Program-made: the position numbers and the translations under genes
Shown here: one piece after another, positions 1-64,000 of the stretch
Position numbering within the stretch: the first letter of the stretch is position 1
Layout of the letters: each line of letters begins with the position of its first letter
Origin: Helicostylum pulchrum
Taxonomy: Eukaryota; Mucoromycota; Mucoromycetes; Mucorales; Mucoraceae
Direction: 5' to 3'
NCBI GenBank assembly: GCA_025677825.1
Contig: JAIXMO010000025.1
Span: 248,001 to 312,000, forward strand
DNA length: 64,000 bases
The notes under the pieces: model-generated
The model's database searches: none
What the model saw: the letters and a program-made list of their open reading frames with translations, nothing else
Told to the model about the DNA's origin: nothing

Positions 1-2711
1 TTATCGATTTGTTGAATCATTGCATCGCCATTCTCTTGATTATGCGTCAGACGAAAAGTAGCCGAATCTACTGTATACGCACCAGCATCACAAATGATAA
101 AATTAGAATCTGAATCAGGGTTTTCAGGGTCTCGAAAAAGGTAGGGGTACTTCTTTTCGCAAAAGAGAGTTACCGCTTCAAGCTCGCTGATAACAAGAAG
201 ATCATCTAACTCATCTTCTTTAATCATAGCAGCTTTGATAGCAATTTGCACCATACTTTCTCTAGCAGATTTAGTCCACATGTCAGGGACAGTAAGAACA
301 AATTGGATCTTGGGCTCATTTTCAGACGATTTTGAGAACAGACTATAGCCTTTTTTACCTTTCTTGAATTTAGTTTCAGCAACAATATGTCGGATTACGT
401 GTTTTTTAACCTCTTTAAGGTAATCAGCACAGACTTGAATTGGACCTATTCTTTTAGGAGCACTCTCTTTTTTAAGTTTATATCGACCTTGGCTTGTATC
501 ACTAACTGGATTAAAAATGTACTTATTGGCCTCTTGCATTCTAGCAATTTCATAATTTCCTACACCATACTGTGCTTCAGCAGCTTCGGGATGTAGGAGA
601 AACCTGAAGTTACCCAAAAGACTAAGATCTTTATAACGGTAAATATTTTGTTTGGCTTCTTGACCCCAGAACTTCGTCTTCATATTTTTATCATACATTA
701 GCAATGTAGGCGTTTTCCCAAACGTAATAGCATTTCCTCCAGGCCTATCATCATCATTAAAAAAACATTAGATGTGTTATATAAACAAGTAAAAACAGCT
801 AATATTACCAGCCTGTTTCGATAGTGTGAATAGCTTTAAGATCGTCAACCTGAGCATCTCTTGGATTAGCATATGAACACCCGGTAAAAGTTACGCCAAA
901 ATCTAATGGTAAAAATTAATATATAATGACCACCCTCATATTTTAATCGCCTACCAATACCGACAATAAAGTCAAACTCTTTAGACTTGTGTTCGGTTTT
1001 GAGCTTTTCACTACTTCCCACATTCTTTTGCGGTTCTGAGCTAGCGAGATTGGAGTTTGCGCCATAGAAAAAAGGGATCTGCACATTCTTAATTTTTAAT
1101 CCAAAAGAAACAGCACCCAGAGAGACAGCATCTACATTGGTATCTTCAATATGAGAAATAAATTGTCCAAATGTTCCATTATACTGGGTGCATAATTTTT
1201 CATAGAAATTTGGATCTGAACTGTATTTTCCAGACAAGAAAATTTTAGAACAATGGCGGCTTTCACGATCGACGTTCATAATATGATTAACAAGATAATC
1301 AATATACGATGAGAACACATGTTTTTCTAAATTATCAGCAGTGATCTTAATAGGATCGCCATTAACATTGGTAATATGGAAAAGTGATATAATTTCTTCC
1401 TGATCCTGTCCAACCTCAGTGGAATCTTCTCGTAATTTAAAGACTAAACGTTTATTATGTTTATTATCTTCATCAAAATCCTCTTCATTAGTGGAATCTT
1501 CTCGTAATGTAAAGATTAGACCTTTGTCACTTTTATCATCATATTGATCGAAATCATCTTCATCGAAATCATCTTCATCAAGATCCTCTTCTTCGTCAAA
1601 ATCCTCTTCTTCATCAAAATCCTCTTCTTCATCAAAATCCTCTTCTTCATCAAAATCCTCTTCAGAACTGCTTTTGTCATAGTTTTCATTAATAATTTCA
1701 CCTCTATATGACGAAAAGGAAAACTGAGGTGCCGGTTAGTACGAGGTACATACATGTATGTATAAAAAACAGTAATTGATTACCATAATTTCGTTCACAA
1801 ACGCTTCGACTAAACTGCTAATAATTCTTTCATTTAAATTTAACTGGGACTTATTTTCAATCAAGTAATCTTTAAAGCTCTTTTTTAACACCATTGAGCC
1901 TTTTCCTAGCCCTTCAGAGACAAATTCTACTTCACTAAAGTTTTCTGTAGAATCAACTTTAATCTTTGAAACGCCAATGGAGCTATAGCCAATATCGTAA
2001 ACAAGGTAAGTTTGACCCGGAACTATTCTGGTCGTCCGTCTATCTATACTAAGACAATGAAATGCAGTAGCTTCAGCTTCGGATACAAAAACGAGATTGT
2101 CTTTTTCAGTAATTCCCGCCTCCACAAAACAGCCAGCAAAGAAATCATTTAAAGAGGTAGGACAAGATAAACAATAGCTGAGATTTTCGAGCTTAAAATC
2201 TTGTTTAAAGTTGTAACTATTGCAAAAGTCTTCTTGTTTCTTTAAACACTCTATAGCCAATGCATGAAAACTTTTCAAGTAATCAGTAACGACCTTTTGA
2301 ATGGTTAATCCTTTCAACTTTTGTTCAAGTTCTTTGTTTGCTTGATCGATATTAAGAATGTATTGTTTAATATTGTCAATATAAACATCTCCTTCCTCTA
2401 TCTCGTCTCTATACGGTTTATTCATTGGGGTCTTAGAAAGTCCAATTCGCATTTCCCCATTAGCTTTATACAAGATAGACGTAAGGAATTGTCCGGGTTC
2501 ACTTGATATTCGATTAAAACGAGGTGTATAGAGCCATGTATTTACTGTAAATTTTGAATGAGGTTTGTCTACATGAGCAATCGAGAGACCAGAAGATATG
2601 GCGCCAAAATCTAAATAACACTGTTAGATCATCAACTATAGTCTTTTTTTTTTTTTGTAGGAGTAAATGCCTACCTATTCCCACAACATACTTTTTATCT
2701 TTTAAAACCAT
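1..2711 (-). CDS. Protein with two tandem Hsp70-like (HSPA12-type) ATPase domains, partial
   Basis: Seen: five exons (2711-2675, 2610-1784, 1723-955, 902-809, 744 to beyond base 1) join in phase to about 823 residues, with the 3' end outside the window. Domain 1 starts at once with phosphate-1 motif VVGIDFGAISSG and continues through VVTDYLKSFHALAIECL, an acidic insert (DEEEDF repeats, about residues 310-340) and a GGFA-like stretch FLSGKYSSDP. With no stop codon the chain enters domain 2 at about residue 540 (FIVGIDFGVTFTG, then TGWPGGNAITFGKTPT, then phosphate-2 FIICDAGAYTVDSATF). The intron before exon 3 has a TACTAAC branch site. Known: fungal HSPA12-like proteins are cytosolic actin-fold ATPases without a canonical substrate-binding domain, and their functions are poorly known. 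Odd: two ATPase domains in one polypeptide, with an intron at the same codon and phase (GI/DFG) in both. Two genes mis-joined is the alternative, but exon 3 spans the junction. Confidence 0.85.
1530..1700 (-). repeat. Tandem coding repeat of an acidic DEEEDF unit
   Basis: An 18-base unit reading GAGGATTTTGATGAAGAA on the minus strand is repeated about four times with near identity and then decays into DEDDFDEDDFD. It lies inside exon 3 of the tandem Hsp70-like gene and encodes a strongly acidic, probably disordered insert within the first ATPase domain. Near identity of the units suggests recent slippage, so copy number may vary between strains. Confidence 0.8.
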
Positions 2712-3089
2712 GTTTTTTTTTGTTTCAATGGGAGAAAGAGAAAAGGAAAGATGTAGATGTTGTACTCATTTCGGGATCTTGTGATTAGAAGCAAACCAAG
2801 TTACACGACTAAGCCGCGACTTGTTTAAAGAAAGATTGACTCTTATCAAAAATAATATTTGGATTATATAACGGCAAAAGTTGCGCTTTTACGAATCAGA
2901 AAAACGTATGAAAATGACAGCTGTCGAATTTGTTCCTTTTCTTTTTGCAGGTGAATGTCCCCTGTTTCTTACTGTAAATAAAGCAGCTATTACACACAAT
3001 CAAGAGAAAAATAATGAAATTTAAAATGAAGGTTTACATATAAGAGAAAGTGCTACGTATAATGTTGAAAGAAAAGGTTATAAAACAAA
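2712..3089. other. Upstream region of the tandem Hsp70-like gene
   Basis: AT-rich sequence before the minus-strand start at 2711, with no convincing coding signal. It passes into the dispersed repeat described in the next entry. Confidence 0.5.
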
Positions 3090-3600
3090 GAAAGTGAGAC
3101 GTGTTCATTTAATATATGAAGAAATTGTATAAAAGCGTCAAGTCTTCAAAAGTGTATTATTCCTAGACGTTACTCATAAAACAAAGGAATAATAATTGCG
3201 CTGATAGGGAGAGGGCGATGAAATAAATCTTGTAAAGTACTTAAGATATAAAGACAATAATTTTAGACTCGAATGGAGTGCATATCAGCAATGAATCTTT
3301 AGAAAATTAACTAGAAAAGCAGTTAAATACAGACGGTTACTAACTGATGAAAAATTGAAAAGGGATGCAGTATAAACCAAATAAAGCGAACATAAATATA
3401 TCTCAGTCCTATATATCATAACTATCTAGTAGTTTTTAAATGCATTGCTATGTGGTATTCTAATAAATATCTGTATTATTTTAATTGAGAACAATAAAAG
3501 ATTTAATATAATTTAATATAATTTTAATATTTGAGCTCTTGAAGAAAACGATACACACCATAAGGCTATCTCAAGTACATGTAGTGCATTCAAAACTGTT
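3090..3600. repeat. Dispersed repeat, copy A
   Basis: About 0.5 kb aligns in the same orientation with 21540-22060. The best part is about 3215-3560 against 21648-22000; both share blocks such as AAATACAGACGGTTACT, GCAGTATAAACCAAATAAAG and ATGTGGTATTCTAATAAATA and end near TTTGAGCTCTTG. The two copies differ by substitutions and small indels and contain no open reading frame. It may be an old non-autonomous element or a duplicated gene flank; its ends are not clear by eye. Confidence 0.7.
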
Positions 3601-3965
3601 TACGTGTAAAAGTGATCTCATCCTAAATCTAGATAAATATGCATGTGTTTTATTTTAATTCAAAGGCATGTATAAGACGCACCCCCCTCGTTAACCGACC
3701 TATTTAATAGTTTTTGAGGACGATATTATACCTTTCTTGCAAATAAAAAAAAATAAGACCGAGAATAAAAAACTGTCAAAAAAAAAGACACTCACAGGCG
3801 TAATTAACTGGATTCTAATTATGCATTAATAAAAAGGTGTACCAAGCCATGCTTAATGGTGGGAAATTCGTTGGCACTGAATTAAAAAAGAGCTTAACGT
3901 AAGCTCATATGTTTCTCGGAAGCCTATTTCTCTCGAGCACTATATGGGAGACAGAATAAGTAAAA

Positions 3966-4378
3966 TTTATTCAGTTGTAAGAAGTCTTTACAAAAAACTC
4001 TTTAAGAACGGTGTTCCCACGTCCTGAATCCATCTTCTTTTTCAATTCCATTTCCATCAAGATGGACATCTTGAAGTTTCTCTTCTTTTTAATTTTTTTA
4101 GTATCGGTTTTCTTGTTTAATAAAGAAAAGGATAGCAATTCTTGTTGTATCTGATCTACGGATAATGTAGTATCTAAAATATGATCTTTTAAAAATAAGC
4201 TTTTTTTTTTTGAGTTTATTACAAACTTACTGTTGTGTTTTTGTTGAACTTGTTGGTACAGCATATGTTTACTCTTTGTACGAGGAAGTAACCATTGAAA
4301 ACCATGCTTACTGTTTGGTAAGCAAGTATGGTTGCAGTTACATTGAACAAGTCTTCCTAATTTAATTTCGTCTTTCAT
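3966..4378 (-). CDS. Orphan ORF, 135 residues, basic and Cys/His-bearing
   Basis: A single uninterrupted ORF from ATG at 4378 to a stop near 3971, in AT-rich DNA where random ORFs are short. The N-terminal part has closely spaced cysteines and histidines (VQCNCNHTCLPNSKHG, then RTKSKH), reminiscent of short zinc-binding N-termini seen in some transposon-derived fungal proteins. The middle is Lys-rich (KKIKKKRNFK). I do not recognise the family. It lies alone between the dispersed repeat and CMC2. It could be a real lineage-specific gene, a fragment of a mobile element, or chance. Confidence 0.35.
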
Positions 4379-4714
4379 TTTTTTTTTCTGTTATTTCTGT
4401 GTAGAAGAAGTTATTTTATAGGTTATATTTTTCTATTATTATTTATCTAAAAAAAAATACCAGCCAGTCCCCCTTTTTATATATATAAAATTAATGTGTA
4501 CATGAACGCGAAAAAGCAACACATTGAGTCAACTATGTAAATAAAGTTTCTAGTATGAACTTCATGCTGTACCTGGTTTACAAAAAAAAATCATTCGATT
4601 TCAACCCCCATGACGGGGATATAAAAAAAAAGCGACTCTCTTTTTTATTTGCGTTGACCCCCGGGGTTGTTCTCTTTTTTTTTTTGCTTAACATATTCAT
4701 TACTACATTACAAA

Positions 4715-5055
4715 ATGCATCCACCTTTAGAGGCTCATAAACAAGAAGGTTGTGACGAAGTCATTCAAGCTTTAAACGAATGTCATAATGCTGGTACATT
4801 TAACAAATTTATTGGTACTTGTAATTCAGCCAAGACAGCTGTTGACAAGTGTTTAAAAGACGAGGTATAAAAAAGGAAATCCAATTATTGTTTTTTCTTT
4901 CTTAAGTAAATAGAAACTAATATTTATAAATGTGTATAATGTAGTTTCTTGCTATGCGTAAACTTAATAAGGGAGCATCTGTAGAAAAGAGAAAAAAGAT
5001 GGAACAAATTTGGAAAGAAATTGATGAACCACCAGCTTTTGCAAAAGATTTATAA
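4715..5055 (+). CDS. CMC2: COX assembly mitochondrial protein 2 (twin CX9C)
   Basis: Two exons (4715-4864 and 4945-5055) give 86 residues. The start MHPPLEAHKQEGC matches the CMC2 N-terminus, and two CX9C motifs are visible: C-DEVIQALNE-C and C-NSAKTAVDK-C. Known: CMC2 is a small coiled-coil-helix protein of the mitochondrial intermembrane space needed for cytochrome c oxidase biogenesis, oxidised through the Mia40 pathway. The second exon supplies the basic helix after the twin motif (MRKLNKGASVEKRKK). The stop lies 132 bp upstream of the next gene on the same strand. Confidence 0.9.
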
Positions 5056-5187
5056 AAAAATGTCAAATAAGGCTCCTTCTCAAATGTCTTTTTGTGTAAT
5101 GCTGACGATCTCTTAATTGTTACATCTATTTTTATTTCTCACTCTCTTTTTTTTTCCCCTCTCTCTCTTTCTTTTTTATGTAATATT

Positions 5188-6611
5188 ATGATTAAACGTA
5201 AATCTTCAGTTTTAAAATATACCGTCGTTTTATTATGTCTAAGTTATCCTATTTACATGTATTTCTACATTTATAAAAAATTTCCTTCTATACAAGGCCA
5301 ACATGATATAGTCTCAGAAGCAGTACTACTACCGCCACCAACACTACCTAAATTTAACACTGAATGTTTGACTGAAAATGTAGAAAGAAATGTAGACCAC
5401 CATCACCGAGACAGCCACCGTAAATACTGGGATCAACTTTCAGATAAATCGATTCGACTTTACAAGCAAGGCTGGAAACAGTTCATAGCGCAAGAAAAGG
5501 TTTTAGCGATACCAGAATGGGACCAGGCACAAGGGATAGTTTTTGTGGCTGGTAATGATGATACTCTAAAAAGAACGATGGGAACAATTCGTTTATTACA
5601 GCACGAATATAAGTGTGTATTACCTATTGAAATATGGCACATGGAACACGAAGCAGATACAGCTGCCTCTTTTGAATCTGAAGTCCAATCATTTAAAAAT
5701 GTTCGGTTACGCGATTTGTCTGATTTTGGACTTAGTAAATCACTTAGTAGACATAAAAGTAGAAATAAACAGTGAGTGTAACAATATATTTACATACGAA
5801 AAGTATAATACATATTAAACGAAAAAGGTGAAAACAACAATTTTTTTTTAGGTTTCAAGTAAAGGCAGCAGCTATTATTAATTCTAGCTTTAGAGATGTA
5901 TTGTACCTGGATTCAGATAATATTCCTACGCGAGATCCAACATTTTTATTCGACACAAAAGAATTTAAGCAAACGGGAGCCATCTTTTGGCCTGACTTTT
6001 GGAAGACTGCAGCTGAAAATAAAATATTTAGAATATTAGAGATTGAATGTCAAGATACGTGGGAGCAAGAGTCGGGACAGATCGTAGTAGATAAAAAGCG
6101 ACATTGGCTTCCACTTCAACTGTCATGGTTTATGCAGTTCTACCATGAGTTATACTTTAATCTTTTAAATGGAGATAAGGATACATTTCAGTACGCCTGG
6201 CAAGCATTAGATGCGCCATTTTATCGGATCAAGACGTTCGTAGGTATGGCCGGGTTACTAGTGCAAGGTAAATTTTGCGGACATAGTATGCTACAGTACA
6301 TGGATAATATGGAAGAACCCTTATTTGTACATGCTAATTTGATGAAACAAATGCCGAAAAAAGTATTTATAAAAAACGAGGAAGAAGAACGTCCGTGGCA
6401 CTTGATTAAACGTTATGTCGATGATCAATCTAATAACTATTTAAAGCCAGTGTTTTATATGACAAATCAATCCAGCCCCATGGGTTGTATGAATTTTGCT
6501 ACTCGTAGCACTTTTGACGAATCGCCTAGTTTTGTTGATTCTTTTGATGAAGTATTGCAAAACTTTCAAGATTTATATTTTCAATCAGGTGGAATTGGTG
6601 GTTACACTTAG
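5188..6611 (+). CDS. MNN1/MNN2-type mannosyltransferase (type II membrane protein)
   Basis: Two exons (5188-5771, 5852-6611; donor GTGAGT, acceptor TTTAG) encode 447 residues. I chose ATG 5188, which puts a short basic N-terminus directly before the signal-anchor (about residues 9-30, VVLLCLSYPIYMYFYIY); an in-frame ATG at 5092 is possible. The lumenal catalytic part has GIVFVAGNDDTL, then VLYLDSDNIPTRDP with the DXD metal/nucleotide-sugar site, then GAIFWPDFWK. These fit the alpha-mannosyltransferases of Golgi glycan and cell-wall mannan synthesis (MNN1/MNN2/TTP1 group). The intron falls just before the DXD region. The exact linkage made cannot be told from sequence. Confidence 0.85.
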
Positions 6612-6867
6612 ACAAATAAAAGTGGACTATATAAATAAATTTATATATTTTTTTTTTCATCAAAAAAAAAAGGAAGGGTGTAAAATAAGAATAATGGGTA
6701 AAGAAGAAAAAAAAAAGAGTTTGAGGGTAATATAAAATAGGGATATGTGTGTGTGTGCGTGTGTGTTTGTGTAGGGGTAAAGAGCATATAAGAAAAAGAA
6801 AAGAAAAGAAAAGATCATATTCATATAAATAATTAATAATAGAAAAAAAAAAGCTTTTTTTTTTCTA

Positions 6868-8185
6868 TTAACAGTAAAGTTCAGAATAAGCAATTTGAGC
6901 CTTTCGAGTTAATTCCTTCTTGTCATACATGCTAAATGCAAGTTCGTCCAAAGGTACTGTATCTAATAAGCGGATAGTTACTTTGGGAGCATGTTTAACA
7001 CCAGTTGCCTAATTTATATAAATTGGTTTCAAAAAGGTTTACACATTTTTTAAATAAATATATGTATATCTTTTTTCTTTACCCTGACAGATGGAAAGAA
7101 AATATCACCAAAGACACGCTTCTTTTTATTCATGGTCATGCCTTCTAAAGAAGTCAAGATAGCGACGACAGCAGAATGAGTGCTATTTGCATCTTCCTGG
7201 ATATTTCGATGAACTAAAGAAGGTGTAGTAGTCATTGAAGTAGTGTTATTTTGGAATAAATAAAGTGCTTCGTAGGCTTCATCGATTTTTTGTTTCAAGA
7301 AGGTTGGGTTAAATAAACAAAGAGACAAATCCCGTTTCTTTAATGATTGAATCAAATCAACGAGATCGTTCAAGTCTTTTTGCTGATAATCTGATAATTG
7401 CGAGTAAATAGCATCTCTTAATTTTTGATACTGAATTTGATTATTGATATTACTTTCTTGAACTGATACTTGTTGCTGTTGTATGTTGTGTTGTTGTTGT
7501 TGTTGTTGTTGTTGTTGCTGCTGATAAGGTGACACTAAACTATTATTATTTGTTGTTGTTGCAATAGGTACATGATGCATAGAAGAGTACGCATGATGTG
7601 GAACTACCACAGGGGATTTATTAGTGTGCATCCAAATACCAGTTTCATTCCATGGATTATGAGGTGGTATAACAGTGGTATTCTGCACACACACACGACA
7701 AAAAAAAAAAGAGATTAGTTTTTAGGTATATTTTTCTCCTTTTTTTTTTTTTTTTTTTTGCGAAAAAGTACCTTTACTTGCTGGTCAGGAATATAACTGT
7801 AATTTGGATAAGAAGCTGATTGTGGAGAAGGATAACTTTGATGTTGTTGAATAAGTTCATGACTATTACGTTTGATATCATTATTATTGCTGCTGTTGTT
7901 GTTGTTGTTATTAGATGTCACTTGTTTTTTATGTTCATGATAAGTGACAACAATATTCTTTGTATTTACAAGCGCACCATCCATTTGTTGTAAAGCTTCT
8001 CTTGCTTCCTCAATAAGCGTAAAACTAACGAAACCATATCCCTTTGATTTGCTTGTGATATTATCCTTCATGACTCTAGCTGAGATTATTTTACCATATA
8101 CTATAAATCTTTTAAATAAATCATAACTTGTAACATCTGCATCTAGATTCTTTATATACAAGTTGGTATAATCAACCATGGTCAT
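6868..8185 (-). CDS. RRM RNA-binding protein, PES4/MIP6 or PABP-like
   Basis: Three exons (8185-7772, 7682-7083, 7008-6868) give 384 residues. One RRM occupies about residues 4-85, with RNP2 LYIKNL and RNP1 KGYGFVSF. An Asn-rich linker and a polyglutamine tract (about 11 Gln near residue 190) follow, then a conserved-looking C-terminal part ending ATGVKHAPKVTIRLLDTVP. Likely a cytoplasmic mRNA-binding regulator. The 5' end is uncertain: the reading frame stays open upstream of ATG 8185 (TAPYVHFNNPKKPHHDGG) to about 8270, so an extra 5' exon is plausible. It is convergent with the mannosyltransferase gene (256 bp between stops). Confidence 0.75.
7490..7525. repeat. Coding CAA/CAG microsatellite (polyglutamine)
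   Basis: Runs of TTG on the plus strand encode the Gln tract of the minus-strand RRM protein. Similar Gln tracts occur in the Zn2Cys6 gene at 14690-14840. Confidence 0.8.
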
Positions 8186-10018
8186 GACATTAGTGTCATG
8201 ATTACCTCTACCACCATCATGGTGAGGTTTTTTTGGATTGTTAAAGTGAACATAAGGGGCCGTAAGCTTTTTTTTTTTAAAAAAAAAAAGGATTGGTTAA
8301 ACAACAAAATACGCTTATTATTATTATTTAATTTTACCATATTGACTTAAAAAGAGAGTATAGGATAAAGGAAAAGATAATAATAACAAAAATAAAAAAA
8401 AAGTTTATTTAAATATTAATAACTTGGGGGAGTACCACATGATCACTTTTGCATTGATCTCTAAACACACACAAAGTGACTTACTTTTATTTGTTTTCTA
8501 CGGCATCCCCTTACTATCTCTCCAAATCGTATTAAAGACAACTTCTTGAATTTCAAGCATATTGTAGCTATTCTTGTTGCACATTCCAAGTTACACGCTC
8601 AAACTAAAAAATAATGATTTAGCGCTTTCTTGAACTTTCTTGCGTGAAACAAACTGGGACGACATTTTTGCTGTGTTAAATCAAGTTTGTCCTTGTATAA
8701 AATGATTAAATAGATCGCAAAATACACCCCTACTGTATCACGACTCTCATTTATTTATTCTAAAAAACAAATAAATCACTTTTTCTTTCTCTTCATTTCT
8801 ATCATGTATATACCAGTAAATTATTTTTTAATGTGTGCATCTTTTCAAGAAGCATATATCTTACATTCTTCTTTATTATTCTTTTTTGTATCCTAAAGCA
8901 ATCGCCGGGCATAAGAGCGCTTCTTTACTCAAATGCGTTACACCCGACTGTGATACTGTATAGATGATCTATAGGGACCGAAAATAGAACGGACTATCAC
9001 TAGTATCATTACAAAATATCACACCGTTGATCTAGTCATGGCTTTAATATGTATCTGTGAAAGACAGTAACTATTTATCTTGAAAGTCGGTGTTCCTTGC
9101 AAAATACGACCAAAAATTCGGAAACGAAAATTTATTAAAATGCGTGAAAATCTAGTAGATGGTTCAGAAATACGTTGCTGTTGGTGGTTAACATGGTAGC
9201 GCTGAAAACAAAATGAAGCTGTTTCTGGGATCAGCAAAGTAACAGTCTAGTATTTAATGTAAAAAGGTCAAGAAGAAAATAAATGTGTTGCTAGTCGGTA
9301 CAACAAACCATAAAATTGTGTTAACCTTTGTCTTACATCATCTCTGTTTTGGCCGGTTTCTCTCCGCTTATAACGTTTATTACTTGTTCTGTTTCTGAAT
9401 TATAAAAAAGACACTTTTTTTTCTTCTTCTCTCGTTATGCAGCAATATACTAATAGTGTTTAGGTCAACTTTTTATTTACTTATACATTAACAAGTTTCG
9501 ATTTTGACACAATAAGAGCTTAATAAAACACCGCAAATATGTGGCACTTTCGCTCCCAGAAAAAAAAAAAGTAACAGATCTCAATGCTTAACTTTAATAA
9601 GACAGATCATAAAAGACGCCTTTTCTCTCTCTTAAAAAAACTTCGAGAGATTCGAGTCACAGAGGATGAATAACTAAGCTTCTGAAATTTTATTTCTATC
9701 TTTACAATAAAAAGGAATGTAACAAGCGATAAAAAAGGGGAGGAGAGGATACTTTTTTGATGATTCCACTTTCACTGCGAAAAGTAATAACCGATACGAA
9801 GTAGAATGATTGCATAAAGTAACAGTCACAGTGGTGTGTGTGTGTGTGTGTGTGTGCGAAAATGTGACCAAAAACCATTCAAAAAGGCCTGTGACCAGTC
9901 CTCCCCCTTTTTTTTACATATATTCCCCTTCTCTCTTTTCTCTATTTTTTCCCTCTCTTTTTCTCTCTTTATTTTATAACCATATACACACTTTTTTTAT
10001 ATATATTTATATTTACAC
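8186..10018. other. 1.8-kb divergent intergenic region between the RRM gene and ATG1
   Basis: I see no convincing gene. It holds homopolymer tracts near 8269-8290, a (GT)n run at about 9834-9856, and a pyrimidine-rich stretch (9900-10015) directly before the ATG1 start, probably the ATG1 promoter and leader. The ORF of 72 codons at 9019-9237 (minus) has no recognisable features. Confidence 0.6.
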
Positions 10019-12697
10019 ATGTCTACAACGACATCTCAACAAACCAGTATGGACAATGTTGGAGATTACATTGTTAAAGAAAAGATCGGCCAAGGTTCCT
10101 TTGCAACAGTTTATAAAGCGCAGCATAAAGTGAGTCTTTTTTTGTTGTTGATATATTGCATAATACAGAAGAATAATTACACCTTTTTTTTTTTTAATAG
10201 TTAACGAATCAAACTGTTGCAGTAAAATCCGTACGAAGGTCCAAATTAACCAAAAAGCTATTAGAGAATTTAGAGTCTGAAATATCTATACTTACAGCGA
10301 TAAGACATGATCATATTGTTGGATTAATTGAATGTCAGGTATTCATGCTTTTTTTTTTTGTTGGTTTTTTTTATATTTATTTTTTCCCTCTCTCGTCCAA
10401 TTAGAAAACAGAGTCGAATATATTTCTAGTGATGGAATTCTGTTCGTTAGGTGACTTGTCTCATTATATTAAAGATGTAAGAGCAAATAAGGCTGTTAAA
10501 GGACCTGCTGGTGGTTTACCTGAAAGGGTCGTTCGGCACTTTTTAAAGCAATTAGGTATATATACACTACTACACATAAACATATGTTGCTTATACTTAC
10601 TTTTTTTCTGCTTATTTTAGCAAATGCATTAGAATTTTTAAGATCAAAAAATCTAGTTCATAGAGATATCAAACCACAGGTAAAAATAGACATATATGCT
10701 TGTATACGTGAACGATAACTAAAACATAAAAAAAAGAACTTGCTACTAGTAAAACCTGGACATAATAACAATGATGTGATGAACGGCGATTTACCTATAC
10801 TCAAAGTAGCCGACTTTGGATTTGCACGATTCTTACCGAACGCCAGTTTAGCGGACACTTTATGTGGCTCACCACTGTATATGGGACCCGAAATCTTATC
10901 CTACAAAAAATACGACGCCAAAGCAGATTTATGGAGCGTAGGAGCCGTACTATACGAGATGGTGACAGGACGACCTCCTTTCCGCGCTCAAAACCACATT
11001 GAACTATTAAAAAAGATCCAAGAGAACAACGACAAGATCCATTTCCCCGACGAGAGAAATCCAGATATTATTATCGGCAGTGATTTAAAAGACTTGATAC
11101 GTAAATTATTAAGAAAAAATCCAGTGGAAAGAATGTCGTTTGAGGATTTCTTTTGTCATCCTGCGGTATTAATGCAACCTCAATCACAAAGTATCGCTAA
11201 ACCAAGGCCGTCTCGTTCTGAACAACAACAAAAGAATTCGAGTTATGAACCTCCTCCATTTGCACAAAGAAGTTCTGATACCAGAAGATGGTCCACCATA
11301 GATCATGCCAGGTAAAATAATATATATTTTACAAAACAAAATTAATTTTCTGAATAATTCTTTTTAGTAATAGTTCGCCGCTTCATTCAAAAAGTCGTCC
11401 AGTGAAATCTGAATCTAAAGACAATCCTTGGACACAGACGTCGCCGTCTCAACCTCTAAATTCAGGTACACAGCAACGCCGAGCAGCAGCAGGTGGAGGA
11501 GAAGAAGAAGACATGCTTCAAGAATATGTCGTATTAGATAGAAGAATTATTGAAACAAATCAATTCGCAGATGGTAAAGGTTTTTTTGTTACTAGTGAGG
11601 TAGTACAATGCATACTAATTATAAACAATCACAAAACCCTAAATAGAATTAGATGCGTCGCCACGCACTGCATCTATACAAATGAAGACAGAAAACAATA
11701 AACCCTCCTCAGCCGTAAATATACCAATTTCTCCGTCTACACCCCCTTTCACCAGAGAACGAAAGACCAGTACCAGTACTACCTCGGGATCCGCTTTAGC
11801 TAAAGCACTCAGTAAGGCGTCCGTTCGATTATTTGGTATCAGTATACCCTCGCCACCTCGAGACTATCACCACACTCACCACGCTCAGCACCACGGATCA
11901 CCTCACGGGTTTTTATCGTTGCATAATACAAGCAATAATGGAACAATGAAACATATTGAAAGATTAGCGTGTATGGCACATGCAGTGACCGAATATGCCG
12001 ATCAAAAATACGCATTATTTGATAACCAGCCCAAACAAGATTCCATACTAGGCGATGAAGCCGTTGTACTTTACCTCAAATCACTTTCGATACTTGAACT
12101 AGGGTTGAGTATAGCGCAAGACTACTGGCAGCAGTACATCTTGGAAGACGGACAGGAAAAGAGTAGTAGTAATATGACGGCTGCGTTGAATGATGCGGTT
12201 CAGTGGATGCGAGATAAATTTAACGATTGTTTGAAGCGTGCGGAATCAATCAAAGATAAACATTCAATTTATAATTCGTGCGTTGAAAAGTTGTTGTATG
12301 ATAAAGCGTTAGAAATGGTAAAAAAAAAAATTATAATATTTTTTGTTAACGTATTTTTAATATTAAACATGTAATGTATAGAGTCGAGCTGCAGCGGTTC
12401 ATGAATTAGTAGGTGAAAATATCACTGAATGCGAACAAGATTATCAAACTGCGATATGGATGTTGGAGGCCATATTACAAGTCCGTCCTAATGACGATAT
12501 CACTATTGAAAAAGACGATAAACGTATTATCACCAAATGTAACGTACATTTTTTTTTTTCCTTTTCTACTGCTTGCTTTTTTTTTAAAAAAAATGTATAT
12601 AAACTAAAAACTAAACCAACGCCTTGTAGTTATTGATTCGATTCGTCATCGGATAACAGTTTTACGGAGAAAAATGGAAACGTCGGAACGAGCTTGA
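10019..12697 (+). CDS. ATG1: Autophagy-initiating serine/threonine kinase Atg1 (ULK family)
   Basis: Nine exons join in phase (10019-10129, 10201-10338, 10405-10555, 10621-10679, 10737-11311, 11368-11573, 11647-12317, 12382-12538, 12630-12697) to 711 residues. The kinase domain (about 15-290) has glycine loop [18 protein letters not shown] lysine, [15 protein letters not shown], catalytic [23 protein letters not shown] and the activation segment [14 protein letters not shown], all characteristic of Atg1. A Ser-rich, low-complexity middle follows. The C-terminal helical part (about 470-711, from [19 protein letters not shown]) matches the tandem MIT-like region that binds Atg13. Known: Atg1 with Atg13 and a scaffold starts autophagosome formation. 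The scaffold gene ATG11 lies 34 kb away in this window. Confidence 0.95.
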
Positions 12698-12887
12698 AAT
12701 ATAAGACTACACCAATGATAAATACAGGTTTTTCCTTTTTAATTGAAACTCATCATAATTCAATCACCACTTTGTAACCCTGTATTTCTTCTTATTGCTT
12801 CCCTTAAAATTGTCTGTGCTATTTAAAAATCAACAAATAAATACTTTTTTTTGTGTTTTACACTGCCAAAAAAAAAAAAAGTATACA

Positions 12888-12923
<36 letters not shown>

Positions 12924-13809
12924 AAAAACAAAACATGTAAAAATAAAAAAAACGTGTCTTTTGATTTATTCAGTGTCAGAACCCAATGTGACTCTACAAG
13001 ACCTCATTAAACATGTTTTATCCCAAATTTAGCTTCTTTTTTTTTGACAAGTTATATACAGTCCATTTTGTTTCGATTAGTTTTACTCTCCGCGCATTAC
13101 CGTCTTTTTTAATACACTTTTTTTTTTTTTTTTTGGCAAAGAAAAAAGTCCCTCTCTTTTTTTTTTTGTTGCGGTCTTTTCTTTTCTCTCTCAACCACTT
13201 TTTTTTTATTTTCGTACTTTTTTTTTTATTTTCGAAAACTACATTTTTGTATACAAGTAAGTTTTTTTTTTTTTTTTTAAGGCTCCTTTTGTATTTTTTA
13301 CTTGTTCTTGTTACTTTTTTTTTTTTTTTCGGATTCTGTGCAAAGGGAAAACAAAATTTCTATCAAGTTCAACCCTTAAATTTATACAAAACATAAAGTC
13401 AGTTTCCAGCGGCGCTCTTTATTTTTCATTTTTTTACACAAACATTTGGCTTTTTTGTTGATTTTTTGTCTTTGTTTGTAATTTTTTTGTTTAAATTCAA
13501 AAGGAACTTGATAGATTTTTTTTCTTTTTGCACGAGAGAAAAAACAAAAAGATCAGATAAAACTGTTAACTGACAAAATGGAAAAAAAAATTGTTTATTA
13601 AAAAAAAAAAAAAATTTGTAATCCGAAAAAAAAAAAAAAATTTGTAGCAAGACGAGTAAAAAAAAAAATTTTTTTTTCTTAATTCTTTTTTTCTTAAGAA
13701 ACCCTTGTACTAATATATTATTTTTTTTTTCCTTTTTTTTTTTTTAACTCCAAAAAAAGACTCGCAATAGAATAGTAACTCCTCTTTATAAAATACAAAA
13801 AACGAAAAA
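12698..13809. other. Homopolymer-rich promoter/leader region of the Zn2Cys6 gene
   Basis: Dominated by poly-A (12890-12919) and many poly-T/CT tracts (13020-13380, 13660-13745) before the start codon at 13810. No coding sequence is supported; the Phe/Lys-rich short ORFs here are homopolymer products. A long pyrimidine-rich leader suggests strong transcription, which is inference. Confidence 0.6.
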
Positions 13810-14679
13810 ATGCAATCTATGCCATATTATCAACAACAACAGGGTTATCAAACTCAAGCACCTTACCAAAATCCCGGCGCACCTGCCTCGAACGTATTGA
13901 ATAATGGTCCTTCTATTAGCGGGCCTATGATGAACCATCCCAACGGGTTACCTCCTATGCAACATCCTGGTATCATAGCTACCACTGATCAATCTCAATC
14001 TGTTGTCGTTGGTGGTCAACAAGCTCCCAAGAGAAAGCAAGTCAAGAACGCATGTAGTAAGTTTTAATTGTTATTTGTGTGTACACAATTCCTTAAAAAA
14101 GCTAAAATTTTACTTTATTTTCATTTTCAAAGCCAACTGTCAAAAAGCTTGTAAGAAATGTGATGATGCAAGACCTTGTCCTAGATGTATTAAATACGGT
14201 ATTGCCGATACTTGTGTCAACTCTGTTAGAAAGGAACGTAAGAAGGGTATTAAGCGTGGTCCTTACAAGAGAAGACAAAAGACTGGTGGTAAGATATTTT
14301 TTTTTATTTTTAGAAGGAAAAAATTTTTTTTTTCTTCTTCTTCAAGAAACGCGCATTGATTGGCTAAACAAAAATTTAATAATTCATTTAGAAGAGAAAC
14401 CTCGTAAAGCTATTACAGAAATGAATAATAATAACAATAACGAACAAAACGGTCAACCCGCTCAGTATGCACCTTCTATGCGTGGACCCACTATTCCATT
14501 CGGTTATCCTAGCAACTTGAACCAATACGGTCAACCTTACGATCCTTATCAATACGCTAATTACCATAAAGAACAAATGATGTCTCAACCTTATGTTGTT
14601 AACCCTGTTTATCCTCCTATGGGTTATCCTGTTCTTGTTCCCGGAACTAACGAGAATGGTCAACAACAACAAGCTGCTC

Positions 14680-14710
<31 letters not shown>

Positions 14711-15176
14711 CCCTTATCAACAACAACAAAATAACAACATACAGCAGCAACAAAATAACAACATACAACAGCAACAACATTCTCCTATGCCTCAACAACA
14801 TTATAATAATATTATGCATCAACAACAACAACAATCTCCTCAAACTTCTCGCCCTCCTATGATGCAACAACATAATGAACATGTGATGCATCAACAATCT
14901 CCTGCTGGCAGCCCTCAAGTTTATTACCAACAACCTCAACAACACAGCCAGCCTCCTTCTCAAAGATCAAGTCCTCATTTACCTGATATTAAGCACGAGC
15001 ATAATGAAAACTTTGCAAAACCTCAACCTATGACACCTGTACCTTCCACATCTACATCTACAGCAACTACAGCCTCTCCCGATTCCGGTAATATACTATA
15101 TACGTTATAGAGTCGAATTTGTTTCTTATATACTTTCTTAATTTTAGGTTCTTGGGTTCCTCCTCGTTCTTCTTAA
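13810..15176 (+). CDS. Zn(II)2Cys6 binuclear cluster transcription factor
   Basis: Four exons (13810-14056, 14133-14288, 14392-15087, 15148-15176) give 375 residues. The zinc cluster spans the first intron (about residues 83-112) and reads C-TN-C-QKACKK-C-DDARP-C-PR-C-IKYGIADT-C, i.e. CX2CX6CX5CX2CX8C, followed by a basic linker RKERKKGIKRGPYKRR. The N-terminus is Gln/Pro-rich; the C-terminal half is Gln/Asn/Pro-rich with long CAA runs and no fungal-specific middle homology domain visible. Nuclear DNA-binding regulator; targets unknown. The C-terminus WVPPRSS comes from a 29-nt last exon. Confidence 0.88.
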
Positions 15177-15763
15177 TTTCTATTTTTTATATTTTTGTTT
15201 TTCCTTTGTTTTTCTCTTTCTTATTACATACAACAACATTTTTTTTTTTTTTTTACAAGTTAAAAAAAAACACACAACACCATTTTTTCAACCACAAACC
15301 CTTCTTCACACACACAAAAAATATTCATTCTTCTTTTCAAGAATATAAACCCATAACAATGTACACATAAAAACAACATAAAATTTTTTATAACTTAGAA
15401 CTATTGTATTACAAAAAAATAAATAAATAAAAAATCTGTCAACTACTTTAAAAGTAAAAAAAAAAAAAAGGTTTATTTAATCTGTGACCCAGATTCTGTA
15501 AAAAAAGGTACAAAAAAAACCCCTCTTTTTTTAATTTTAAAGCGGGTTTGTATATAAACTGAGATTCATTCCAATTTACCCACGGCTCTGTATATGGCTT
15601 TAATTGATCGCTTGCCAACATAAACCAATCACTCCACACATTTTTTCAATTATACCAAAAGTAGCAACATCTTTACAACACTTTTTTTGTACAAAATTCA
15701 AATCTCTTTTTTTTATTTATTACAAACTATATATACACTTTTTTTAAATAAAAAAAAAAAAAC
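15177..15763. other. Convergent 3' region between the Zn2Cys6 gene and P5C reductase gene
   Basis: AT-rich untranslated sequence with poly-T and poly-A tracts and AATAAA-like signals near 15418. An ORF at 15448-15639 (minus) has no supporting features. Confidence 0.5.
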
Positions 15764-16730
15764 TTATTCTCTACCCAACTCTTCAGCTAATTCCTTACTA
15801 CGATCTGTAGCAGCAACAACAGCATCGTGAATGACTTGACGGATATTAGCAGCTTCCATTGATTTGATAGCAGCTTCTGTTGTACCGTGAGGAGACGTGA
15901 CTTTACGACGCAAAGTAGCAAGATCGTCTTCGGATTCTTGCGCCATACGTGCAGCTCCCAAGCAAGTTTGAAGTGTCAATGCTTTAGCGTCTTCACGAGT
16001 TAAACCGACTGCGATACCAGCGTTTTCTAGAAAGATAATAAAGATTAGATCTAAACTTTTTCTCTTATCACACGGTATTTTTGTAGCTCAGACATCAACA
16101 TCAACATCACAAAAAAAAAAAAAAAACTTTACCCATTGCCTCCATCATTAAAAAGAAATAAGCAGGACCACTACCGCTTACACCGGTAATAGCATCAATC
16201 AATGCTTCAGTTTCAACCCAAGCCAATTGTTTAGACACAGAACGTAACAAACGTTCAGTTAATTCCTTTTGATCCTGTGTGACGACCCTGTTTGCAAAGA
16301 GGCCTACAGCACCTTCACCAATAAGTGCAGGCGTATTAGGCATGATACGTACCAAAGGAGCTTGGTAATCAGCGTTTAACCAACGAAGGATAGCTTCAGA
16401 TTCAATACCGGCCGCGATGGAAATGATCAAGATTTTAGGGTTCTTGTGTAAAGTAGTGGATAAATCAGAGACAACGGTACGGAGTACTTGGGGTTTAACA
16501 GCTAAAATGACAATATCAGCACCGTCGACACACTGATCGTTGTTGTTGGTGGCCATCACACCAGGGTATTTGTTGGTCATGTATTGGAGACGAGCGTCTA
16601 AAGGTTCAGAGAACCTTAAACTGGTATGAGCGTGGCCTTGAGCATATAAACCACCTAAAATGGCTTCAGCCATATTACCGCCACCAATAAAAGCAATGAC
16701 AGGAGAAGAAGAACAAGAGGTAGAAGTCAT
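15764..16730 (-). CDS. PRO3: Pyrroline-5-carboxylate reductase
   Basis: Two exons (16730-16133, 16026-15764) give 286 residues. The N-terminal Rossmann motif is IAFIGGGNMAEAILGGL; ILAVKPQ, VRIMPNTPALIGEGA and the C-terminal dimer/active-site motif ALIDAITGVSGSGPAYFF follow. Known: it reduces 1-pyrroline-5-carboxylate to proline with NAD(P)H, the last step of proline synthesis. I chose MTSTSC at 16730 because it puts the Rossmann fold about 10 residues from the start; the longer upstream frame is pyrimidine-derived. The gene is divergent from ARF6 with 578 bp between starts. Confidence 0.95.
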
Positions 16731-17308
16731 AAGTATATATATAAAAAAAAAAAAAGAGGAGAGAGAGAGAGGGGATATATAAGAGTATAGGATAGTAGAT
16801 TTTCCCTTATTTTTATACTTTTTTTTATTTATTATTGGATAGTCACAATGAGTCTTATCAATAGACAAGAAAATTTCCTAATAAGTAGTTTTATCAAACA
16901 CAGAAAGCATTTTTAAAGATACAAGTGGTACACGCATAATGGTTAATTGGTCCACTTCTTTATCCAACAAGGGGGGAAAATAAGAAGGGAAAGAAAAGGT
17001 ATATTTTATCAAAGGGAGTTTTAATTCCGTTTTAATATTTTTTTATTTTTTTTTTGGTGGATTGAAGAAGCAGTAAAAAAAAAAGAGATCTCCCCCCTTT
17101 ATTTTTTCCCTCTTCTTTGTTCTTTTACAACTAAAAAAGAAACAGGGAGGCAAGCTATTATATTCATGTCGCACTAATTTTAATGTTTATTTCGGACTTA
17201 TTTTTTTATTTTCTCTTTTCTCTTTTCTCTCTTTAATAAACAAAACCCTTTCCTTTCCTTTTCTTAGTAGACTATACCACTTAATAATACAATAATAATA
17301 ATAATAAA
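16731..17308. promoter_or_regulatory. Divergent promoter region between P5C reductase and ARF6
   Basis: 578 bp between two start codons, with a GA-rich stretch (16750-16775), pyrimidine blocks (17040-17240) and an ATA repeat just before the ARF6 ATG. No gene is visible; it should carry both promoters. Confidence 0.5.
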
Positions 17309-17914
17309 ATGGGTGCAAACTTATCCAAAGCCTTATCCAAAATGTTTGGTAGTAAAGAAATGCGTATTTTGATGTTGGGTTTAGATGCTGCTGGAAAAAC
17401 TAGTAAGTTAAAAAAAGAAAAAACTTTCATCTACTCTTTTTTATTAACAAATTAAAAAAAAAAAGCTATTCTTTACAAGTTAAAGCTAAATCAATCTGTT
17501 ACTACAATTCCAACAGTTGGGTTCAATGTGGAATCAGTTACTTATAAGAATGTAAAGTTCAATGTCTGGGATGTAGGAGGACAGGACAAGATTCGTAACT
17601 TGTGGAGACATTATTATACAGGAACACAAGGCTTGATTTTTGTTATCGACTCGCAAGATCGAGATCGTATTGATGAAGCTCGTCAAGAATTACATCGTAT
17701 TTTGTCAGATCGAGAAATGAAGGATTGTCTTTTATTGGTATTTGCCAACAAGCAAGATTTGCCTGGTGCCATGTTGCCTCAAGAAGTAACTGAAAAGTTA
17801 GGATTAGATAAAATGAAGGAAAGACCTTGGTATGTTTATCCTTCATGTGCTACTACAGGTGATGGTTTATTTCAAGGATTGAACTGGTTAAGTCAAAATG
17901 TAAAGTCAAAGTAA
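17309..17914 (+). CDS. arf6: ARF-family GTPase, ARF6-like
   Basis: Two exons (17309-17402, 17466-17914) give 180 residues. Visible are the N-myristoylation glycine (MGANLSK), P-loop GLDAAGKT, switch 1 [10 protein letters not shown], switch 2 [14 protein letters not shown] and [27 protein letters not shown] and the short C-terminus match ARF6 better than ARF1. Known: ARF6 acts at the plasma membrane and endosomes and controls endocytic recycling and polarised growth. Odd: switch 2 reads [11 protein letters not shown] where ARF proteins usually have KIRPLWRHYY, a Pro-to-Asn change. The gene is convergent with the next kinase (111 bp between stops, with a long poly-T). Confidence 0.93.
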
Positions 17915-17990
17915 AAATATATTATTATTCCCTTTTCTCTCCCTTTTATTTAATTACCCTCCTTCTCCCTTTTTATTATATTATTATATA

Positions 17991-17993
<3 letters not shown>

Positions 17994-18024
<31 letters not shown>
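17994..18024. repeat. Poly-T tract in a convergent intergenic gap
   Basis: About 28 consecutive T bases lie between the ARF6 stop and the stop of the minus-strand kinase. Probably part of both 3' regions. Confidence 0.7.
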
Positions 18025-18025
18025 C

Positions 18026-19321
18026 TTAATAAAAATGATGCCTATGATGTTCAAGTGATTGATAACAAACGGATATAGATTTTATCCAATCTGAATCAAC
18101 GATTTGATCTATAGTTAACCTTGTCTTTTCAGCAGGATCAAACATGCCATAAAGTACTTGTTTTTCCATTGTGTTACATTTAGACAACGGTAGCCAACTA
18201 TTTGATTTTCTTGCAGATAGAAAGTCAATGTAGTTTGGATCATCTGTACATGCCCTAAAGAAAGGTATACGCCTATACAACATACAATGCCATGTTACTG
18301 CACAACTCCATATATCAAATGATCGACCGTCATATTCATCAGAATAAAATAGCTCGGGCGACCAATATGGTTCTGAACCACATTTTCCTTTAGATAATCT
18401 ACTTTCAATATCAAAACAGGACTGTACAACATCTGCTACTCCAAAATCTGCAATCTTTAATATGCCATTTGTTGTCATTACCAAATTCTCTGGTTTAATA
18501 TCACGATGCGCTACTCCGCTTTGATGAATATGTTGCACTCCTAATAACAACTGTTTAAATAAACAATCAATTTCTTTATCTGATAAATCAAACTGCTGCA
18601 GTATAGAAAATACGTCACCACCTGCACACTTTTTTTTTTGGGAGAGAAAAAAAGGGTTATAATTAGTAACAACAACAAAAAAAACAACAACAACAACAAA
18701 AAACTTGTTATTTTAATTAAACCAACTTACATATTCCATAACAGAACACCATCTACCCTTTTTATCTTTTAACAAATCAAAGACTTGCACAACATGCTGA
18801 TGGCATAAAGTCTTTGAAATACAAAACTCACTGGTCATACGCTTATCGTACCCTTTTCTACTTTCATCTTTATCGTCTCTTTTACGAAACGTTTTAATAG
18901 CTACAATTTCTTTAGTGAAATTAGATTCCAGTAGTCTTAATTTAGCTGTGGCTCCGCTACCGATCGTCTTTCCCTTTTTGTGATGTCTATATTTATCTTG
19001 CAAAATAACAGACGGTTGTGCACGTTCTGAAGTAGGTGTGGTACAAGCTGAAAACGTAGGCGAAGGCGGCAAATACATGTTGTTGACTCCGCCTGTCATC
19101 ACAATAGATGTCGTCTTGATATGACTAGCATCTTCATTGGGTATTAATAAAAAGTTGGAGGACGTCGTAATTGGTTGAGGTGACGGCGGTGAAGATCTTA
19201 GTGATAAACTCGAGAGTTTTCTACTAAGTGAAGAAAATGTCTTTGAAAGTGTGGGTGACGGTATTTTGTCATGAGAGTTTCTTTTTGGTGGTGGTGATAA
19301 TAAAATAACTGGTTTAGACAT
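18026..19321 (-). CDS. Fungal HAL/NPR1-type serine/threonine kinase
   Basis: Two exons (19321-18731, 18628-18026) give 397 residues. The first about 115 residues are Ser/Pro-rich. The kinase domain has loop TIGSGATAKLRLL, IVAIKTFRKR, MEYCAGGDVF (created across the intron), HRDIKPENLVM, IADFGVADV and GSEPYWSPELF. The GSGA-type loop, a long regulatory N-terminus and the GSEPYWSPE segment fit the fungal HAL4/HAL5/NPR1 group, which controls nutrient permeases and ion transporters at the plasma membrane. The short C-terminus ends in a His-rich tail. Which member it is cannot be decided here. Confidence 0.82.
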
Positions 19322-19566
19322 TTGGTTTAAAAGAGAAAGAGAAGAAGAAAGAGTAAGAGAAAAAGTAAGAGAAAGAGAAAGAGAGAAAAGAGTGCCTTTT
19401 TATCCTTGACTGTATATGTATATATACATATATATTTATATACTTCCCCCCCCCCTTTTTATATATATAAATATATTATATAAAATACATGCATAATGCA
19501 AGTAGATAAGGCATTTTATTTTTATTTTCTTCAATTTCCATTTGTTTTATTCTAGTTTAAACTATT

Positions 19567-20049
19567 TTACTTTTCCAAATTTGGCATACGAAGAATCTTT
19601 TTATCCTCATTCTTTGCATGTTGCTTTACCATTTCCAAGACTTTAGACTTTTGCCATCTTTCAGGAACGGGCTTCTTGTTCGTAGCCCAATAAAAGATAT
19701 CCCAGTCAGGCTCGTCCAACAACTTATCGAATTCAACCAACTGCTCCAACTCAAACTTGGGTAACCACATCTTTGCAAACGTAGACAGCAAGAGATCGGT
19801 TTCAAGAATACCTCGCTTTCGACATTGATAGGTTAAACGACGTCTTTTGTTCTCTGTGCTTTCATTAGGTCGGGGAATAGGTGGTAAGTTGGGATAAGAA
19901 CTGTCCAAAGCGGAATCTGCTGAATGACGAATAGCTAAATTAGGAAAGGGATCTCCACTACTCTTGTTATCCGCAAACCCGCGTACAAGTAGGTTACGTG
20001 TTACTTGTACATTCAATACTGATCTTGTTCTTAACATTGTTCTCAACAT
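19567..20049 (-). CDS. SDH5: Succinate dehydrogenase assembly factor 2
   Basis: Intronless, 160 residues. An Arg-rich amphipathic presequence (about 1-25, MLRTMLRTRSVLNVQ) precedes the SDHAF2 domain with RRRLTYQCRKRGILETDLLL, LVEFDKLLDEPDWDIFYW and a basic C-terminus. Known: a mitochondrial matrix protein that promotes covalent FAD attachment to the succinate dehydrogenase flavoprotein. Length and motif order are typical. It lies 245 bp upstream of the kinase on the same strand. Confidence 0.95.
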   Translation of the reverse strand: MLRTMLRTRSVLNVQVTRNLLVRGFADNKSSGDPFPNLAIRHSADSALDSSYPNLPPIPRPNESTENKRRRLTYQCRKRGILETDLLLSTFAKMWLPKFELEQLVEFDKLLDEPDWDIFYWATNKKPVPERWQKSKVLEMVKQHAKNEDKKILRMPNLEK

Positions 20050-21539
20050 TTTGCTTCAAAAAACAAAAATATTAAAATAAAATAAACTCGGCAGGGGGAG
20101 GCTGAACCTGTTTTAAAAAAAAAATGCTTAAAAGTCGGTATTTTAATAGACGAAAAGAAAAAGAAAAGAGAGACATATAAAAGAGACGCATGAAAAGCAA
20201 GTTACACATTCCGAAGTTCTATTGCGTATGACTACATGCTCCCTTTTTTTTCAAACGCTTACCAAATTGTTTATATACACACACACACATACACGTATAC
20301 ACACATATAAAAGAACACAATTTATGTTTATCCGTCCTGATTATACTCGTTTGTGATAATTTACAAAATATCCAACCACTTGCGCAAATGAACTGATAAA
20401 ATGACGCAAGTACGACCCTTATTCCGTTTTTTTTCTATATTATTTGATTCAAGATCTACTTAAAAAAGGAGGGGTGAGGGGGATGATTCTGCTGCTTAAA
20501 TGACAAAAAATATTAACCTAATTCCGGAGATCCCACTTATTTACGGCTTTATTTACTCCCTTCTTTTTTTTCCCAATAAATATCAACCTTTTACTTGTTT
20601 CAATTTGATTACGCCCGGTTTCAAGTATCTGTTTTTGGTAGCAGTTTTAGGAGGGACACTATATCTTGCTAATTACTCTATTTTTTCTTTTCAGTGTGTA
20701 TCTACCAAGTAAAGAAAAATGTATATATTCGAAGCACGATGGCATCATTGAAAAAGGACGTAAATGACCAACATCAGAGTCATATAATTGTTCAAGAAAT
20801 AAAAGTATGCAGTTTCAGTTTTTTTTTAATAGATTACAAGTGTTACTATACTGTGCCGTAAATAAATACGTAGTAACGAATATATATATATATATATACA
20901 TTCTAGAGTAGTTTTGAATAAAGCTACAGTAAATATAATCGATAAATCATGACGGATTATGATACTTTAAATAGCTCCCATAACTGCTGCTGCTGCTGCT
21001 GCAAAAAAGATGACTTGCGTCTATATATAAAAGAGATTACCTTTTTTCAGTACGTACATGGGTTCATATAGGACTATTTTTTTTTGTATAATGATATATC
21101 CCGTAAGTAGTAAAAATGGCATATACATTATCTTAATCACCCGTTTGTTACCGTACTCTGAAATCATTAGTTACATTTTCTTTTATAATCCACTTTGCAA
21201 CTATCTTGCTCTTACAACAACAACAACAAAAAACTCTATGCGAGAGTTAACGAAAACATTAGGGCAAAAAAGAAGCCAAAAAAGAGAACTGCGAGCGTAT
21301 CGGCATTGTAGTAGGTGATTTTTTCGTGATATCAGTGCTATACTTTGGTGAGGGTTTATGTATTGCAGCCGACTAGGTAATGCAATCTACATCATAGTGG
21401 ATAAAGGTTTTGGCTTGTAATAAATAGCTTTTTTGAGAACCATAACCGGAGTGTTCATTTTATGTACTTTCTAACCCGAATAAAAAAACCACCACAATGC
21501 CTTATAAGTGATAATAATAATAAAGTTTTCAACTAATTT
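20050..21539. other. Gene desert, left part
   Basis: AT-rich with simple repeats: an (AT)n run at 20880-20898, six CTG triplets at 20984-21002 and an ACA run near 21215. Short ORFs at 20500-20712 and 21058-21318 have no family features. I see no gene. Confidence 0.5.
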
Positions 21540-22060
21540 TGAGACGTATTTATTTTAATTTGTAAAGAGATTATATGAAAGTGTCTAGTATCTTTTAATC
21601 AGTGTCACACATACAACAAAGGTATGGCAATCAAAATGATAAAGAGAATATAATGAAATAAACCTTATAAAATAATCAAGTAAATATAGACAATAACTTT
21701 AGACTAGAAGGGAGTGCGTATTGGCAATAAATCTTTAGAAAATCAACTAGAAAAAGCAATTAAATACAGACGGTTACTTTGTGATGAAAGATTGAAAAGG
21801 AATGCAGTATAAACCAAATAAAGTGAACACAGAGATTCTTTTTAGTTCTGTATATTATAGATAGTAGTCTTTAAATGTATTGTTATGTGGTATTCTAATA
21901 AATAGCTTTGTACTATTTTAATTGACATCTGTAAAATTTTTAATAGAATTTAGCATAATTTTAATGTTTGAGCTCTTGCAGAGAACGATACACAACATAT
22001 TTTTTTGTACAATAACTTGGGTGAGCTCAAGAACTATTTCAAGTGCTATAGTCTATCATT
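21540..22060. repeat. Dispersed repeat, copy B
   Basis: Direct-orientation counterpart of copy A at 3090-3600, 18.4 kb away. Shared blocks include AAATACAGACGGTTACT, GCAGTATAAACCAAATAAAG and GTTATGTGGTATTCTAATAA. It is non-coding in all frames and lies immediately left of the fold-back element. Confidence 0.7.
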
Positions 22061-22173
22061 GTTCATCCGTTATTCTCTTAAAAATACGTGTTTTTAAGCG
22101 AGAGTTTAGAAGTAACTTCTAAAAAAGGACATTTTTCGATGATCGAAATAAGGTGTTTTCATTATATGATTAA

Positions 22174-23037
22174 ACATCAGGAAACAATTCTTTTGTCCAA
22201 GTTACTTAGTGGAATTTAGTCTTTAGGATGTTATATTTAATAAGAAAATTGAAAACCGCTTATTGTTTTATATTTTTCTCAATTTTTTATATTTTTCTTT
22301 AGTCGATCATTTTTGATGACTTTTGGTCATTTTGGGGGTCAACCCCTTTTGAATGTTTGTAGTTATTTTGGAATTACTCCCGAACTAATTTGAATCTCTT
22401 TGTAGAAAAAAACATTGATAATAAAGCGCTCGCTTAGGCGCATTTAATCCATCTAAAAGTATATTTGTACAAAAAATACTGACTGAGTAATCACCGTTCT
22501 AGACGTATTTTTTCCGCTAAAATTTGAGTTAAGCGATCCTTAAATTAGCAAATTCTTTAAAGCGCTCAATTTTAGATGCAACACTTTTATTTATAAACAT
22601 TCAATACATAGTTTTTAAATATCCACATTCAGTATTATAACCAAACACGGTAATAAAAAACTATATTTTACGTAATCGCGAAGCTCTGAAAATGGTTACG
22701 CGATGTTACACTAAAAAAAGTGTATTTTTTACCCAAAAAAAAAGTCTAATACAGTGATTGCTCTTTCGGTTTTTTGCATTACAAGTATTATTTAAGATGA
22801 ATTAGAAGAGTCAAAACGAGTGCTATACTATTTGTGATTTTTTCACAAAGACAGACAAAATGGATCAGGAGTAATTGTAAAATAACCTCAAAAACACAAA
22901 AGGGGTTGACCCCAAAAATGAAAATCGAAAAAAAAAAAACCAAAAAAGTTCGTTTTTAATTTTTAATATCAAAGATATATTTAAAAAAAATCAGTTTGTA
23001 TTAAATAACTTGGGTCCAAAAAGCGTTTCCTGTTTCT
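22174..23037. mobile_element. Fold-back element with long imperfect inverted arms
   Basis: The left arm (about 22174-22510) matches the reverse complement of the right arm (about 22735-23037) along its length: CAGGAAAC...CAAGTTA at the outer ends, GGGGTCAACCCCTTTTG in the middle (left near 22337, right near 22900), and GAGTAATCAC...TAGAC near the inner ends. The loop is about 225 bp and no ORF is present. This is the structure of a fold-back or MITE-like non-autonomous DNA element. The arms differ by many substitutions, so it is old. The mobilising transposase family is not evident. Confidence 0.7.
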
Positions 23038-23182
23038 GTAAAAAATAAAAACCATTATTTGTTATAACTGCTAATTTTAGCAGTGATTTCAGTGATCTTT
23101 TTTTAGAAGTAATTATCCACTGCACGATAATAAGGGTATGGTCGGTTTATGGTTGGATTTCTTCCCTTAAATAGAGCCGTTA

Positions 23183-23235
23183 ATGTAATCTGTATTATAT
23201 AATTTGGATCCAAAGCGTTTCCTCTGTTTTTTAAA
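23183..23235. repeat. Extra copy of the fold-back element terminus
   Basis: TGTATTATATAATTTGGATC followed by CAAAGCGTTTCC repeats, in the same orientation, the right end of the fold-back element (22995-23035). It suggests a partial duplication or a second, truncated insertion. Confidence 0.55.
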
Positions 23236-23467
23236 TTAACCAAAAGTACTATGTGTGATTTCTCCCTCTTTATTCTCTCTCTCTCATATAACTAATCATA
23301 GAGAAGTAGTAGGCTTACATTTAATTTAGCGACACTTTTTGTTTTTGTATACAACGCGGATATACAATTATCCAAAACGAGAACGCATTTTCAGCCAATA
23401 CCTTTTTGAATCGTTTTTTTAAAACATATATTTTTTTGGACCCCTTTTTTCTTTATTTATTTTCGAG

Positions 23468-24318
23468 ATGAATCGTTTGTTGTTGGTTATTGCAAGTTTC
23501 TTGCTTATTATACAACATGTATATACCATGTCTGTTGATATTGAGCCCGGAGAAGTAGATTGTTATTTTGAAGATTTGGAAGTTGGAGAAAGACTTACTA
23601 TTAGTTACGAAGTAAATAACTTTTTTTCCCCCTAAAAAAAGCATCTTTATTGACAGTTTTTTTTTACTTTGTTAGGTTAATGAAGGTGGTAATCTCGATA
23701 TTGATTTTTGGGTAAGTTTTCAAGAAACAAAAAAATACTTTTGCGTTTTATTAAAAGTTTATAAAGTTGAGTGACCCCAACGGAGCTACTGAACTTAGCA
23801 CTGTTCGCACTACGGCCGATACACACACTTATTTTGCCCGTCATGAAGGAAGACATATTTATTGTTTCAGTAATGAATTCTCTACTGTTAGTGATAAGAG
23901 AATCGCCTTTAATGTTCATGAAAACTTTCAAAAGGTTCACGATAGTGTCAAAGGTATTTATCATATATTTATATATAAAGTGATGGATTAAAAAAAGGAT
24001 TGACGCGAAAAAAATAATAGAAACTACCGATCCTCTTGAAAAGGAACTTGCTGAATTAGCTGATAGTATTTTTGCTGTCAAGGCACAACAAGAATATATT
24101 GTTTACAGAGAACGTCAACATAGAGATAGTAAGTAGCCTAAAAATATATAGGATATGTAAATTTACTAATATGGTTTATATTAAAAAAAAAAGCTGCTGA
24201 GAGCACTAATTCTCGTGTTAAATGGTGGTCTATGGCTCAACTTGGATTGTTAAGCTCTGTTTGTGTCTGGCAAGTTTACTATCTTAAACGTTTCTTTGAA
24301 GTTAAAAGAGCTGTTTAA
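23468..24318 (+). CDS. p24 family cargo receptor (EMP24/TMED2-like)
   Basis: Five exons (23468-23611, 23676-23711, 23767-23953, 24021-24128, 24194-24318) give 199 residues, the family's usual size. Signal peptide about 1-20 (LLLVIASFLLIIQHVYT); GOLD domain with the paired cysteines VDCYF and IYCFSN; a coiled-coil stretch (KAQQEYIVYRERQHRD); one transmembrane helix; cytosolic tail YYLKRFFEVKRAV with the FF COPII signal. The tail resembles the beta (EMP24/TMED2) subfamily. Known: p24 proteins cycle between ER and Golgi in COPI/COPII vesicles and sort GPI-anchored cargo. The acceptor at 24020 was chosen because an earlier AG breaks the frame. Confidence 0.88.
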
Positions 24319-24441
24319 AATAAAATATTATTTAAAAAAGGAGTAACACAGGCAATACGTTTTGCCTGCATCTTGTATAAAAAAAAAAACGTTCGGAGTG
24401 TTGAGTATCCCTTTCTCTTTTTCTTTTTCTTCTACATAAAC

Positions 24442-26858
24442 ATGATAAACTATTTTATTATCAACAATCTTGGAACGGTTCTTTACCAGTCAATACCAGC
24501 GAAAAGAAAAGATTCAACTGGTGGTTCGCTTAACGAAAGTCAACGTATTCGTTTTTTACCTTTACTTGTCATCAAGGACTTGATTAAGGCCAATCTTAAC
24601 AATGCAATTCAATATATTAAAATTGGAAATAAAACGGTTGTATTTAAAGAGGTATAGCACACACATAGACATCTATTTATAAACAGTATTATTAACATTA
24701 AATAAATAAAAGCAACAAAATTTACTGTATGTAGCGTGTACAAAAAAGAAGAATATGCCTACAAACTTGTTACAACTTCATTTAAAAGTAATGCACAAAT
24801 TTATAAAGTTTCATTTCGGATCTCACTGGTCGTTACAGATTCAAGGCAACTCACGTTCCAGTAAAATATCACCTACGGAAATACGTACTTGCTTATCACA
24901 ATTACCATTCCTTTACACTAGCGGAAAGCTATCTATCCGTTCTTGTGATGCCTTGTGTTCCAGTGAGCAAGTACAAGTGAGTGAGGACCTCAGGACTCGA
25001 TTAACGGAAAATCTCTCAAACTGCTGTAATTCTACATTTATTCATCAAACACAAAGTCAAGCCAACCAACACCGAAACTCATTTTTTTCTTCTAGAACCA
25101 AACATCAATCATTTGATTTTAACGATATGATTAAAACCACAACAACTGCAACGTGGGCTTATTGTTTTTTGTTTGCTAGAGAAAAGATTGTAGCACAGTG
25201 TAGTAATACAGATGAGCTACCTGACGATTTTATTTATTTTTTGAAACTATTAGTATCACATTATTTACAGGAAAAGCATGAGACAGGTAATAAATAAATA
25301 AAAAAAGACCATGTGGGCAATTATTTACTTTTTTGTATGTGTTAAGGTAATACGGTTCGATCTACTACATTACCTCAAAATATATCATCAAAGTAAGTGT
25401 ATACAATATAAACAAAATATATATTACAGTTGTATTTAAATTATTCTAGTTCTACTAGTACTAGTACATCAACAGTTACAAATAATACCATGACTACAAC
25501 TACAGTTGTCAATAACGCATCACCCACTTCATCCAATTCGGCAACTACTACAACTAGTTCCAGTCATCAATCATCCCTTGCATATGTGTACGACGCTAAC
25601 TCAAGTTCAACTCCTTTTAAAATAAGGGAAAAGTCCGCATCATCAGTTACAGTTGTCTCATCAGATTCATCCATTTCATATTGGAGTAACCCGCTATCCA
25701 ATAATTTGACCCATCACTTAATAAAATCCCCACTGCATGATACAAGAACACCTTCCAATGTATTGATACCCCAATTAAAGCAGCAAGCAATTTCAGATGT
25801 ACTTAATAATAACGATGATTATAGTAATAGTATACCCTTTTTATCAAGCAGTGTACCATCCGATTCAACTACTCAAACAACAAAGGCAACTGCTTCATTT
25901 AATCCATTTGATCATGATGGTATTTCTTCGGCACCATCTTCACCAGTTCATCGTTCTAGATCGCACAGCTTATCTTCCAATAACAATAGTAATGAAGACT
26001 CTTCTTTAAAACACATGTTGACTAATTTAATTAACGGTGAAGCAAGTTATTTGGATCAAACAGAAGATGTTAAATTAGTAAAACGTTGGGTTAAACTAGA
26101 CGGTCATGTTTATTTGGCAAATTTTATCCTCATCTTATTAAGTGATGGGCTTTGTTCCGTAGTTGTTTGTAAAGACGATCCAGAAAAGGTAAAAAGATAA
26201 AATAAAATAAACTCGCAAACAAATAAAATTAAATTTTCAATGCATAGAGTAAACCGTCAAAATCGCCGTGGAAGCCAATGTCAAGTCAAGTAAAAAAATT
26301 CAAATCTCGACTTCGATCTTGTCTATCTGATTTTACAATGTTTTTATTAACAAAAGAAGCTACACATTTTACAAATTTATCGTTTGCAGTTACTTATCCT
26401 GGTATAGTTCATTTTGTACATTTAAATAGAGGTGTCATGTTCTCTCCTTTATTGGTTGATTTAAATGAATTGGATAAAAATCATGAATTGTTACATGAAG
26501 TGTATGGAAAATATTATAGTACCAGTGCTACTGATCAATGTATATGGAAATGGCCCAGTGAAAGTAATTTAAAAAAGCTTGTAGGTTTCTTTTTCTTTTT
26601 TAAATTGAATTTCAATGTTACTAATATATACAATCTAAATAGTGTCAACGCATGTTACTGCTAGGCATATCCTGTCGTCATAATCCAATAAAAAATAGAG
26701 TATTACAAGAATCCAGTAACAGACAATATTACTTTTTATATCAACGAGTGAACCCAAATCAAGAACTCTTGGCCATTTATTTTAGTATAGTACCTGTCAA
26801 TAGGTTATGGAAAATGCATCAAAAACTGTTTCAAGATATTAGTCAACGTGTATTATAA
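24442..26858 (+). CDS. HPS1-like protein (BLOC-3 / longin-domain GEF subunit)
   Basis: Six exons (24442-24651, 24713-25286, 25347-25392, 25450-26188, 26248-26580, 26643-26858) give 705 residues, close to human HPS1. The N-terminal longin-like part (MINYFIINNLGTVLY, then NLLYVACT, then FIKFHFGSHW) and later WAYCFLFAREKIVAQC follow the order of conserved blocks I know from HPS1. A Ser/Thr-rich linker (about 275-460) precedes a second conserved part ending YYFLYQRVNPNQELLAIYFS. Known: HPS1 with HPS4 forms BLOC-3, a Rab32/38 exchange factor for lysosome-related organelles; related longin subunits include MON1 and Fuzzy. Another member of that superfamily is the main alternative. The last acceptor is ambiguous (26643 preferred, or 26668). 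Confidence 0.6.
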
Positions 26859-26899
26859 AACTCTCTTTTTTTTTTATTTTTTTTGTACGCTATATATAT

Positions 26900-27542
26900 T
26901 TATTCTCTAGGAATAAATGTCAAATTCTTTGGTAATAAATCGCGGTTTTGTTCCAAAAAAGTTTGAACAGTAGCATCTTCAATAGCTGAACCTCTACCTT
27001 CCTTAAAATATTGTAATACATCCTTTGTTGTTTGCAAATTGTTTAATTCGTAGTTGGGTACTTCTTTACCAGTTTCCTTCATACTAAACTTTAAAACCTA
27101 CATACACAAAAAAAAAAAAAAATCGTGTTAAAATTCCTCTCTATCTCTTTCTCTTTCTCTTTGTGTGTGTGTGTGTGTGTGCCTTTTTTTTTACCTTGAA
27201 TTTAGTTTCCAAGTCTTCAATAGGTAACTCATTCCAGTTTGTTTCATTAGCGCCACTAACATGTTCAAGAATAACCGACTTTACTGTACTTTCAATTTCT
27301 GAGGGGTCAGTCAAGACATCAGTTCTCTTCCAGCTAACAATATCGTCTTCTTCTTGATATTTGACGTTGAATGTAACTTTGGTTTCTTCATTGGTATGTT
27401 GAGCAGGAGTTACTGTGTCGGTCTTGGTCTTGTTGGCCCAAGGGTTAAATTTACCAAACAAACCTTCACTTTCAGCTAAAATAGCAGGTGCGGTATGGAT
27501 TTGTCTTTTGGCAGCGAAAGCAATACGTTGACAGGCAAGCAT
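26900..27542 (-). CDS. Mitochondrial large ribosomal subunit protein mL50
   Basis: Two exons (27542-27195, 27097-26900) give 181 residues. The start is an Arg/Ala-rich presequence (MLACQRIAFAAKRQIHTA). The C-terminal half carries the MRPL50 pattern WNELPIEDLETKFK, then GKEVPNYELNNLQTTKDVL, then LPKNLTFIP at the end. Known: mL50 sits in the central protuberance region of the mitoribosome large subunit. The gene is tail to tail with the HPS1-like gene (41 bp between stops) and head to head with SNRNP40 (169 bp). Confidence 0.75.
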
Positions 27543-27711
27543 TTTTTATAATAAAAAAAAGATAGAGAAGAGCGAAAATTGAGCTGGGGGGTCTGCTGAG
27601 GAGGTAAAAAAAAAAATCTCGTTTGTGACTGCCTCAACTGCCATTAAGTAAAAAAAAAAAAAAACGAGACATAAAAAAAAATAGCTCATCTTTTTTAAAT
27701 TATTATAAAAC
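27543..27711. promoter_or_regulatory. Compact bidirectional promoter (mL50 / SNRNP40)
   Basis: Only 169 bp separate the two divergent start codons, including A/T homopolymers and GAGACG-type sequence, so the two genes must share or abut promoters. Confidence 0.6.
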
Positions 27712-29049
27712 ATGGCAGAGAAAAGAAAAGACACATCAGTTGCTGGAGCACTCATTAAGCGTGCAAAACAAGATGACGAATCAAATAACAGCTCACTTAT
27801 CACTTTATCAAACGAAAGATCGGGAACAAAGAATGCCATTGTCGGAACAGTACGCGTCATGTTTTTTTATGTATATAAAAGACATACTTATTAACTTTAT
27901 CATGTTTAGATTAAGCGTACATCTGGTTTAGAAGCACCTGTTATGCAATTAATAGGTCATGATGTAAAGTATTTTACCAGATATTTATAAAAAAAAAACA
28001 AGTTACTTATATCTAAGATAGGGCGAGATTTTTTCTTGTGAATTCGATCGTTCTGGAGAAAATATTGCTAGTGCAGGCTTTGATAGACAAGTTTGTAAGT
28101 AAAAAAAAAAATAAAAAATCATACAACAGGAAAAAAAAAACCAACATTGTTTTATACTAGTATTATGGAACACATATGGTGAAGTCAAGAATTATGGTGT
28201 TTTAAAAGGACACACCAACGCAATTATGGAAATCCACTGGTCCAGAGACTCGAGCCAAATATTCAGTTGTTCTGCCGATAAATCCGTTGGTATTTTTGAT
28301 GTCAAGACAGGAGAACGTACACGTAGATGGAGAGGACACACTGGTATTGTCAACAGTTGTCAAGTAGCTAGAAGAGGACCTGAATTAGTTGTATCTGGAA
28401 GTGACGATTGTACAGTCAAGATTTGGGATAATAGAACAAAGGAAGCTGTCAGTACTTTTGAAAATGATTATCAAGTCACCAGTGTGTCATTTAGTGATGC
28501 TGGTGATATGATTTATTCAGCTGGTCTTGATAATGACATTAAAGTTTGGGATGTACGTAAAAATCAATTAGCATATACTATGAAGGGGCATATGGATACA
28601 GTTTCAGGCATGTCACTTAGTCCTGACGGAAATAACTTGTTGACAAATTCTATGGATAACACAGGTAAAAAGAACAAAATAATAATTATAAAAGGGTTCT
28701 TATACTTACACACACACACTTCAAAAAAAAAAAAAAAGTACGTATATGGGATGTTAAACCATTTGCTGCTGCTGATCGCTGTCTCAAGATATTTGAAGGA
28801 GCTCCTCACGGTTATGAAAAGAATTTGAGTAGACCTTGTTGGGCAACAGACGGCAGTCAAATTGCTTGCGGTTCTGCTGATAGATCTGTTGTTATTTGGG
28901 AAGTAGAAAGTAGAAAGATTCTTTACAAGTTACCTGGGCATAAGGGTTGTGTTAATGATGTTGACTGGCATCCTAAAGAACCCATTATTATGAGTGCAAG
29001 TACTGATAAAACACTCTTTTTGGGTGAAGTAAAGCCTACCAAATTGTAA
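27712..29049 (+). CDS. SNRNP40: U5 snRNP 40-kDa WD40 protein
   Basis: Five exons (27712-27849, 27910-27963, 28022-28094, 28161-28664, 28739-29049) give 359 residues. After a short charged N-terminus (KRAKQDDE) there are seven WD repeats, e.g. GEIFSCEFDRSGENIASAGF, QVLLWNTYG, VVSGSDDCTVKIWD, VRIWDVKPF and GCVNDVDWHPKEPI. The order and the phrase PVMQLIGHDGEIFSCEF are typical of SNRNP40. Known: a component of the U5 snRNP that contacts Prp8 in the spliceosome. It is convergent with the rhomboid-like gene (69 bp between stops). Confidence 0.92.
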
Positions 29050-29118
29050 TAATAAAAAAATAAATAAATAATAAAAAAAAAGTTCATTGCTCTTAAAAAA
29101 GAAAAAGATATTTATTAT

Positions 29119-30147
29119 TTATGATCCAAGACGTACACCAGCACCAGGAAAGCTACCACCAGCATTCGTATTAGGTGTTATAGTATGATGGTTATCAGAA
29201 GGTGCGTTATTAATAGGTAAATAAATACCGCTTGAATCAATAGACACAAAGTTGCTGGATTTTGTTAACCATTTTAACCAATCCTTTTCTTCCAGTTTAT
29301 TAACTGTTTCTTCAGAAAGTGTAAAATACTTGCTAAACTTTTCATCAACATCTAAAAAAAAGAGAGATAAGTTTAACTGATACTGTTATATTATGCAATG
29401 TATATATTAACTTACAGACAAATCCAAGTAATGCAGCAGAAAGATTTAATATAAAGGAAGCACCAGGAGCAAGGAACACGAAAAAGACCAATACAATGAC
29501 AGGCCATACTTTATTAGGAATTCGAATCGATCCAGCAATCCTAATAAAATAATATATCAGCACACACACACACAGTATCAATGCACATGCAACTTACATT
29601 CTGTCGGGCTCGCCTTCTTGTTTCAAATAATTGATAATAACTAAGCCTACAACCCACCCAGTCATACCTACATACTTAGCAATCCCAAACCCAAAATCAG
29701 GTGAAAACACAGATAACAAATAAATGGCAATACAATAAATAATGCCAGGTATAATCGTAAGTAAATATGTGAGTGTCCAAATTAAGCGTAGTGTTCCCAT
29801 TCTCTTTTCCGCCTTGTATACTTCTGGAAGTAACCAAAAGGTGATAATAATCATTTCAAATAAAGACTTTGACGCAATAGGGTATAGAAAAAGTCTTTGA
29901 ACTACATTATTATCATTTTAGAATTTTTTATACGTAGTGTGGTTTGTTATGGGACCTTACTTTGAAAGTAATAAAGAACTTTATCGGATTCAAGGTAGAT
30001 ATATGAGGACACAGAAGTAAATGCATCGAGTATATACATGAACGCTGGAAAGAAGAGAGCGAATTTAGTTACGGGAGGTAATGTTGTAAGAACTTGTTTA
30101 ACGTGGTCCGTAAAGGCACTTGTCGCATTGCTGTTATTGGTGCTCAT
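29119..30147 (-). CDS. RBD2-type rhomboid-like membrane protein lacking the catalytic dyad
   Basis: Four exons (30147-29961, 29901-29598, 29540-29416, 29351-29119) give 282 residues with about six hydrophobic segments. RLFLYPIASKSLFEM corresponds to the usual L1 loop, EKRMGTLRLIW to the ER(R/K)xGT motif, and the tail WLTKSSNFVSIDSSG to the RBD2 C-terminal signature. Where active rhomboids have GxSG the sequence reads GMTG, and in the last segment the expected histidine is Asn (PGASFILNLSAALLG). If the alignment is right, this is a pseudoprotease of the Golgi/ER. It is head to head with the Munc13-like gene (149 bp). Confidence 0.75.
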
Positions 30148-30296
30148 TTATAAAGAATAACAAGTAAAATAATAAGAGAGAGTGAATCAACTCACGTGTG
30201 TAATGTACAGAAAAAAACAAAAGTAGGAGTTCAATTCTTAAAAATAGATTTTTCTTTTTTTAGTTCCTTTCAAACTCTTTCTTCTTCTTCTTCAAC
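30148..30296. promoter_or_regulatory. Compact bidirectional promoter (rhomboid-like / Munc13-like)
   Basis: 149 bp between divergent start codons, with a CTT-rich tract just before the plus-strand ATG. No gene is present. Confidence 0.55.
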
Positions 30297-33200
30297 ATGA
30301 CCAACTCGATAAAGTCTACAAAAGCTTCAACGATAAGAAGAGGAGGGATCAAGAATAGTAAGAGAGGTTCCAGCCGACAAATAAACCCAGCTATAGTATA
30401 TGACTTTGCTTTACGTTGTGCTATCAGAGCTAATCTTGAACAACAAGAAAACAAGTCTATTCCATCTGGCATCTCACCCACTACTTCTTTAAAAAAGAAA
30501 AAGGAAGAGAGGCACTCACTTCACCACAGCTTCTCTAGTTTAACAGATATATTCTCAGATACGAAACAAACTGATAAACTTACTCGAGAAATTGTAAAAG
30601 GATTGATTAGACGTTTAGAGGATGTGTATAAAGAAAGAGATACGTCCAAAGTAGAATACGTGGATACTCGATTTAGAGCGGTATGTAAACTAGTCAAGAA
30701 GAGTTTAAGTGAGCATCGATACAGACCCACGGGCACAATCAACGATACAGTCATATTGTTTTTAAAATCAAGTGAATCGCAATTAAAGAATGATCCAGAT
30801 AAACCAGCTTTATGGTACGATGATTTACAGAAATTTATTACCAGATATGTTGAAATAGTGATACAAACTATTCAACAAGACGCTCCTTCTGCAGCCACAC
30901 CGGAGTTGTTAGAAAAGCTGTCTGTATTCTGTACTCCCCCCAACTCCCAAAAAGGTCCTGTCGTAACTGACAAGAGATCATCATCTTCAAGTAGTACAAC
31001 AACAACTGCAGCAGCAACAAGTGAACTTGATTCGATTATCAATTTTCCAATGGTTGTATTTATTAAAGAATTATTTCAAGTGGATGATGATGAACACTGT
31101 AAAAAGTTATTAGAGCTAGTTCCTATTTGTACTGAATCGGTTAGTTTATAATCACATACATTTCATTGTCTCTAGTGTTTAACCCCCTTTTTTTTTATTA
31201 TTATTACTACTAGGCTTTGTTGAATGATTTAAAGAAATGCATTAATCATGTTCATATCAATAGTAAAAAGGATGATTTCCCTACTTTGCAAGCATACGAA
31301 AATTGGCAAAAGACAGAGTTAAAGCAGTTAACCGAATTAATGAATTCAATGATGTTGATGAACCCAAACCTAAGTATTGCTCCTTCAAGTGAAGTTGATT
31401 ACACAAACTTATTATCGAGACAAAATAGTACCGACTCTTATAACTCTACATCAAGTCAAAACTCGGATACGCTTTCGTTTACGTTTATCCCTTCTGATCC
31501 TCGTAACTGCTTTCGTTTCTTGATGAATGCTTGTCTTGATCGTGATATCGAGAATTTTTCTTCGGTGCCTGAATCAGAAAGATCGAAAACAAGTGTATTA
31601 ACTCATCCATCGGATGAATTATTAAGGGAGTGTTGGAAGACATGGAGACTTTCTTCTCCTTTTAGAGCCATTTTATACCTGACACTAGTAAAATCAAAGT
31701 TTGATAAAGATGAACTTACGATCGACGATATTAATGAAGCTATTCGTTCACTTGATAAAGTTATGAAAGAATCCGATATACATTCATGGGCCATTGTTGA
31801 CGTAAATATTTATATTATTACTATTATCTTCTTTTAAAAAAAGCTAACATTCTTTACGTAGCGTGATAATCTTGTTCGTGTTTTAGAAAGTTTGAACAAT
31901 TCACTGTTACATCAATTGGCTGATGGATTATCAAAATATTGGAAAATTAGGTAAGCTAAGAAAAAAAAAACGCATCATCTTGCATTAATTACATGTTAAT
32001 TTAGAACCATTTTTTTATTTTAGTCCTGGTTGGGTTCAAGATATCGTTGATTTACTAGAAAAGATTTATTCTCACCCTATTTATGTGGAAGTTTATCCTA
32101 ATCCCAAATCAGAGTTTTCACTACTAGAGGATATTGTCAAGGTAATACATTATCTGAAATACGCGATTGATATATATATAATATGAACACTTTTTTTTTC
32201 TTTTATGTTAGGGAGCTGCTGTAGAACGATGGAGTAAAATCGAAGGAAAATCAAAGGACGCAGAATCAGATGATTTAATCAACTTGATAAATATGGCAGA
32301 TAACCTTAGCAAAGAACTCTTCCTCATTGCTGGAAAGAAATTTAAAGAACCTATTTTGGAAACATTATTTATTCCTAGTATTGTTATGGCAAGACAAATG
32401 CCTTACTTTGCATTAGAAATGGAAAACTGGTCTTATTCACAAGAGTCTAAATCATGTCCTATAGATATTGCATTTGAGTTGTATAGAAAAGTATTGAGTC
32501 TTGAAAAGTTATATGATCAATATGGCCCAGAGTAAAGTATATACGAAGATATATGTATTGGCTTAAATAATACTTATACTTCTTATTTTAGGCACAAAAC
32601 AAGTTTATTTAAAGTTGAATCATGGTTTTTACCTCATGTAAAACGATGGCTTATTAAAACAAATGAGTCTACTATTGAATGGGTAGATAATGCAATTGCA
32701 GCAGATAAAGTAAGTTTAATTACACGACCCTTTTTTTCTTTTTACGCGTATATACTTATATTATTACATATATAGTTTCAACGTGTTAGTGATATCGTAC
32801 TTCACTCTTCTTCAATTATCGATTTATTTTCCATGTTTAACCAAGCAGTAGATTTTGTCACTGATTTAGAATGGCCCAACACCATTCAACATTGTTTATT
32901 TGAAACTTTCCTATCAAAAATTATTGGCGAGGGTATCCAACATTATTGCTATGCGTTAGAAGATTTAGTAAAGTATGAATTGTATTCTAATCGATTTAGT
33001 TTGGATTTACCTGCTGAAGTAAGTTCTGCTTCTATTTTGGAGAAGGCGAGGTATCAAATTATGGGTGGTAGAGGGTTACAAAAATTAGAAGGTGAACCTG
33101 AAGATGTCACACCAGAGGTAAAAAAAAAAAAAAAAGTGCATGTATTTTTAAAAAAGACACACTTTAACATTTTTTATTTTAAAGCTTTGTGTTAAATTAA

Positions 33201-34709
33201 ATGATATCGAAGCAGCAAGAGGAAAACTAGATCGTCTCTATCAAGTGATGAACGTCGATGAAATTGCGCAATTTATGCGACAAAACGTAACATCTCAAAG
33301 CAGTTACAAATCAGCACAAAACAATCACTTGTACACAATCAAAGTTATCCGAGCAGAAAACTTGCAACCACTTGATAAAAACGGTCTAAGTGATCCGTAT
33401 GTGACATTTGAAATTGATCGAAAGCCCATTATGAGAACTAGGACAGTGTATGAAACTTTAAACCCTCGATGGGACGAAGAATTTGATATTTGGTTAAGTG
33501 ATGAACGTACAGTAGAGGTTTTAGCGGTTGTCAATGATGAAGATGTTATTACGGCTGATGAAGAGTGTGGCGTGGTTTGGTTTAAACTTTCGCCAGAGTA
33601 TTATGATGATTTCTTGACCCATGAGTTGGTACTGGATTTGTCTCCACAAGGTTCGCTGGTACTTCGTATTAGTATGGAAGGAGAGAAAAATGATATTCAG
33701 TTTTGGTTTGGTAAAGCGTTCCGTACATTAAAAAGATCAGAGCATGATGTAGCCGGTTTAATTGTTGATAAGGTAAAAAGAAAGAAAAAATAAATTAATA
33801 TATGTGTGTATATTAAACCAAAGTTAATTATAGATGGGACCTTATATTCGTCGTTGCCTTTCTCGTCAAGTAATTGACAAGGTATTAAAAAGAGACAATG
33901 TAGGATTTTTCTCTGCCTTTACTCGAGCTACCAGTAAACAAGTAGACCCAGATCTTCAAGACTGTGAAAATGCAATTGCACCTTTACTAGATTTCCTTGA
34001 GAACAACCTCAAGATCCTAAGCAATAACTTGTCTGAAGTCAATATACATACAGTTGTCCTGAAAATATGGCAAGAAATTTTACGTACACTGGACAGTATT
34101 TTATTACCACCTCTGTCCGAATACATATCTGAAGTAAAGCCTTTAGATATGTACCAACTTCACGTTGTCTTTAAATGGCTAGAACTGCTAAAGATTTTCT
34201 TTAATGGTGGAGAAGATGGAGACGCTATACCCTTGGAGAGTTTAGAGAACGAAACTTACCATGCGTTACTAGCCATCAATGTATCGTATAACCTCGATAC
34301 AGAAAATCTAATTCAAGAATACAAACTGGCCTATCAAAAGTTTTCTCCTCGTGCAAGTTGGAAATTAACTGCCAAACGTCCAGATCGCAGTAAAACTGTC
34401 TATCATTCGAAAAATACCATTCGACATGGTAAGCGCGATAGTATAAAGAAGGAAGAAAAAAGTAAATGCAATACAAACGAGTTAGAAGGCGATGCTATTT
34501 TACGCTTACTTCGTATGAGACATGATCGACAGGCAAGAGAATTCTTGAGTCAGGAATTTGAAAAACGGAACGGCCTGCCTGGTGGCGATGTGTCAGAGTT
34601 GGTTGTGAGGGAACAGTTGCCTGAAAGTCCTACTTCTTTGACTGATCAACAAAAGGAGAAATTATCTCATCGTACTATACCATCTGAAGGTGTTACCTTG
34701 ACTGATTAA
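30297..34709 (+). CDS. Munc13/UNC13-like protein with MHD1, C2 and MHD2 (fungal Ync13 type)
   Basis: Nine exons (30297-31139, 31214-31801, 31862-31950, 32024-32141, 32212-32531, 32592-32709, 32776-33117, 33185-33772, 33834-34709) give 1293 residues. A basic N-terminus and helical DUF810-like part lead into MHD1. A C2 domain follows at about 853-960, with IKVIRAENLQPLDKNGLSDP, ETLNPRWDEEFD and VVNDEDV, so the calcium-binding aspartates look largely kept. MHD2 comes next (about 1003-1130, IAPLLDFLENNLKILSNNL). Known: UNC13 proteins prime vesicles for SNARE-mediated fusion; fission yeast Ync13 couples exocytosis and endocytosis during septation. Domain order matches fungal members, with the C2 placed between the two MHDs. 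The C-terminal about 120 residues are charged. Confidence 0.88.
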
Positions 34710-35105
34710 AAAAAAAGGCTATTACATTCGAAAGTATCTTACTGTAACAAAACCAAAAATAGCATCCTTATTCTTACTCAATAAATAAAATACCCTTATA
34801 AATATCAGCTTATTTAAAAAAGGCAGGATATATCTTTACGGAGCTAACGTTTTGATAGCAACTAAAATATTCAGCTTGTAATTGTGTTCCAGAAATGGTA
34901 GGAAAAGTATACATTACATTTTTTTAAAAAAAAAACCTAATTATATTTACATGGTGGTTTATGTTTGATGGACTTGATGCTTTATAGTTTTTAGCCCGTC
35001 TATAACCTGTATATGCATTGACAGGATTACGTGTATACTGGTTTATTAAAAGTTATTAAAGGAAGGTATAAAAAGTAATGTGAATTATTGAATTGTTTTG
35101 ATTGA
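34710..35105. other. Intergenic region between the Munc13-like gene and the first 7TM gene
   Basis: AT-rich, with no gene seen. From about 35030 (ATTAAAGGAAGGTATAAAAA) it matches the downstream flank of the second 7TM copy at 37240-37300, marking the edge of the duplicated unit. Confidence 0.5.
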
Positions 35106-35891
35106 TTAGTGCTTAGGATTTGCTTCTAAATCCTCAGTTTCAGTGTTACTGATAATATAATTTTTATTCGAGCTGCCTTGAATCCAAGTAGACCCGTAAC
35201 AGGCAGCAATGATGGCAGCGATTCTCACGGGCAAGTAGGAGAAGAAAAACATAATGACATTCAGTAACGTTATGTTAAACGAATTAGAATAAGCAACACT
35301 TATGGTGGCGATAGCTGAAATTAAATGGAGTCCAATGAAGGCCATCATAGTAGATCCAGTTTTGCGATTAAAGTATTTCGTATTCATGAAATAAAGCAAT
35401 AAAGTGACAGCAATAAATCCCCAGATCGAATACGGCAATGACAATCTGAGGTGTAAGATACTGTCGCTGATTTCGCTAGTATAATTATAGACGTCATTAC
35501 TCATCAAAACTGAAATGGCGATGCCAATAGCTACAGTAACAACCATCCAGACATAACCGACATAGACCACGAGTTTATGACCTTGAACGGCTTTGGGTAT
35601 AATGCAATGAAAAGCATAAAATATAGCGAAAAAAGCAAACGCGAGTTCAACACCGAATAACACATTTGATACGTAAAATGGGACAACTGGAATAAACATT
35701 GCTGAAATATAAATGGCATTGGAAATAAGTGAAGCCAGAGAGGACAGAGAAGCACTTCCAGCGATAATAGCTGCTTTAGTAGAGCGGTATTTGTAAACAT
35801 AGAACGCAGTTACGAGAAAAGTAAGAACAGAAGCGGCCAAAGAAACACCAAACCAGATTAACGTTATGTTGGCTGTTTCAGCTGTATTCAT
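35106..35891 (-). CDS. 7TM family type I, copy a (uncharacterised multispanning protein)
   Basis: Intronless, 261 residues, not a family I recognise. Seven hydrophobic segments of 20-25 residues are evident, starting LIWFGVSLAASVLTFLVTAF and ending FFFSYLPVRIAAIIAACYG. Positively charged loops follow TM1 (YKYRSTKAA), TM3 (PKAVQGHK) and TM5 (NTKYFNRKTG), so the positive-inside rule predicts N-out/C-in. Family signatures are VVYVGYVW at TM4, YGSTWIQ after TM7 and the tail motif DLEAN. About 95% identical by eye to copy b at 37304-38065. Upstream it faces a truncated type II gene. A receptor or transporter role is possible but not shown. Confidence 0.8.
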   Translation of the reverse strand: MNTAETANITLIWFGVSLAASVLTFLVTAFYVYKYRSTKAAIIAGSASLSSLASLISNAIYISAMFIPVVPFYVSNVLFGVELAFAFFAIFYAFHCIIPKAVQGHKLVVYVGYVWMVVTVAIGIAISVLMSNDVYNYTSEISDSILHLRLSLPYSIWGFIAVTLLLYFMNTKYFNRKTGSTMMAFIGLHLISAIATISVAYSNSFNITLLNVIMFFFSYLPVRIAAIIAACYGSTWIQGSSNKNYIISNTETEDLEANPKH

Positions 35892-36565
35892 TTTTGTTTT
35901 ATTTTATTTTTTTTGGAAAAAGTAAAGAAATATATTTCAGATCAGGTATTTTTTTTTTCAAGTTTTATATCAGTTATAATGCTGCTCAGCAATTCATGTT
36001 ACACCATTGGAACGTCGAGTAGGCGTGTGGCGACAATAGATATACGAACCTTGCATTTCTGGTAAAAACAATAGGCTGATAAGTAGGAATACATATATTA
36101 CATAATGAGTTATTACATCAACAATGGTATCCGTACCTTCTGGAAAGCATTACGCTGTTTTTATTCTATAAAAAAATATTGCATACCTATAATGTGAATA
36201 ATTGAAGAAAAGTGTTAACATATTTATTTTTTTATGGTAACATTAACATATGATAAAATTAAAACTGATACTGTTGTAACGTCAATATCTTAACGCACCT
36301 TCTTAAAATATTATAGAGATATAAGACTTCGTCTTTTTTAGAAACGAATCACCACCCACCATAAAAAAACAGCTCAGCGTCAATGTTGCATTTCGATTAG
36401 GATTTTGGTGAAAGTTTACTCAGCAGGGTGTTCAAAGTTTTACCACCTTCAATCATAATAAACCAGTACTTATATTTCTTCTGTAATAGTTTTAACCCTA
36501 CTTTCCCATTCCCTTTCTTTTTTTTTTTACCAAAAAAAGGTTCTTTCATTCTATCTAAAACTAAA
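35892..36565. promoter_or_regulatory. Divergent region between type I copy a and the type II fragment; duplicated elsewhere
   Basis: 35892-36365 matches the reverse complement of about 55690-56166, upstream of type I copy c: shared blocks include TTAAAATATTATAGA, the 36150-36210 stretch, and CGACGTTCCAA on the reverse strand. 36366-36565 matches the reverse complement of 58755-58960, upstream of the intact type II gene (CAGCTCAGCGTCAA, then CTAAAACTAAAATGCA). It is therefore a mosaic of type I and type II promoters. Confidence 0.65.
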
Positions 36566-36682
36566 ATGCATCCGGGCCAAGTTAGAGCCTTCAGAGAGTT
36601 TGCATATGTTCCAATAATAATGAGCAACATCATATGTGTATTTACAGGTTACCTGTTCTTTATAAAATCAAAACAAGAAAAA
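36566..36682 (+). pseudogene. Truncated type II 7TM gene (N-terminal fragment)
   Basis: From ATG 36566 the frame reads MHPGQV, then VPIIMSNIICVFTGYLFFIK, matching the first about 38 residues of the type II gene at 57954-58754 (MHPSQF, then VPIIMSTILCLLTSYLFFIK). Homology stops after the first membrane segment; the sequence then jumps to block A DNA. A deletion has removed the remaining about 85% of the gene. Confidence 0.75.
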
Positions 36683-36965
36683 AAAATAGACTACTATAGC
36701 TGTTTCAATGTTTATATTAACGTGTTACACCAATGTTATTAATAACATTATACGATCTTAGCCACTTATGCTTAGCGGAAAACGAAACATCTAGAAAAAC
36801 AGTGACCCAATTGTGTTGTTCTTCAAATGATTTTTCTTAGAGAATTATTGTAACATAAGCGAAAGATTTGCTGACTTAAGGTATGGACGTATCTGTATGT
36901 AGAAGAATGTGGCATACACGTAGCACAGAGTTTTCGAATGATTTGGGGTTTAGCGAATTATTACT
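36655..36965. repeat. Block A, left copy (inverted relative to 57385-57700)
   Basis: About 310 bp match the reverse complement of 57385-57700 closely, e.g. ATAGACTACTATAG, TTTCAATGTTTATATTAACG, TTCTTCAAATGATTTTTCTT and AGAATGTGGCATACACGTAG. Non-coding. In both places it lies next to remains of a type II gene. Confidence 0.8.
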
Positions 36966-37303
36966 ACACAGACAGAATGTTTGATGCATTATTAAAGTGT
37001 AACAAAGTCAGATCAATAATCTTTTTCTTCCCAATAAGATCTGGTGCTATTTTTTACGGGTAACTATTTTTAAAATTATGTATGTTATCTTAATACAAGA
37101 AGAAAGCGCTGTCAAGCTTAGTGACTATAATTAAAAGATACAACTATCATTATAATTTTTGCTTTCGAAAGAAAGAAATAAGATAGTTGTATAGCTAGAA
37201 TGCTCTTTTATTATATGAAGTAAGAACCGTTTATACTGGTTGATTGAAAAATATTAAAGGAAGGTATAAAAAGTAATGCAAATTACCGAGTTGTTTTGGT
37301 TGA
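36966..37303. other. Intergenic region carrying a duplication boundary
   Basis: No gene. 37120-37300 contains a block (AAAGAAATAAGATAGTTGTA, then TAGAATGCTCTTTTATTATA) repeated directly at 38265-38390, followed by the shared type I 3' flank. Confidence 0.6.
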
Positions 37304-38065
37304 TCAGTGCTTAGGATTTGCTTCTAAATCCTCAGTTTCAGTGTTACTGATAATATAATTTTTATTTGAGCTACCTTGAATCCAAGTAGACCCGTAACAG
37401 GCAGCAATGATGGCAGCAATTCTCACGGGCAAGTAAGAGAAGAAAAATAAAATGGCATTCAGTAACGTTATGTTATACGAAGTAGAATAAGCAATACTTA
37501 TGGTGGCGATAGCTGAAATTAAATGGAGTCCAATGAAGGCCATCATAGTAGATCCAGTTTTGCGATTAAAGTATTTCGTATTCATGAAATAAAGCAATAA
37601 AGTGACAGCAATAAATCCCCAGATCGAATGAAATAATAATAACATGAGGTGTACGGTACTTTCGGCCATTCCGCTTATCAAAACTGAATCGGCGATGCCA
37701 ATAGCTACAGTAACAACCATCCAGACATAACCGACATAAACCACGAGTTTATGACCTTGAACGACTTTGGGTATAATGCAATGAAAAGCATAAAATATAG
37801 TGAAAAACGCAAACGCTCGCTCAACACCGAATAACGCCTCTGTTACGGGAAGTGAGACATCCGGAATAAACATTGCTGAAATATAAATGGCATTGGAAAT
37901 AAGTGAAGCCAGAGAGGACAGAGAAGCACTTCCAGCGATAATAGCTGCTTTAGTAGAGCGGTATTTGTAAACATAGAACGCAGTTACGAGAAAAGTAAGA
38001 ACAGAAGCGGCCAAAGAAACACCAAACCAGATTAACGTTATGTTGGCTGTTTCAGCTATAATCAT
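37304..38065 (-). CDS. 7TM family type I, copy b
   Basis: Intronless, 253 residues from ATG 38065, the position equivalent to the start of copy a; the frame is open further upstream but there repeats the non-coding flank of copy a. Seven predicted membrane segments, VVYVGYVW, YGSTWIQ and DLEAN are all kept. Differences from copy a cluster in the second and fourth loops, which are extracellular in the predicted topology: the TM2-TM3 loop reads MFIPDVSLPVTEALFG, and the TM4-TM5 loop is about eight residues shorter. Function unknown. This is a tandem, very recent duplicate of copy a. Confidence 0.8.
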   Translation of the reverse strand: MIIAETANITLIWFGVSLAASVLTFLVTAFYVYKYRSTKAAIIAGSASLSSLASLISNAIYISAMFIPDVSLPVTEALFGVERAFAFFTIFYAFHCIIPKVVQGHKLVVYVGYVWMVVTVAIGIADSVLISGMAESTVHLMLLLFHSIWGFIAVTLLLYFMNTKYFNRKTGSTMMAFIGLHLISAIATISIAYSTSYNITLLNAILFFFSYLPVRIAAIIAACYGSTWIQGSSNKNYIISNTETEDLEANPKH

Positions 38066-39261
38066 TTTTGTTTTATTTTGTTTTTTTGGAAAAAGTAAAG
38101 AAATATATTTCAGATCAGGTATTTTTTTTCCAAGTTTTATATCAGTTATAATGCTGCTCAGCAATTCATGTTACACCATTGGAACGTCGAGTAGGCGTGT
38201 GGTGTCATTAAATCTAAGAACATTACCTTTCTGGTAAAAACGAAAGGCTAATAGGATTACATAGTGATTATAATTGAAAGATACAGCTATAATTATACTT
38301 TTTGTTTTCGGAAGAAAGAAATAAGATAATTATATAACTAGAATGCTCTTTTATTATATGAATTATGAATCATATATACTGATTGTAATTATCTGTGATG
38401 TGATCAAGCGCATGTACAGATATATATTCTCATATATATTTACACACACTTGATTATCTCACGACTTTAACCATTATGAATAATACATATTTATTTTAAC
38501 TAATCTTTATAGACATCGTCCAGCAATAACTGATGTCAGGGTACAGGATTAGAGGGTTTTCATAATTGCATGTCTTGTCCGAAAGACTGGATTATATAAT
38601 CGCGGCAGGAAATTAGATATGGAAAGTGTGGCACTTTAGCGTGGCACAAACACACATATTTTATCTGTAAACTCAGACATGAAAAAGCTATACAAACCTC
38701 TACCTTTTTCACGTTAAATAAACTGCTATCTGATTTTGCGACTGATTACTTTCTCGTATCTTTGTGTTTTTATTTTATTTTTGAATCTTTACTATTTCAT
38801 AGCTCAGATTCCACAATCTGTCATTGTGTTGTATTCAAGTAATATTAGAGTGATATAATTTAGACATATTTTATACAAGATACGCGCTTATCAACTTACA
38901 TAAAACTATATACAGATATAATATTATCTACATATTACTGTGATACTTTACCACTACGTTATAATGATTGATAAATATATATAGAATAAAGTATGGTTTA
39001 ACAGCTAACTCGGATCCTTAAGTGATACAATGATACAAGTAACAACCATTTCTATAATCAGTATGTTCATCCATAAAAGGATTATGTATCGTCTACATTC
39101 TCTTTTAGCTTATAATCATGTCATGTTTAATTTATCTTATTATTATTTCCTAAGGTCTATATAAAGGGCTTGTATTTTATTAAATAAAACGATATACCTT
39201 TTTAGTCTGATAATCTTTTAGTTATTTTTCTTTTTATTTTTATTTTTTCGATATTTATTAT
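38066..39261. other. Intergenic region between 7TM copy b and the CSC1-like gene
   Basis: 38066-38250 repeats the upstream flank of copy a and 38265-38390 repeats 37120-37240. The remainder to 39261 is AT-rich with no coding signal seen. Confidence 0.55.
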
Positions 39262-42200
39262 TTAAATATCACGCATTGTAGTATGTTGTGCAGGCTGATA
39301 ACGCTGTTGCTGAGACTGGTAGATGTTGGCCATTTCAATTGCGTTGGAACTACCGAGTTGGCGTGGATCGTGAGTACGATACGCTTGTCCAGCAACAAAA
39401 TACTCCATATCATTACTCACAGCATAATTTGTTTTTGGTGGATTGGCAGCTTTGTACTGCTGTTGATGGTGTGTATTATAATAGTACAAGGAGGGATCAT
39501 CGCCATCGTCCGCAATATCCATCATCGATGATGGATTCACTAAGGGTCTTTGTGGCGAGTAAATATCAGCAGTATTATTATTCGCATATGACTTATTAAG
39601 CGAGGTAGATAACCTGTTACTTAATTGTTTTAAAGGATTTAAACTGCCAGTTGTAGGAGAGAAACTATTACTATAATAACTTGTCTTTGGTGGATCAACC
39701 ACGTTTGAACTTTCTTCGTCTTCGTTAAATTTATACAACCCTTTGACACCTTCAGTTGAATCGTCCAACTCTAAATCTTCTTTTGCTATACTTTGAAACT
39801 GCAGTTCACCACCCGTTGCATTTTGTAGTTGGATCACAGATAAATGTCGAACGCTCTTTTGACGAGTCATGCGACTCATAAATGGTTTCTTTGCTGTCTT
39901 TCCTGTACCGTATAATTTTGGAAGTAAATGACGAACACTTTCGTGGACCATAGGGATAGGAAGTTCGGCAAAAAAAGCAGGATCACCAAACCTGAAACCA
40001 ACGAAATTCTTACCCTTCTTCGCACCTTCTTTTGTTGACATGAACTTATCTCCATTATAATACGTAGTTGAAAGTCCGTCGATCTTTGGTTGATAATAGT
40101 ATACACGATGATCAAATCTACGACTACAAATGATTTTAAAGATAATTGTAACGAGAGGTAAAGGAGCAACAGCAAGAGAAGGAATTCGAGCACTTTTTAG
40201 GTTAAGAACACCTATCATGACAATTTGAAACAATACACAAGAAACTAATAATCGGTTGAATAACAAACGCCATATTTGACCTCCTGTTTCTACATTTGTC
40301 ACATAGACGTACCTGGTCACAAATAAAAAAAAAGAGTCAGTTTTCTTTTTTCTGTATTAAATTAAATATATGTCTTACATGAGCAAATATTTAAAAACCA
40401 TTGTTGCTAGTAAAAAGTACATCATTGTAAAAGGTAAAACTAAGGGCGCAATAACTGAGTAGACGAGACCTACAGTGAAAAAGAAGAGTAGGACGTTGTA
40501 GAATAATGGAAAATCAAACGCTGTAGGACGAGTAAATTCTGTAGGGAAAAAAAGGTTAGTCTAACTGAATAAATATATCATGTGTGTTTTATAATTCTAC
40601 CTTGTAACTGGCGTGGACTTGGTCTGGTAAACAATTTTCTACGTTATAAAAGCACATTTGTTAAAACAATAAAGTACACACACATAAAAAAAAGGTGGCA
40701 AATGTATACCTTAGAGTTACAGAGAAAAGAACAACAATTTGAGCCAAATCGACAATCACACCAAGACCTTTCAAGGATACATAATTTACCCAATATGTCG
40801 AAACATCTACACATGTATTTTTAACTTTTATTGTATCGCCAATAAATCCTAATATGTTCTTACCACTGAGATTTTTTGCTACTTGTGTCAAATTACCACT
40901 CATCGTCAAAAAAAACTGATTCACCGTCAATGTAGTGCCATTTTGTACGGCTTCATGTATTTCAGAATACACTGCAATCAAAGTAGAAGATACTGTAAAC
41001 ACCAACAAATTGTTAATAATAAAGAACACGAATAGCTTGGCAAGTACTTGTCTATCCAAACTAGTGCCAGTCATATAACCTTGTTGTTGCGACATGAACC
41101 TTAAAATCTTTGGTAAAATAAAAAAGAAGATTGCCATCACAATAGGAGTGAACCAAGAACTAAGTAAAGATATAAACATGGGGTGTTCTTTCATAAACAC
41201 TTTAGAGTTTGGAAAAAGTCTTAAAAAGTCCTTTACGTTGGAAGAAGCAGAGAGAAAACTGGATGGAATAAACCAAAAGAAAACAAACGCGTAGAATATA
41301 AACGAAGCAATCAGTCTTTTTGATCTTCGAATGTGTTCGTTCATGGATAGGTTGGACCAGATGATATCTTTTGGTTGCGGTGCAAGTTCAATTGTAGGCT
41401 GAATTCCTTCGCCTATTTTTTTTGGTAGTGATAATAGTGGTGAAGAAGAAGAAGCTAAATGTTTAGCATTGGCATGTGCCCAAGCTACTTTATCATAAGA
41501 TATCCATCCATAATTGGTTTTTTTCATTGAATATATTTGAGATCGAGCAAGTGTAATCTTTTCCTGAAGGTCTTGAACTCGTCCTGAATAGTAATCAATG
41601 GCATCTACTTTTTCGCCTCCACAACATCCAAAAAAACTACCGCCAATTCTTTCCAGAGGTCTTTTACCTTGTACTACAGTACCGTCTAAATATACAAAAG
41701 AACGTTTTTGTGTAAGAAAAAAAAACACATAATGCTGACATTGTAATTTTACGCACGTACCTTTAAGATGATTTGATAAAATAACTTCCAACTTCCTTAC
41801 TGCTTCTTCATGCTCCTCTACATAGTTTGCTAAATCCGAATTTTGAGTACCTATACAAACTTGTTGAGCTGGGTATTTTAAACCCATTGAATTGACCCAT
41901 TCGGTTAAAGCTTGATCTGATCTCAAGGCTGTAGGTACATTAAAGATAATTAGAGTTCTAGCATGCATTGATTTTTGATAGTCTTCACTTTCGAAATAAT
42001 CCTGTCTAAATTTTACATAGTCTACATAAAATCTCCATAATGACACATAGATCACAATTGAAAATATCCAAGTTCCTCCTGCGTGACACCAATACCAATT
42101 CAGATTTCCATTTGAAAAATGAAACTTTCCATCATAATAATTAATTGTTGATATCGATAAGAATTCTACTCCTGTAGATGGTGGCCATTCACTATCGTTT

Positions 42201-42897
42201 TTTTTTTAGAAATGGTTCCCTTTTATATTCTTTTCCTGAGGTTAAAAATAGACATTTTGTTGCGTAGTACTTACCCTGTAAATGATGTGGCCACAATATT
42301 AATTGGTATAATAACACAAACGCCCACCAAAGTCATAACGTATAACATCCTTCGAATCATTCGAATAAATTTTATAAAAAAAGTTGCGTCGTATCCAATT
42401 TTTTCAATTAGTACAGAGTCTGGCGTATACATGACCGGTCTAAACCAAGCAAAAAAACCTATCAATTTGTGTTCATTAATTCCCTGATTAAGCCACAAAA
42501 ATTATGTAGCTAAATAACCCCATACCATGTCCTATTTCTGGTGGTTGTTTCCTGTATTACAATGGGGTCATATAAAATATTGAAAATAAGTATAAATGTA
42601 GAATAAAATTCAACATATATTTATGTTTTTTAAGCCCTTACGTTTTACTAGAATATTTATATTTTGGTGCATATACAACTATGCAAACGTAATTTTTTTA
42701 TATTTATTAATTTAGTTGTTGATCTGCGTTTTTTTTTTATTGTTTACGAACTTACGTGAATTATTCGGTCGTAAAATATTAAATAAAACTAGAACCCCTA
42801 CTGCGATAGCAGCGTTTATTCCCAACTGTGTCGCCATACCGGTTAATGATAGCTGTGAATCCTCTGTTTTATTACTGTTGCTCGAATTACTACTCAT
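39262..42897 (-). CDS. CSC1/OSCA/TMEM63-type osmosensitive cation channel
   Basis: Nine exons (42897-42756, 42678-42642, 42551-42526, 42458-42275, 42191-41761, 41685-40710, 40638-40601, 40538-40379, 40312-39262) join to 1014 residues. The N-terminal membrane segment is followed by LVYAPKYKYSSKT, GFFAWFRPVMYTPD, the cytosolic RNA-recognition-like part (RTLIIFNVP, then GKRPLERIGGSFFG), the channel region (IPSSFLSASSNVKDFLRLFP, then SWFTPIVMAIFFFILPKILR) and a long polar C-tail with Gln/Tyr-rich end. Known: this family forms mechanosensitive, calcium-permeable channels of plasma or internal membranes. Exons 2, 3 and 7 are only 37, 26 and 38 nt; without them the frame fails. Confidence 0.88.
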
Positions 42898-43203
42898 TGT
42901 ATTAAGTTTCTTAAAATAAAATGATAAGGGAGAGAAAAAGAAACAACAGAGAAAATAGGAACAAATAAATCTTCAGAAAAAAATAGGAGCTTTGGGAGGA
43001 CAAAGAAATTATTGTCTTAGACTTTTTAATTGAATTAGTGTGTGTAACACTTTAGGGTATAAAATATCCCTCATTGCGTAAAAAGTACATGACCGTTGTT
43101 GTTTATAGGAGAAACGTCAACATAGTACCATTTTCAATTTTTAGAACCTGTTTAATCACCAAACCACAACAAGAAAAAAGAGTTTTGCTTTCCAAAACAA
43201 GCA

Positions 43204-43263
<60 letters not shown>

Positions 43264-44317
43264 GAGCTGCTTAATTTTCGTAGTTCGTGCGACACATGTC
43301 TAGTGGATTTTTCTGTACGAAATCAATCCAGATGTTAAAATTCCAGATATAACATGGTTTCTTTTAGTTGATGTCGGCATTGCGATACTTATTCAATTAT
43401 ACTTTATACCAAAAAGATCAATTGTATCTAAACAATTTTGCATTTCGTGAAAGATCTGTGCTGCTGCCACATTTACTGTTCTAATTTTCTATTATTAGAT
43501 GCAGCAACACAATTGAGCATTAGTTAATTTTTCAAGCACAGTTACCATACTAACAATGTCTTTTATTCATTTTATTCTCTTTTCAGAATAAGCTGAATAA
43601 AAGATACAGAAGTATAGAAGCAAAGTTTAAATATAATTTTCTACTCATTTTGAAACCATCAGTTTCAAACATCACTCTTTGAGATTGCTTTTTTTTTATT
43701 GCTGATATGATTTAACATTTGAGTTTTACAGTAAGTGGATAATACTATAAAATATACAGTTACTAAGTATTATATATGTAACTTTTATTCTTCGAGTTTA
43801 AAAACTTTCAAAATTATATCCTTAAAAAGCCATTGTATGTACGATTGATAAGTGCAAAATTTTAGCTGGTAAGCAGGGGGTGGAACAATGTTTAAGGTTT
43901 TTGATAGTAATAATTTAAGTTACAATATGTGTTATAAAACTGATCGCATTACGCAGAATGGCTAAACCAGGGCTAACTACATAATGCCCTCGCACAAAAT
44001 AAGTTCTGTAAGTTCTGTAATTTAGAAACTATTAATGATCTAATTTTTCTTCTAATTAAAAGAGAGACAGAGATACAAATTGCACAAACATATTTTCTAA
44101 CACAACATTGTCAAATATATTATCCATGTGGTAATAACTTTGTCCGAATCTTCGGTGGTCTGGTATACAATGTAACCTATAATGAGATTCCGTTTATGGG
44201 CTCCGAAATATCAATACATATTACACTGCATTAGAAAAAAAAAACTCTTTTCTCTTTTCAATTTTTTTTTTCTTTACTTTAGACTAACAAACGAAATATA
44301 CAAAAAAAAAAAAAATA
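42898..44317. promoter_or_regulatory. 1.4-kb divergent region between the CSC1-like and MFS genes
   Basis: Holds the AAAG microsatellite (43202-43263) and a stop-free stretch at 43304-43450 that reads like a degraded membrane-protein end (see findings). Otherwise AT-rich. A pyrimidine-rich leader with poly-A (44240-44317) precedes the MFS start. Confidence 0.5.
43202..43263. repeat. (AAAG)n microsatellite
   Basis: About fifteen perfect AAAG units. The Lys/Glu/Arg-repeat reading frame through it is not a gene. Confidence 0.95.
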
Positions 44318-46404
44318 ATGGCTAACGAATCGTCGCCGTTACTTAATAACAATACACCTGTATATCAGTCCGGAGATTCTTCTGATGAATTTTCTACACT
44401 AGCTGTCATTTCTTCTGAAGGTACCTGTACGGCTCAAGCCGATGAGGAACTACTGAAAAAAAGATTAAACGGTGCTTCCATCTACGCTGTATTTTCTGGG
44501 TAATATTCTATTCTGCCGTTCAAAAAAAAAAAAAAAAAGAAAAAAAGAAAGAGAATATCTAACATTCTAATAGTATCTGGATCGCTGTTATTTTATCTTC
44601 TCTTGATTCTTCAATTGTGGCAACCATTTACCCCCAAATTGGTACTGAGTTTAAAAGGTAAAATTAAAGAACAAGCAAAAGCTTAATTTTTTCAAGCTAA
44701 ACCTTCTTATGTATAAAGATCAAACGAGATTGTATGGATTGCTACATCATACATGCTGAGTTTTACAGCGTTACAACCTTTATGTAAGTGAATCATTCTA
44801 TCTATTAATTCATTTTTTTAAAGATTAATAAATATGATATAGATGGCCGTATTTCGGACGTATTCGGTCGTAAGTCAGCCATGGTATTTGCTAGTTGTGT
44901 TTTCTTTATTGGGTCATTACTTTGTGGTATGGCAACTAATTTATGGGCTCTGGTTATTGCTCGTGCTATTGCAGGTATTGGTGGCGGAGGTATTAATTGG
45001 TATTGTATTTTGCTAAAAGTGTGTCACTACTGTTTCTTTATATTAGCCGAACTAATGTGTATCCTATTTTAAAAAAAGTTTAACCACAGTTATTACTGCT
45101 GACCTTGTTCCTTTGAGAGAGAGAGGAAAGTTCCAGGGCTACGGCAACATCGCTTATGCTGTAAGTGAGAACACGCCTTAAATAAACACGGTGCTTGTTG
45201 TACAACGTAACACTAACTTTTTTTGAAATTAAAGGTTGGTTCCGTGTTAGGTGCCCCTTTGGGTGGGTTTATCACTGATAGTCTCGGATGGCGCTTCTGT
45301 TTCTATATCAACTTGCCTCTTCTTATCGTCACTATTTATGTATCTACAAAACTTTTAACAAATTATAATTTGGAAGAAAACCCCAATGCAGAGAGTTTAT
45401 CGCAAAGATTGAAGAGAATTGATTATGCTGGTGCAATTACTATTGTTTTGGCCGTTATTGCCTTTTTGATGGCCACTTCATTAGGTGGTAATATCATGCC
45501 ATGGTCCAATCCTATCGTTTTATCTTGTTTCGCTAGTTCTATTGTACTTGGTATTGCATTCTGTCTTATTGAGGCTAAATATGCTGTTCATCCTCTTATG
45601 CCCTGGGAAATTATTTCTAGTCGTACTCCTTTGGCTTGTTCATCTACCAATATGTGGTGTTTAATGGCTACTACCTCTATAATCTATATCACACCTTTGT
45701 TTTATCAGGCATTATTAGGTTACAGTCCTTCTCTCGCTGGTATCTATATTTTACCTAAGGTTGCTTTTGTTTCTTTTGGTTCCGTTATGTCTGGTGTATA
45801 TATGTCAAAGACTGGTGAATACCGCAAATTGACAATCATTGGAGCATTCATGTGTTTATTTTCCATGCTCGGTTATAGTACATGGACACCTCAAACTACC
45901 TACCCTTTCCAATTCTTGTGCTTATTATTCGATGGATTATCATTAGGTATTATTCTTACTACCACACTCATTGCCATGCATTCTTGTGTAGAGCCATCAG
46001 GTAAAGAAAGAAAGAAAAAAAAAGCAGAAAAAGCTATTCACTAAATATATTTTATAGAAATTGCAACAATTACATCCATGTCATATTTATTCCGTTCTAT
46101 TGGTGGCGTCGTCGGTATCTCCTTGACATCTGCCATTTTCCAAGGTGTTGTCAAAAATATCTTGACAAAAACAATTACAGGTCCCGATGCCGAATTATAC
46201 ATTGAAATTGCTCGTAAATCCATGACCGAAGTTCGCGAGCTTTTGCCAGCTGAGGTACTTGAGCTTGTACTCGATGCTTATCAAATCGGACTCCGTTATA
46301 CTTTCTTTGCTTGCGCTGGTATCGCAAGTGTCTCTGTTGCTAGTTCTTTCTTTATTCAAAGCTTTGAGCTCTCTTCAAAAGTATCCGCTAACAAGAAAAA
46401 GTAA
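44318..46404 (+). CDS. MFS drug:H+ antiporter, DHA14 (VBA/FNX-like) family
   Basis: Seven exons (44318-44499, 44574-44657, 44719-44783, 44843-44999, 45079-45160, 45235-46000, 46058-46404) give 560 residues with about 14 membrane segments. The cytosolic N-terminus has an acidic ESSPLL dileucine-type signal. Visible are SSLDSSIVATIYPQIGTEF in TM1, motif A GRISDVFGRK, ARAIAGIGGGG, VPLRERGKFQGYG and antiporter motif C GSVLGAPLGG. Known: fungal relatives (yeast Vba proteins, fission yeast Fnx1/2) transport basic amino acids into vacuoles or export drugs. The donor at 45000 was chosen because it alone restores phase to exon 5. It is convergent with ATG11 (121 bp between stops). Confidence 0.9.
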
Positions 46405-46525
46405 CTTAATCATAATAATAATCATAATAATAAAAACGACCTCTTTATGGAAGTATATCTCAGAGAAAAAAATTCTCTCTCTCGCTTTAATACAAAACAA
46501 AAATAAGCGAGAGAAGAGAAAGTGC

Positions 46526-49500
46526 TTATTTATTTACATAACTATGGACAATATTATTTGAAGAGGAAGCGACGGAACTAAACGAAGGTCGTTTAGGAGG
46601 GGTTGCGTTTCCGGAACCAAGCGAGGCTAAACCAGAGTCAGGTTCAATTAAACGCTTTTTACTTTTGCTAGTAGGTCTATTGGCTCTCCAGTTCTCTACT
46701 TCTAAGTCATAGTATTTTAAGCCTAAAGTTAAGCCATACGGATTTAGATTTTCATCTACAGTGTTTTCCGTTATATTGATAATTCTAGCAACGATCCACT
46801 CCCTGTTCTGCATTTGAGAAGAGGTAGTATCGTTACTTTGCAAAAAATAATGCGGAGCATTGATGTTAAAGGCGGCCCACGGTTTTCCGGTAGAGTTACG
46901 AGTTGGTAAAAACAAGGCAACATCACCCACCTTAAAACTGTTTTGGGAGCAAATATTTATTAAAATTAGCTGTCATACTTAATGCCCAATATACACTTTG
47001 TATCTTCCTACATACTTCCTAAACGAGATTTTTTCAGAGTTGCTGATTAATGTATGTCGATATTTATCTAATTTTACAAAATAGGATTAGAAAGTAAAAA
47101 GAACGTCTTCCGTTGTTAGTATACTGTAGTAATAATATATGAAGCTACACGATACTGGGGTATACCTTTCATTTTCTTTAACTGACTTTTTGTAACGACA
47201 AAATTATCATAAAGATTTTTAACATTCTCTAAAACAGCCATAACAAATCTTTGGATATTGATGGCAGATGAAAGTTGGAGTACTTCGTTCCAAATAGCAG
47301 CATCGTCGTCGCTTGGCGATAAGTTTCGAGACAGTAAGTTCAACTCTGCTTCGTCCATAGGTAATTGTAGCTTAATAACAAGATCAAAAAGTACATTCTT
47401 TCGGAACTCTTCGAGTTTTTCTGCCATACGACTGGCAATTGTTTTCCATTCAAGTTGAATATCCGTCAAGTTTTTATGAGATTCAGATAATTGAGCAAAT
47501 TCTTCGGTTATTGTTTCATAATTCTACACATTTTTGTTTTGTTAGTTTCATAGCAATAGTAAAAGAAAAAGGTCTGTCAAGAAGATACTTACGTTATTGA
47601 GATCGTAGTGGCGCTTTAAAAATAATTCTAAACATTCTTTAAAAGCTTTTACGTCAGTTTTCAAATTGATATCTTGTGTCGGTGAATCTTTTCGTTTGTA
47701 ACTGTTTAATAAATCTTTGACGTCTTTAAAGCACTAATAAGAAAGGGGGTTGTTTAAAAGTCTTGTCAATTACACATATAAAAAAAAAAGAAAAAGAAAA
47801 GTACCTGTTCAAGTTCACAAGTTCGAATAGAATGATTTTCTAAACTTTCCTTGAAGATTTTCACGTCTTTCTTCAAATCAAAGTCGTCTTTTTCATAATT
47901 ATCACCACTGAACCTAGACAAGAGTTCCTTTACAGCAGTATCTACTACTGCTTGTTCCTCTTTACATTTCTTTAACTCCTTATCTTTAAATATCCAGTCT
48001 TGCTGAGTTCTTGCAACCATTAATTTAGTTTGCTCCTGACATACTTTAATCTCGTCGATATCTTTATTTTTTTCTTCAAGTTTCTCCAACAACTTATCGG
48101 ACCGATCTTTGTAAAGGGCCCGTTCAGATTGAGTCTCTTCATGATGAGTCTTTTCTAACTGCAAGTTGGCTTTAAGGGATATGACCGTTTCAGTTAGAAC
48201 GTTGGCGCGGCTTGTTTCTTCCCATTTTTCGTTTAGAGCATTTTGCGTCTTTTGTTTTTCAATCCGCAAACGTTCTTTGAGTTCCTCAATTTCAGTTTCA
48301 TGGTCGGCGTTAATGGTATTGAGTTCGATTTCCAAATTTTTCTTCATACGTCGTTCTTCTTCTAAAGCATACTGAAGATCTGAAATCTGTATTGTATTTT
48401 TTTTTCGTGGGTTTAGTATAGAAGGCAAAAATAAAATGTAGGGTGAATAACTTACTTTAGACTGAAAATCATCTTCCGCACTCGCAATTCGAAAATCGGC
48501 AGTCTTATCTTTATTCTTCAATTCATTGATAAACTATATAATACAGAAAATTGGTATGAGTTTATACAAGAAGAAGAGAAAAAAAGGGGGAGGAGGGGGA
48601 CTTACACTCTGTCGGTTTTGTTCGAATGCTTGTCGCTCATTATCAAAGTTTTGAGCTTGGACCTCAAGTTCTTCCTTTTCGTTTTCCAACTAGAGATTTA
48701 ATTAGTATCATTGTTATTACTTTGTGGTCTTTTTTGTAACCTACGTTTTTTAACGAGACTTGAAAATCTTCAGTTTCCTTCTGATGCTTCTCGGTCATCT
48801 CTTGTAACATTTCTCTAAGCTGATTATTTTCAGCAATAGTGGCTGAAATTAGCTTCTTATCATCTATTACAACCGAAAAGGTAGAAGAACTAGAAGAATG
48901 TGATACAGAAGGAGAAAGTGGTTCATCCTTTTGATCAATTATTTCTTGTATAAGAGCAGGATTAATTTGATTTACAGTAAAAACTAAATAAAAAAAAGAG
49001 TTAAAGTCGAAATCACATTCAAAAAAAAAAAGGACAACTTACAATTTGATTCGACTGTTTTTAAAAAATCAGACTTTAAATCGTTCAATTGCTGTGACAT
49101 GGTGCTAAAGAGTAACATGATATCATCACTTTCAACGACATTTATCGACTTTGATAATTTCTTTGTGCGAGGAGAAGCAAACGAAGGCTGCCTTGTTAAG
49201 GAGCTGTTGATTTGTTGACAGTAAGCATTATCCAGTATTGAGATATACTCCTCAACATCCTTTTTATCGAGCTGAATGCGGTCTTGACTATTTATACCGT
49301 TTAAAGTGATTTCACTTTGTGGAGAGGTGCTATCGAATCCGACTAATTTAAACGGAAGCAAGTTTCTGATTGTATGTCGAAAATAATCTCGTCTCTTTTC
49401 TTCTTTAAATCGATAGTCTGATAATATATCTGCAATTATATTCGAATTTTTGATAAGAATCTGTGAAAGAATATTTTTTTTAGTGCATGCAATTACAAAA

Positions 49501-51217
49501 AAAAAAGGTGGATTGACTTACCTGTTTGTATTCTTTTCTGCGTACTATTTCGATAAGGAGAGCACCCTTTATTATAATTATTAGTTTGAATGATGTGATC
49601 GTGATTTATCCTGATGATTTATTTTACTTACATATGCTAATACAGCGTGACGTACACTTCTTAAATCGTTTTTCCCGTACTTCTCTTTAAAATCTTTCAA
49701 GTAAGATCTATTAGCGGCTGAATCCCTGTCTAATTTAGCAATGCATCCTTGGATATCCGAAATGACATTCATATGTTTAAAGAAGTGGGTGACCGAATCT
49801 CGTTTAGAGTTTATCAACTTGGCAACATTTTTACGGACGATAGCGTCATACTTTTGCAACTTGGGGACAGGATCATCCAGCTGATAGTCAGCTAAATGAT
49901 CGAGCGATTCAAACTTTTTCTTTACTGATGGTGATCTTCTAGAATTCGTACTGATGCTAAGTCTGTTTATACCGGTATTTAGTTCTTCGTTCTTTAAGGA
50001 TGTTAATTTTTCGAGCGCTTTATTCAAGCTAGGTTTTATCCCCTTGTTACAAACATGAGCGGTATCAGCCACCTTTTTGATGTCGCAAAGGGTATCGTCC
50101 AAAGTTAGTAGATGGCTATTTTCAGCAACATGCTGTACAATTTCTTTCTCGAAATTTTCAATTTCACGGATGTCTGCTTTTAATTTGGAAGAGTGGAATT
50201 TCAAATACTTGCACAATTCGATTGTATCAGCTTTCGTTGATTCTATAAGTTGAGTATCGATAAAATCAAATAGCTTGACTTTACTACGAAATTCTGGTTC
50301 CAAGAGATCTAGGATGGGGGAATGAATATTCATGTTTTGGAGAATCAGTACATTTTCATCAAGGTATCTCAGCAAATTAGCTTGTATGTTTATCTCTTTT
50401 TTAACGGCTTTTAAAAATATCTTTGTTGCATCTGTTCCCAATTTGATATGTGATATCATATTTTGGAGTGCCACATTCAACGCCATTGCTTGATTCTTTT
50501 GCTCTTCTACAGATATTTTAGCTAACGTTTGATGAGTGAAAATTGTATCCGAAATAGACTAAACAAATTGTAATCAGTTGGTTTTATCTAATGTATAAAA
50601 TAAATCAATATTTACATCACTATAACTTCCTAATTTCTCGAAAAAATCGATATAACGATAACAATTATCTTCCATTGTACTTTTGTCAAATGTTTGTCGT
50701 ATACGGCTTAATACGATTGCGCCTTTTTTTTTCTTATGTTAGTCTAGTTGAATGGGATAATATAAATGATGTAAACTTACTATGGAAAGGAATTTCAGGT
50801 TCCAAACCTGAAATTTCTCTTTCTATAAACGCACTTATTATTTCGGGGGGCGCATCCAGGTATTCCCTATCATAGCAGAAAACTAACTCTTCCCTCTGAA
50901 ATTATGATAAGTTTCATTATCTGTTTTTTTTTTTCTTCTTTTTACATACCCCATTGGTAGCTTCAATGACTTGTTTGACGTTTTCCTTTTTAACAATAAT
51001 ACCAAGACTCGTCATTAATATTTGACTGTTTGGTGGGATACCAGTACATTGCTCAATTGCTCGGTATAGTTGCTCTAAGCTAAATGGAGTGTTAATACTT
51101 TTTTATCGGTACATTCTAAGGATTTTTTTTTTAAAAAAAAAAGACAGCTTACGTCTCCACATTTTTTCCTTTATTCCAGTGTATAACTGCACCAGTCTCA
51201 GCTCTGTATAGTTTCAT
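46526..51217 (-). CDS. ATG11: Autophagy scaffold protein Atg11 (RB1CC1/FIP200-related)
   Basis: Fifteen exons join in phase to 1250 residues: 51217-51153, 51079-50950, 50895-50781, 50722-50616, 50558-49632, 49566-49522, 49460-49043, 48983-48745, 48689-48606, 48533-48456, 48386-47805, 47733-47593, 47523-47166, 47067-47016, 46937-46526. The N-terminus (MKLYRAETGAVIHWNKGKNV, then LEQLYRAIEQCTGIP) is ubiquitin-like. Long coiled coils follow (about 560-950, e.g. LEEERRMKKNLEIELNTI). The C-terminal Atg11 domain carries ISFRNFKVGDVALFLPTR, then WAAFNINAPHYFL. Known: Atg11 organises selective autophagy, binding cargo receptors and activating Atg1. The 52-nt exon 14 is needed to build the RNF/KVGD junction. 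Confidence 0.93.
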
Positions 51218-51869
51218 TATATAGAAAATAAAATGGGTATCTTTTTAAAGAAAGAGAGAGAGAGAGTGAGAGAAAAGAAGGGAAAAAAAAAAAAGTAAAT
51301 AAATAACAACAAAAAAAGGAATGACTTTGACTGTTCAATAGGTGATCACAGGTGAGTTGCTTAATATGGGAATTATGAAGTACGCAAATGTAATGACAGA
51401 ATACTTTTTATTTATTTATATACGTTTTTCTTTGCAAAAGCAATCAACAATAGAAGCGATTCATCAGCAGAACAAATCACGTAAATTATTCGGGGATATA
51501 TTTAGTGCCTATACATTTATTACTATCACAATCATATATATAAAGTGTATCTAAACTATAAAAAAGGGGTTTAGCGAGTTAAATAAACCCAACTGGTTTT
51601 TTTTTCTTTTTTTTGCATAATGATGAGTATAAAACTAAACGAATAAAATGCCAAAAAAGCATAAAATACAATGTCAGCGGTGGGGAATACAAGAAAAGCG
51701 TATATGGCTATTAAACTCATGTTATGGTATTCATATGCCTTTCCCAATCGCCATACAAATTCAGCTATATAGTGTGTTACAGTGTAATTGTCTTTAAACT
51801 TTCCTGAGAAAAAAAATACATATATTTTACTCTTTTCCCTCTCTATTCTTTTTTATATATACACGTATA
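51218..51869. promoter_or_regulatory. Divergent region between ATG11 and the small secreted protein gene
   Basis: 652 bp with a GA-rich tract (51255-51295), poly-T and a TATATAT segment near 51850 close to the plus-strand start. The frame at 51342-51554 lacks any protein-like feature. No gene seen. Confidence 0.5.
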
Positions 51870-52364
51870 ATGTCATCCATTCGTTTTATCCAAGCATTCG
51901 TTTTCGCATTATTCTTTTGTCAATGTTTAGCTCAAATCGGTACAAAAATCTTGTCACCTGAAACCAACGCTACAGTCAGTGTAGGAGACAAGGTACAAAT
52001 TCTATATACGTATGGTAATATGGGTAATGGTAGTTATGTGGTTGATTTGGCTCTTTGGAAGGATAATGCTGCTGAAGACTTGGCACAAGATATTGAAACC
52101 AATGTCGTCGTCAAGAGCGGTAACTCTGCAGGCACTAAACTCGAATTCGTTTTAAACTCTACTTATGAATGGACTGTGCCTAAGGGTCTTGCTGATACTG
52201 TTTACTTGACCGTTACAACAAAACCTGAATTGGACTCTCAAGTTGGTTTAAATATGCGTTCTAGTCCTATTAGACTTCATATCAGTGCTGCTCTTACTAA
52301 TTTACCTATTCAAAAACTCAGCCTTTTAGCCTTGGCAATGGGTATTCTTTTCTTTACTTGTTAA
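51870..52364 (+). CDS. Small secreted, probably GPI-anchored, cell-surface protein
   Basis: Intronless, 164 residues. Signal peptide about 1-21 (FVFALFFCQCLAQ); beta-rich body with ILSPETNATVSVGDKVQILY, similar to the Kre9/Knh1-like beta-sandwich N-terminal domain found in fungal surface proteins; three N-glycosylation sequons (NAT, NGS, NST); and a hydrophobic C-terminus (KLSLLALAMGILFFTC) of the type removed for a GPI anchor. Likely at the plasma membrane or wall. I do not recognise a specific orthologue, and a secreted effector-like role cannot be excluded or shown. Confidence 0.75.
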   Translation: MSSIRFIQAFVFALFFCQCLAQIGTKILSPETNATVSVGDKVQILYTYGNMGNGSYVVDLALWKDNAAEDLAQDIETNVVVKSGNSAGTKLEFVLNSTYEWTVPKGLADTVYLTVTTKPELDSQVGLNMRSSPIRLHISAALTNLPIQKLSLLALAMGILFFTC

Positions 52365-52518
52365 ATAAAATCTTATATATTTTTTTTTTCTCCCATTGAT
52401 CAATGTCCTTTGTGTTACTATCTCTGTATCACGTGTGCTTAGTTCTGTCCTCACATTTTACACACAAAATAAAAATAAAACTGCCCTCTTTTTTTTTCCC
52501 CTTTATTTTCCATAGAAC

Positions 52519-53177
52519 ATGCTTTCACCTCAAGATGAGCGATCGGACAAGTTGACTACAGCAGCAAAGAAAAAGGTAAAAAGAAGAAGAAAAGAAAAAG
52601 GTGTCTAATAAAAAAAGACCCCTTTTTTATATTTATCAAGATTTTTTTTTAGCTGCATAAGTTTCAATCCAAAAAAGTGAATTTAACAGATGGTTTAGAG
52701 CAAGAAAATATTAGACTAAAAGAAAACTTATTCAAAACCAATGAAAAAGTGGAACTGATGCAACATGAAATAGATCGTTTACGCGAAAACAATAGTGAAT
52801 TACAAAGATTATTTGCTCATGATTTTCTATCAGACGTGGACAGTATTACTTTTTCAGATCATCGTACTTTGGGTTAGATGGAAGTTGATTTAAACGAGTT
52901 TTTTTGTTATATTGATTATTTTTATACTTGTATAGATTCATATGAAAGAGAAGAAAGGTAAAATTATATCAAATTTTTGATCTTTACTTAAAACATGCAT
53001 ATACATATACAGATTGATCTTTGAGGATTTAAAACGAAGATTGATTAGCCTAAAAGAAAGGTTTAAAAGAAATTCAGCAGGTTGGTACAAGCACAAAAGA
53101 GATGATGTTTCACAAATTCACGTGTTTTTTTTCCAGAATTATGTAGTCATTGTATGGGTGAACTGATTGAAATCTAA
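52519..53177 (+). CDS. Small coiled-coil protein with a C-terminal CxxC tail
   Basis: Five exons (52519-52575, 52653-52872, 52936-52957, 53013-53080, 53137-53177) give 135 residues. Most of the protein is a leucine-heptad coiled coil (LEQENIRLKENLFKTNEKVE, then DRLRENNSELQRLF). After two short exons comes a basic helix (LKRRLISLKERFKR) and the end ELCSHCMGELIEI with CxxC. I do not recognise the family. All junctions are GT-AG and in phase, and the 22-nt exon 3 makes an assembled product rather than chance. It could be an adaptor or kinetochore/centrosome-type small coiled coil; that is speculation. Confidence 0.65.
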
Positions 53178-54432
53178 TCTCCAGGATACATGTAGTTATC
53201 CATCCTGTCACATTTTCACTGTAAACCCTAGCCTTGTAATAATACTCTAATTAATTATGCGTTGTATTTATCACACACTCACTTTTTCTTTTTCTTTTTG
53301 TAATTATTTATCATCATTTATTCTTTTTTGACTGACAAGAGAGGTCAAAAATGACCTTTTCGACTGAATCTGATGGTGATATTTAACTGAGAAGAGTTCA
53401 TTCATAAATTATAGCCAACTCTTTTCATTTCTTGTCCTTTCCCCAAAATATTACGTCTTAAAATAAAATCAGAAAGTTTTCTATTGTTGATGATGTATTT
53501 ATTTGGTAGTACTTTTGAGCTGATTACATGGTTGTGAAGGTTATTCCGATATGCTACCATTAATTCGAGTATATTGCCGTACCAGACATAGTTTCTACTC
53601 TCTATAATATATTTAGATTTTTACTGGTAAATATTCAAAGTACAAAAGAACTAAAAATAAAATTCATTCGTCCCTATTCCTTAAAAAAGCTGTAGAAGAT
53701 TGCTCTGAGATCAAATCACACAATACGTAGCTTTCAGAGGGGCTTACACGTATAAAACCCTTGGGGCTGCTTGTGACACACCCTAATATTTTAGTTTTTT
53801 TTTTCTTACCTGCATACTTGCTGTAAAATACGACGTAGCATATAAGCATTTCTTAACCGAACTGACTTGTCTAAAACATTTTAAATGCAGAAAAAAAAAC
53901 TTGTAGTATATCCATTTGATTGCTTTAGTGTTAAGTGACCACTTCGCTATCTTTGTCTGACACGCTGAGCTCAATTATTGCTGCCTTATAATGTATCACA
54001 GTATACACTGATGTTATTATTTAATAACTATAAAGTAAGCAGGAAAAGAAATACACGTTTTTCTTATTTTTAACAAAAGTCGTACGCAGATCAATATACT
54101 TTTATATTTTGAAGTGAAAGTAAAATAACTACCATCGTTTAATAATTTTTTAACTCACAAATGCATTGAATAGCGTATATCCAAATATACATAAAAAGGG
54201 ACTACGTCGCCTTATGTATCCACGAGAATGAAACTTAAACCTTATTATACGTTCGTCGATTCTTCCATTTGTACGACTTAATTGTACCAACGAGCTTTCC
54301 TAAACCTATAAAATGCCACCCCTTTTTCTTTATTTTGATATTTCAAATCAAATCAGATTAAGCACAGATCAAAATACACAAACTAAAAGCTTGCTGTTTA
54401 ATATATTTAAACAATACCCTCATTCTATCAAC
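53178..54432. other. Intergenic region before the 54-62 kb 7TM array
   Basis: AT-rich with no convincing gene. A small perfect inverted repeat AGGTCA/TGACCT lies at about 53341-53358. Short frames near 53664-53974 (minus) have no recognisable features. Confidence 0.5.
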
Positions 54433-55215
54433 ATGTTTCTAATATCTGAAGCCCCCGAATTTACTAAATGGTTTTGCGTTTCTATTGGAACCTCTCTTTT
54501 CTTGCTTGTTTGTGTAGGATATTGTTTTCGAAAACCGATCTATCGTACTAGCAATTTATACAGTTCCCTCATCTCTTCCATAGCCACCGCTGTCCCCTTA
54601 TTTATTACTGTGTTTTATAATAACCCTGATGTGGCATATAACTCATTATTTTTAATCTACGGGTATCAACTCATATCTGATTCGATTACCATTCTATATA
54701 CCTTTCAATGTATACTAAAAAAGAGACAAGGTTTTGGAAAGGCGCTTGTGTATGTGGGTTATGTGTGGGTTCTCTTCACTACCAGTATTTTTTTCGCTCT
54801 TGCCATTATGTTGAAAAAGAAAAACTGGAGGTTCGATTACGAAGAAATTTACTACGTTCACAACCCTGTATCAATTACAATACTTTTAATTTTTGGGTTT
54901 ATTTTGATCCTTTTGTTTTTATTTTTTATAGTCAACAGAAAAATGTGCACACAAGTTTTCAACTATATGATTACTTATATCACGCTAGTTGCCATCGCGT
55001 TTCTGGGTATTACAATTCTTATGTCCGTCCATATTCAAAATTTTGAAGTATTTGATGCGATTTCTTTTATATTTATTGATTTACCTGTCAAAATCATGAT
55101 CTTTATTACAGCTTATTATGGAGATATTTGGGTTAATGGATCTTACAATGATACGTATGCAAACTATGAAACTTGCTTTGATATTTTGGAGAGTAATCAG
55201 TATAGGATCGCATGA
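54433..55215 (+). CDS. 7TM family, divergent member (copy e)
   Basis: Intronless. I start at ATG 54433 (260 residues, MFLISEAPEF), matching the 253-266 residue length of relatives; an in-frame ATG at 54313 would add 40 residues. Seven hydrophobic segments with the family signatures ALVYVGYVW at TM4 and YYGDIWVNG after TM7. The TM2-TM3 region and the tail (YETCFDILES) differ strongly from type I, and the DLEAN motif is absent. Positive residues after TM1, TM3 (LKKRQGFGK) and TM5 (VNRKM) keep the N-out/C-in prediction. Function unknown. Confidence 0.75.
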   Translation: MFLISEAPEFTKWFCVSIGTSLFLLVCVGYCFRKPIYRTSNLYSSLISSIATAVPLFITVFYNNPDVAYNSLFLIYGYQLISDSITILYTFQCILKKRQGFGKALVYVGYVWVLFTTSIFFALAIMLKKKNWRFDYEEIYYVHNPVSITILLIFGFILILLFLFFIVNRKMCTQVFNYMITYITLVAIAFLGITILMSVHIQNFEVFDAISFIFIDLPVKIMIFITAYYGDIWVNGSYNDTYANYETCFDILESNQYRIA

Positions 55216-55525
55216 TGTTTATAAGTATTGAAAAACAAAGCTATATGACCAATACATTCTCTAAATTATACGCAATATCATTTTATGCTCTACTAATATA
55301 TCTTTAAAAACTTAATAAAATATTTTAAACATGTAAAATAATATTTCATGCGTTATTTGCAGTAAAACTTTGTTAAGGGAAGGATAAATGCTGTTTTTCG
55401 AATACATAGATTTGTTTTATTTTAACATACTCTTTATTTTTTATTTTACAGATTATACAGTGACACAATCTATTATAAATCTCGTTAATGGTACTCTTTA
55501 TGTTTCTACAAAGGTATCATTGTCA
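55216..55525. other. Spacer after copy e
   Basis: AT-rich, with no gene seen; short Phe/Tyr-rich frames only. Confidence 0.4.
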
Positions 55526-55636
55526 GCGACTTGCTCGCTGTATCCATATTTCAGTAAGCGTGATCTGAGAGTCATTGTCACATTTTATATTAGCAGGTCT
55601 TGTGTCTCCCAGATTTATATCATCGATTTTTTCTGT
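55526..55636 (-). pseudogene. Type II 7TM gene remnant (C-terminal tail only)
   Basis: The plus-strand sequence TCTGAGAGTCATTGTCACAT and its surroundings match 57975-58075, the end of the intact type II gene, in the same orientation. It encodes on the minus strand the acidic tail around DIxLGDTRPAN. The rest of the gene is gone. The remnant lies head to head with type I copy c, as in the other modules. Confidence 0.7.
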
Positions 55637-56166
55637 CATCCAATCTAGATTTTCATCAAAATTCAAATCGAAATACACGATTAATGCTGAAGTGTTTTTC
55701 TTATGGTAGGTGGGTGATTCGTTTCTAAAAAAAAGACAAATTCTTATGTCTATATAATATTTTAAGAAGGTGCATTATGATACTGATGTTGCAGCGGTAT
55801 CAGCTTTAATTTTATCATATGTTATAATGAACCTTACCAGAAAAAAAGATAACGTTTTTCACATTATAGGTATACAATATGTTTTACAGAATAAAAACAA
55901 CGCAATGGTTTCCAGTGCGGATACAATTGTTGATGCAATAACTCACTATGTAATAACTCACTATGTAATATATGTATTCCTATCAGCCTTTTGTTTTTAC
56001 CAGAAAGGTAAGCTTCTTAAATATGTTGTCACCACACGTCTATTCGACGTTCCAATAGTGCAACATCATTGCGGAACTTAAAGAAGATTTATATAAATAC
56101 TAAAAAAAAATATCTGATCTGGAATATATTTCTTTACTTTTTCCAAAAAAACAAAATAAAGCAAAA
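55637..56166. repeat. Type I promoter block, right copy (inverted counterpart of 35892-36365)
   Basis: About 55690-56166 aligns with the reverse complement of 35892-36365, e.g. GATTCGTTTCTAAAAAA, ATAATATTTTAAGAAGGTGC, TTTAATTTTATCATATGTTA and the ATTCGACGTTCCAATAGTG segment. Frames inside it are non-coding by comparison of the two copies. Confidence 0.75.
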
Positions 56167-56952
56167 ATGAATATAGCTGAAACAGTCGAAATAAAGTTAA
56201 TCTGGTTTGATGTTTCTTTGGCCGTTTCTGTTCTTACTTTTCTCGTAACTGCGTTCTACGTTTACAAATACCGCTCTACTAAAGCAGCTATTATCGCTGG
56301 AAGTGCTTCACTGTCCACTCTGGCTTCACTTATTTCAGATGCCATTTATATTTCGGCAATGTTAACTCGGGATGTCCAACTTTCCGTATCAAATGTGTTA
56401 TTAGGTGTTGAACTCGCGTTTGCTTTTTTCGCTATATTTTATGCTTTTCATTGCATTATACCCAAAGCCGTTCAAGGTCGTAAGCTCGTGGTCTATGTCG
56501 GTTATGTCTGGATGGTTGTTACTGTAGCTATTGGCATCGCCGTTTCAGTTTTGATGAGCAATGACATCTATAATTATACTAACGAAATCAGCGACAGTAC
56601 CTTACACCTCAGACTGTCATTACCGTATTCGATCTGGGGATTTATTGCTGTCACTTTATTGCTTTTTTTCATGAACTTGAAAGACTTAAATCTCAAAACT
56701 GGATATACTATGTCAGTCTTCATTATACTCCATTTAATTTCAGCTGTCATCACCACAATTATGGTTTATTCTGATTTCTACAACACAATGGTACCGAATG
56801 CCATTATCTTTTTCTTCTCTTACTTGCTCCTGAGAATCGCTGCCATTCTTGCTGTTTATTATGGTTCGACTTGGATTCAAGATAATAACAATTATGTTGT
56901 TAGCAGCACTGAATCTGAGGATTTAGAAGCCAATCAACCGGCAAATCCGTGA
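56167..56952 (+). CDS. 7TM family type I, copy c
   Basis: Intronless, 261 residues, closely related to copies a and b (identical YKYRSTKAAIIAGSASLS and VVYVGYVWMVVTVAIGIA stretches) but diverging after TM5 (FMNLKDLNLKTGYTMSVFII). The TM7 motif reads YYGSTWIQ, and the tail keeps SEDLEAN. Membrane topology is as for copy a. Both coding part and upstream 0.5 kb are inverted duplicates of the 35-kb locus. Function unknown. Confidence 0.8.
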   Translation: MNIAETVEIKLIWFDVSLAVSVLTFLVTAFYVYKYRSTKAAIIAGSASLSTLASLISDAIYISAMLTRDVQLSVSNVLLGVELAFAFFAIFYAFHCIIPKAVQGRKLVVYVGYVWMVVTVAIGIAVSVLMSNDIYNYTNEISDSTLHLRLSLPYSIWGFIAVTLLLFFMNLKDLNLKTGYTMSVFIILHLISAVITTIMVYSDFYNTMVPNAIIFFFSYLLLRIAAILAVYYGSTWIQDNNNYVVSSTESEDLEANQPANP

Positions 56953-57384
56953 TATTAACGGTTATAAAAATAAAAAATAAAAAAATAGCAAAGAAATTAT
57001 CAGACTTTAAAAAGGTTATATCGTTTTTATTATGAAAATGTATGTGCCTTATATACATATTATAAGTTAAATAAGCGCTTATCATTAATGTGAAACTTGG
57101 ACATCTCTAGCAATACATTAATGAATGAGCAATTGGAAAAATTATATAGAATTCGGTAGAAGGACAATGACAATGACAGCGATGACTTGTGTGGCTTCTT
57201 GAATAAAAGACCCAGTATAGAGGCTTGTAGCTTATAAATAATGTGACATTTATGGAAACCAGTTATATGATCTTGTAAAGCGCTTAAACAGTCTTTATAA
57301 TTATATTATCAAATCGATAGAACAATAGAACATATCTGAGATTATGTGTCAAAGATACTATATTAGTATATAGCTTACGTAAGT
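56953..57384. other. Spacer between copy c and block A
   Basis: AT-rich, with no gene and no match to the left locus that I could see. Confidence 0.4.
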
Positions 57385-57700
57385 TCGCTAAACACCAAAC
57401 CATTTGAAAACTCTGGGCTACGTGTATGCCACATTCTTCTATATACAGATACGTTCATACCTTAAGTCTACAAATATTTCGCCTATGTTACAATAATTCT
57501 CTAAGAAAAATCATTTGAAGAACTTGCAACACATTTGGGTCACTTTTTTTTTCTAGATATTTCGTTTTCCGCCACACTTTTGTTACGCAAAAGTGGCTAA
57601 GAATGTATAGTGTTGTTGTTAATAACATTGATGTAACACGTTAATATAAACATTGAAACGACTATAGTAGTCTATTTTTTTCTTGTTTTAATTTAAGCTA
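57385..57700. repeat. Block A, right copy
   Basis: Inverted counterpart of 36655-36965 (see there). It contains an internal hairpin, CCACACTTTTG...CAAAAGTGG at 57572-57597, missing from the left copy, which has a deletion at that place. Confidence 0.8.
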
Positions 57701-57760
57701 TTGCTGCTACAGCTGCTTGTATATCTCTTCGAGCGCTAATGGTGTTATTTTCTTTCTCTG
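57693..57760 (-). pseudogene. Possible type II 7TM remnant (TM7 end)
   Basis: The minus strand reads RRDIQAAVAAIA and then a stop, resembling ALEYIATAIAAL in TM7 of the intact type II gene nearby. The match is short, so this is tentative; its position between block A and a type II gene supports it. Confidence 0.35.
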
Positions 57761-57953
57761 TTACACATCTTTTACTGTAAAATTTTGGTATGCTAATTTT
57801 TTTTAAACAAATTATTCGTATACAGTTTTGTTTAAATACAAGTTTATTTCTATTTCTATTTTACAATTAAATTACAAATCACACAAGGATATAATCTAAC
57901 GTAATTCAACATTCTATAAATAGTCGATGGTATCCTTTTTTTCTGTGAAATTA

Positions 57954-58754
57954 TTACGTTCGATAACCTCTTCGCTCCGCCAAGTCTTCAGTAAGAGTGA
58001 TCTGAGAGTCATTGTCACATTCTATATTAGCTGGCCTTGTGTCTCCCAACTCTATATCATCGATTTTTTCTTCCGCCTTATCTGAAAAACATAAAGCAGC
58101 AATAGCAGTGGCAATATACTCTAAAGCATTACCAAGAAAATAAGTCGCGTAATCAGATAGTTTTTTAGCTGCTTGAGAATAATTATAGACTGTAAAGAAC
58201 GTAGCAGAAATAGTATTGAGTATTGCATAAGCAACCATAATTTTACAAATATCGCGACATCTTTTGTAGTAAATTACAATAGCAGTCCAAACTGTCAAGA
58301 TAAAACCCCAATTGCAAAGTTCGTATAAAAAGAGAGGATTGTATTTTTCGGAAGAAAATTGGTGATAACTGTTTTCTCTTGACGTGAACGCGATAATAAC
58401 TCCTAAACTAACGTTTACGAAAGCCCAGATCCAACCAAAATACAAAAGACAGCGCACCAGCATATTTTTCTCTTTTTTCACGAAATGATAAAAGATATGC
58501 CATATTGTTAGGTACGCAAAGGAACGGGATAGGCCAAAAAGAATGATGCTGCTAAATAATGCAGGAAAAAAAAAAAAAAGAATAATGCTTGAGAAAAATT
58601 CAAGTGACGCCGAAACCCAAGCAAATCCTCTAACAGAGATTTGAAACTTTGATTTAATAAAGAAAAGATAACTTGTGAGGAGACATAGGATTGTGCTCAT
58701 TATTATTGGAACTTGTGCAGAATAAATGGGTGTTATAAATTGGCTTGGGTGCAT
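57954..58754 (-). CDS. 7TM family type II, intact member
   Basis: Intronless, 266 residues. Seven hydrophobic segments (VPIIMSTILCLLTSYLFFIK first, ATYFLGNALEYIATAIAALC last), with basic loops after TM1 (KSKFQISVRG), TM3 (HFVKKEKNMLVR) and TM5 (YYKRCRDICK), again N-out/C-in. TM4 carries LLYFGWIWAF, the counterpart of VVYVGYVW in type I. The cytosolic tail is acidic (EEKIDDIELGDTRPAN, then a Glu/Arg-rich end). Head to head with type I copy d (688 bp between starts). Same superfamily as type I by length, topology and TM4 motif; function unknown. Confidence 0.75.
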   Translation of the reverse strand: MHPSQFITPIYSAQVPIIMSTILCLLTSYLFFIKSKFQISVRGFAWVSASLEFFSSIILFFFFPALFSSIILFGLSRSFAYLTIWHIFYHFVKKEKNMLVRCLLYFGWIWAFVNVSLGVIIAFTSRENSYHQFSSEKYNPLFLYELCNWGFILTVWTAIVIYYKRCRDICKIMVAYAILNTISATFFTVYNYSQAAKKLSDYATYFLGNALEYIATAIAALCFSDKAEEKIDDIELGDTRPANIECDNDSQITLTEDLAERRGYRT

Positions 58755-59442
58755 TTTAGTTTTAGGTAGATTTGAAGTACTTTTTTTTTTTTCAAAAAAG
58801 AAGAAAGGATATAAGAAAGTAAATCTAGAATCGTTATTAAAGAGAAATAAATTGCTTTAGGCTCGAATGTGGTACAATTTTGAGCAATATGCTGAGCAAA
58901 TTTTTACCGAGATTCAACGTTGATGCTGAGCTGATTTTTTAATGACGGTGATTCGATTATAAAATATTAGGTATTATATCTATATGACGTTTTAATAAAA
59001 CATGTTACAACATTGATGTAACGAGAATAAAACAGTCAATTCTATCAAGTGTTACGACTTTTATAATAGACATGTTGTCCAAAAAAAAAAAAAAAAAAAA
59101 ATAACATTTTTCTTTGATCAGTTATTACCTAACATTCTATGTAACGCCTTTTTGCATTTTTTTACAGCATAAAATCAGTGTACCAACTTTCATGAAAAAT
59201 TCAAATTACTGATATACATAATAATTTACTTATAATATGTGTATCTTGTCTGTCTTTTTTGACCAGAAAGAAACTTTTCTTATAGCCATTCGCCGCTGTC
59301 ACATGTCGCTTCAATGAATGTTCCATCTGGGTGACACGATTTGCTAAGCAAGGACTTAAAAAGAAAATTTGGATTTTTATCACATAAATACAAAAAAAAA
59401 ACATGGTTGTTTCCTTTTTCCTCCTAAAAAACAACACCACAA
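58755..59442. promoter_or_regulatory. Divergent region between type II and type I copy d
   Basis: 58755-58960 matches, inverted, the 36366-36565 region upstream of the type II fragment, including CAGCTCAGCATCAA on the reverse strand. The rest contains poly-A (59081-59100) and a short frame on the minus strand (59201-59461) that overlaps the copy d start and lacks support. Confidence 0.6.
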
Positions 59443-60231
59443 ATGTCTTTGGATATAACAATTAGCGGCCTGTCTGGATGGTCGTATGCTTCTTTAATAA
59501 CTTCTATTCTTACTTTTCTCATAACTTCGTTCTACGTTTACAAATACCGCTCTACTAAAGCAGCTGTTATTGCTGGAAGTGCGTCCATATCAGCCCTGGC
59601 TTTGCTTATTATCAACGTCATTTTTTTTTCTTTCGCTAACAACCAAGATATCAAAATTTTTGCCATATTTGTGCTTCGAGGTATCAACTACGCATTCGCT
59701 TTTCACACTATATTTTATGCTTTCGACCGCATTATTTGCAATGGCAGTCAAAATAATAAACTTGTGGTCTATATTGGTTATATGTGGATGGCAGTAACTA
59801 TATCCGCTTCGCTCGCCTGCACAATTTTGTTAGATGGAAATGCCTATTATGACTACAGGGTCTTAAAGGATACCTTCAACCTCTTGCTATTGACAGTATA
59901 TTCGATTTGGGGATTTATCGCTGTTACTTTATTACTTTATTTCATGAATAAGAAACACCTTAATCCCAAATCTGGATCTACTATGTTGGCATTTATTGGT
60001 CTCACTTTGGTTGCAGCTATTACATCAACAGTTTTGTTGAACATATATGCAAATGACGTAACGGGAGGTGTTTCGTTTTTCCTCGAAGAATTAACCATCA
60101 AGGCAGCTATCCTTATTGCTGCTTGTTATGGGCCTACTTGGATTCAAGTTCATTCTATTGAAAATAATGGTAGCAAAACAGAAATTGATGGCGATTTAGA
60201 AGCCAACCAAGAGCCAAATCCTAACCACTGA
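59443..60231 (+). CDS. 7TM family type I, copy d
   Basis: Intronless, 262 residues. Same architecture: ITSFYVYKYRSTKAAVIAG after TM1, VVYIGYMWMAVTI at TM4, YSIWGFIAVTLLLYFMN at TM5, CYGPTWIQ after TM7, GDLEANQEPNPNH at the end. The TM2-TM3 loop (ANNQDIKIF) and the TM4-TM5 loop (LDGNAYYDYRVLKD) differ most from the other copies, as expected if these extracellular loops face changing ligands or are least constrained. Function unknown. Confidence 0.8.
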   Translation: MSLDITISGLSGWSYASLITSILTFLITSFYVYKYRSTKAAVIAGSASISALALLIINVIFFSFANNQDIKIFAIFVLRGINYAFAFHTIFYAFDRIICNGSQNNKLVVYIGYMWMAVTISASLACTILLDGNAYYDYRVLKDTFNLLLLTVYSIWGFIAVTLLLYFMNKKHLNPKSGSTMLAFIGLTLVAAITSTVLLNIYANDVTGGVSFFLEELTIKAAILIAACYGPTWIQVHSIENNGSKTEIDGDLEANQEPNPNH

Positions 60232-60826
60232 TCAATCAATAATTTACTTACTTATACTTTAATAATAATCTCGAAGTAATCAAACAGTACACGCAGTATT
60301 TACTTAATATAATATAATAATCTCATAGTTAAATAAACATATATACATATTATTTCTCCTCTCGAAAGTAAAAAAAAAATACAGTTACATATTTAATTAT
60401 TATTGCTAACTAAACTTGATATTTATCGCATAAATAAACCATAAAAGTAGTGCTAAACAAATATTCCTGTGAGAAAAAAAGCGCCATATTTCGTGAAGTA
60501 GATTTTTTTTTTTATTGATCTGAGAATATTACTGTTACACATTAATTTAACAAAGCTTCTGTTTTTGTAACCATGCTAAGCACAAAAGTATCTGATGCCA
60601 CTTTTACCTGATTTCAAGCCTAGTTGATGTTACATATATCTTCAGTTTCTGTAAGGGTAAAAAGGTGATACTAGGTTTTTTTTAAAAAAAAAAATTGAGA
60701 AAGAAAAAGCTTTATCATTTTAGAAGGTAACAAAAATATCAGGGTGGTCGATTGTTACATTAGTCACATCATCCCTCACCCTTTTGATATCAATATGTTA
60801 CCTTTTTATAAACAAAGGATATAAAC
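60232..60826. other. Spacer between copy d and the frameshifted copy f
   Basis: AT-rich, with no gene. A small hairpin TTTTTTT/AAAAAAA occurs near 60677-60693. Confidence 0.4.
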
Positions 60827-61503
60827 GTGGAAGCATTACAAGAAAGCGCCTTTATTTATGCGCTATTCTCTCTTATTTCCGTGGCTATGGTTTTTGGTTA
60901 CGAAACCAACTTTTATATTGAACTTTATGCGTTGTATGTGCTTCGCGGTATTCAATACGCCTTTGCATTTCATACAGTGCTCTACGCTTTTCACTGCAAC
61001 ATTGTTTCGAGTCGATGGAGAAGATAAATCTCTGGTCTATATTGACTATATTTGGACGCTTGTTACTCTGGGTGTTTCGCTTGCAGCCACACTTACGTCA
61101 AGAATCCACGGGCGGGAAAATCGGGGTGACGCATATGTGGAGAATTTGTCTAACCTTGTAGCAGTTACAATGATTTCAAGTTGGGGATTTATTGTAGTTA
61201 TCGTATTACTTTACGTCAGAAACAAGCAGCGTTTTGTAGTTAGGCGGTGGGGATACTGTCGTAATCTATGTATATCTTGTTTTAGTTCAAGCTATTACTA
61301 CTACAGTTCTCATATTTTCTCCTATGACTGATGTAGGTGTACACCCTGCTATTTTTTTCTTTCTTACTGACTTGACTATGGATATTGTCATCATTATTAC
61401 GGCTCATTTGGTCCTGTTTGAGTTGAAGATAAATCGAAGAAAAAAAATAGTAAATGCCAATAGAAGATTTGGTGATTTAGAAGCCAATCGTAGATCCAAG
61501 TAA
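60827..61503 (+). pseudogene. 7TM family type I pseudogene, copy f (two frameshifts)
   Basis: Three frames in sequence carry family blocks: LRGIQYAFAFHTVLYAFHC in the first, then SLVYIDYIWTLVTLGVSLA and SSWGFIVVIVLLYVRNK after a shift near 61010, then AIFFFLTDLTMDIVIIITAH and GDLEANRRSK after a shift near 61240. The TM1 region is missing at the 5' end and no intron signals fit the shifts. YG-x-x-W after TM7 is also lost. Inactive by two frameshifts and a 5' truncation. Confidence 0.8.
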
Positions 61504-61802
61504 ATGATCAAATAACTCAAATGATATCCATACACTTTTATATTTTATATACTTTAACCTATCCAAGCAATGCTTTTTTAGTTAATAAAATAACTACAAG
61601 TTAAAATATAATTTTGTTCAGTCTTTAAACGTCAATTGTGGGGAGGGGGGAAAGGAACATTTTAGAAAAAAATAAACATTCACAAAACAAATATGTCAAG
61701 ACAACTCGTGCCATACACTGAGTAATTTATATTACACACTGGTATACTTGCGCAACATACAATTTAGATTATTAGAAGCGTTTACCATTTTTTTTTTCGT
61801 TG
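61504..61802. other. Spacer between copies f and g
   Basis: AT-rich, with a G-rich stretch near 61640; no gene. Confidence 0.4.
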
Positions 61803-62586
61803 ATGAAACCCACTCTCTCTCTTTATATTTTATATTCAACAACTTCTCTATTTCAAAATTTTAAACTTACGCAATTGGTATTATCTATTGCTTTTATCAC
61901 AGCCATCACACTATGTATATTTATGCATAAACAGTCTTGATCCAGGACTGAATTCAGCGCGACATCCGCTCTTATTCTTAGCTGTATCGTTATTGCGTAT
62001 ATCGATGACTCGGACGACCAATATAACGCCTTATTTTTGTTTCATGGTATTAGCTTTTACACTATAGTCTACGTCCTGCATCGCGTAATAAAACAAACGC
62101 AATGAAGAAGCATAATAGGTGTCTTTCTTGCGTACCTCTGGATGCTTGCAATTCTTGGGTTTTCAATAGTTATTACAGCCAAGGTGAAACTGGAAGATTG
62201 GAGTTTTAGGTTCGACGATACTAGCGTAACTTGCGACACTCTTCTAGTTGATGGATCCAATCGGGGGACCTTTAACGCTTATTGCACAAGAACAAAAAAA
62301 AGATATGAATTCAAAAACAAGAAGAACGACAATGACTGTTTATACAGTACTTGTTTTAACCGCAGCCAGATGTACTACAATCGCTTTAAATGTTCCCATC
62401 GATTCTTTTAATGTACTGAACGGTATTTGTTTGCTACTTGTTGAGTTGCCAATAAAGATGGCATGTTGTTATGGTCCTCAATGGATTTCGGTTCCTGCAG
62501 ATGGTGATTTGGAACGGCCTGAAACCGCTTACGGCACTTACAACGTCTATAACGAAATAGAAGGGAATATACTCTTCAATAAATAA
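61803..62586 (+). pseudogene. 7TM family pseudogene, copy g (stops and frameshifts)
   Basis: Degraded family blocks appear in order: a hydrophobic start, then TSALILS and LFLFHGISFYTIVYVLHRV (TM3), then GVFLAYLWMLAILGFSIVI (TM4), then TVYTVLVLTAARCTTIA (TM6), then LLLVELPIKMACCYGPQWIS (TM7 signature), and a tail with GDLE. In-frame stops near 61940 and 62105 and frame changes near 62110 and 62280 break it. The last 112 codons (from about 62248) are still open, so a short product is conceivable but unlikely to be functional. Confidence 0.75.
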
Positions 62587-63000
62587 TAATACAGATGTTT
62601 AATATTTTTATTTTTATGTTCAGTGTGCGAATCTTTTAAGGTTTACGAACGATTCCCGCGCAATGAATGCAACCAATAAAAAAAGGCCTTATTTTCTTAT
62701 TACTTCCCAGTTTCGGGACGAATTTTCTAGCGAAAAAGGAGTCGGCTAAAAGTAATTGAAAGGGAGGTCAACTGATTTGAATAAAACTATAGTAGGTGCG
62801 TGCACGAATGTTATGAAAAAGCACTATATCCGGAATAGAATACAAAGCGTGTGTATTTTTATGTAAATGAGTCATGAATTTAAGCTTTTTCTTTCCAGAA
62901 ACAAACAAAAAAGTGATAGTCACAAAAAGGCAAGAAAAAAAAAGAGCTGGTTAAACGAAACGCTTATTTTATTATATTTCTGTGAATCTACTTTTATACA
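62587..63000. other. Intergenic region before the GSKIP-like gene
   Basis: No gene seen; the last 100 bp before the ATG at 63001 presumably hold the promoter and leader. Confidence 0.4.
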
Positions 63001-63564
63001 ATGAGACATGGATCACTAAGTGCCGAATTAGATGCCATTACACGAGAATTCGATTATGGTATTGTTCCTGGATCAGCGACAGTATTTGTAAAAGATGAAC
63101 AGAATGGAATGGGACGACTAGATCTTACTTTACTAGAAGGAGTTATGATTGTACTAGAAGTAACTGATCAAGGATACAAGGTATATATTTTTAAAAAGAG
63201 AGAGAAAGTCTATATATATATAAATAATATTTTGGTTCTCAACTTGAAATAGGTTACATCGTGTTCACCTCTTTGCAATGTAGATCCCGCGCTTTCAACA
63301 GCCCAAATAGTTCAAGCTCATATTGAAGCACCTTTTGAAAGTATGGAGAATTTGTTAATGACTATATCGCCCATGTTTAGAGATAGGTTTCAACAAGCGT
63401 TATATGATAAGCTTCAGAGCGTACAAACACAGCAACAATTAGTGGAGAATGAGCAAGCACCGTCGACATCATTATTTGATATTGATAATACAACACACAG
63501 TCATGATTCGAATCATGATACCAACAATAACCCTTTCGATGAATTGAATAATTGGATGAATTAA
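63001..63564 (+). CDS. GSKIP-domain protein
   Basis: Two exons (63001-63180, 63253-63564) give 163 residues. The central part follows the GSKIP pattern: LTLLEGVMIVLEVTDQGYK, then IEAPFESMENLLMTISPMFR, then FQQALYDKLQSVQ. The C-terminus is acidic, Asn/His-rich and ends FDELNNWMN. Known: in animals GSKIP binds GSK3beta and PKA; a related domain occurs near the N-terminus of CLU-type proteins. The fungal role is unknown. Intron 63181-63252 starts GTATAT and ends ATAG. Confidence 0.7.
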
Positions 63565-64000
63565 TTAGCAAGTAGATATTATCCCCCCTCCCTGCCCCAT
63601 TTGGGCAGTCTCTTGAAGTGAACATTCTGTAAAAAAAAATATATCTTTTTAAAAAACTAGTTTTCTGGTATAAGTTCTTTTTTTATTTTTATTCATGTGA
63701 TTTATGCGGGCCCTTTGAAGGTCCTTTAATATATGTTCTGTAAATTATCCAGGCACACTTTGTTTTTGGCATATATTGATTCAGATAAAAAATGTTGTAA
63801 AGTAAGCTTTCAACAAAGAACTTTTGCTTTTCTTTTAAAGAGTATGTCCTCATTCATTATTATGTCAAGATATAAAAAAAACTTCTTTTTACAAAGTGTT
63901 AAATAGTGATAATAATGGTACAATGTACCATTCTAGTTCTGTAGTCAATGCTATCAACAAAGGCGCTCATAAACCGCTATAGACGACTTTGCTATATATA
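63565..64000. other. 3' flank and right edge of window
   Basis: AT-rich, with a hairpin CCCCATTTGGGCAG near 63596 and the GGGCCCTTTGAAGG palindromic stretch near 63709. No gene supported. Confidence 0.4.

Follow-up and report, generated by a model that had tools for sequence, protein, structure and literature searches.

A predicted GPCR-like seven-transmembrane protein family in a recently duplicated, paired array of Helicostylum pulchrum

The window analysed here, a whole stretch of 64,000 nucleotides from Helicostylum pulchrum (Mucorales), holds six intact genes for seven-transmembrane (7TM) proteins, four clear remnants and one weak remnant. The array is split in two groups, at 35.1-38.1 kb and 54.4-62.5 kb, and the genes between them carry other Pfam domains (PHM7/RSN1 channel, MFS transporter, ATG11, ATG17-like). 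Its features are:

35106..35891, minus strand: g35, intact type I 7TM gene, open reading frame of 261 aa, 88.5% identity to g37 and 78.2% to g56
36566..36673, plus strand: 36-codon remnant covering the N-terminal end of a type II gene, head to head with g35, 61% to g57 residues 1-36
37119-37242 and 38262-38385: direct repeats of 124 bp flanking g37, 87% by DNA match
37304..38065, minus strand: g37, intact type I gene, open reading frame of 253 aa
54433..55215, plus strand: g54, intact divergent copy, open reading frame of 260 aa, YG-x-x-W retained, without DLEAN
55535..55645, minus strand: remnant covering the C-terminal end of a type II gene, head to head with g56, 75.7% to g57 residues 225-261
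56167..56952, plus strand: g56, intact type I gene, open reading frame of 261 aa, AlphaFold2 model m0ff2b3eded73
57607..57726, plus strand: weak, doubtful remnant, TM5/TM6-like, C81 type, 40-residue match to C81 at E 1e-4
57954..58754, minus strand: g57, intact type II gene, open reading frame of 266 aa, AlphaFold2 model m5ef292096c60
59443..60231, plus strand: g59, intact type I gene, open reading frame of 262 aa, head to head with g57
60733..61491, plus strand: pseudogene in several frames, frameshifted or stop-containing, closest to C81
61839..62532, plus strand: pseudogene in two frames with stops

The first-pass annotation of this DNA had proposed six intact genes of 253-266 residues, and all six were confirmed as open reading frames of these lengths, each a single open frame. 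The start of g37 is the ATG at 38065 (253 aa); the listed reading frame starts farther upstream, at a TTG. The public gene model of g35 (P0002, 255 aa) is a few residues shorter, and therefore the annotator put a short intron or gap there. The intact window copies are mutually similar far above chance (tblastn E 8e-141 to 5e-9); between type II and g54, no match was listed at E 0.01 in this comparison. The proposed hallmarks of the family were also recovered: all 20 rows of alignment A4 carry the TM4 motif Y-x-G-[YW]-x-W, every intact window copy except type II has YG-x-x-W, and all four type I window copies have DLEAN. The invariant alignment columns hold only F, Y, G and W.

The family is wider than the array, with six further intact relatives elsewhere in the H. 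pulchrum genome; orthologues were available for two of these, and both evolve slowly. Searches outside this genome, which reach only fairly close relatives and left out C112, C78a and C78b, found relatives only in close Mucorales (Helicostylum, Thamnidium, Mucor flavus and further assemblies), in agreement with the earlier description of the array as lineage-specific. Each profile search scored 7999 candidates, from which absence from other Mucorales cannot be read, and a single-protein search with C13 (238 candidates) returned C13 itself and one relative. In the family tree, 8 of 17 inner branches are open and branches are long; no claim made here rests on it. The family was not named in the titles and abstract openings of the open-licence papers searched.

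No named family had been recognized before, and profile searches agree. With hmmscan (E up to 10), none of the 12 intact proteins found matched a Pfam family at cut-off, and none matched a Pfam GPCR class domain for the named fungal classes I-XVII. Weak Pfam matches among nine members were MASE4 (a sensor membrane domain, 0.0022), YLATT (0.024) and others in one member each, and CAA3_Cox_suIV (0.034) in two; the best Pfam match in three later members was DUF2231 (0.026). In NCBIfam, MAG0110_fam (0.27) was matched by two of nine members. We attribute these weak Pfam and NCBIfam matches to transmembrane composition and reject them as family identity. Likewise, the sole sequence matches to solved structures, M13/fd coat proteins (E 0.1 with A1, 0.005 with A4), span about 21-24 residues of TM4 and were taken as a chance likeness of one helix.

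The remnants provided insights into the history of the array. Five fragments or pseudogenes had been claimed, and four of these are clear, while the one near 57693 is weak (E 1e-4): it contains an internal stop and lies mostly within a 311-bp block duplicated at 36665-36957. The remnant at 36566-36673 (E 5e-10, small stretch searched) displays an internal deletion with a junction near 36665-36672, and the DNA to the right of this junction matches the region downstream of g57. The remnant at 55535-55645 (E 1e-15, small stretch searched) displays a DNA identity of 91.8% over 85 bp. Type I and type II genes stand head to head in three homologous units, with the g57 and g59 start codons 688 bp apart, and most of the type II gene is gone in two of them. 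Judging from the DNA match, the 124-bp repeats around g37 are the trace of a tandem duplication. The computation shows that genes of this paired array were duplicated and lost recently. Most likely, type I and type II were duplicated as a head-to-head pair, with later loss of type II from two of the three units. An inversion was considered as the source of both type II remnants and rejected, since two independent deletions, one in each of two duplicated units, account better for the DNA matches.

Hydropathy gave seven segments, as previously claimed, in eight of nine intact members examined; type II (57954) displayed six, though AlphaFold2 placed seven helices in both models, type II included (pLDDT 80 and 77). 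The models suggest a rhodopsin/GPCR-like helix arrangement, are built on only 9 and 18 sequences, and fit adiponectin receptors and ion-pumping opsins as well as they fit GPCRs. Foldseek returned no PDB match under E 1e-3 for them. Against a viral structure library, searched with the type I model only, the best matches were a herpesvirus GPCR (E 5e-4) and an uncharacterized pithovirus protein (8e-4), which we read as fold likeness only. The basic residues favour the proposed N-out/C-in orientation, with more K/R inside than outside in 17 of 17 members tested, a count that omits P0001-P0004, P0012 and P0014 (near copies or fragment) as well as C112, C78a and C78b. These proteins are thus predicted to have seven transmembrane helices, N-terminus outside and C-terminus inside, in a GPCR-like manner, and the predicted fold is compatible with this topology.

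The variable outer loops noted earlier were supported, and the pattern extends to the outer halves of the helices. In type I, the outer half is more variable than the inner half in 7/7 helices, and the N-out labelling ranks 1 of 128; this labelling and the outer/inner test both presuppose the same topology, such that an N-terminus inside would make the variable face cytosolic. Families of chemosensory receptors show a similar contrast between a kept inner and a quickly changing outer half. These tests used a 10-protein type I set, with P0001-P0003 omitted as near copies and C112, C78a and C78b outside them. The N-out labelling came second, not first, in a g35-like set. Across six different types, slow singletons included, it ranks first with a smaller gap (0.11), and therefore outer variability is partly an old family trait.

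We lean towards the reading that this is a new, fast-turnover, GPCR-like receptor family in which the outer pocket diversifies while the signalling face stays conserved. Its members would form a small family of plasma-membrane receptors of about 260 residues, N-terminus outside and C-terminus inside, with no extra domain. The outer half may form a ligand pocket that differs between copies. Meanwhile, the conserved inner half, comprising the TM3-TM4 motif F..Y-x-G-Y-x-W, the TM7 YG-x-x-W and a short acidic tail, would couple to a common partner, for which one of several heterotrimeric G proteins is the most likely candidate (11 G-alpha loci were counted in the genome). Such an array would widen what the fungus can sense, be it small molecules, peptides or the surfaces of partners, with a single output retained. 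The receptor-type interpretation of the first-pass annotation is partly supported; ligand binding, G-protein coupling and a self/non-self role are putative.

An unlikely alternative is that the outer half is under relaxed constraint, the proteins serving a structural or scaffolding role through the inner half while copies drift and die, as the remnants in the array would suggest. In comparisons of the three youngest copies, dN/dS ranges over 1.2-1.8 for the outer half and 0.2-0.6 for the inner half, and every interval around these values includes 1. Outer values are near 1 and no outer interval excludes 1 in six type I pairs, so relaxed outer constraint has to be weighed against the receptor reading; for g59-C81, the outer value is 0.57 (0.30-0.98). 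Synonymous divergence too is lower inside than outside in several pairs, which NG86 may distort. Fisher tests of outer versus inner replacement excess gave p<0.05 in two of five pairs tried, and the outer excess of TM substitutions was non-significant for g35-g56 (p 0.09), g59-P0006 (0.14) and g59-C81 (0.31). Among g35, g37 and g56, variable TM positions change chemical class about equally often outside (13/32) and inside (6/13), as drift would have it. However, the outer point values are above 1 in each of the three youngest pairs, charged replacements in these three proteins fall on 8 outer TM positions versus 2 inner, and the two slowly evolving singleton relatives lack the outer/inner pattern, keeping both halves nearly alike in both sets.

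It is similarly doubtful that these proteins are specifically self/non-self or mate-recognition receptors (allorecognition or trisporoid sensing) instead of general chemosensors. Copy turnover would suit such a role, and searches of the genome for STE2 and STE3, run without a positive control, found nothing; passages of PMC5705715 report Mucoromycotina to be without the Dikarya pheromone-recognition genes. However, the trisporic acid receptors proposed in the same passages are class C GPCRs conserved across Mucoromycotina, and trisporoids are common to Mucorales, yet the array varies between close relatives, which would argue against trisporoid sensing. Moreover, in the two between-strain pairs compared, the closest proteins in strain KT1b are 99.2% identical to g37 (HPULCUR_001465) and 98.5% to g56 (HPULCUR_001458), little within-species variation.

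We consider it improbable that the outer face varies under attack by an antagonist (toxin, parasite, mycovirus or competitor) instead of through ligand sensing, on a protein that may itself be a transporter or other housekeeping membrane protein. Attacked surface proteins would equally be expected to show outer diversification and copy turnover. However, a confident match to a transporter or enzyme family, which the first-pass annotation had set against its own reading, did not appear in Pfam (12/12 proteins) or at the NCBIfam cut-off (nine members scanned), where the best match, the antiporter subunit model PRK12604.1 (E 3e-4), occurred in one of nine only. Degenerate microbial opsins (rhodopsin-type photoreceptors or opsin-related proteins), suggested by a retinal-site-like TM7 D/E-x-x-x-K in some type I proteins, are very improbable and largely refuted: no opsin family of Pfam was matched by the members at E up to 10, a PF01036 search of the genome (without positive control) gave no match, and the residue at the TM7 site varies among members between R, K, E, D and uncharged ones (R for g35, g37 and g56, K for g54 and g59, D for C81, uncharged for C136 and C13), with no conserved retinal lysine.

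The receptor reading has a bolder form, which we offer tentatively: a new fungal GPCR class with an olfactory-receptor-like repertoire, in which head-to-head units duplicate, diversifying selection acts on the outer pocket, and a constant inner face feeds an expanded Mucorales G-alpha set, the ligands being species- or strain-specific hyphal signals. If diversifying selection holds true, an early-diverging fungus would thereby possess a repertoire resembling that of chemoreceptors. Having no domain name, such a compact family is missed by Pfam-based GPCR surveys and would supply candidate receptors in this group, and the outer/inner contrast makes a testable, direct prediction of specificity-setting residues.

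These proteins differ from several known receptor systems. Unlike microbial rhodopsins (fungal class IX), they have no conserved TM7 lysine and no Pfam match. PAQR/adiponectin receptors (fungal class VIII) have conserved zinc-binding His/Asp residues; the array proteins display no HlyIII match and no invariant His or Asp. Identity to Ste2 (class D GPCR, fungal class I) is 8% in the VIA alignment and, for type I, 16-17% in that of Foldseek, and hmmscan matched the Ste2/Ste3 domains PF02116/PF02076 in none of 12 members (E 10). Pth11-like receptors (fungal class XIV), according to passages of PMC12842992 and PMC13308352, form an expanded family of 7TM receptor-like proteins in which genes have been duplicated and lost, a likeness to the array; the former reports them from Pezizomycotina exclusively, and the array proteins are without a Pfam match or CFEM domain. 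Finally, the candidate trisporic acid receptors (tar) carry 7tm_3 (PF00003), which the array proteins lack, the genome's PF00003 matches lying elsewhere; the array proteins resemble tar, as described in passages of PMC5705715, in being lineage-specific receptor candidates of the same fungal group.

The six intact seven-transmembrane (7TM) genes and the accompanying remnants that the first-pass annotation had claimed for the window were borne out, except that the remnant near 57693 is only weak. The genes form two array groups with unrelated genes in between. Searches of the genome (32.2 Mb in 168 contigs, the window being positions 248001-312000 of contig C87) with six member queries, namely type I gene g56, type II gene g57 and the divergent g54 from the window and C136, C13 and C81 from elsewhere, yielded at least six further intact relatives outside the window:

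L005: C81
L007: C136
L008: C13
L042:3846-4592: C112
L043:2844-3713 and L043:6065-7093: the C78 pair

The C78 genes are convergent and 46% identical to each other, and one of the two members carries a long proline- and alanine-rich tail. About 580 bp from the start of C136, on the opposite strand, lies an ORF of 137 amino acids (L021:5755-6168) without a Pfam match; its start resembles a signal peptide, it contains dibasic K/R sites and, speculatively, it might encode a processed peptide. A 164-residue protein (51870-52364), also without a Pfam match, lies 2 kb from g54 and, judged by eye, is probably secreted and possibly GPI-anchored.

Protein searches covered 5.8 billion proteins by a method that reaches only relatives with short words in common; the first and the second search each evaluated 7999 candidates. 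Matches numbered 11 (E up to 1) in the first search, 5 in the second and 2 (E up to 10) in the third, giving 14 different proteins combined. Helicostylum pulchrum hits tagged EDC94DRAFT were identical to the C136 and C13 proteins of this genome, which assigns the window to that H. pulchrum assembly. Among such short-word-sharing relatives, those with a named source came only from Helicostylum, Thamnidium elegans and Mucor flavus. P0013 and Thamnidium P0014 were 82-83% identical to C136, whereas type I proteins were less alike: Thamnidium yielded one 62% identical to g59 and M. flavus one 73.5% identical to g37. Another H. pulchrum strain, KT1b, encodes proteins 98.5% identical to g56 and 99.2% identical to g37, with locus tags seven apart.

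The array displays a recurrent head-to-head order of type II gene, intergenic region and type I gene, seen three times (oriented by type I):

g57/g59: both genes intact
remnant 36566/g35: type II reduced to a remnant
remnant 55535/g56: type II reduced to a remnant

The g35 and g56 regions share 83.9% DNA identity across 1.3 kb, and g35 and g37 align at 90% over 1.07 kb. In remnant 36566, codon 36 runs straight into DNA that otherwise lies 260 bp past the stop codon of g57; the two join at a short stretch of A/T-rich similarity, a junction that fits an internal deletion. No type II remnant was found beside g37 (38066-39261), which is flanked on both sides by 124-bp direct repeats. A block of about 300 bp without a clear gene (36665-36957 and 57384-57694, 86% identical) adjoins type II positions in both of the copies found in the genome.

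Helices were taken from the g56 model and halved, the halves being labelled outer or inner assuming an N-out topology. Identity was 48% outer and 80% inner for the window's four type I proteins, 37% and 69% across 10 type I proteins, and 25% and 44% with all types pooled (17 proteins), differences reached by 0 of 229 label shifts in each case; the M. flavus protein taken together with g35, g37 and g56 gave 64% and 86% (3 of 229). All seven helices agreed with the contrast in the window and 10-protein sets. Among the 128 possible labellings, the N-out alternating one ranked first for the window array and the 10-protein set as well as for the trio and the g59 orthologues. It also came first, with a smaller gap (0.11), for the six proteins compared across types, and second for the g35-like set (g35, g37, P0005). 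Jittering helix ends by up to 3 residues preserved rank 1 in 200/200 trials for the array and 10-protein sets. The slowly evolving singletons C136 and C13 lacked the pattern among their orthologues (ranks 30 and 51 of 128; rank 1 in 0/200 jitter trials each; small sets of 3 and 2 sequences).

Outer:inner TM substitutions were skewed in g35-g37 (19:1), g37-g56 (33:13), P0005-g37 (35:14) and g59-P0007 (45:22), each p<0.01, and not significantly so in g35-g56 (23:12, p=0.09), g59-P0006 (34:22, 0.14) and g59-C81 (64:52, 0.31). Control pairs gave 15:8, 10:9 and 17:16. Whole-gene NG86 dN/dS was about 0.8-0.9 among g35, g37 and g56; by side, their pairs gave 1.20, 1.29 and 1.80 outer and 0.20, 0.58 and 0.48 inner. 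Against g59, values were 0.84-0.93 outer and 0.35-0.49 inner, and g59-C81 gave 0.57 outer (0.30-0.98). Inner intervals excluded 1 in pairs with g59, not among the three youngest copies (g35, g37, g56). No outer interval excluded 1 in the six pairs among these four genes; thus, diversifying selection on the outer half of type I proteins is suggested rather than shown.

Variable TM positions among g35, g37 and g56 number 32 of 92 in the outer halves and 13 of 99 in the inner ones; the class-changing share is similar (13 outer, 6 inner), but charged replacements occur at 8 outer vs 2 inner positions. Residue 223 in TM7 of g56 is charged (R, K, E or D) in 10 of 10 type I proteins, and 219, also within the helix, is often acidic; this variable buried charge is perhaps a ligand contact. 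Only F, Y, G and W (F94, Y110, G112 and W115 in g56) are invariant across the 20-sequence family alignment, and four more columns reach at least 90% conservation. A likeness of TM4 (e.g., g56 residues 110-130) to the helix of the M13/fd major coat protein, at E 0.005 when this alignment was used, was taken as chance.

We propose that these genes most likely encode GPCR-like receptors, in which a variable outer pocket would be combined with a constant inner signalling surface. We counted 11 G-alpha loci above the cut-off in H. pulchrum, near the twelve that PMC6936849 reports for Mucor circinelloides, whose receptors it describes as yet to be found. STE2 and STE3 had no match in genome searches run without a positive control, and PMC5705715 reports Dikarya pheromone-recognition genes as absent from Mucoromycotina.

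Recent work sorts fungal GPCRs into 17 classes with Pfam domains (PMC12842992, PMC13308352), and none of the 12 intact members scanned matched a domain of any class. The former paper places 141,666 seven-helix fungal proteins outside known classes; therefore, being an unclassified 7TM family is in itself not rare. This family is noteworthy for its contrast between outer and inner halves, for its paired array and for the narrow distribution observed to date. We file the family with 7TM receptor-like arrays as a known kind, and not under a named GPCR class.
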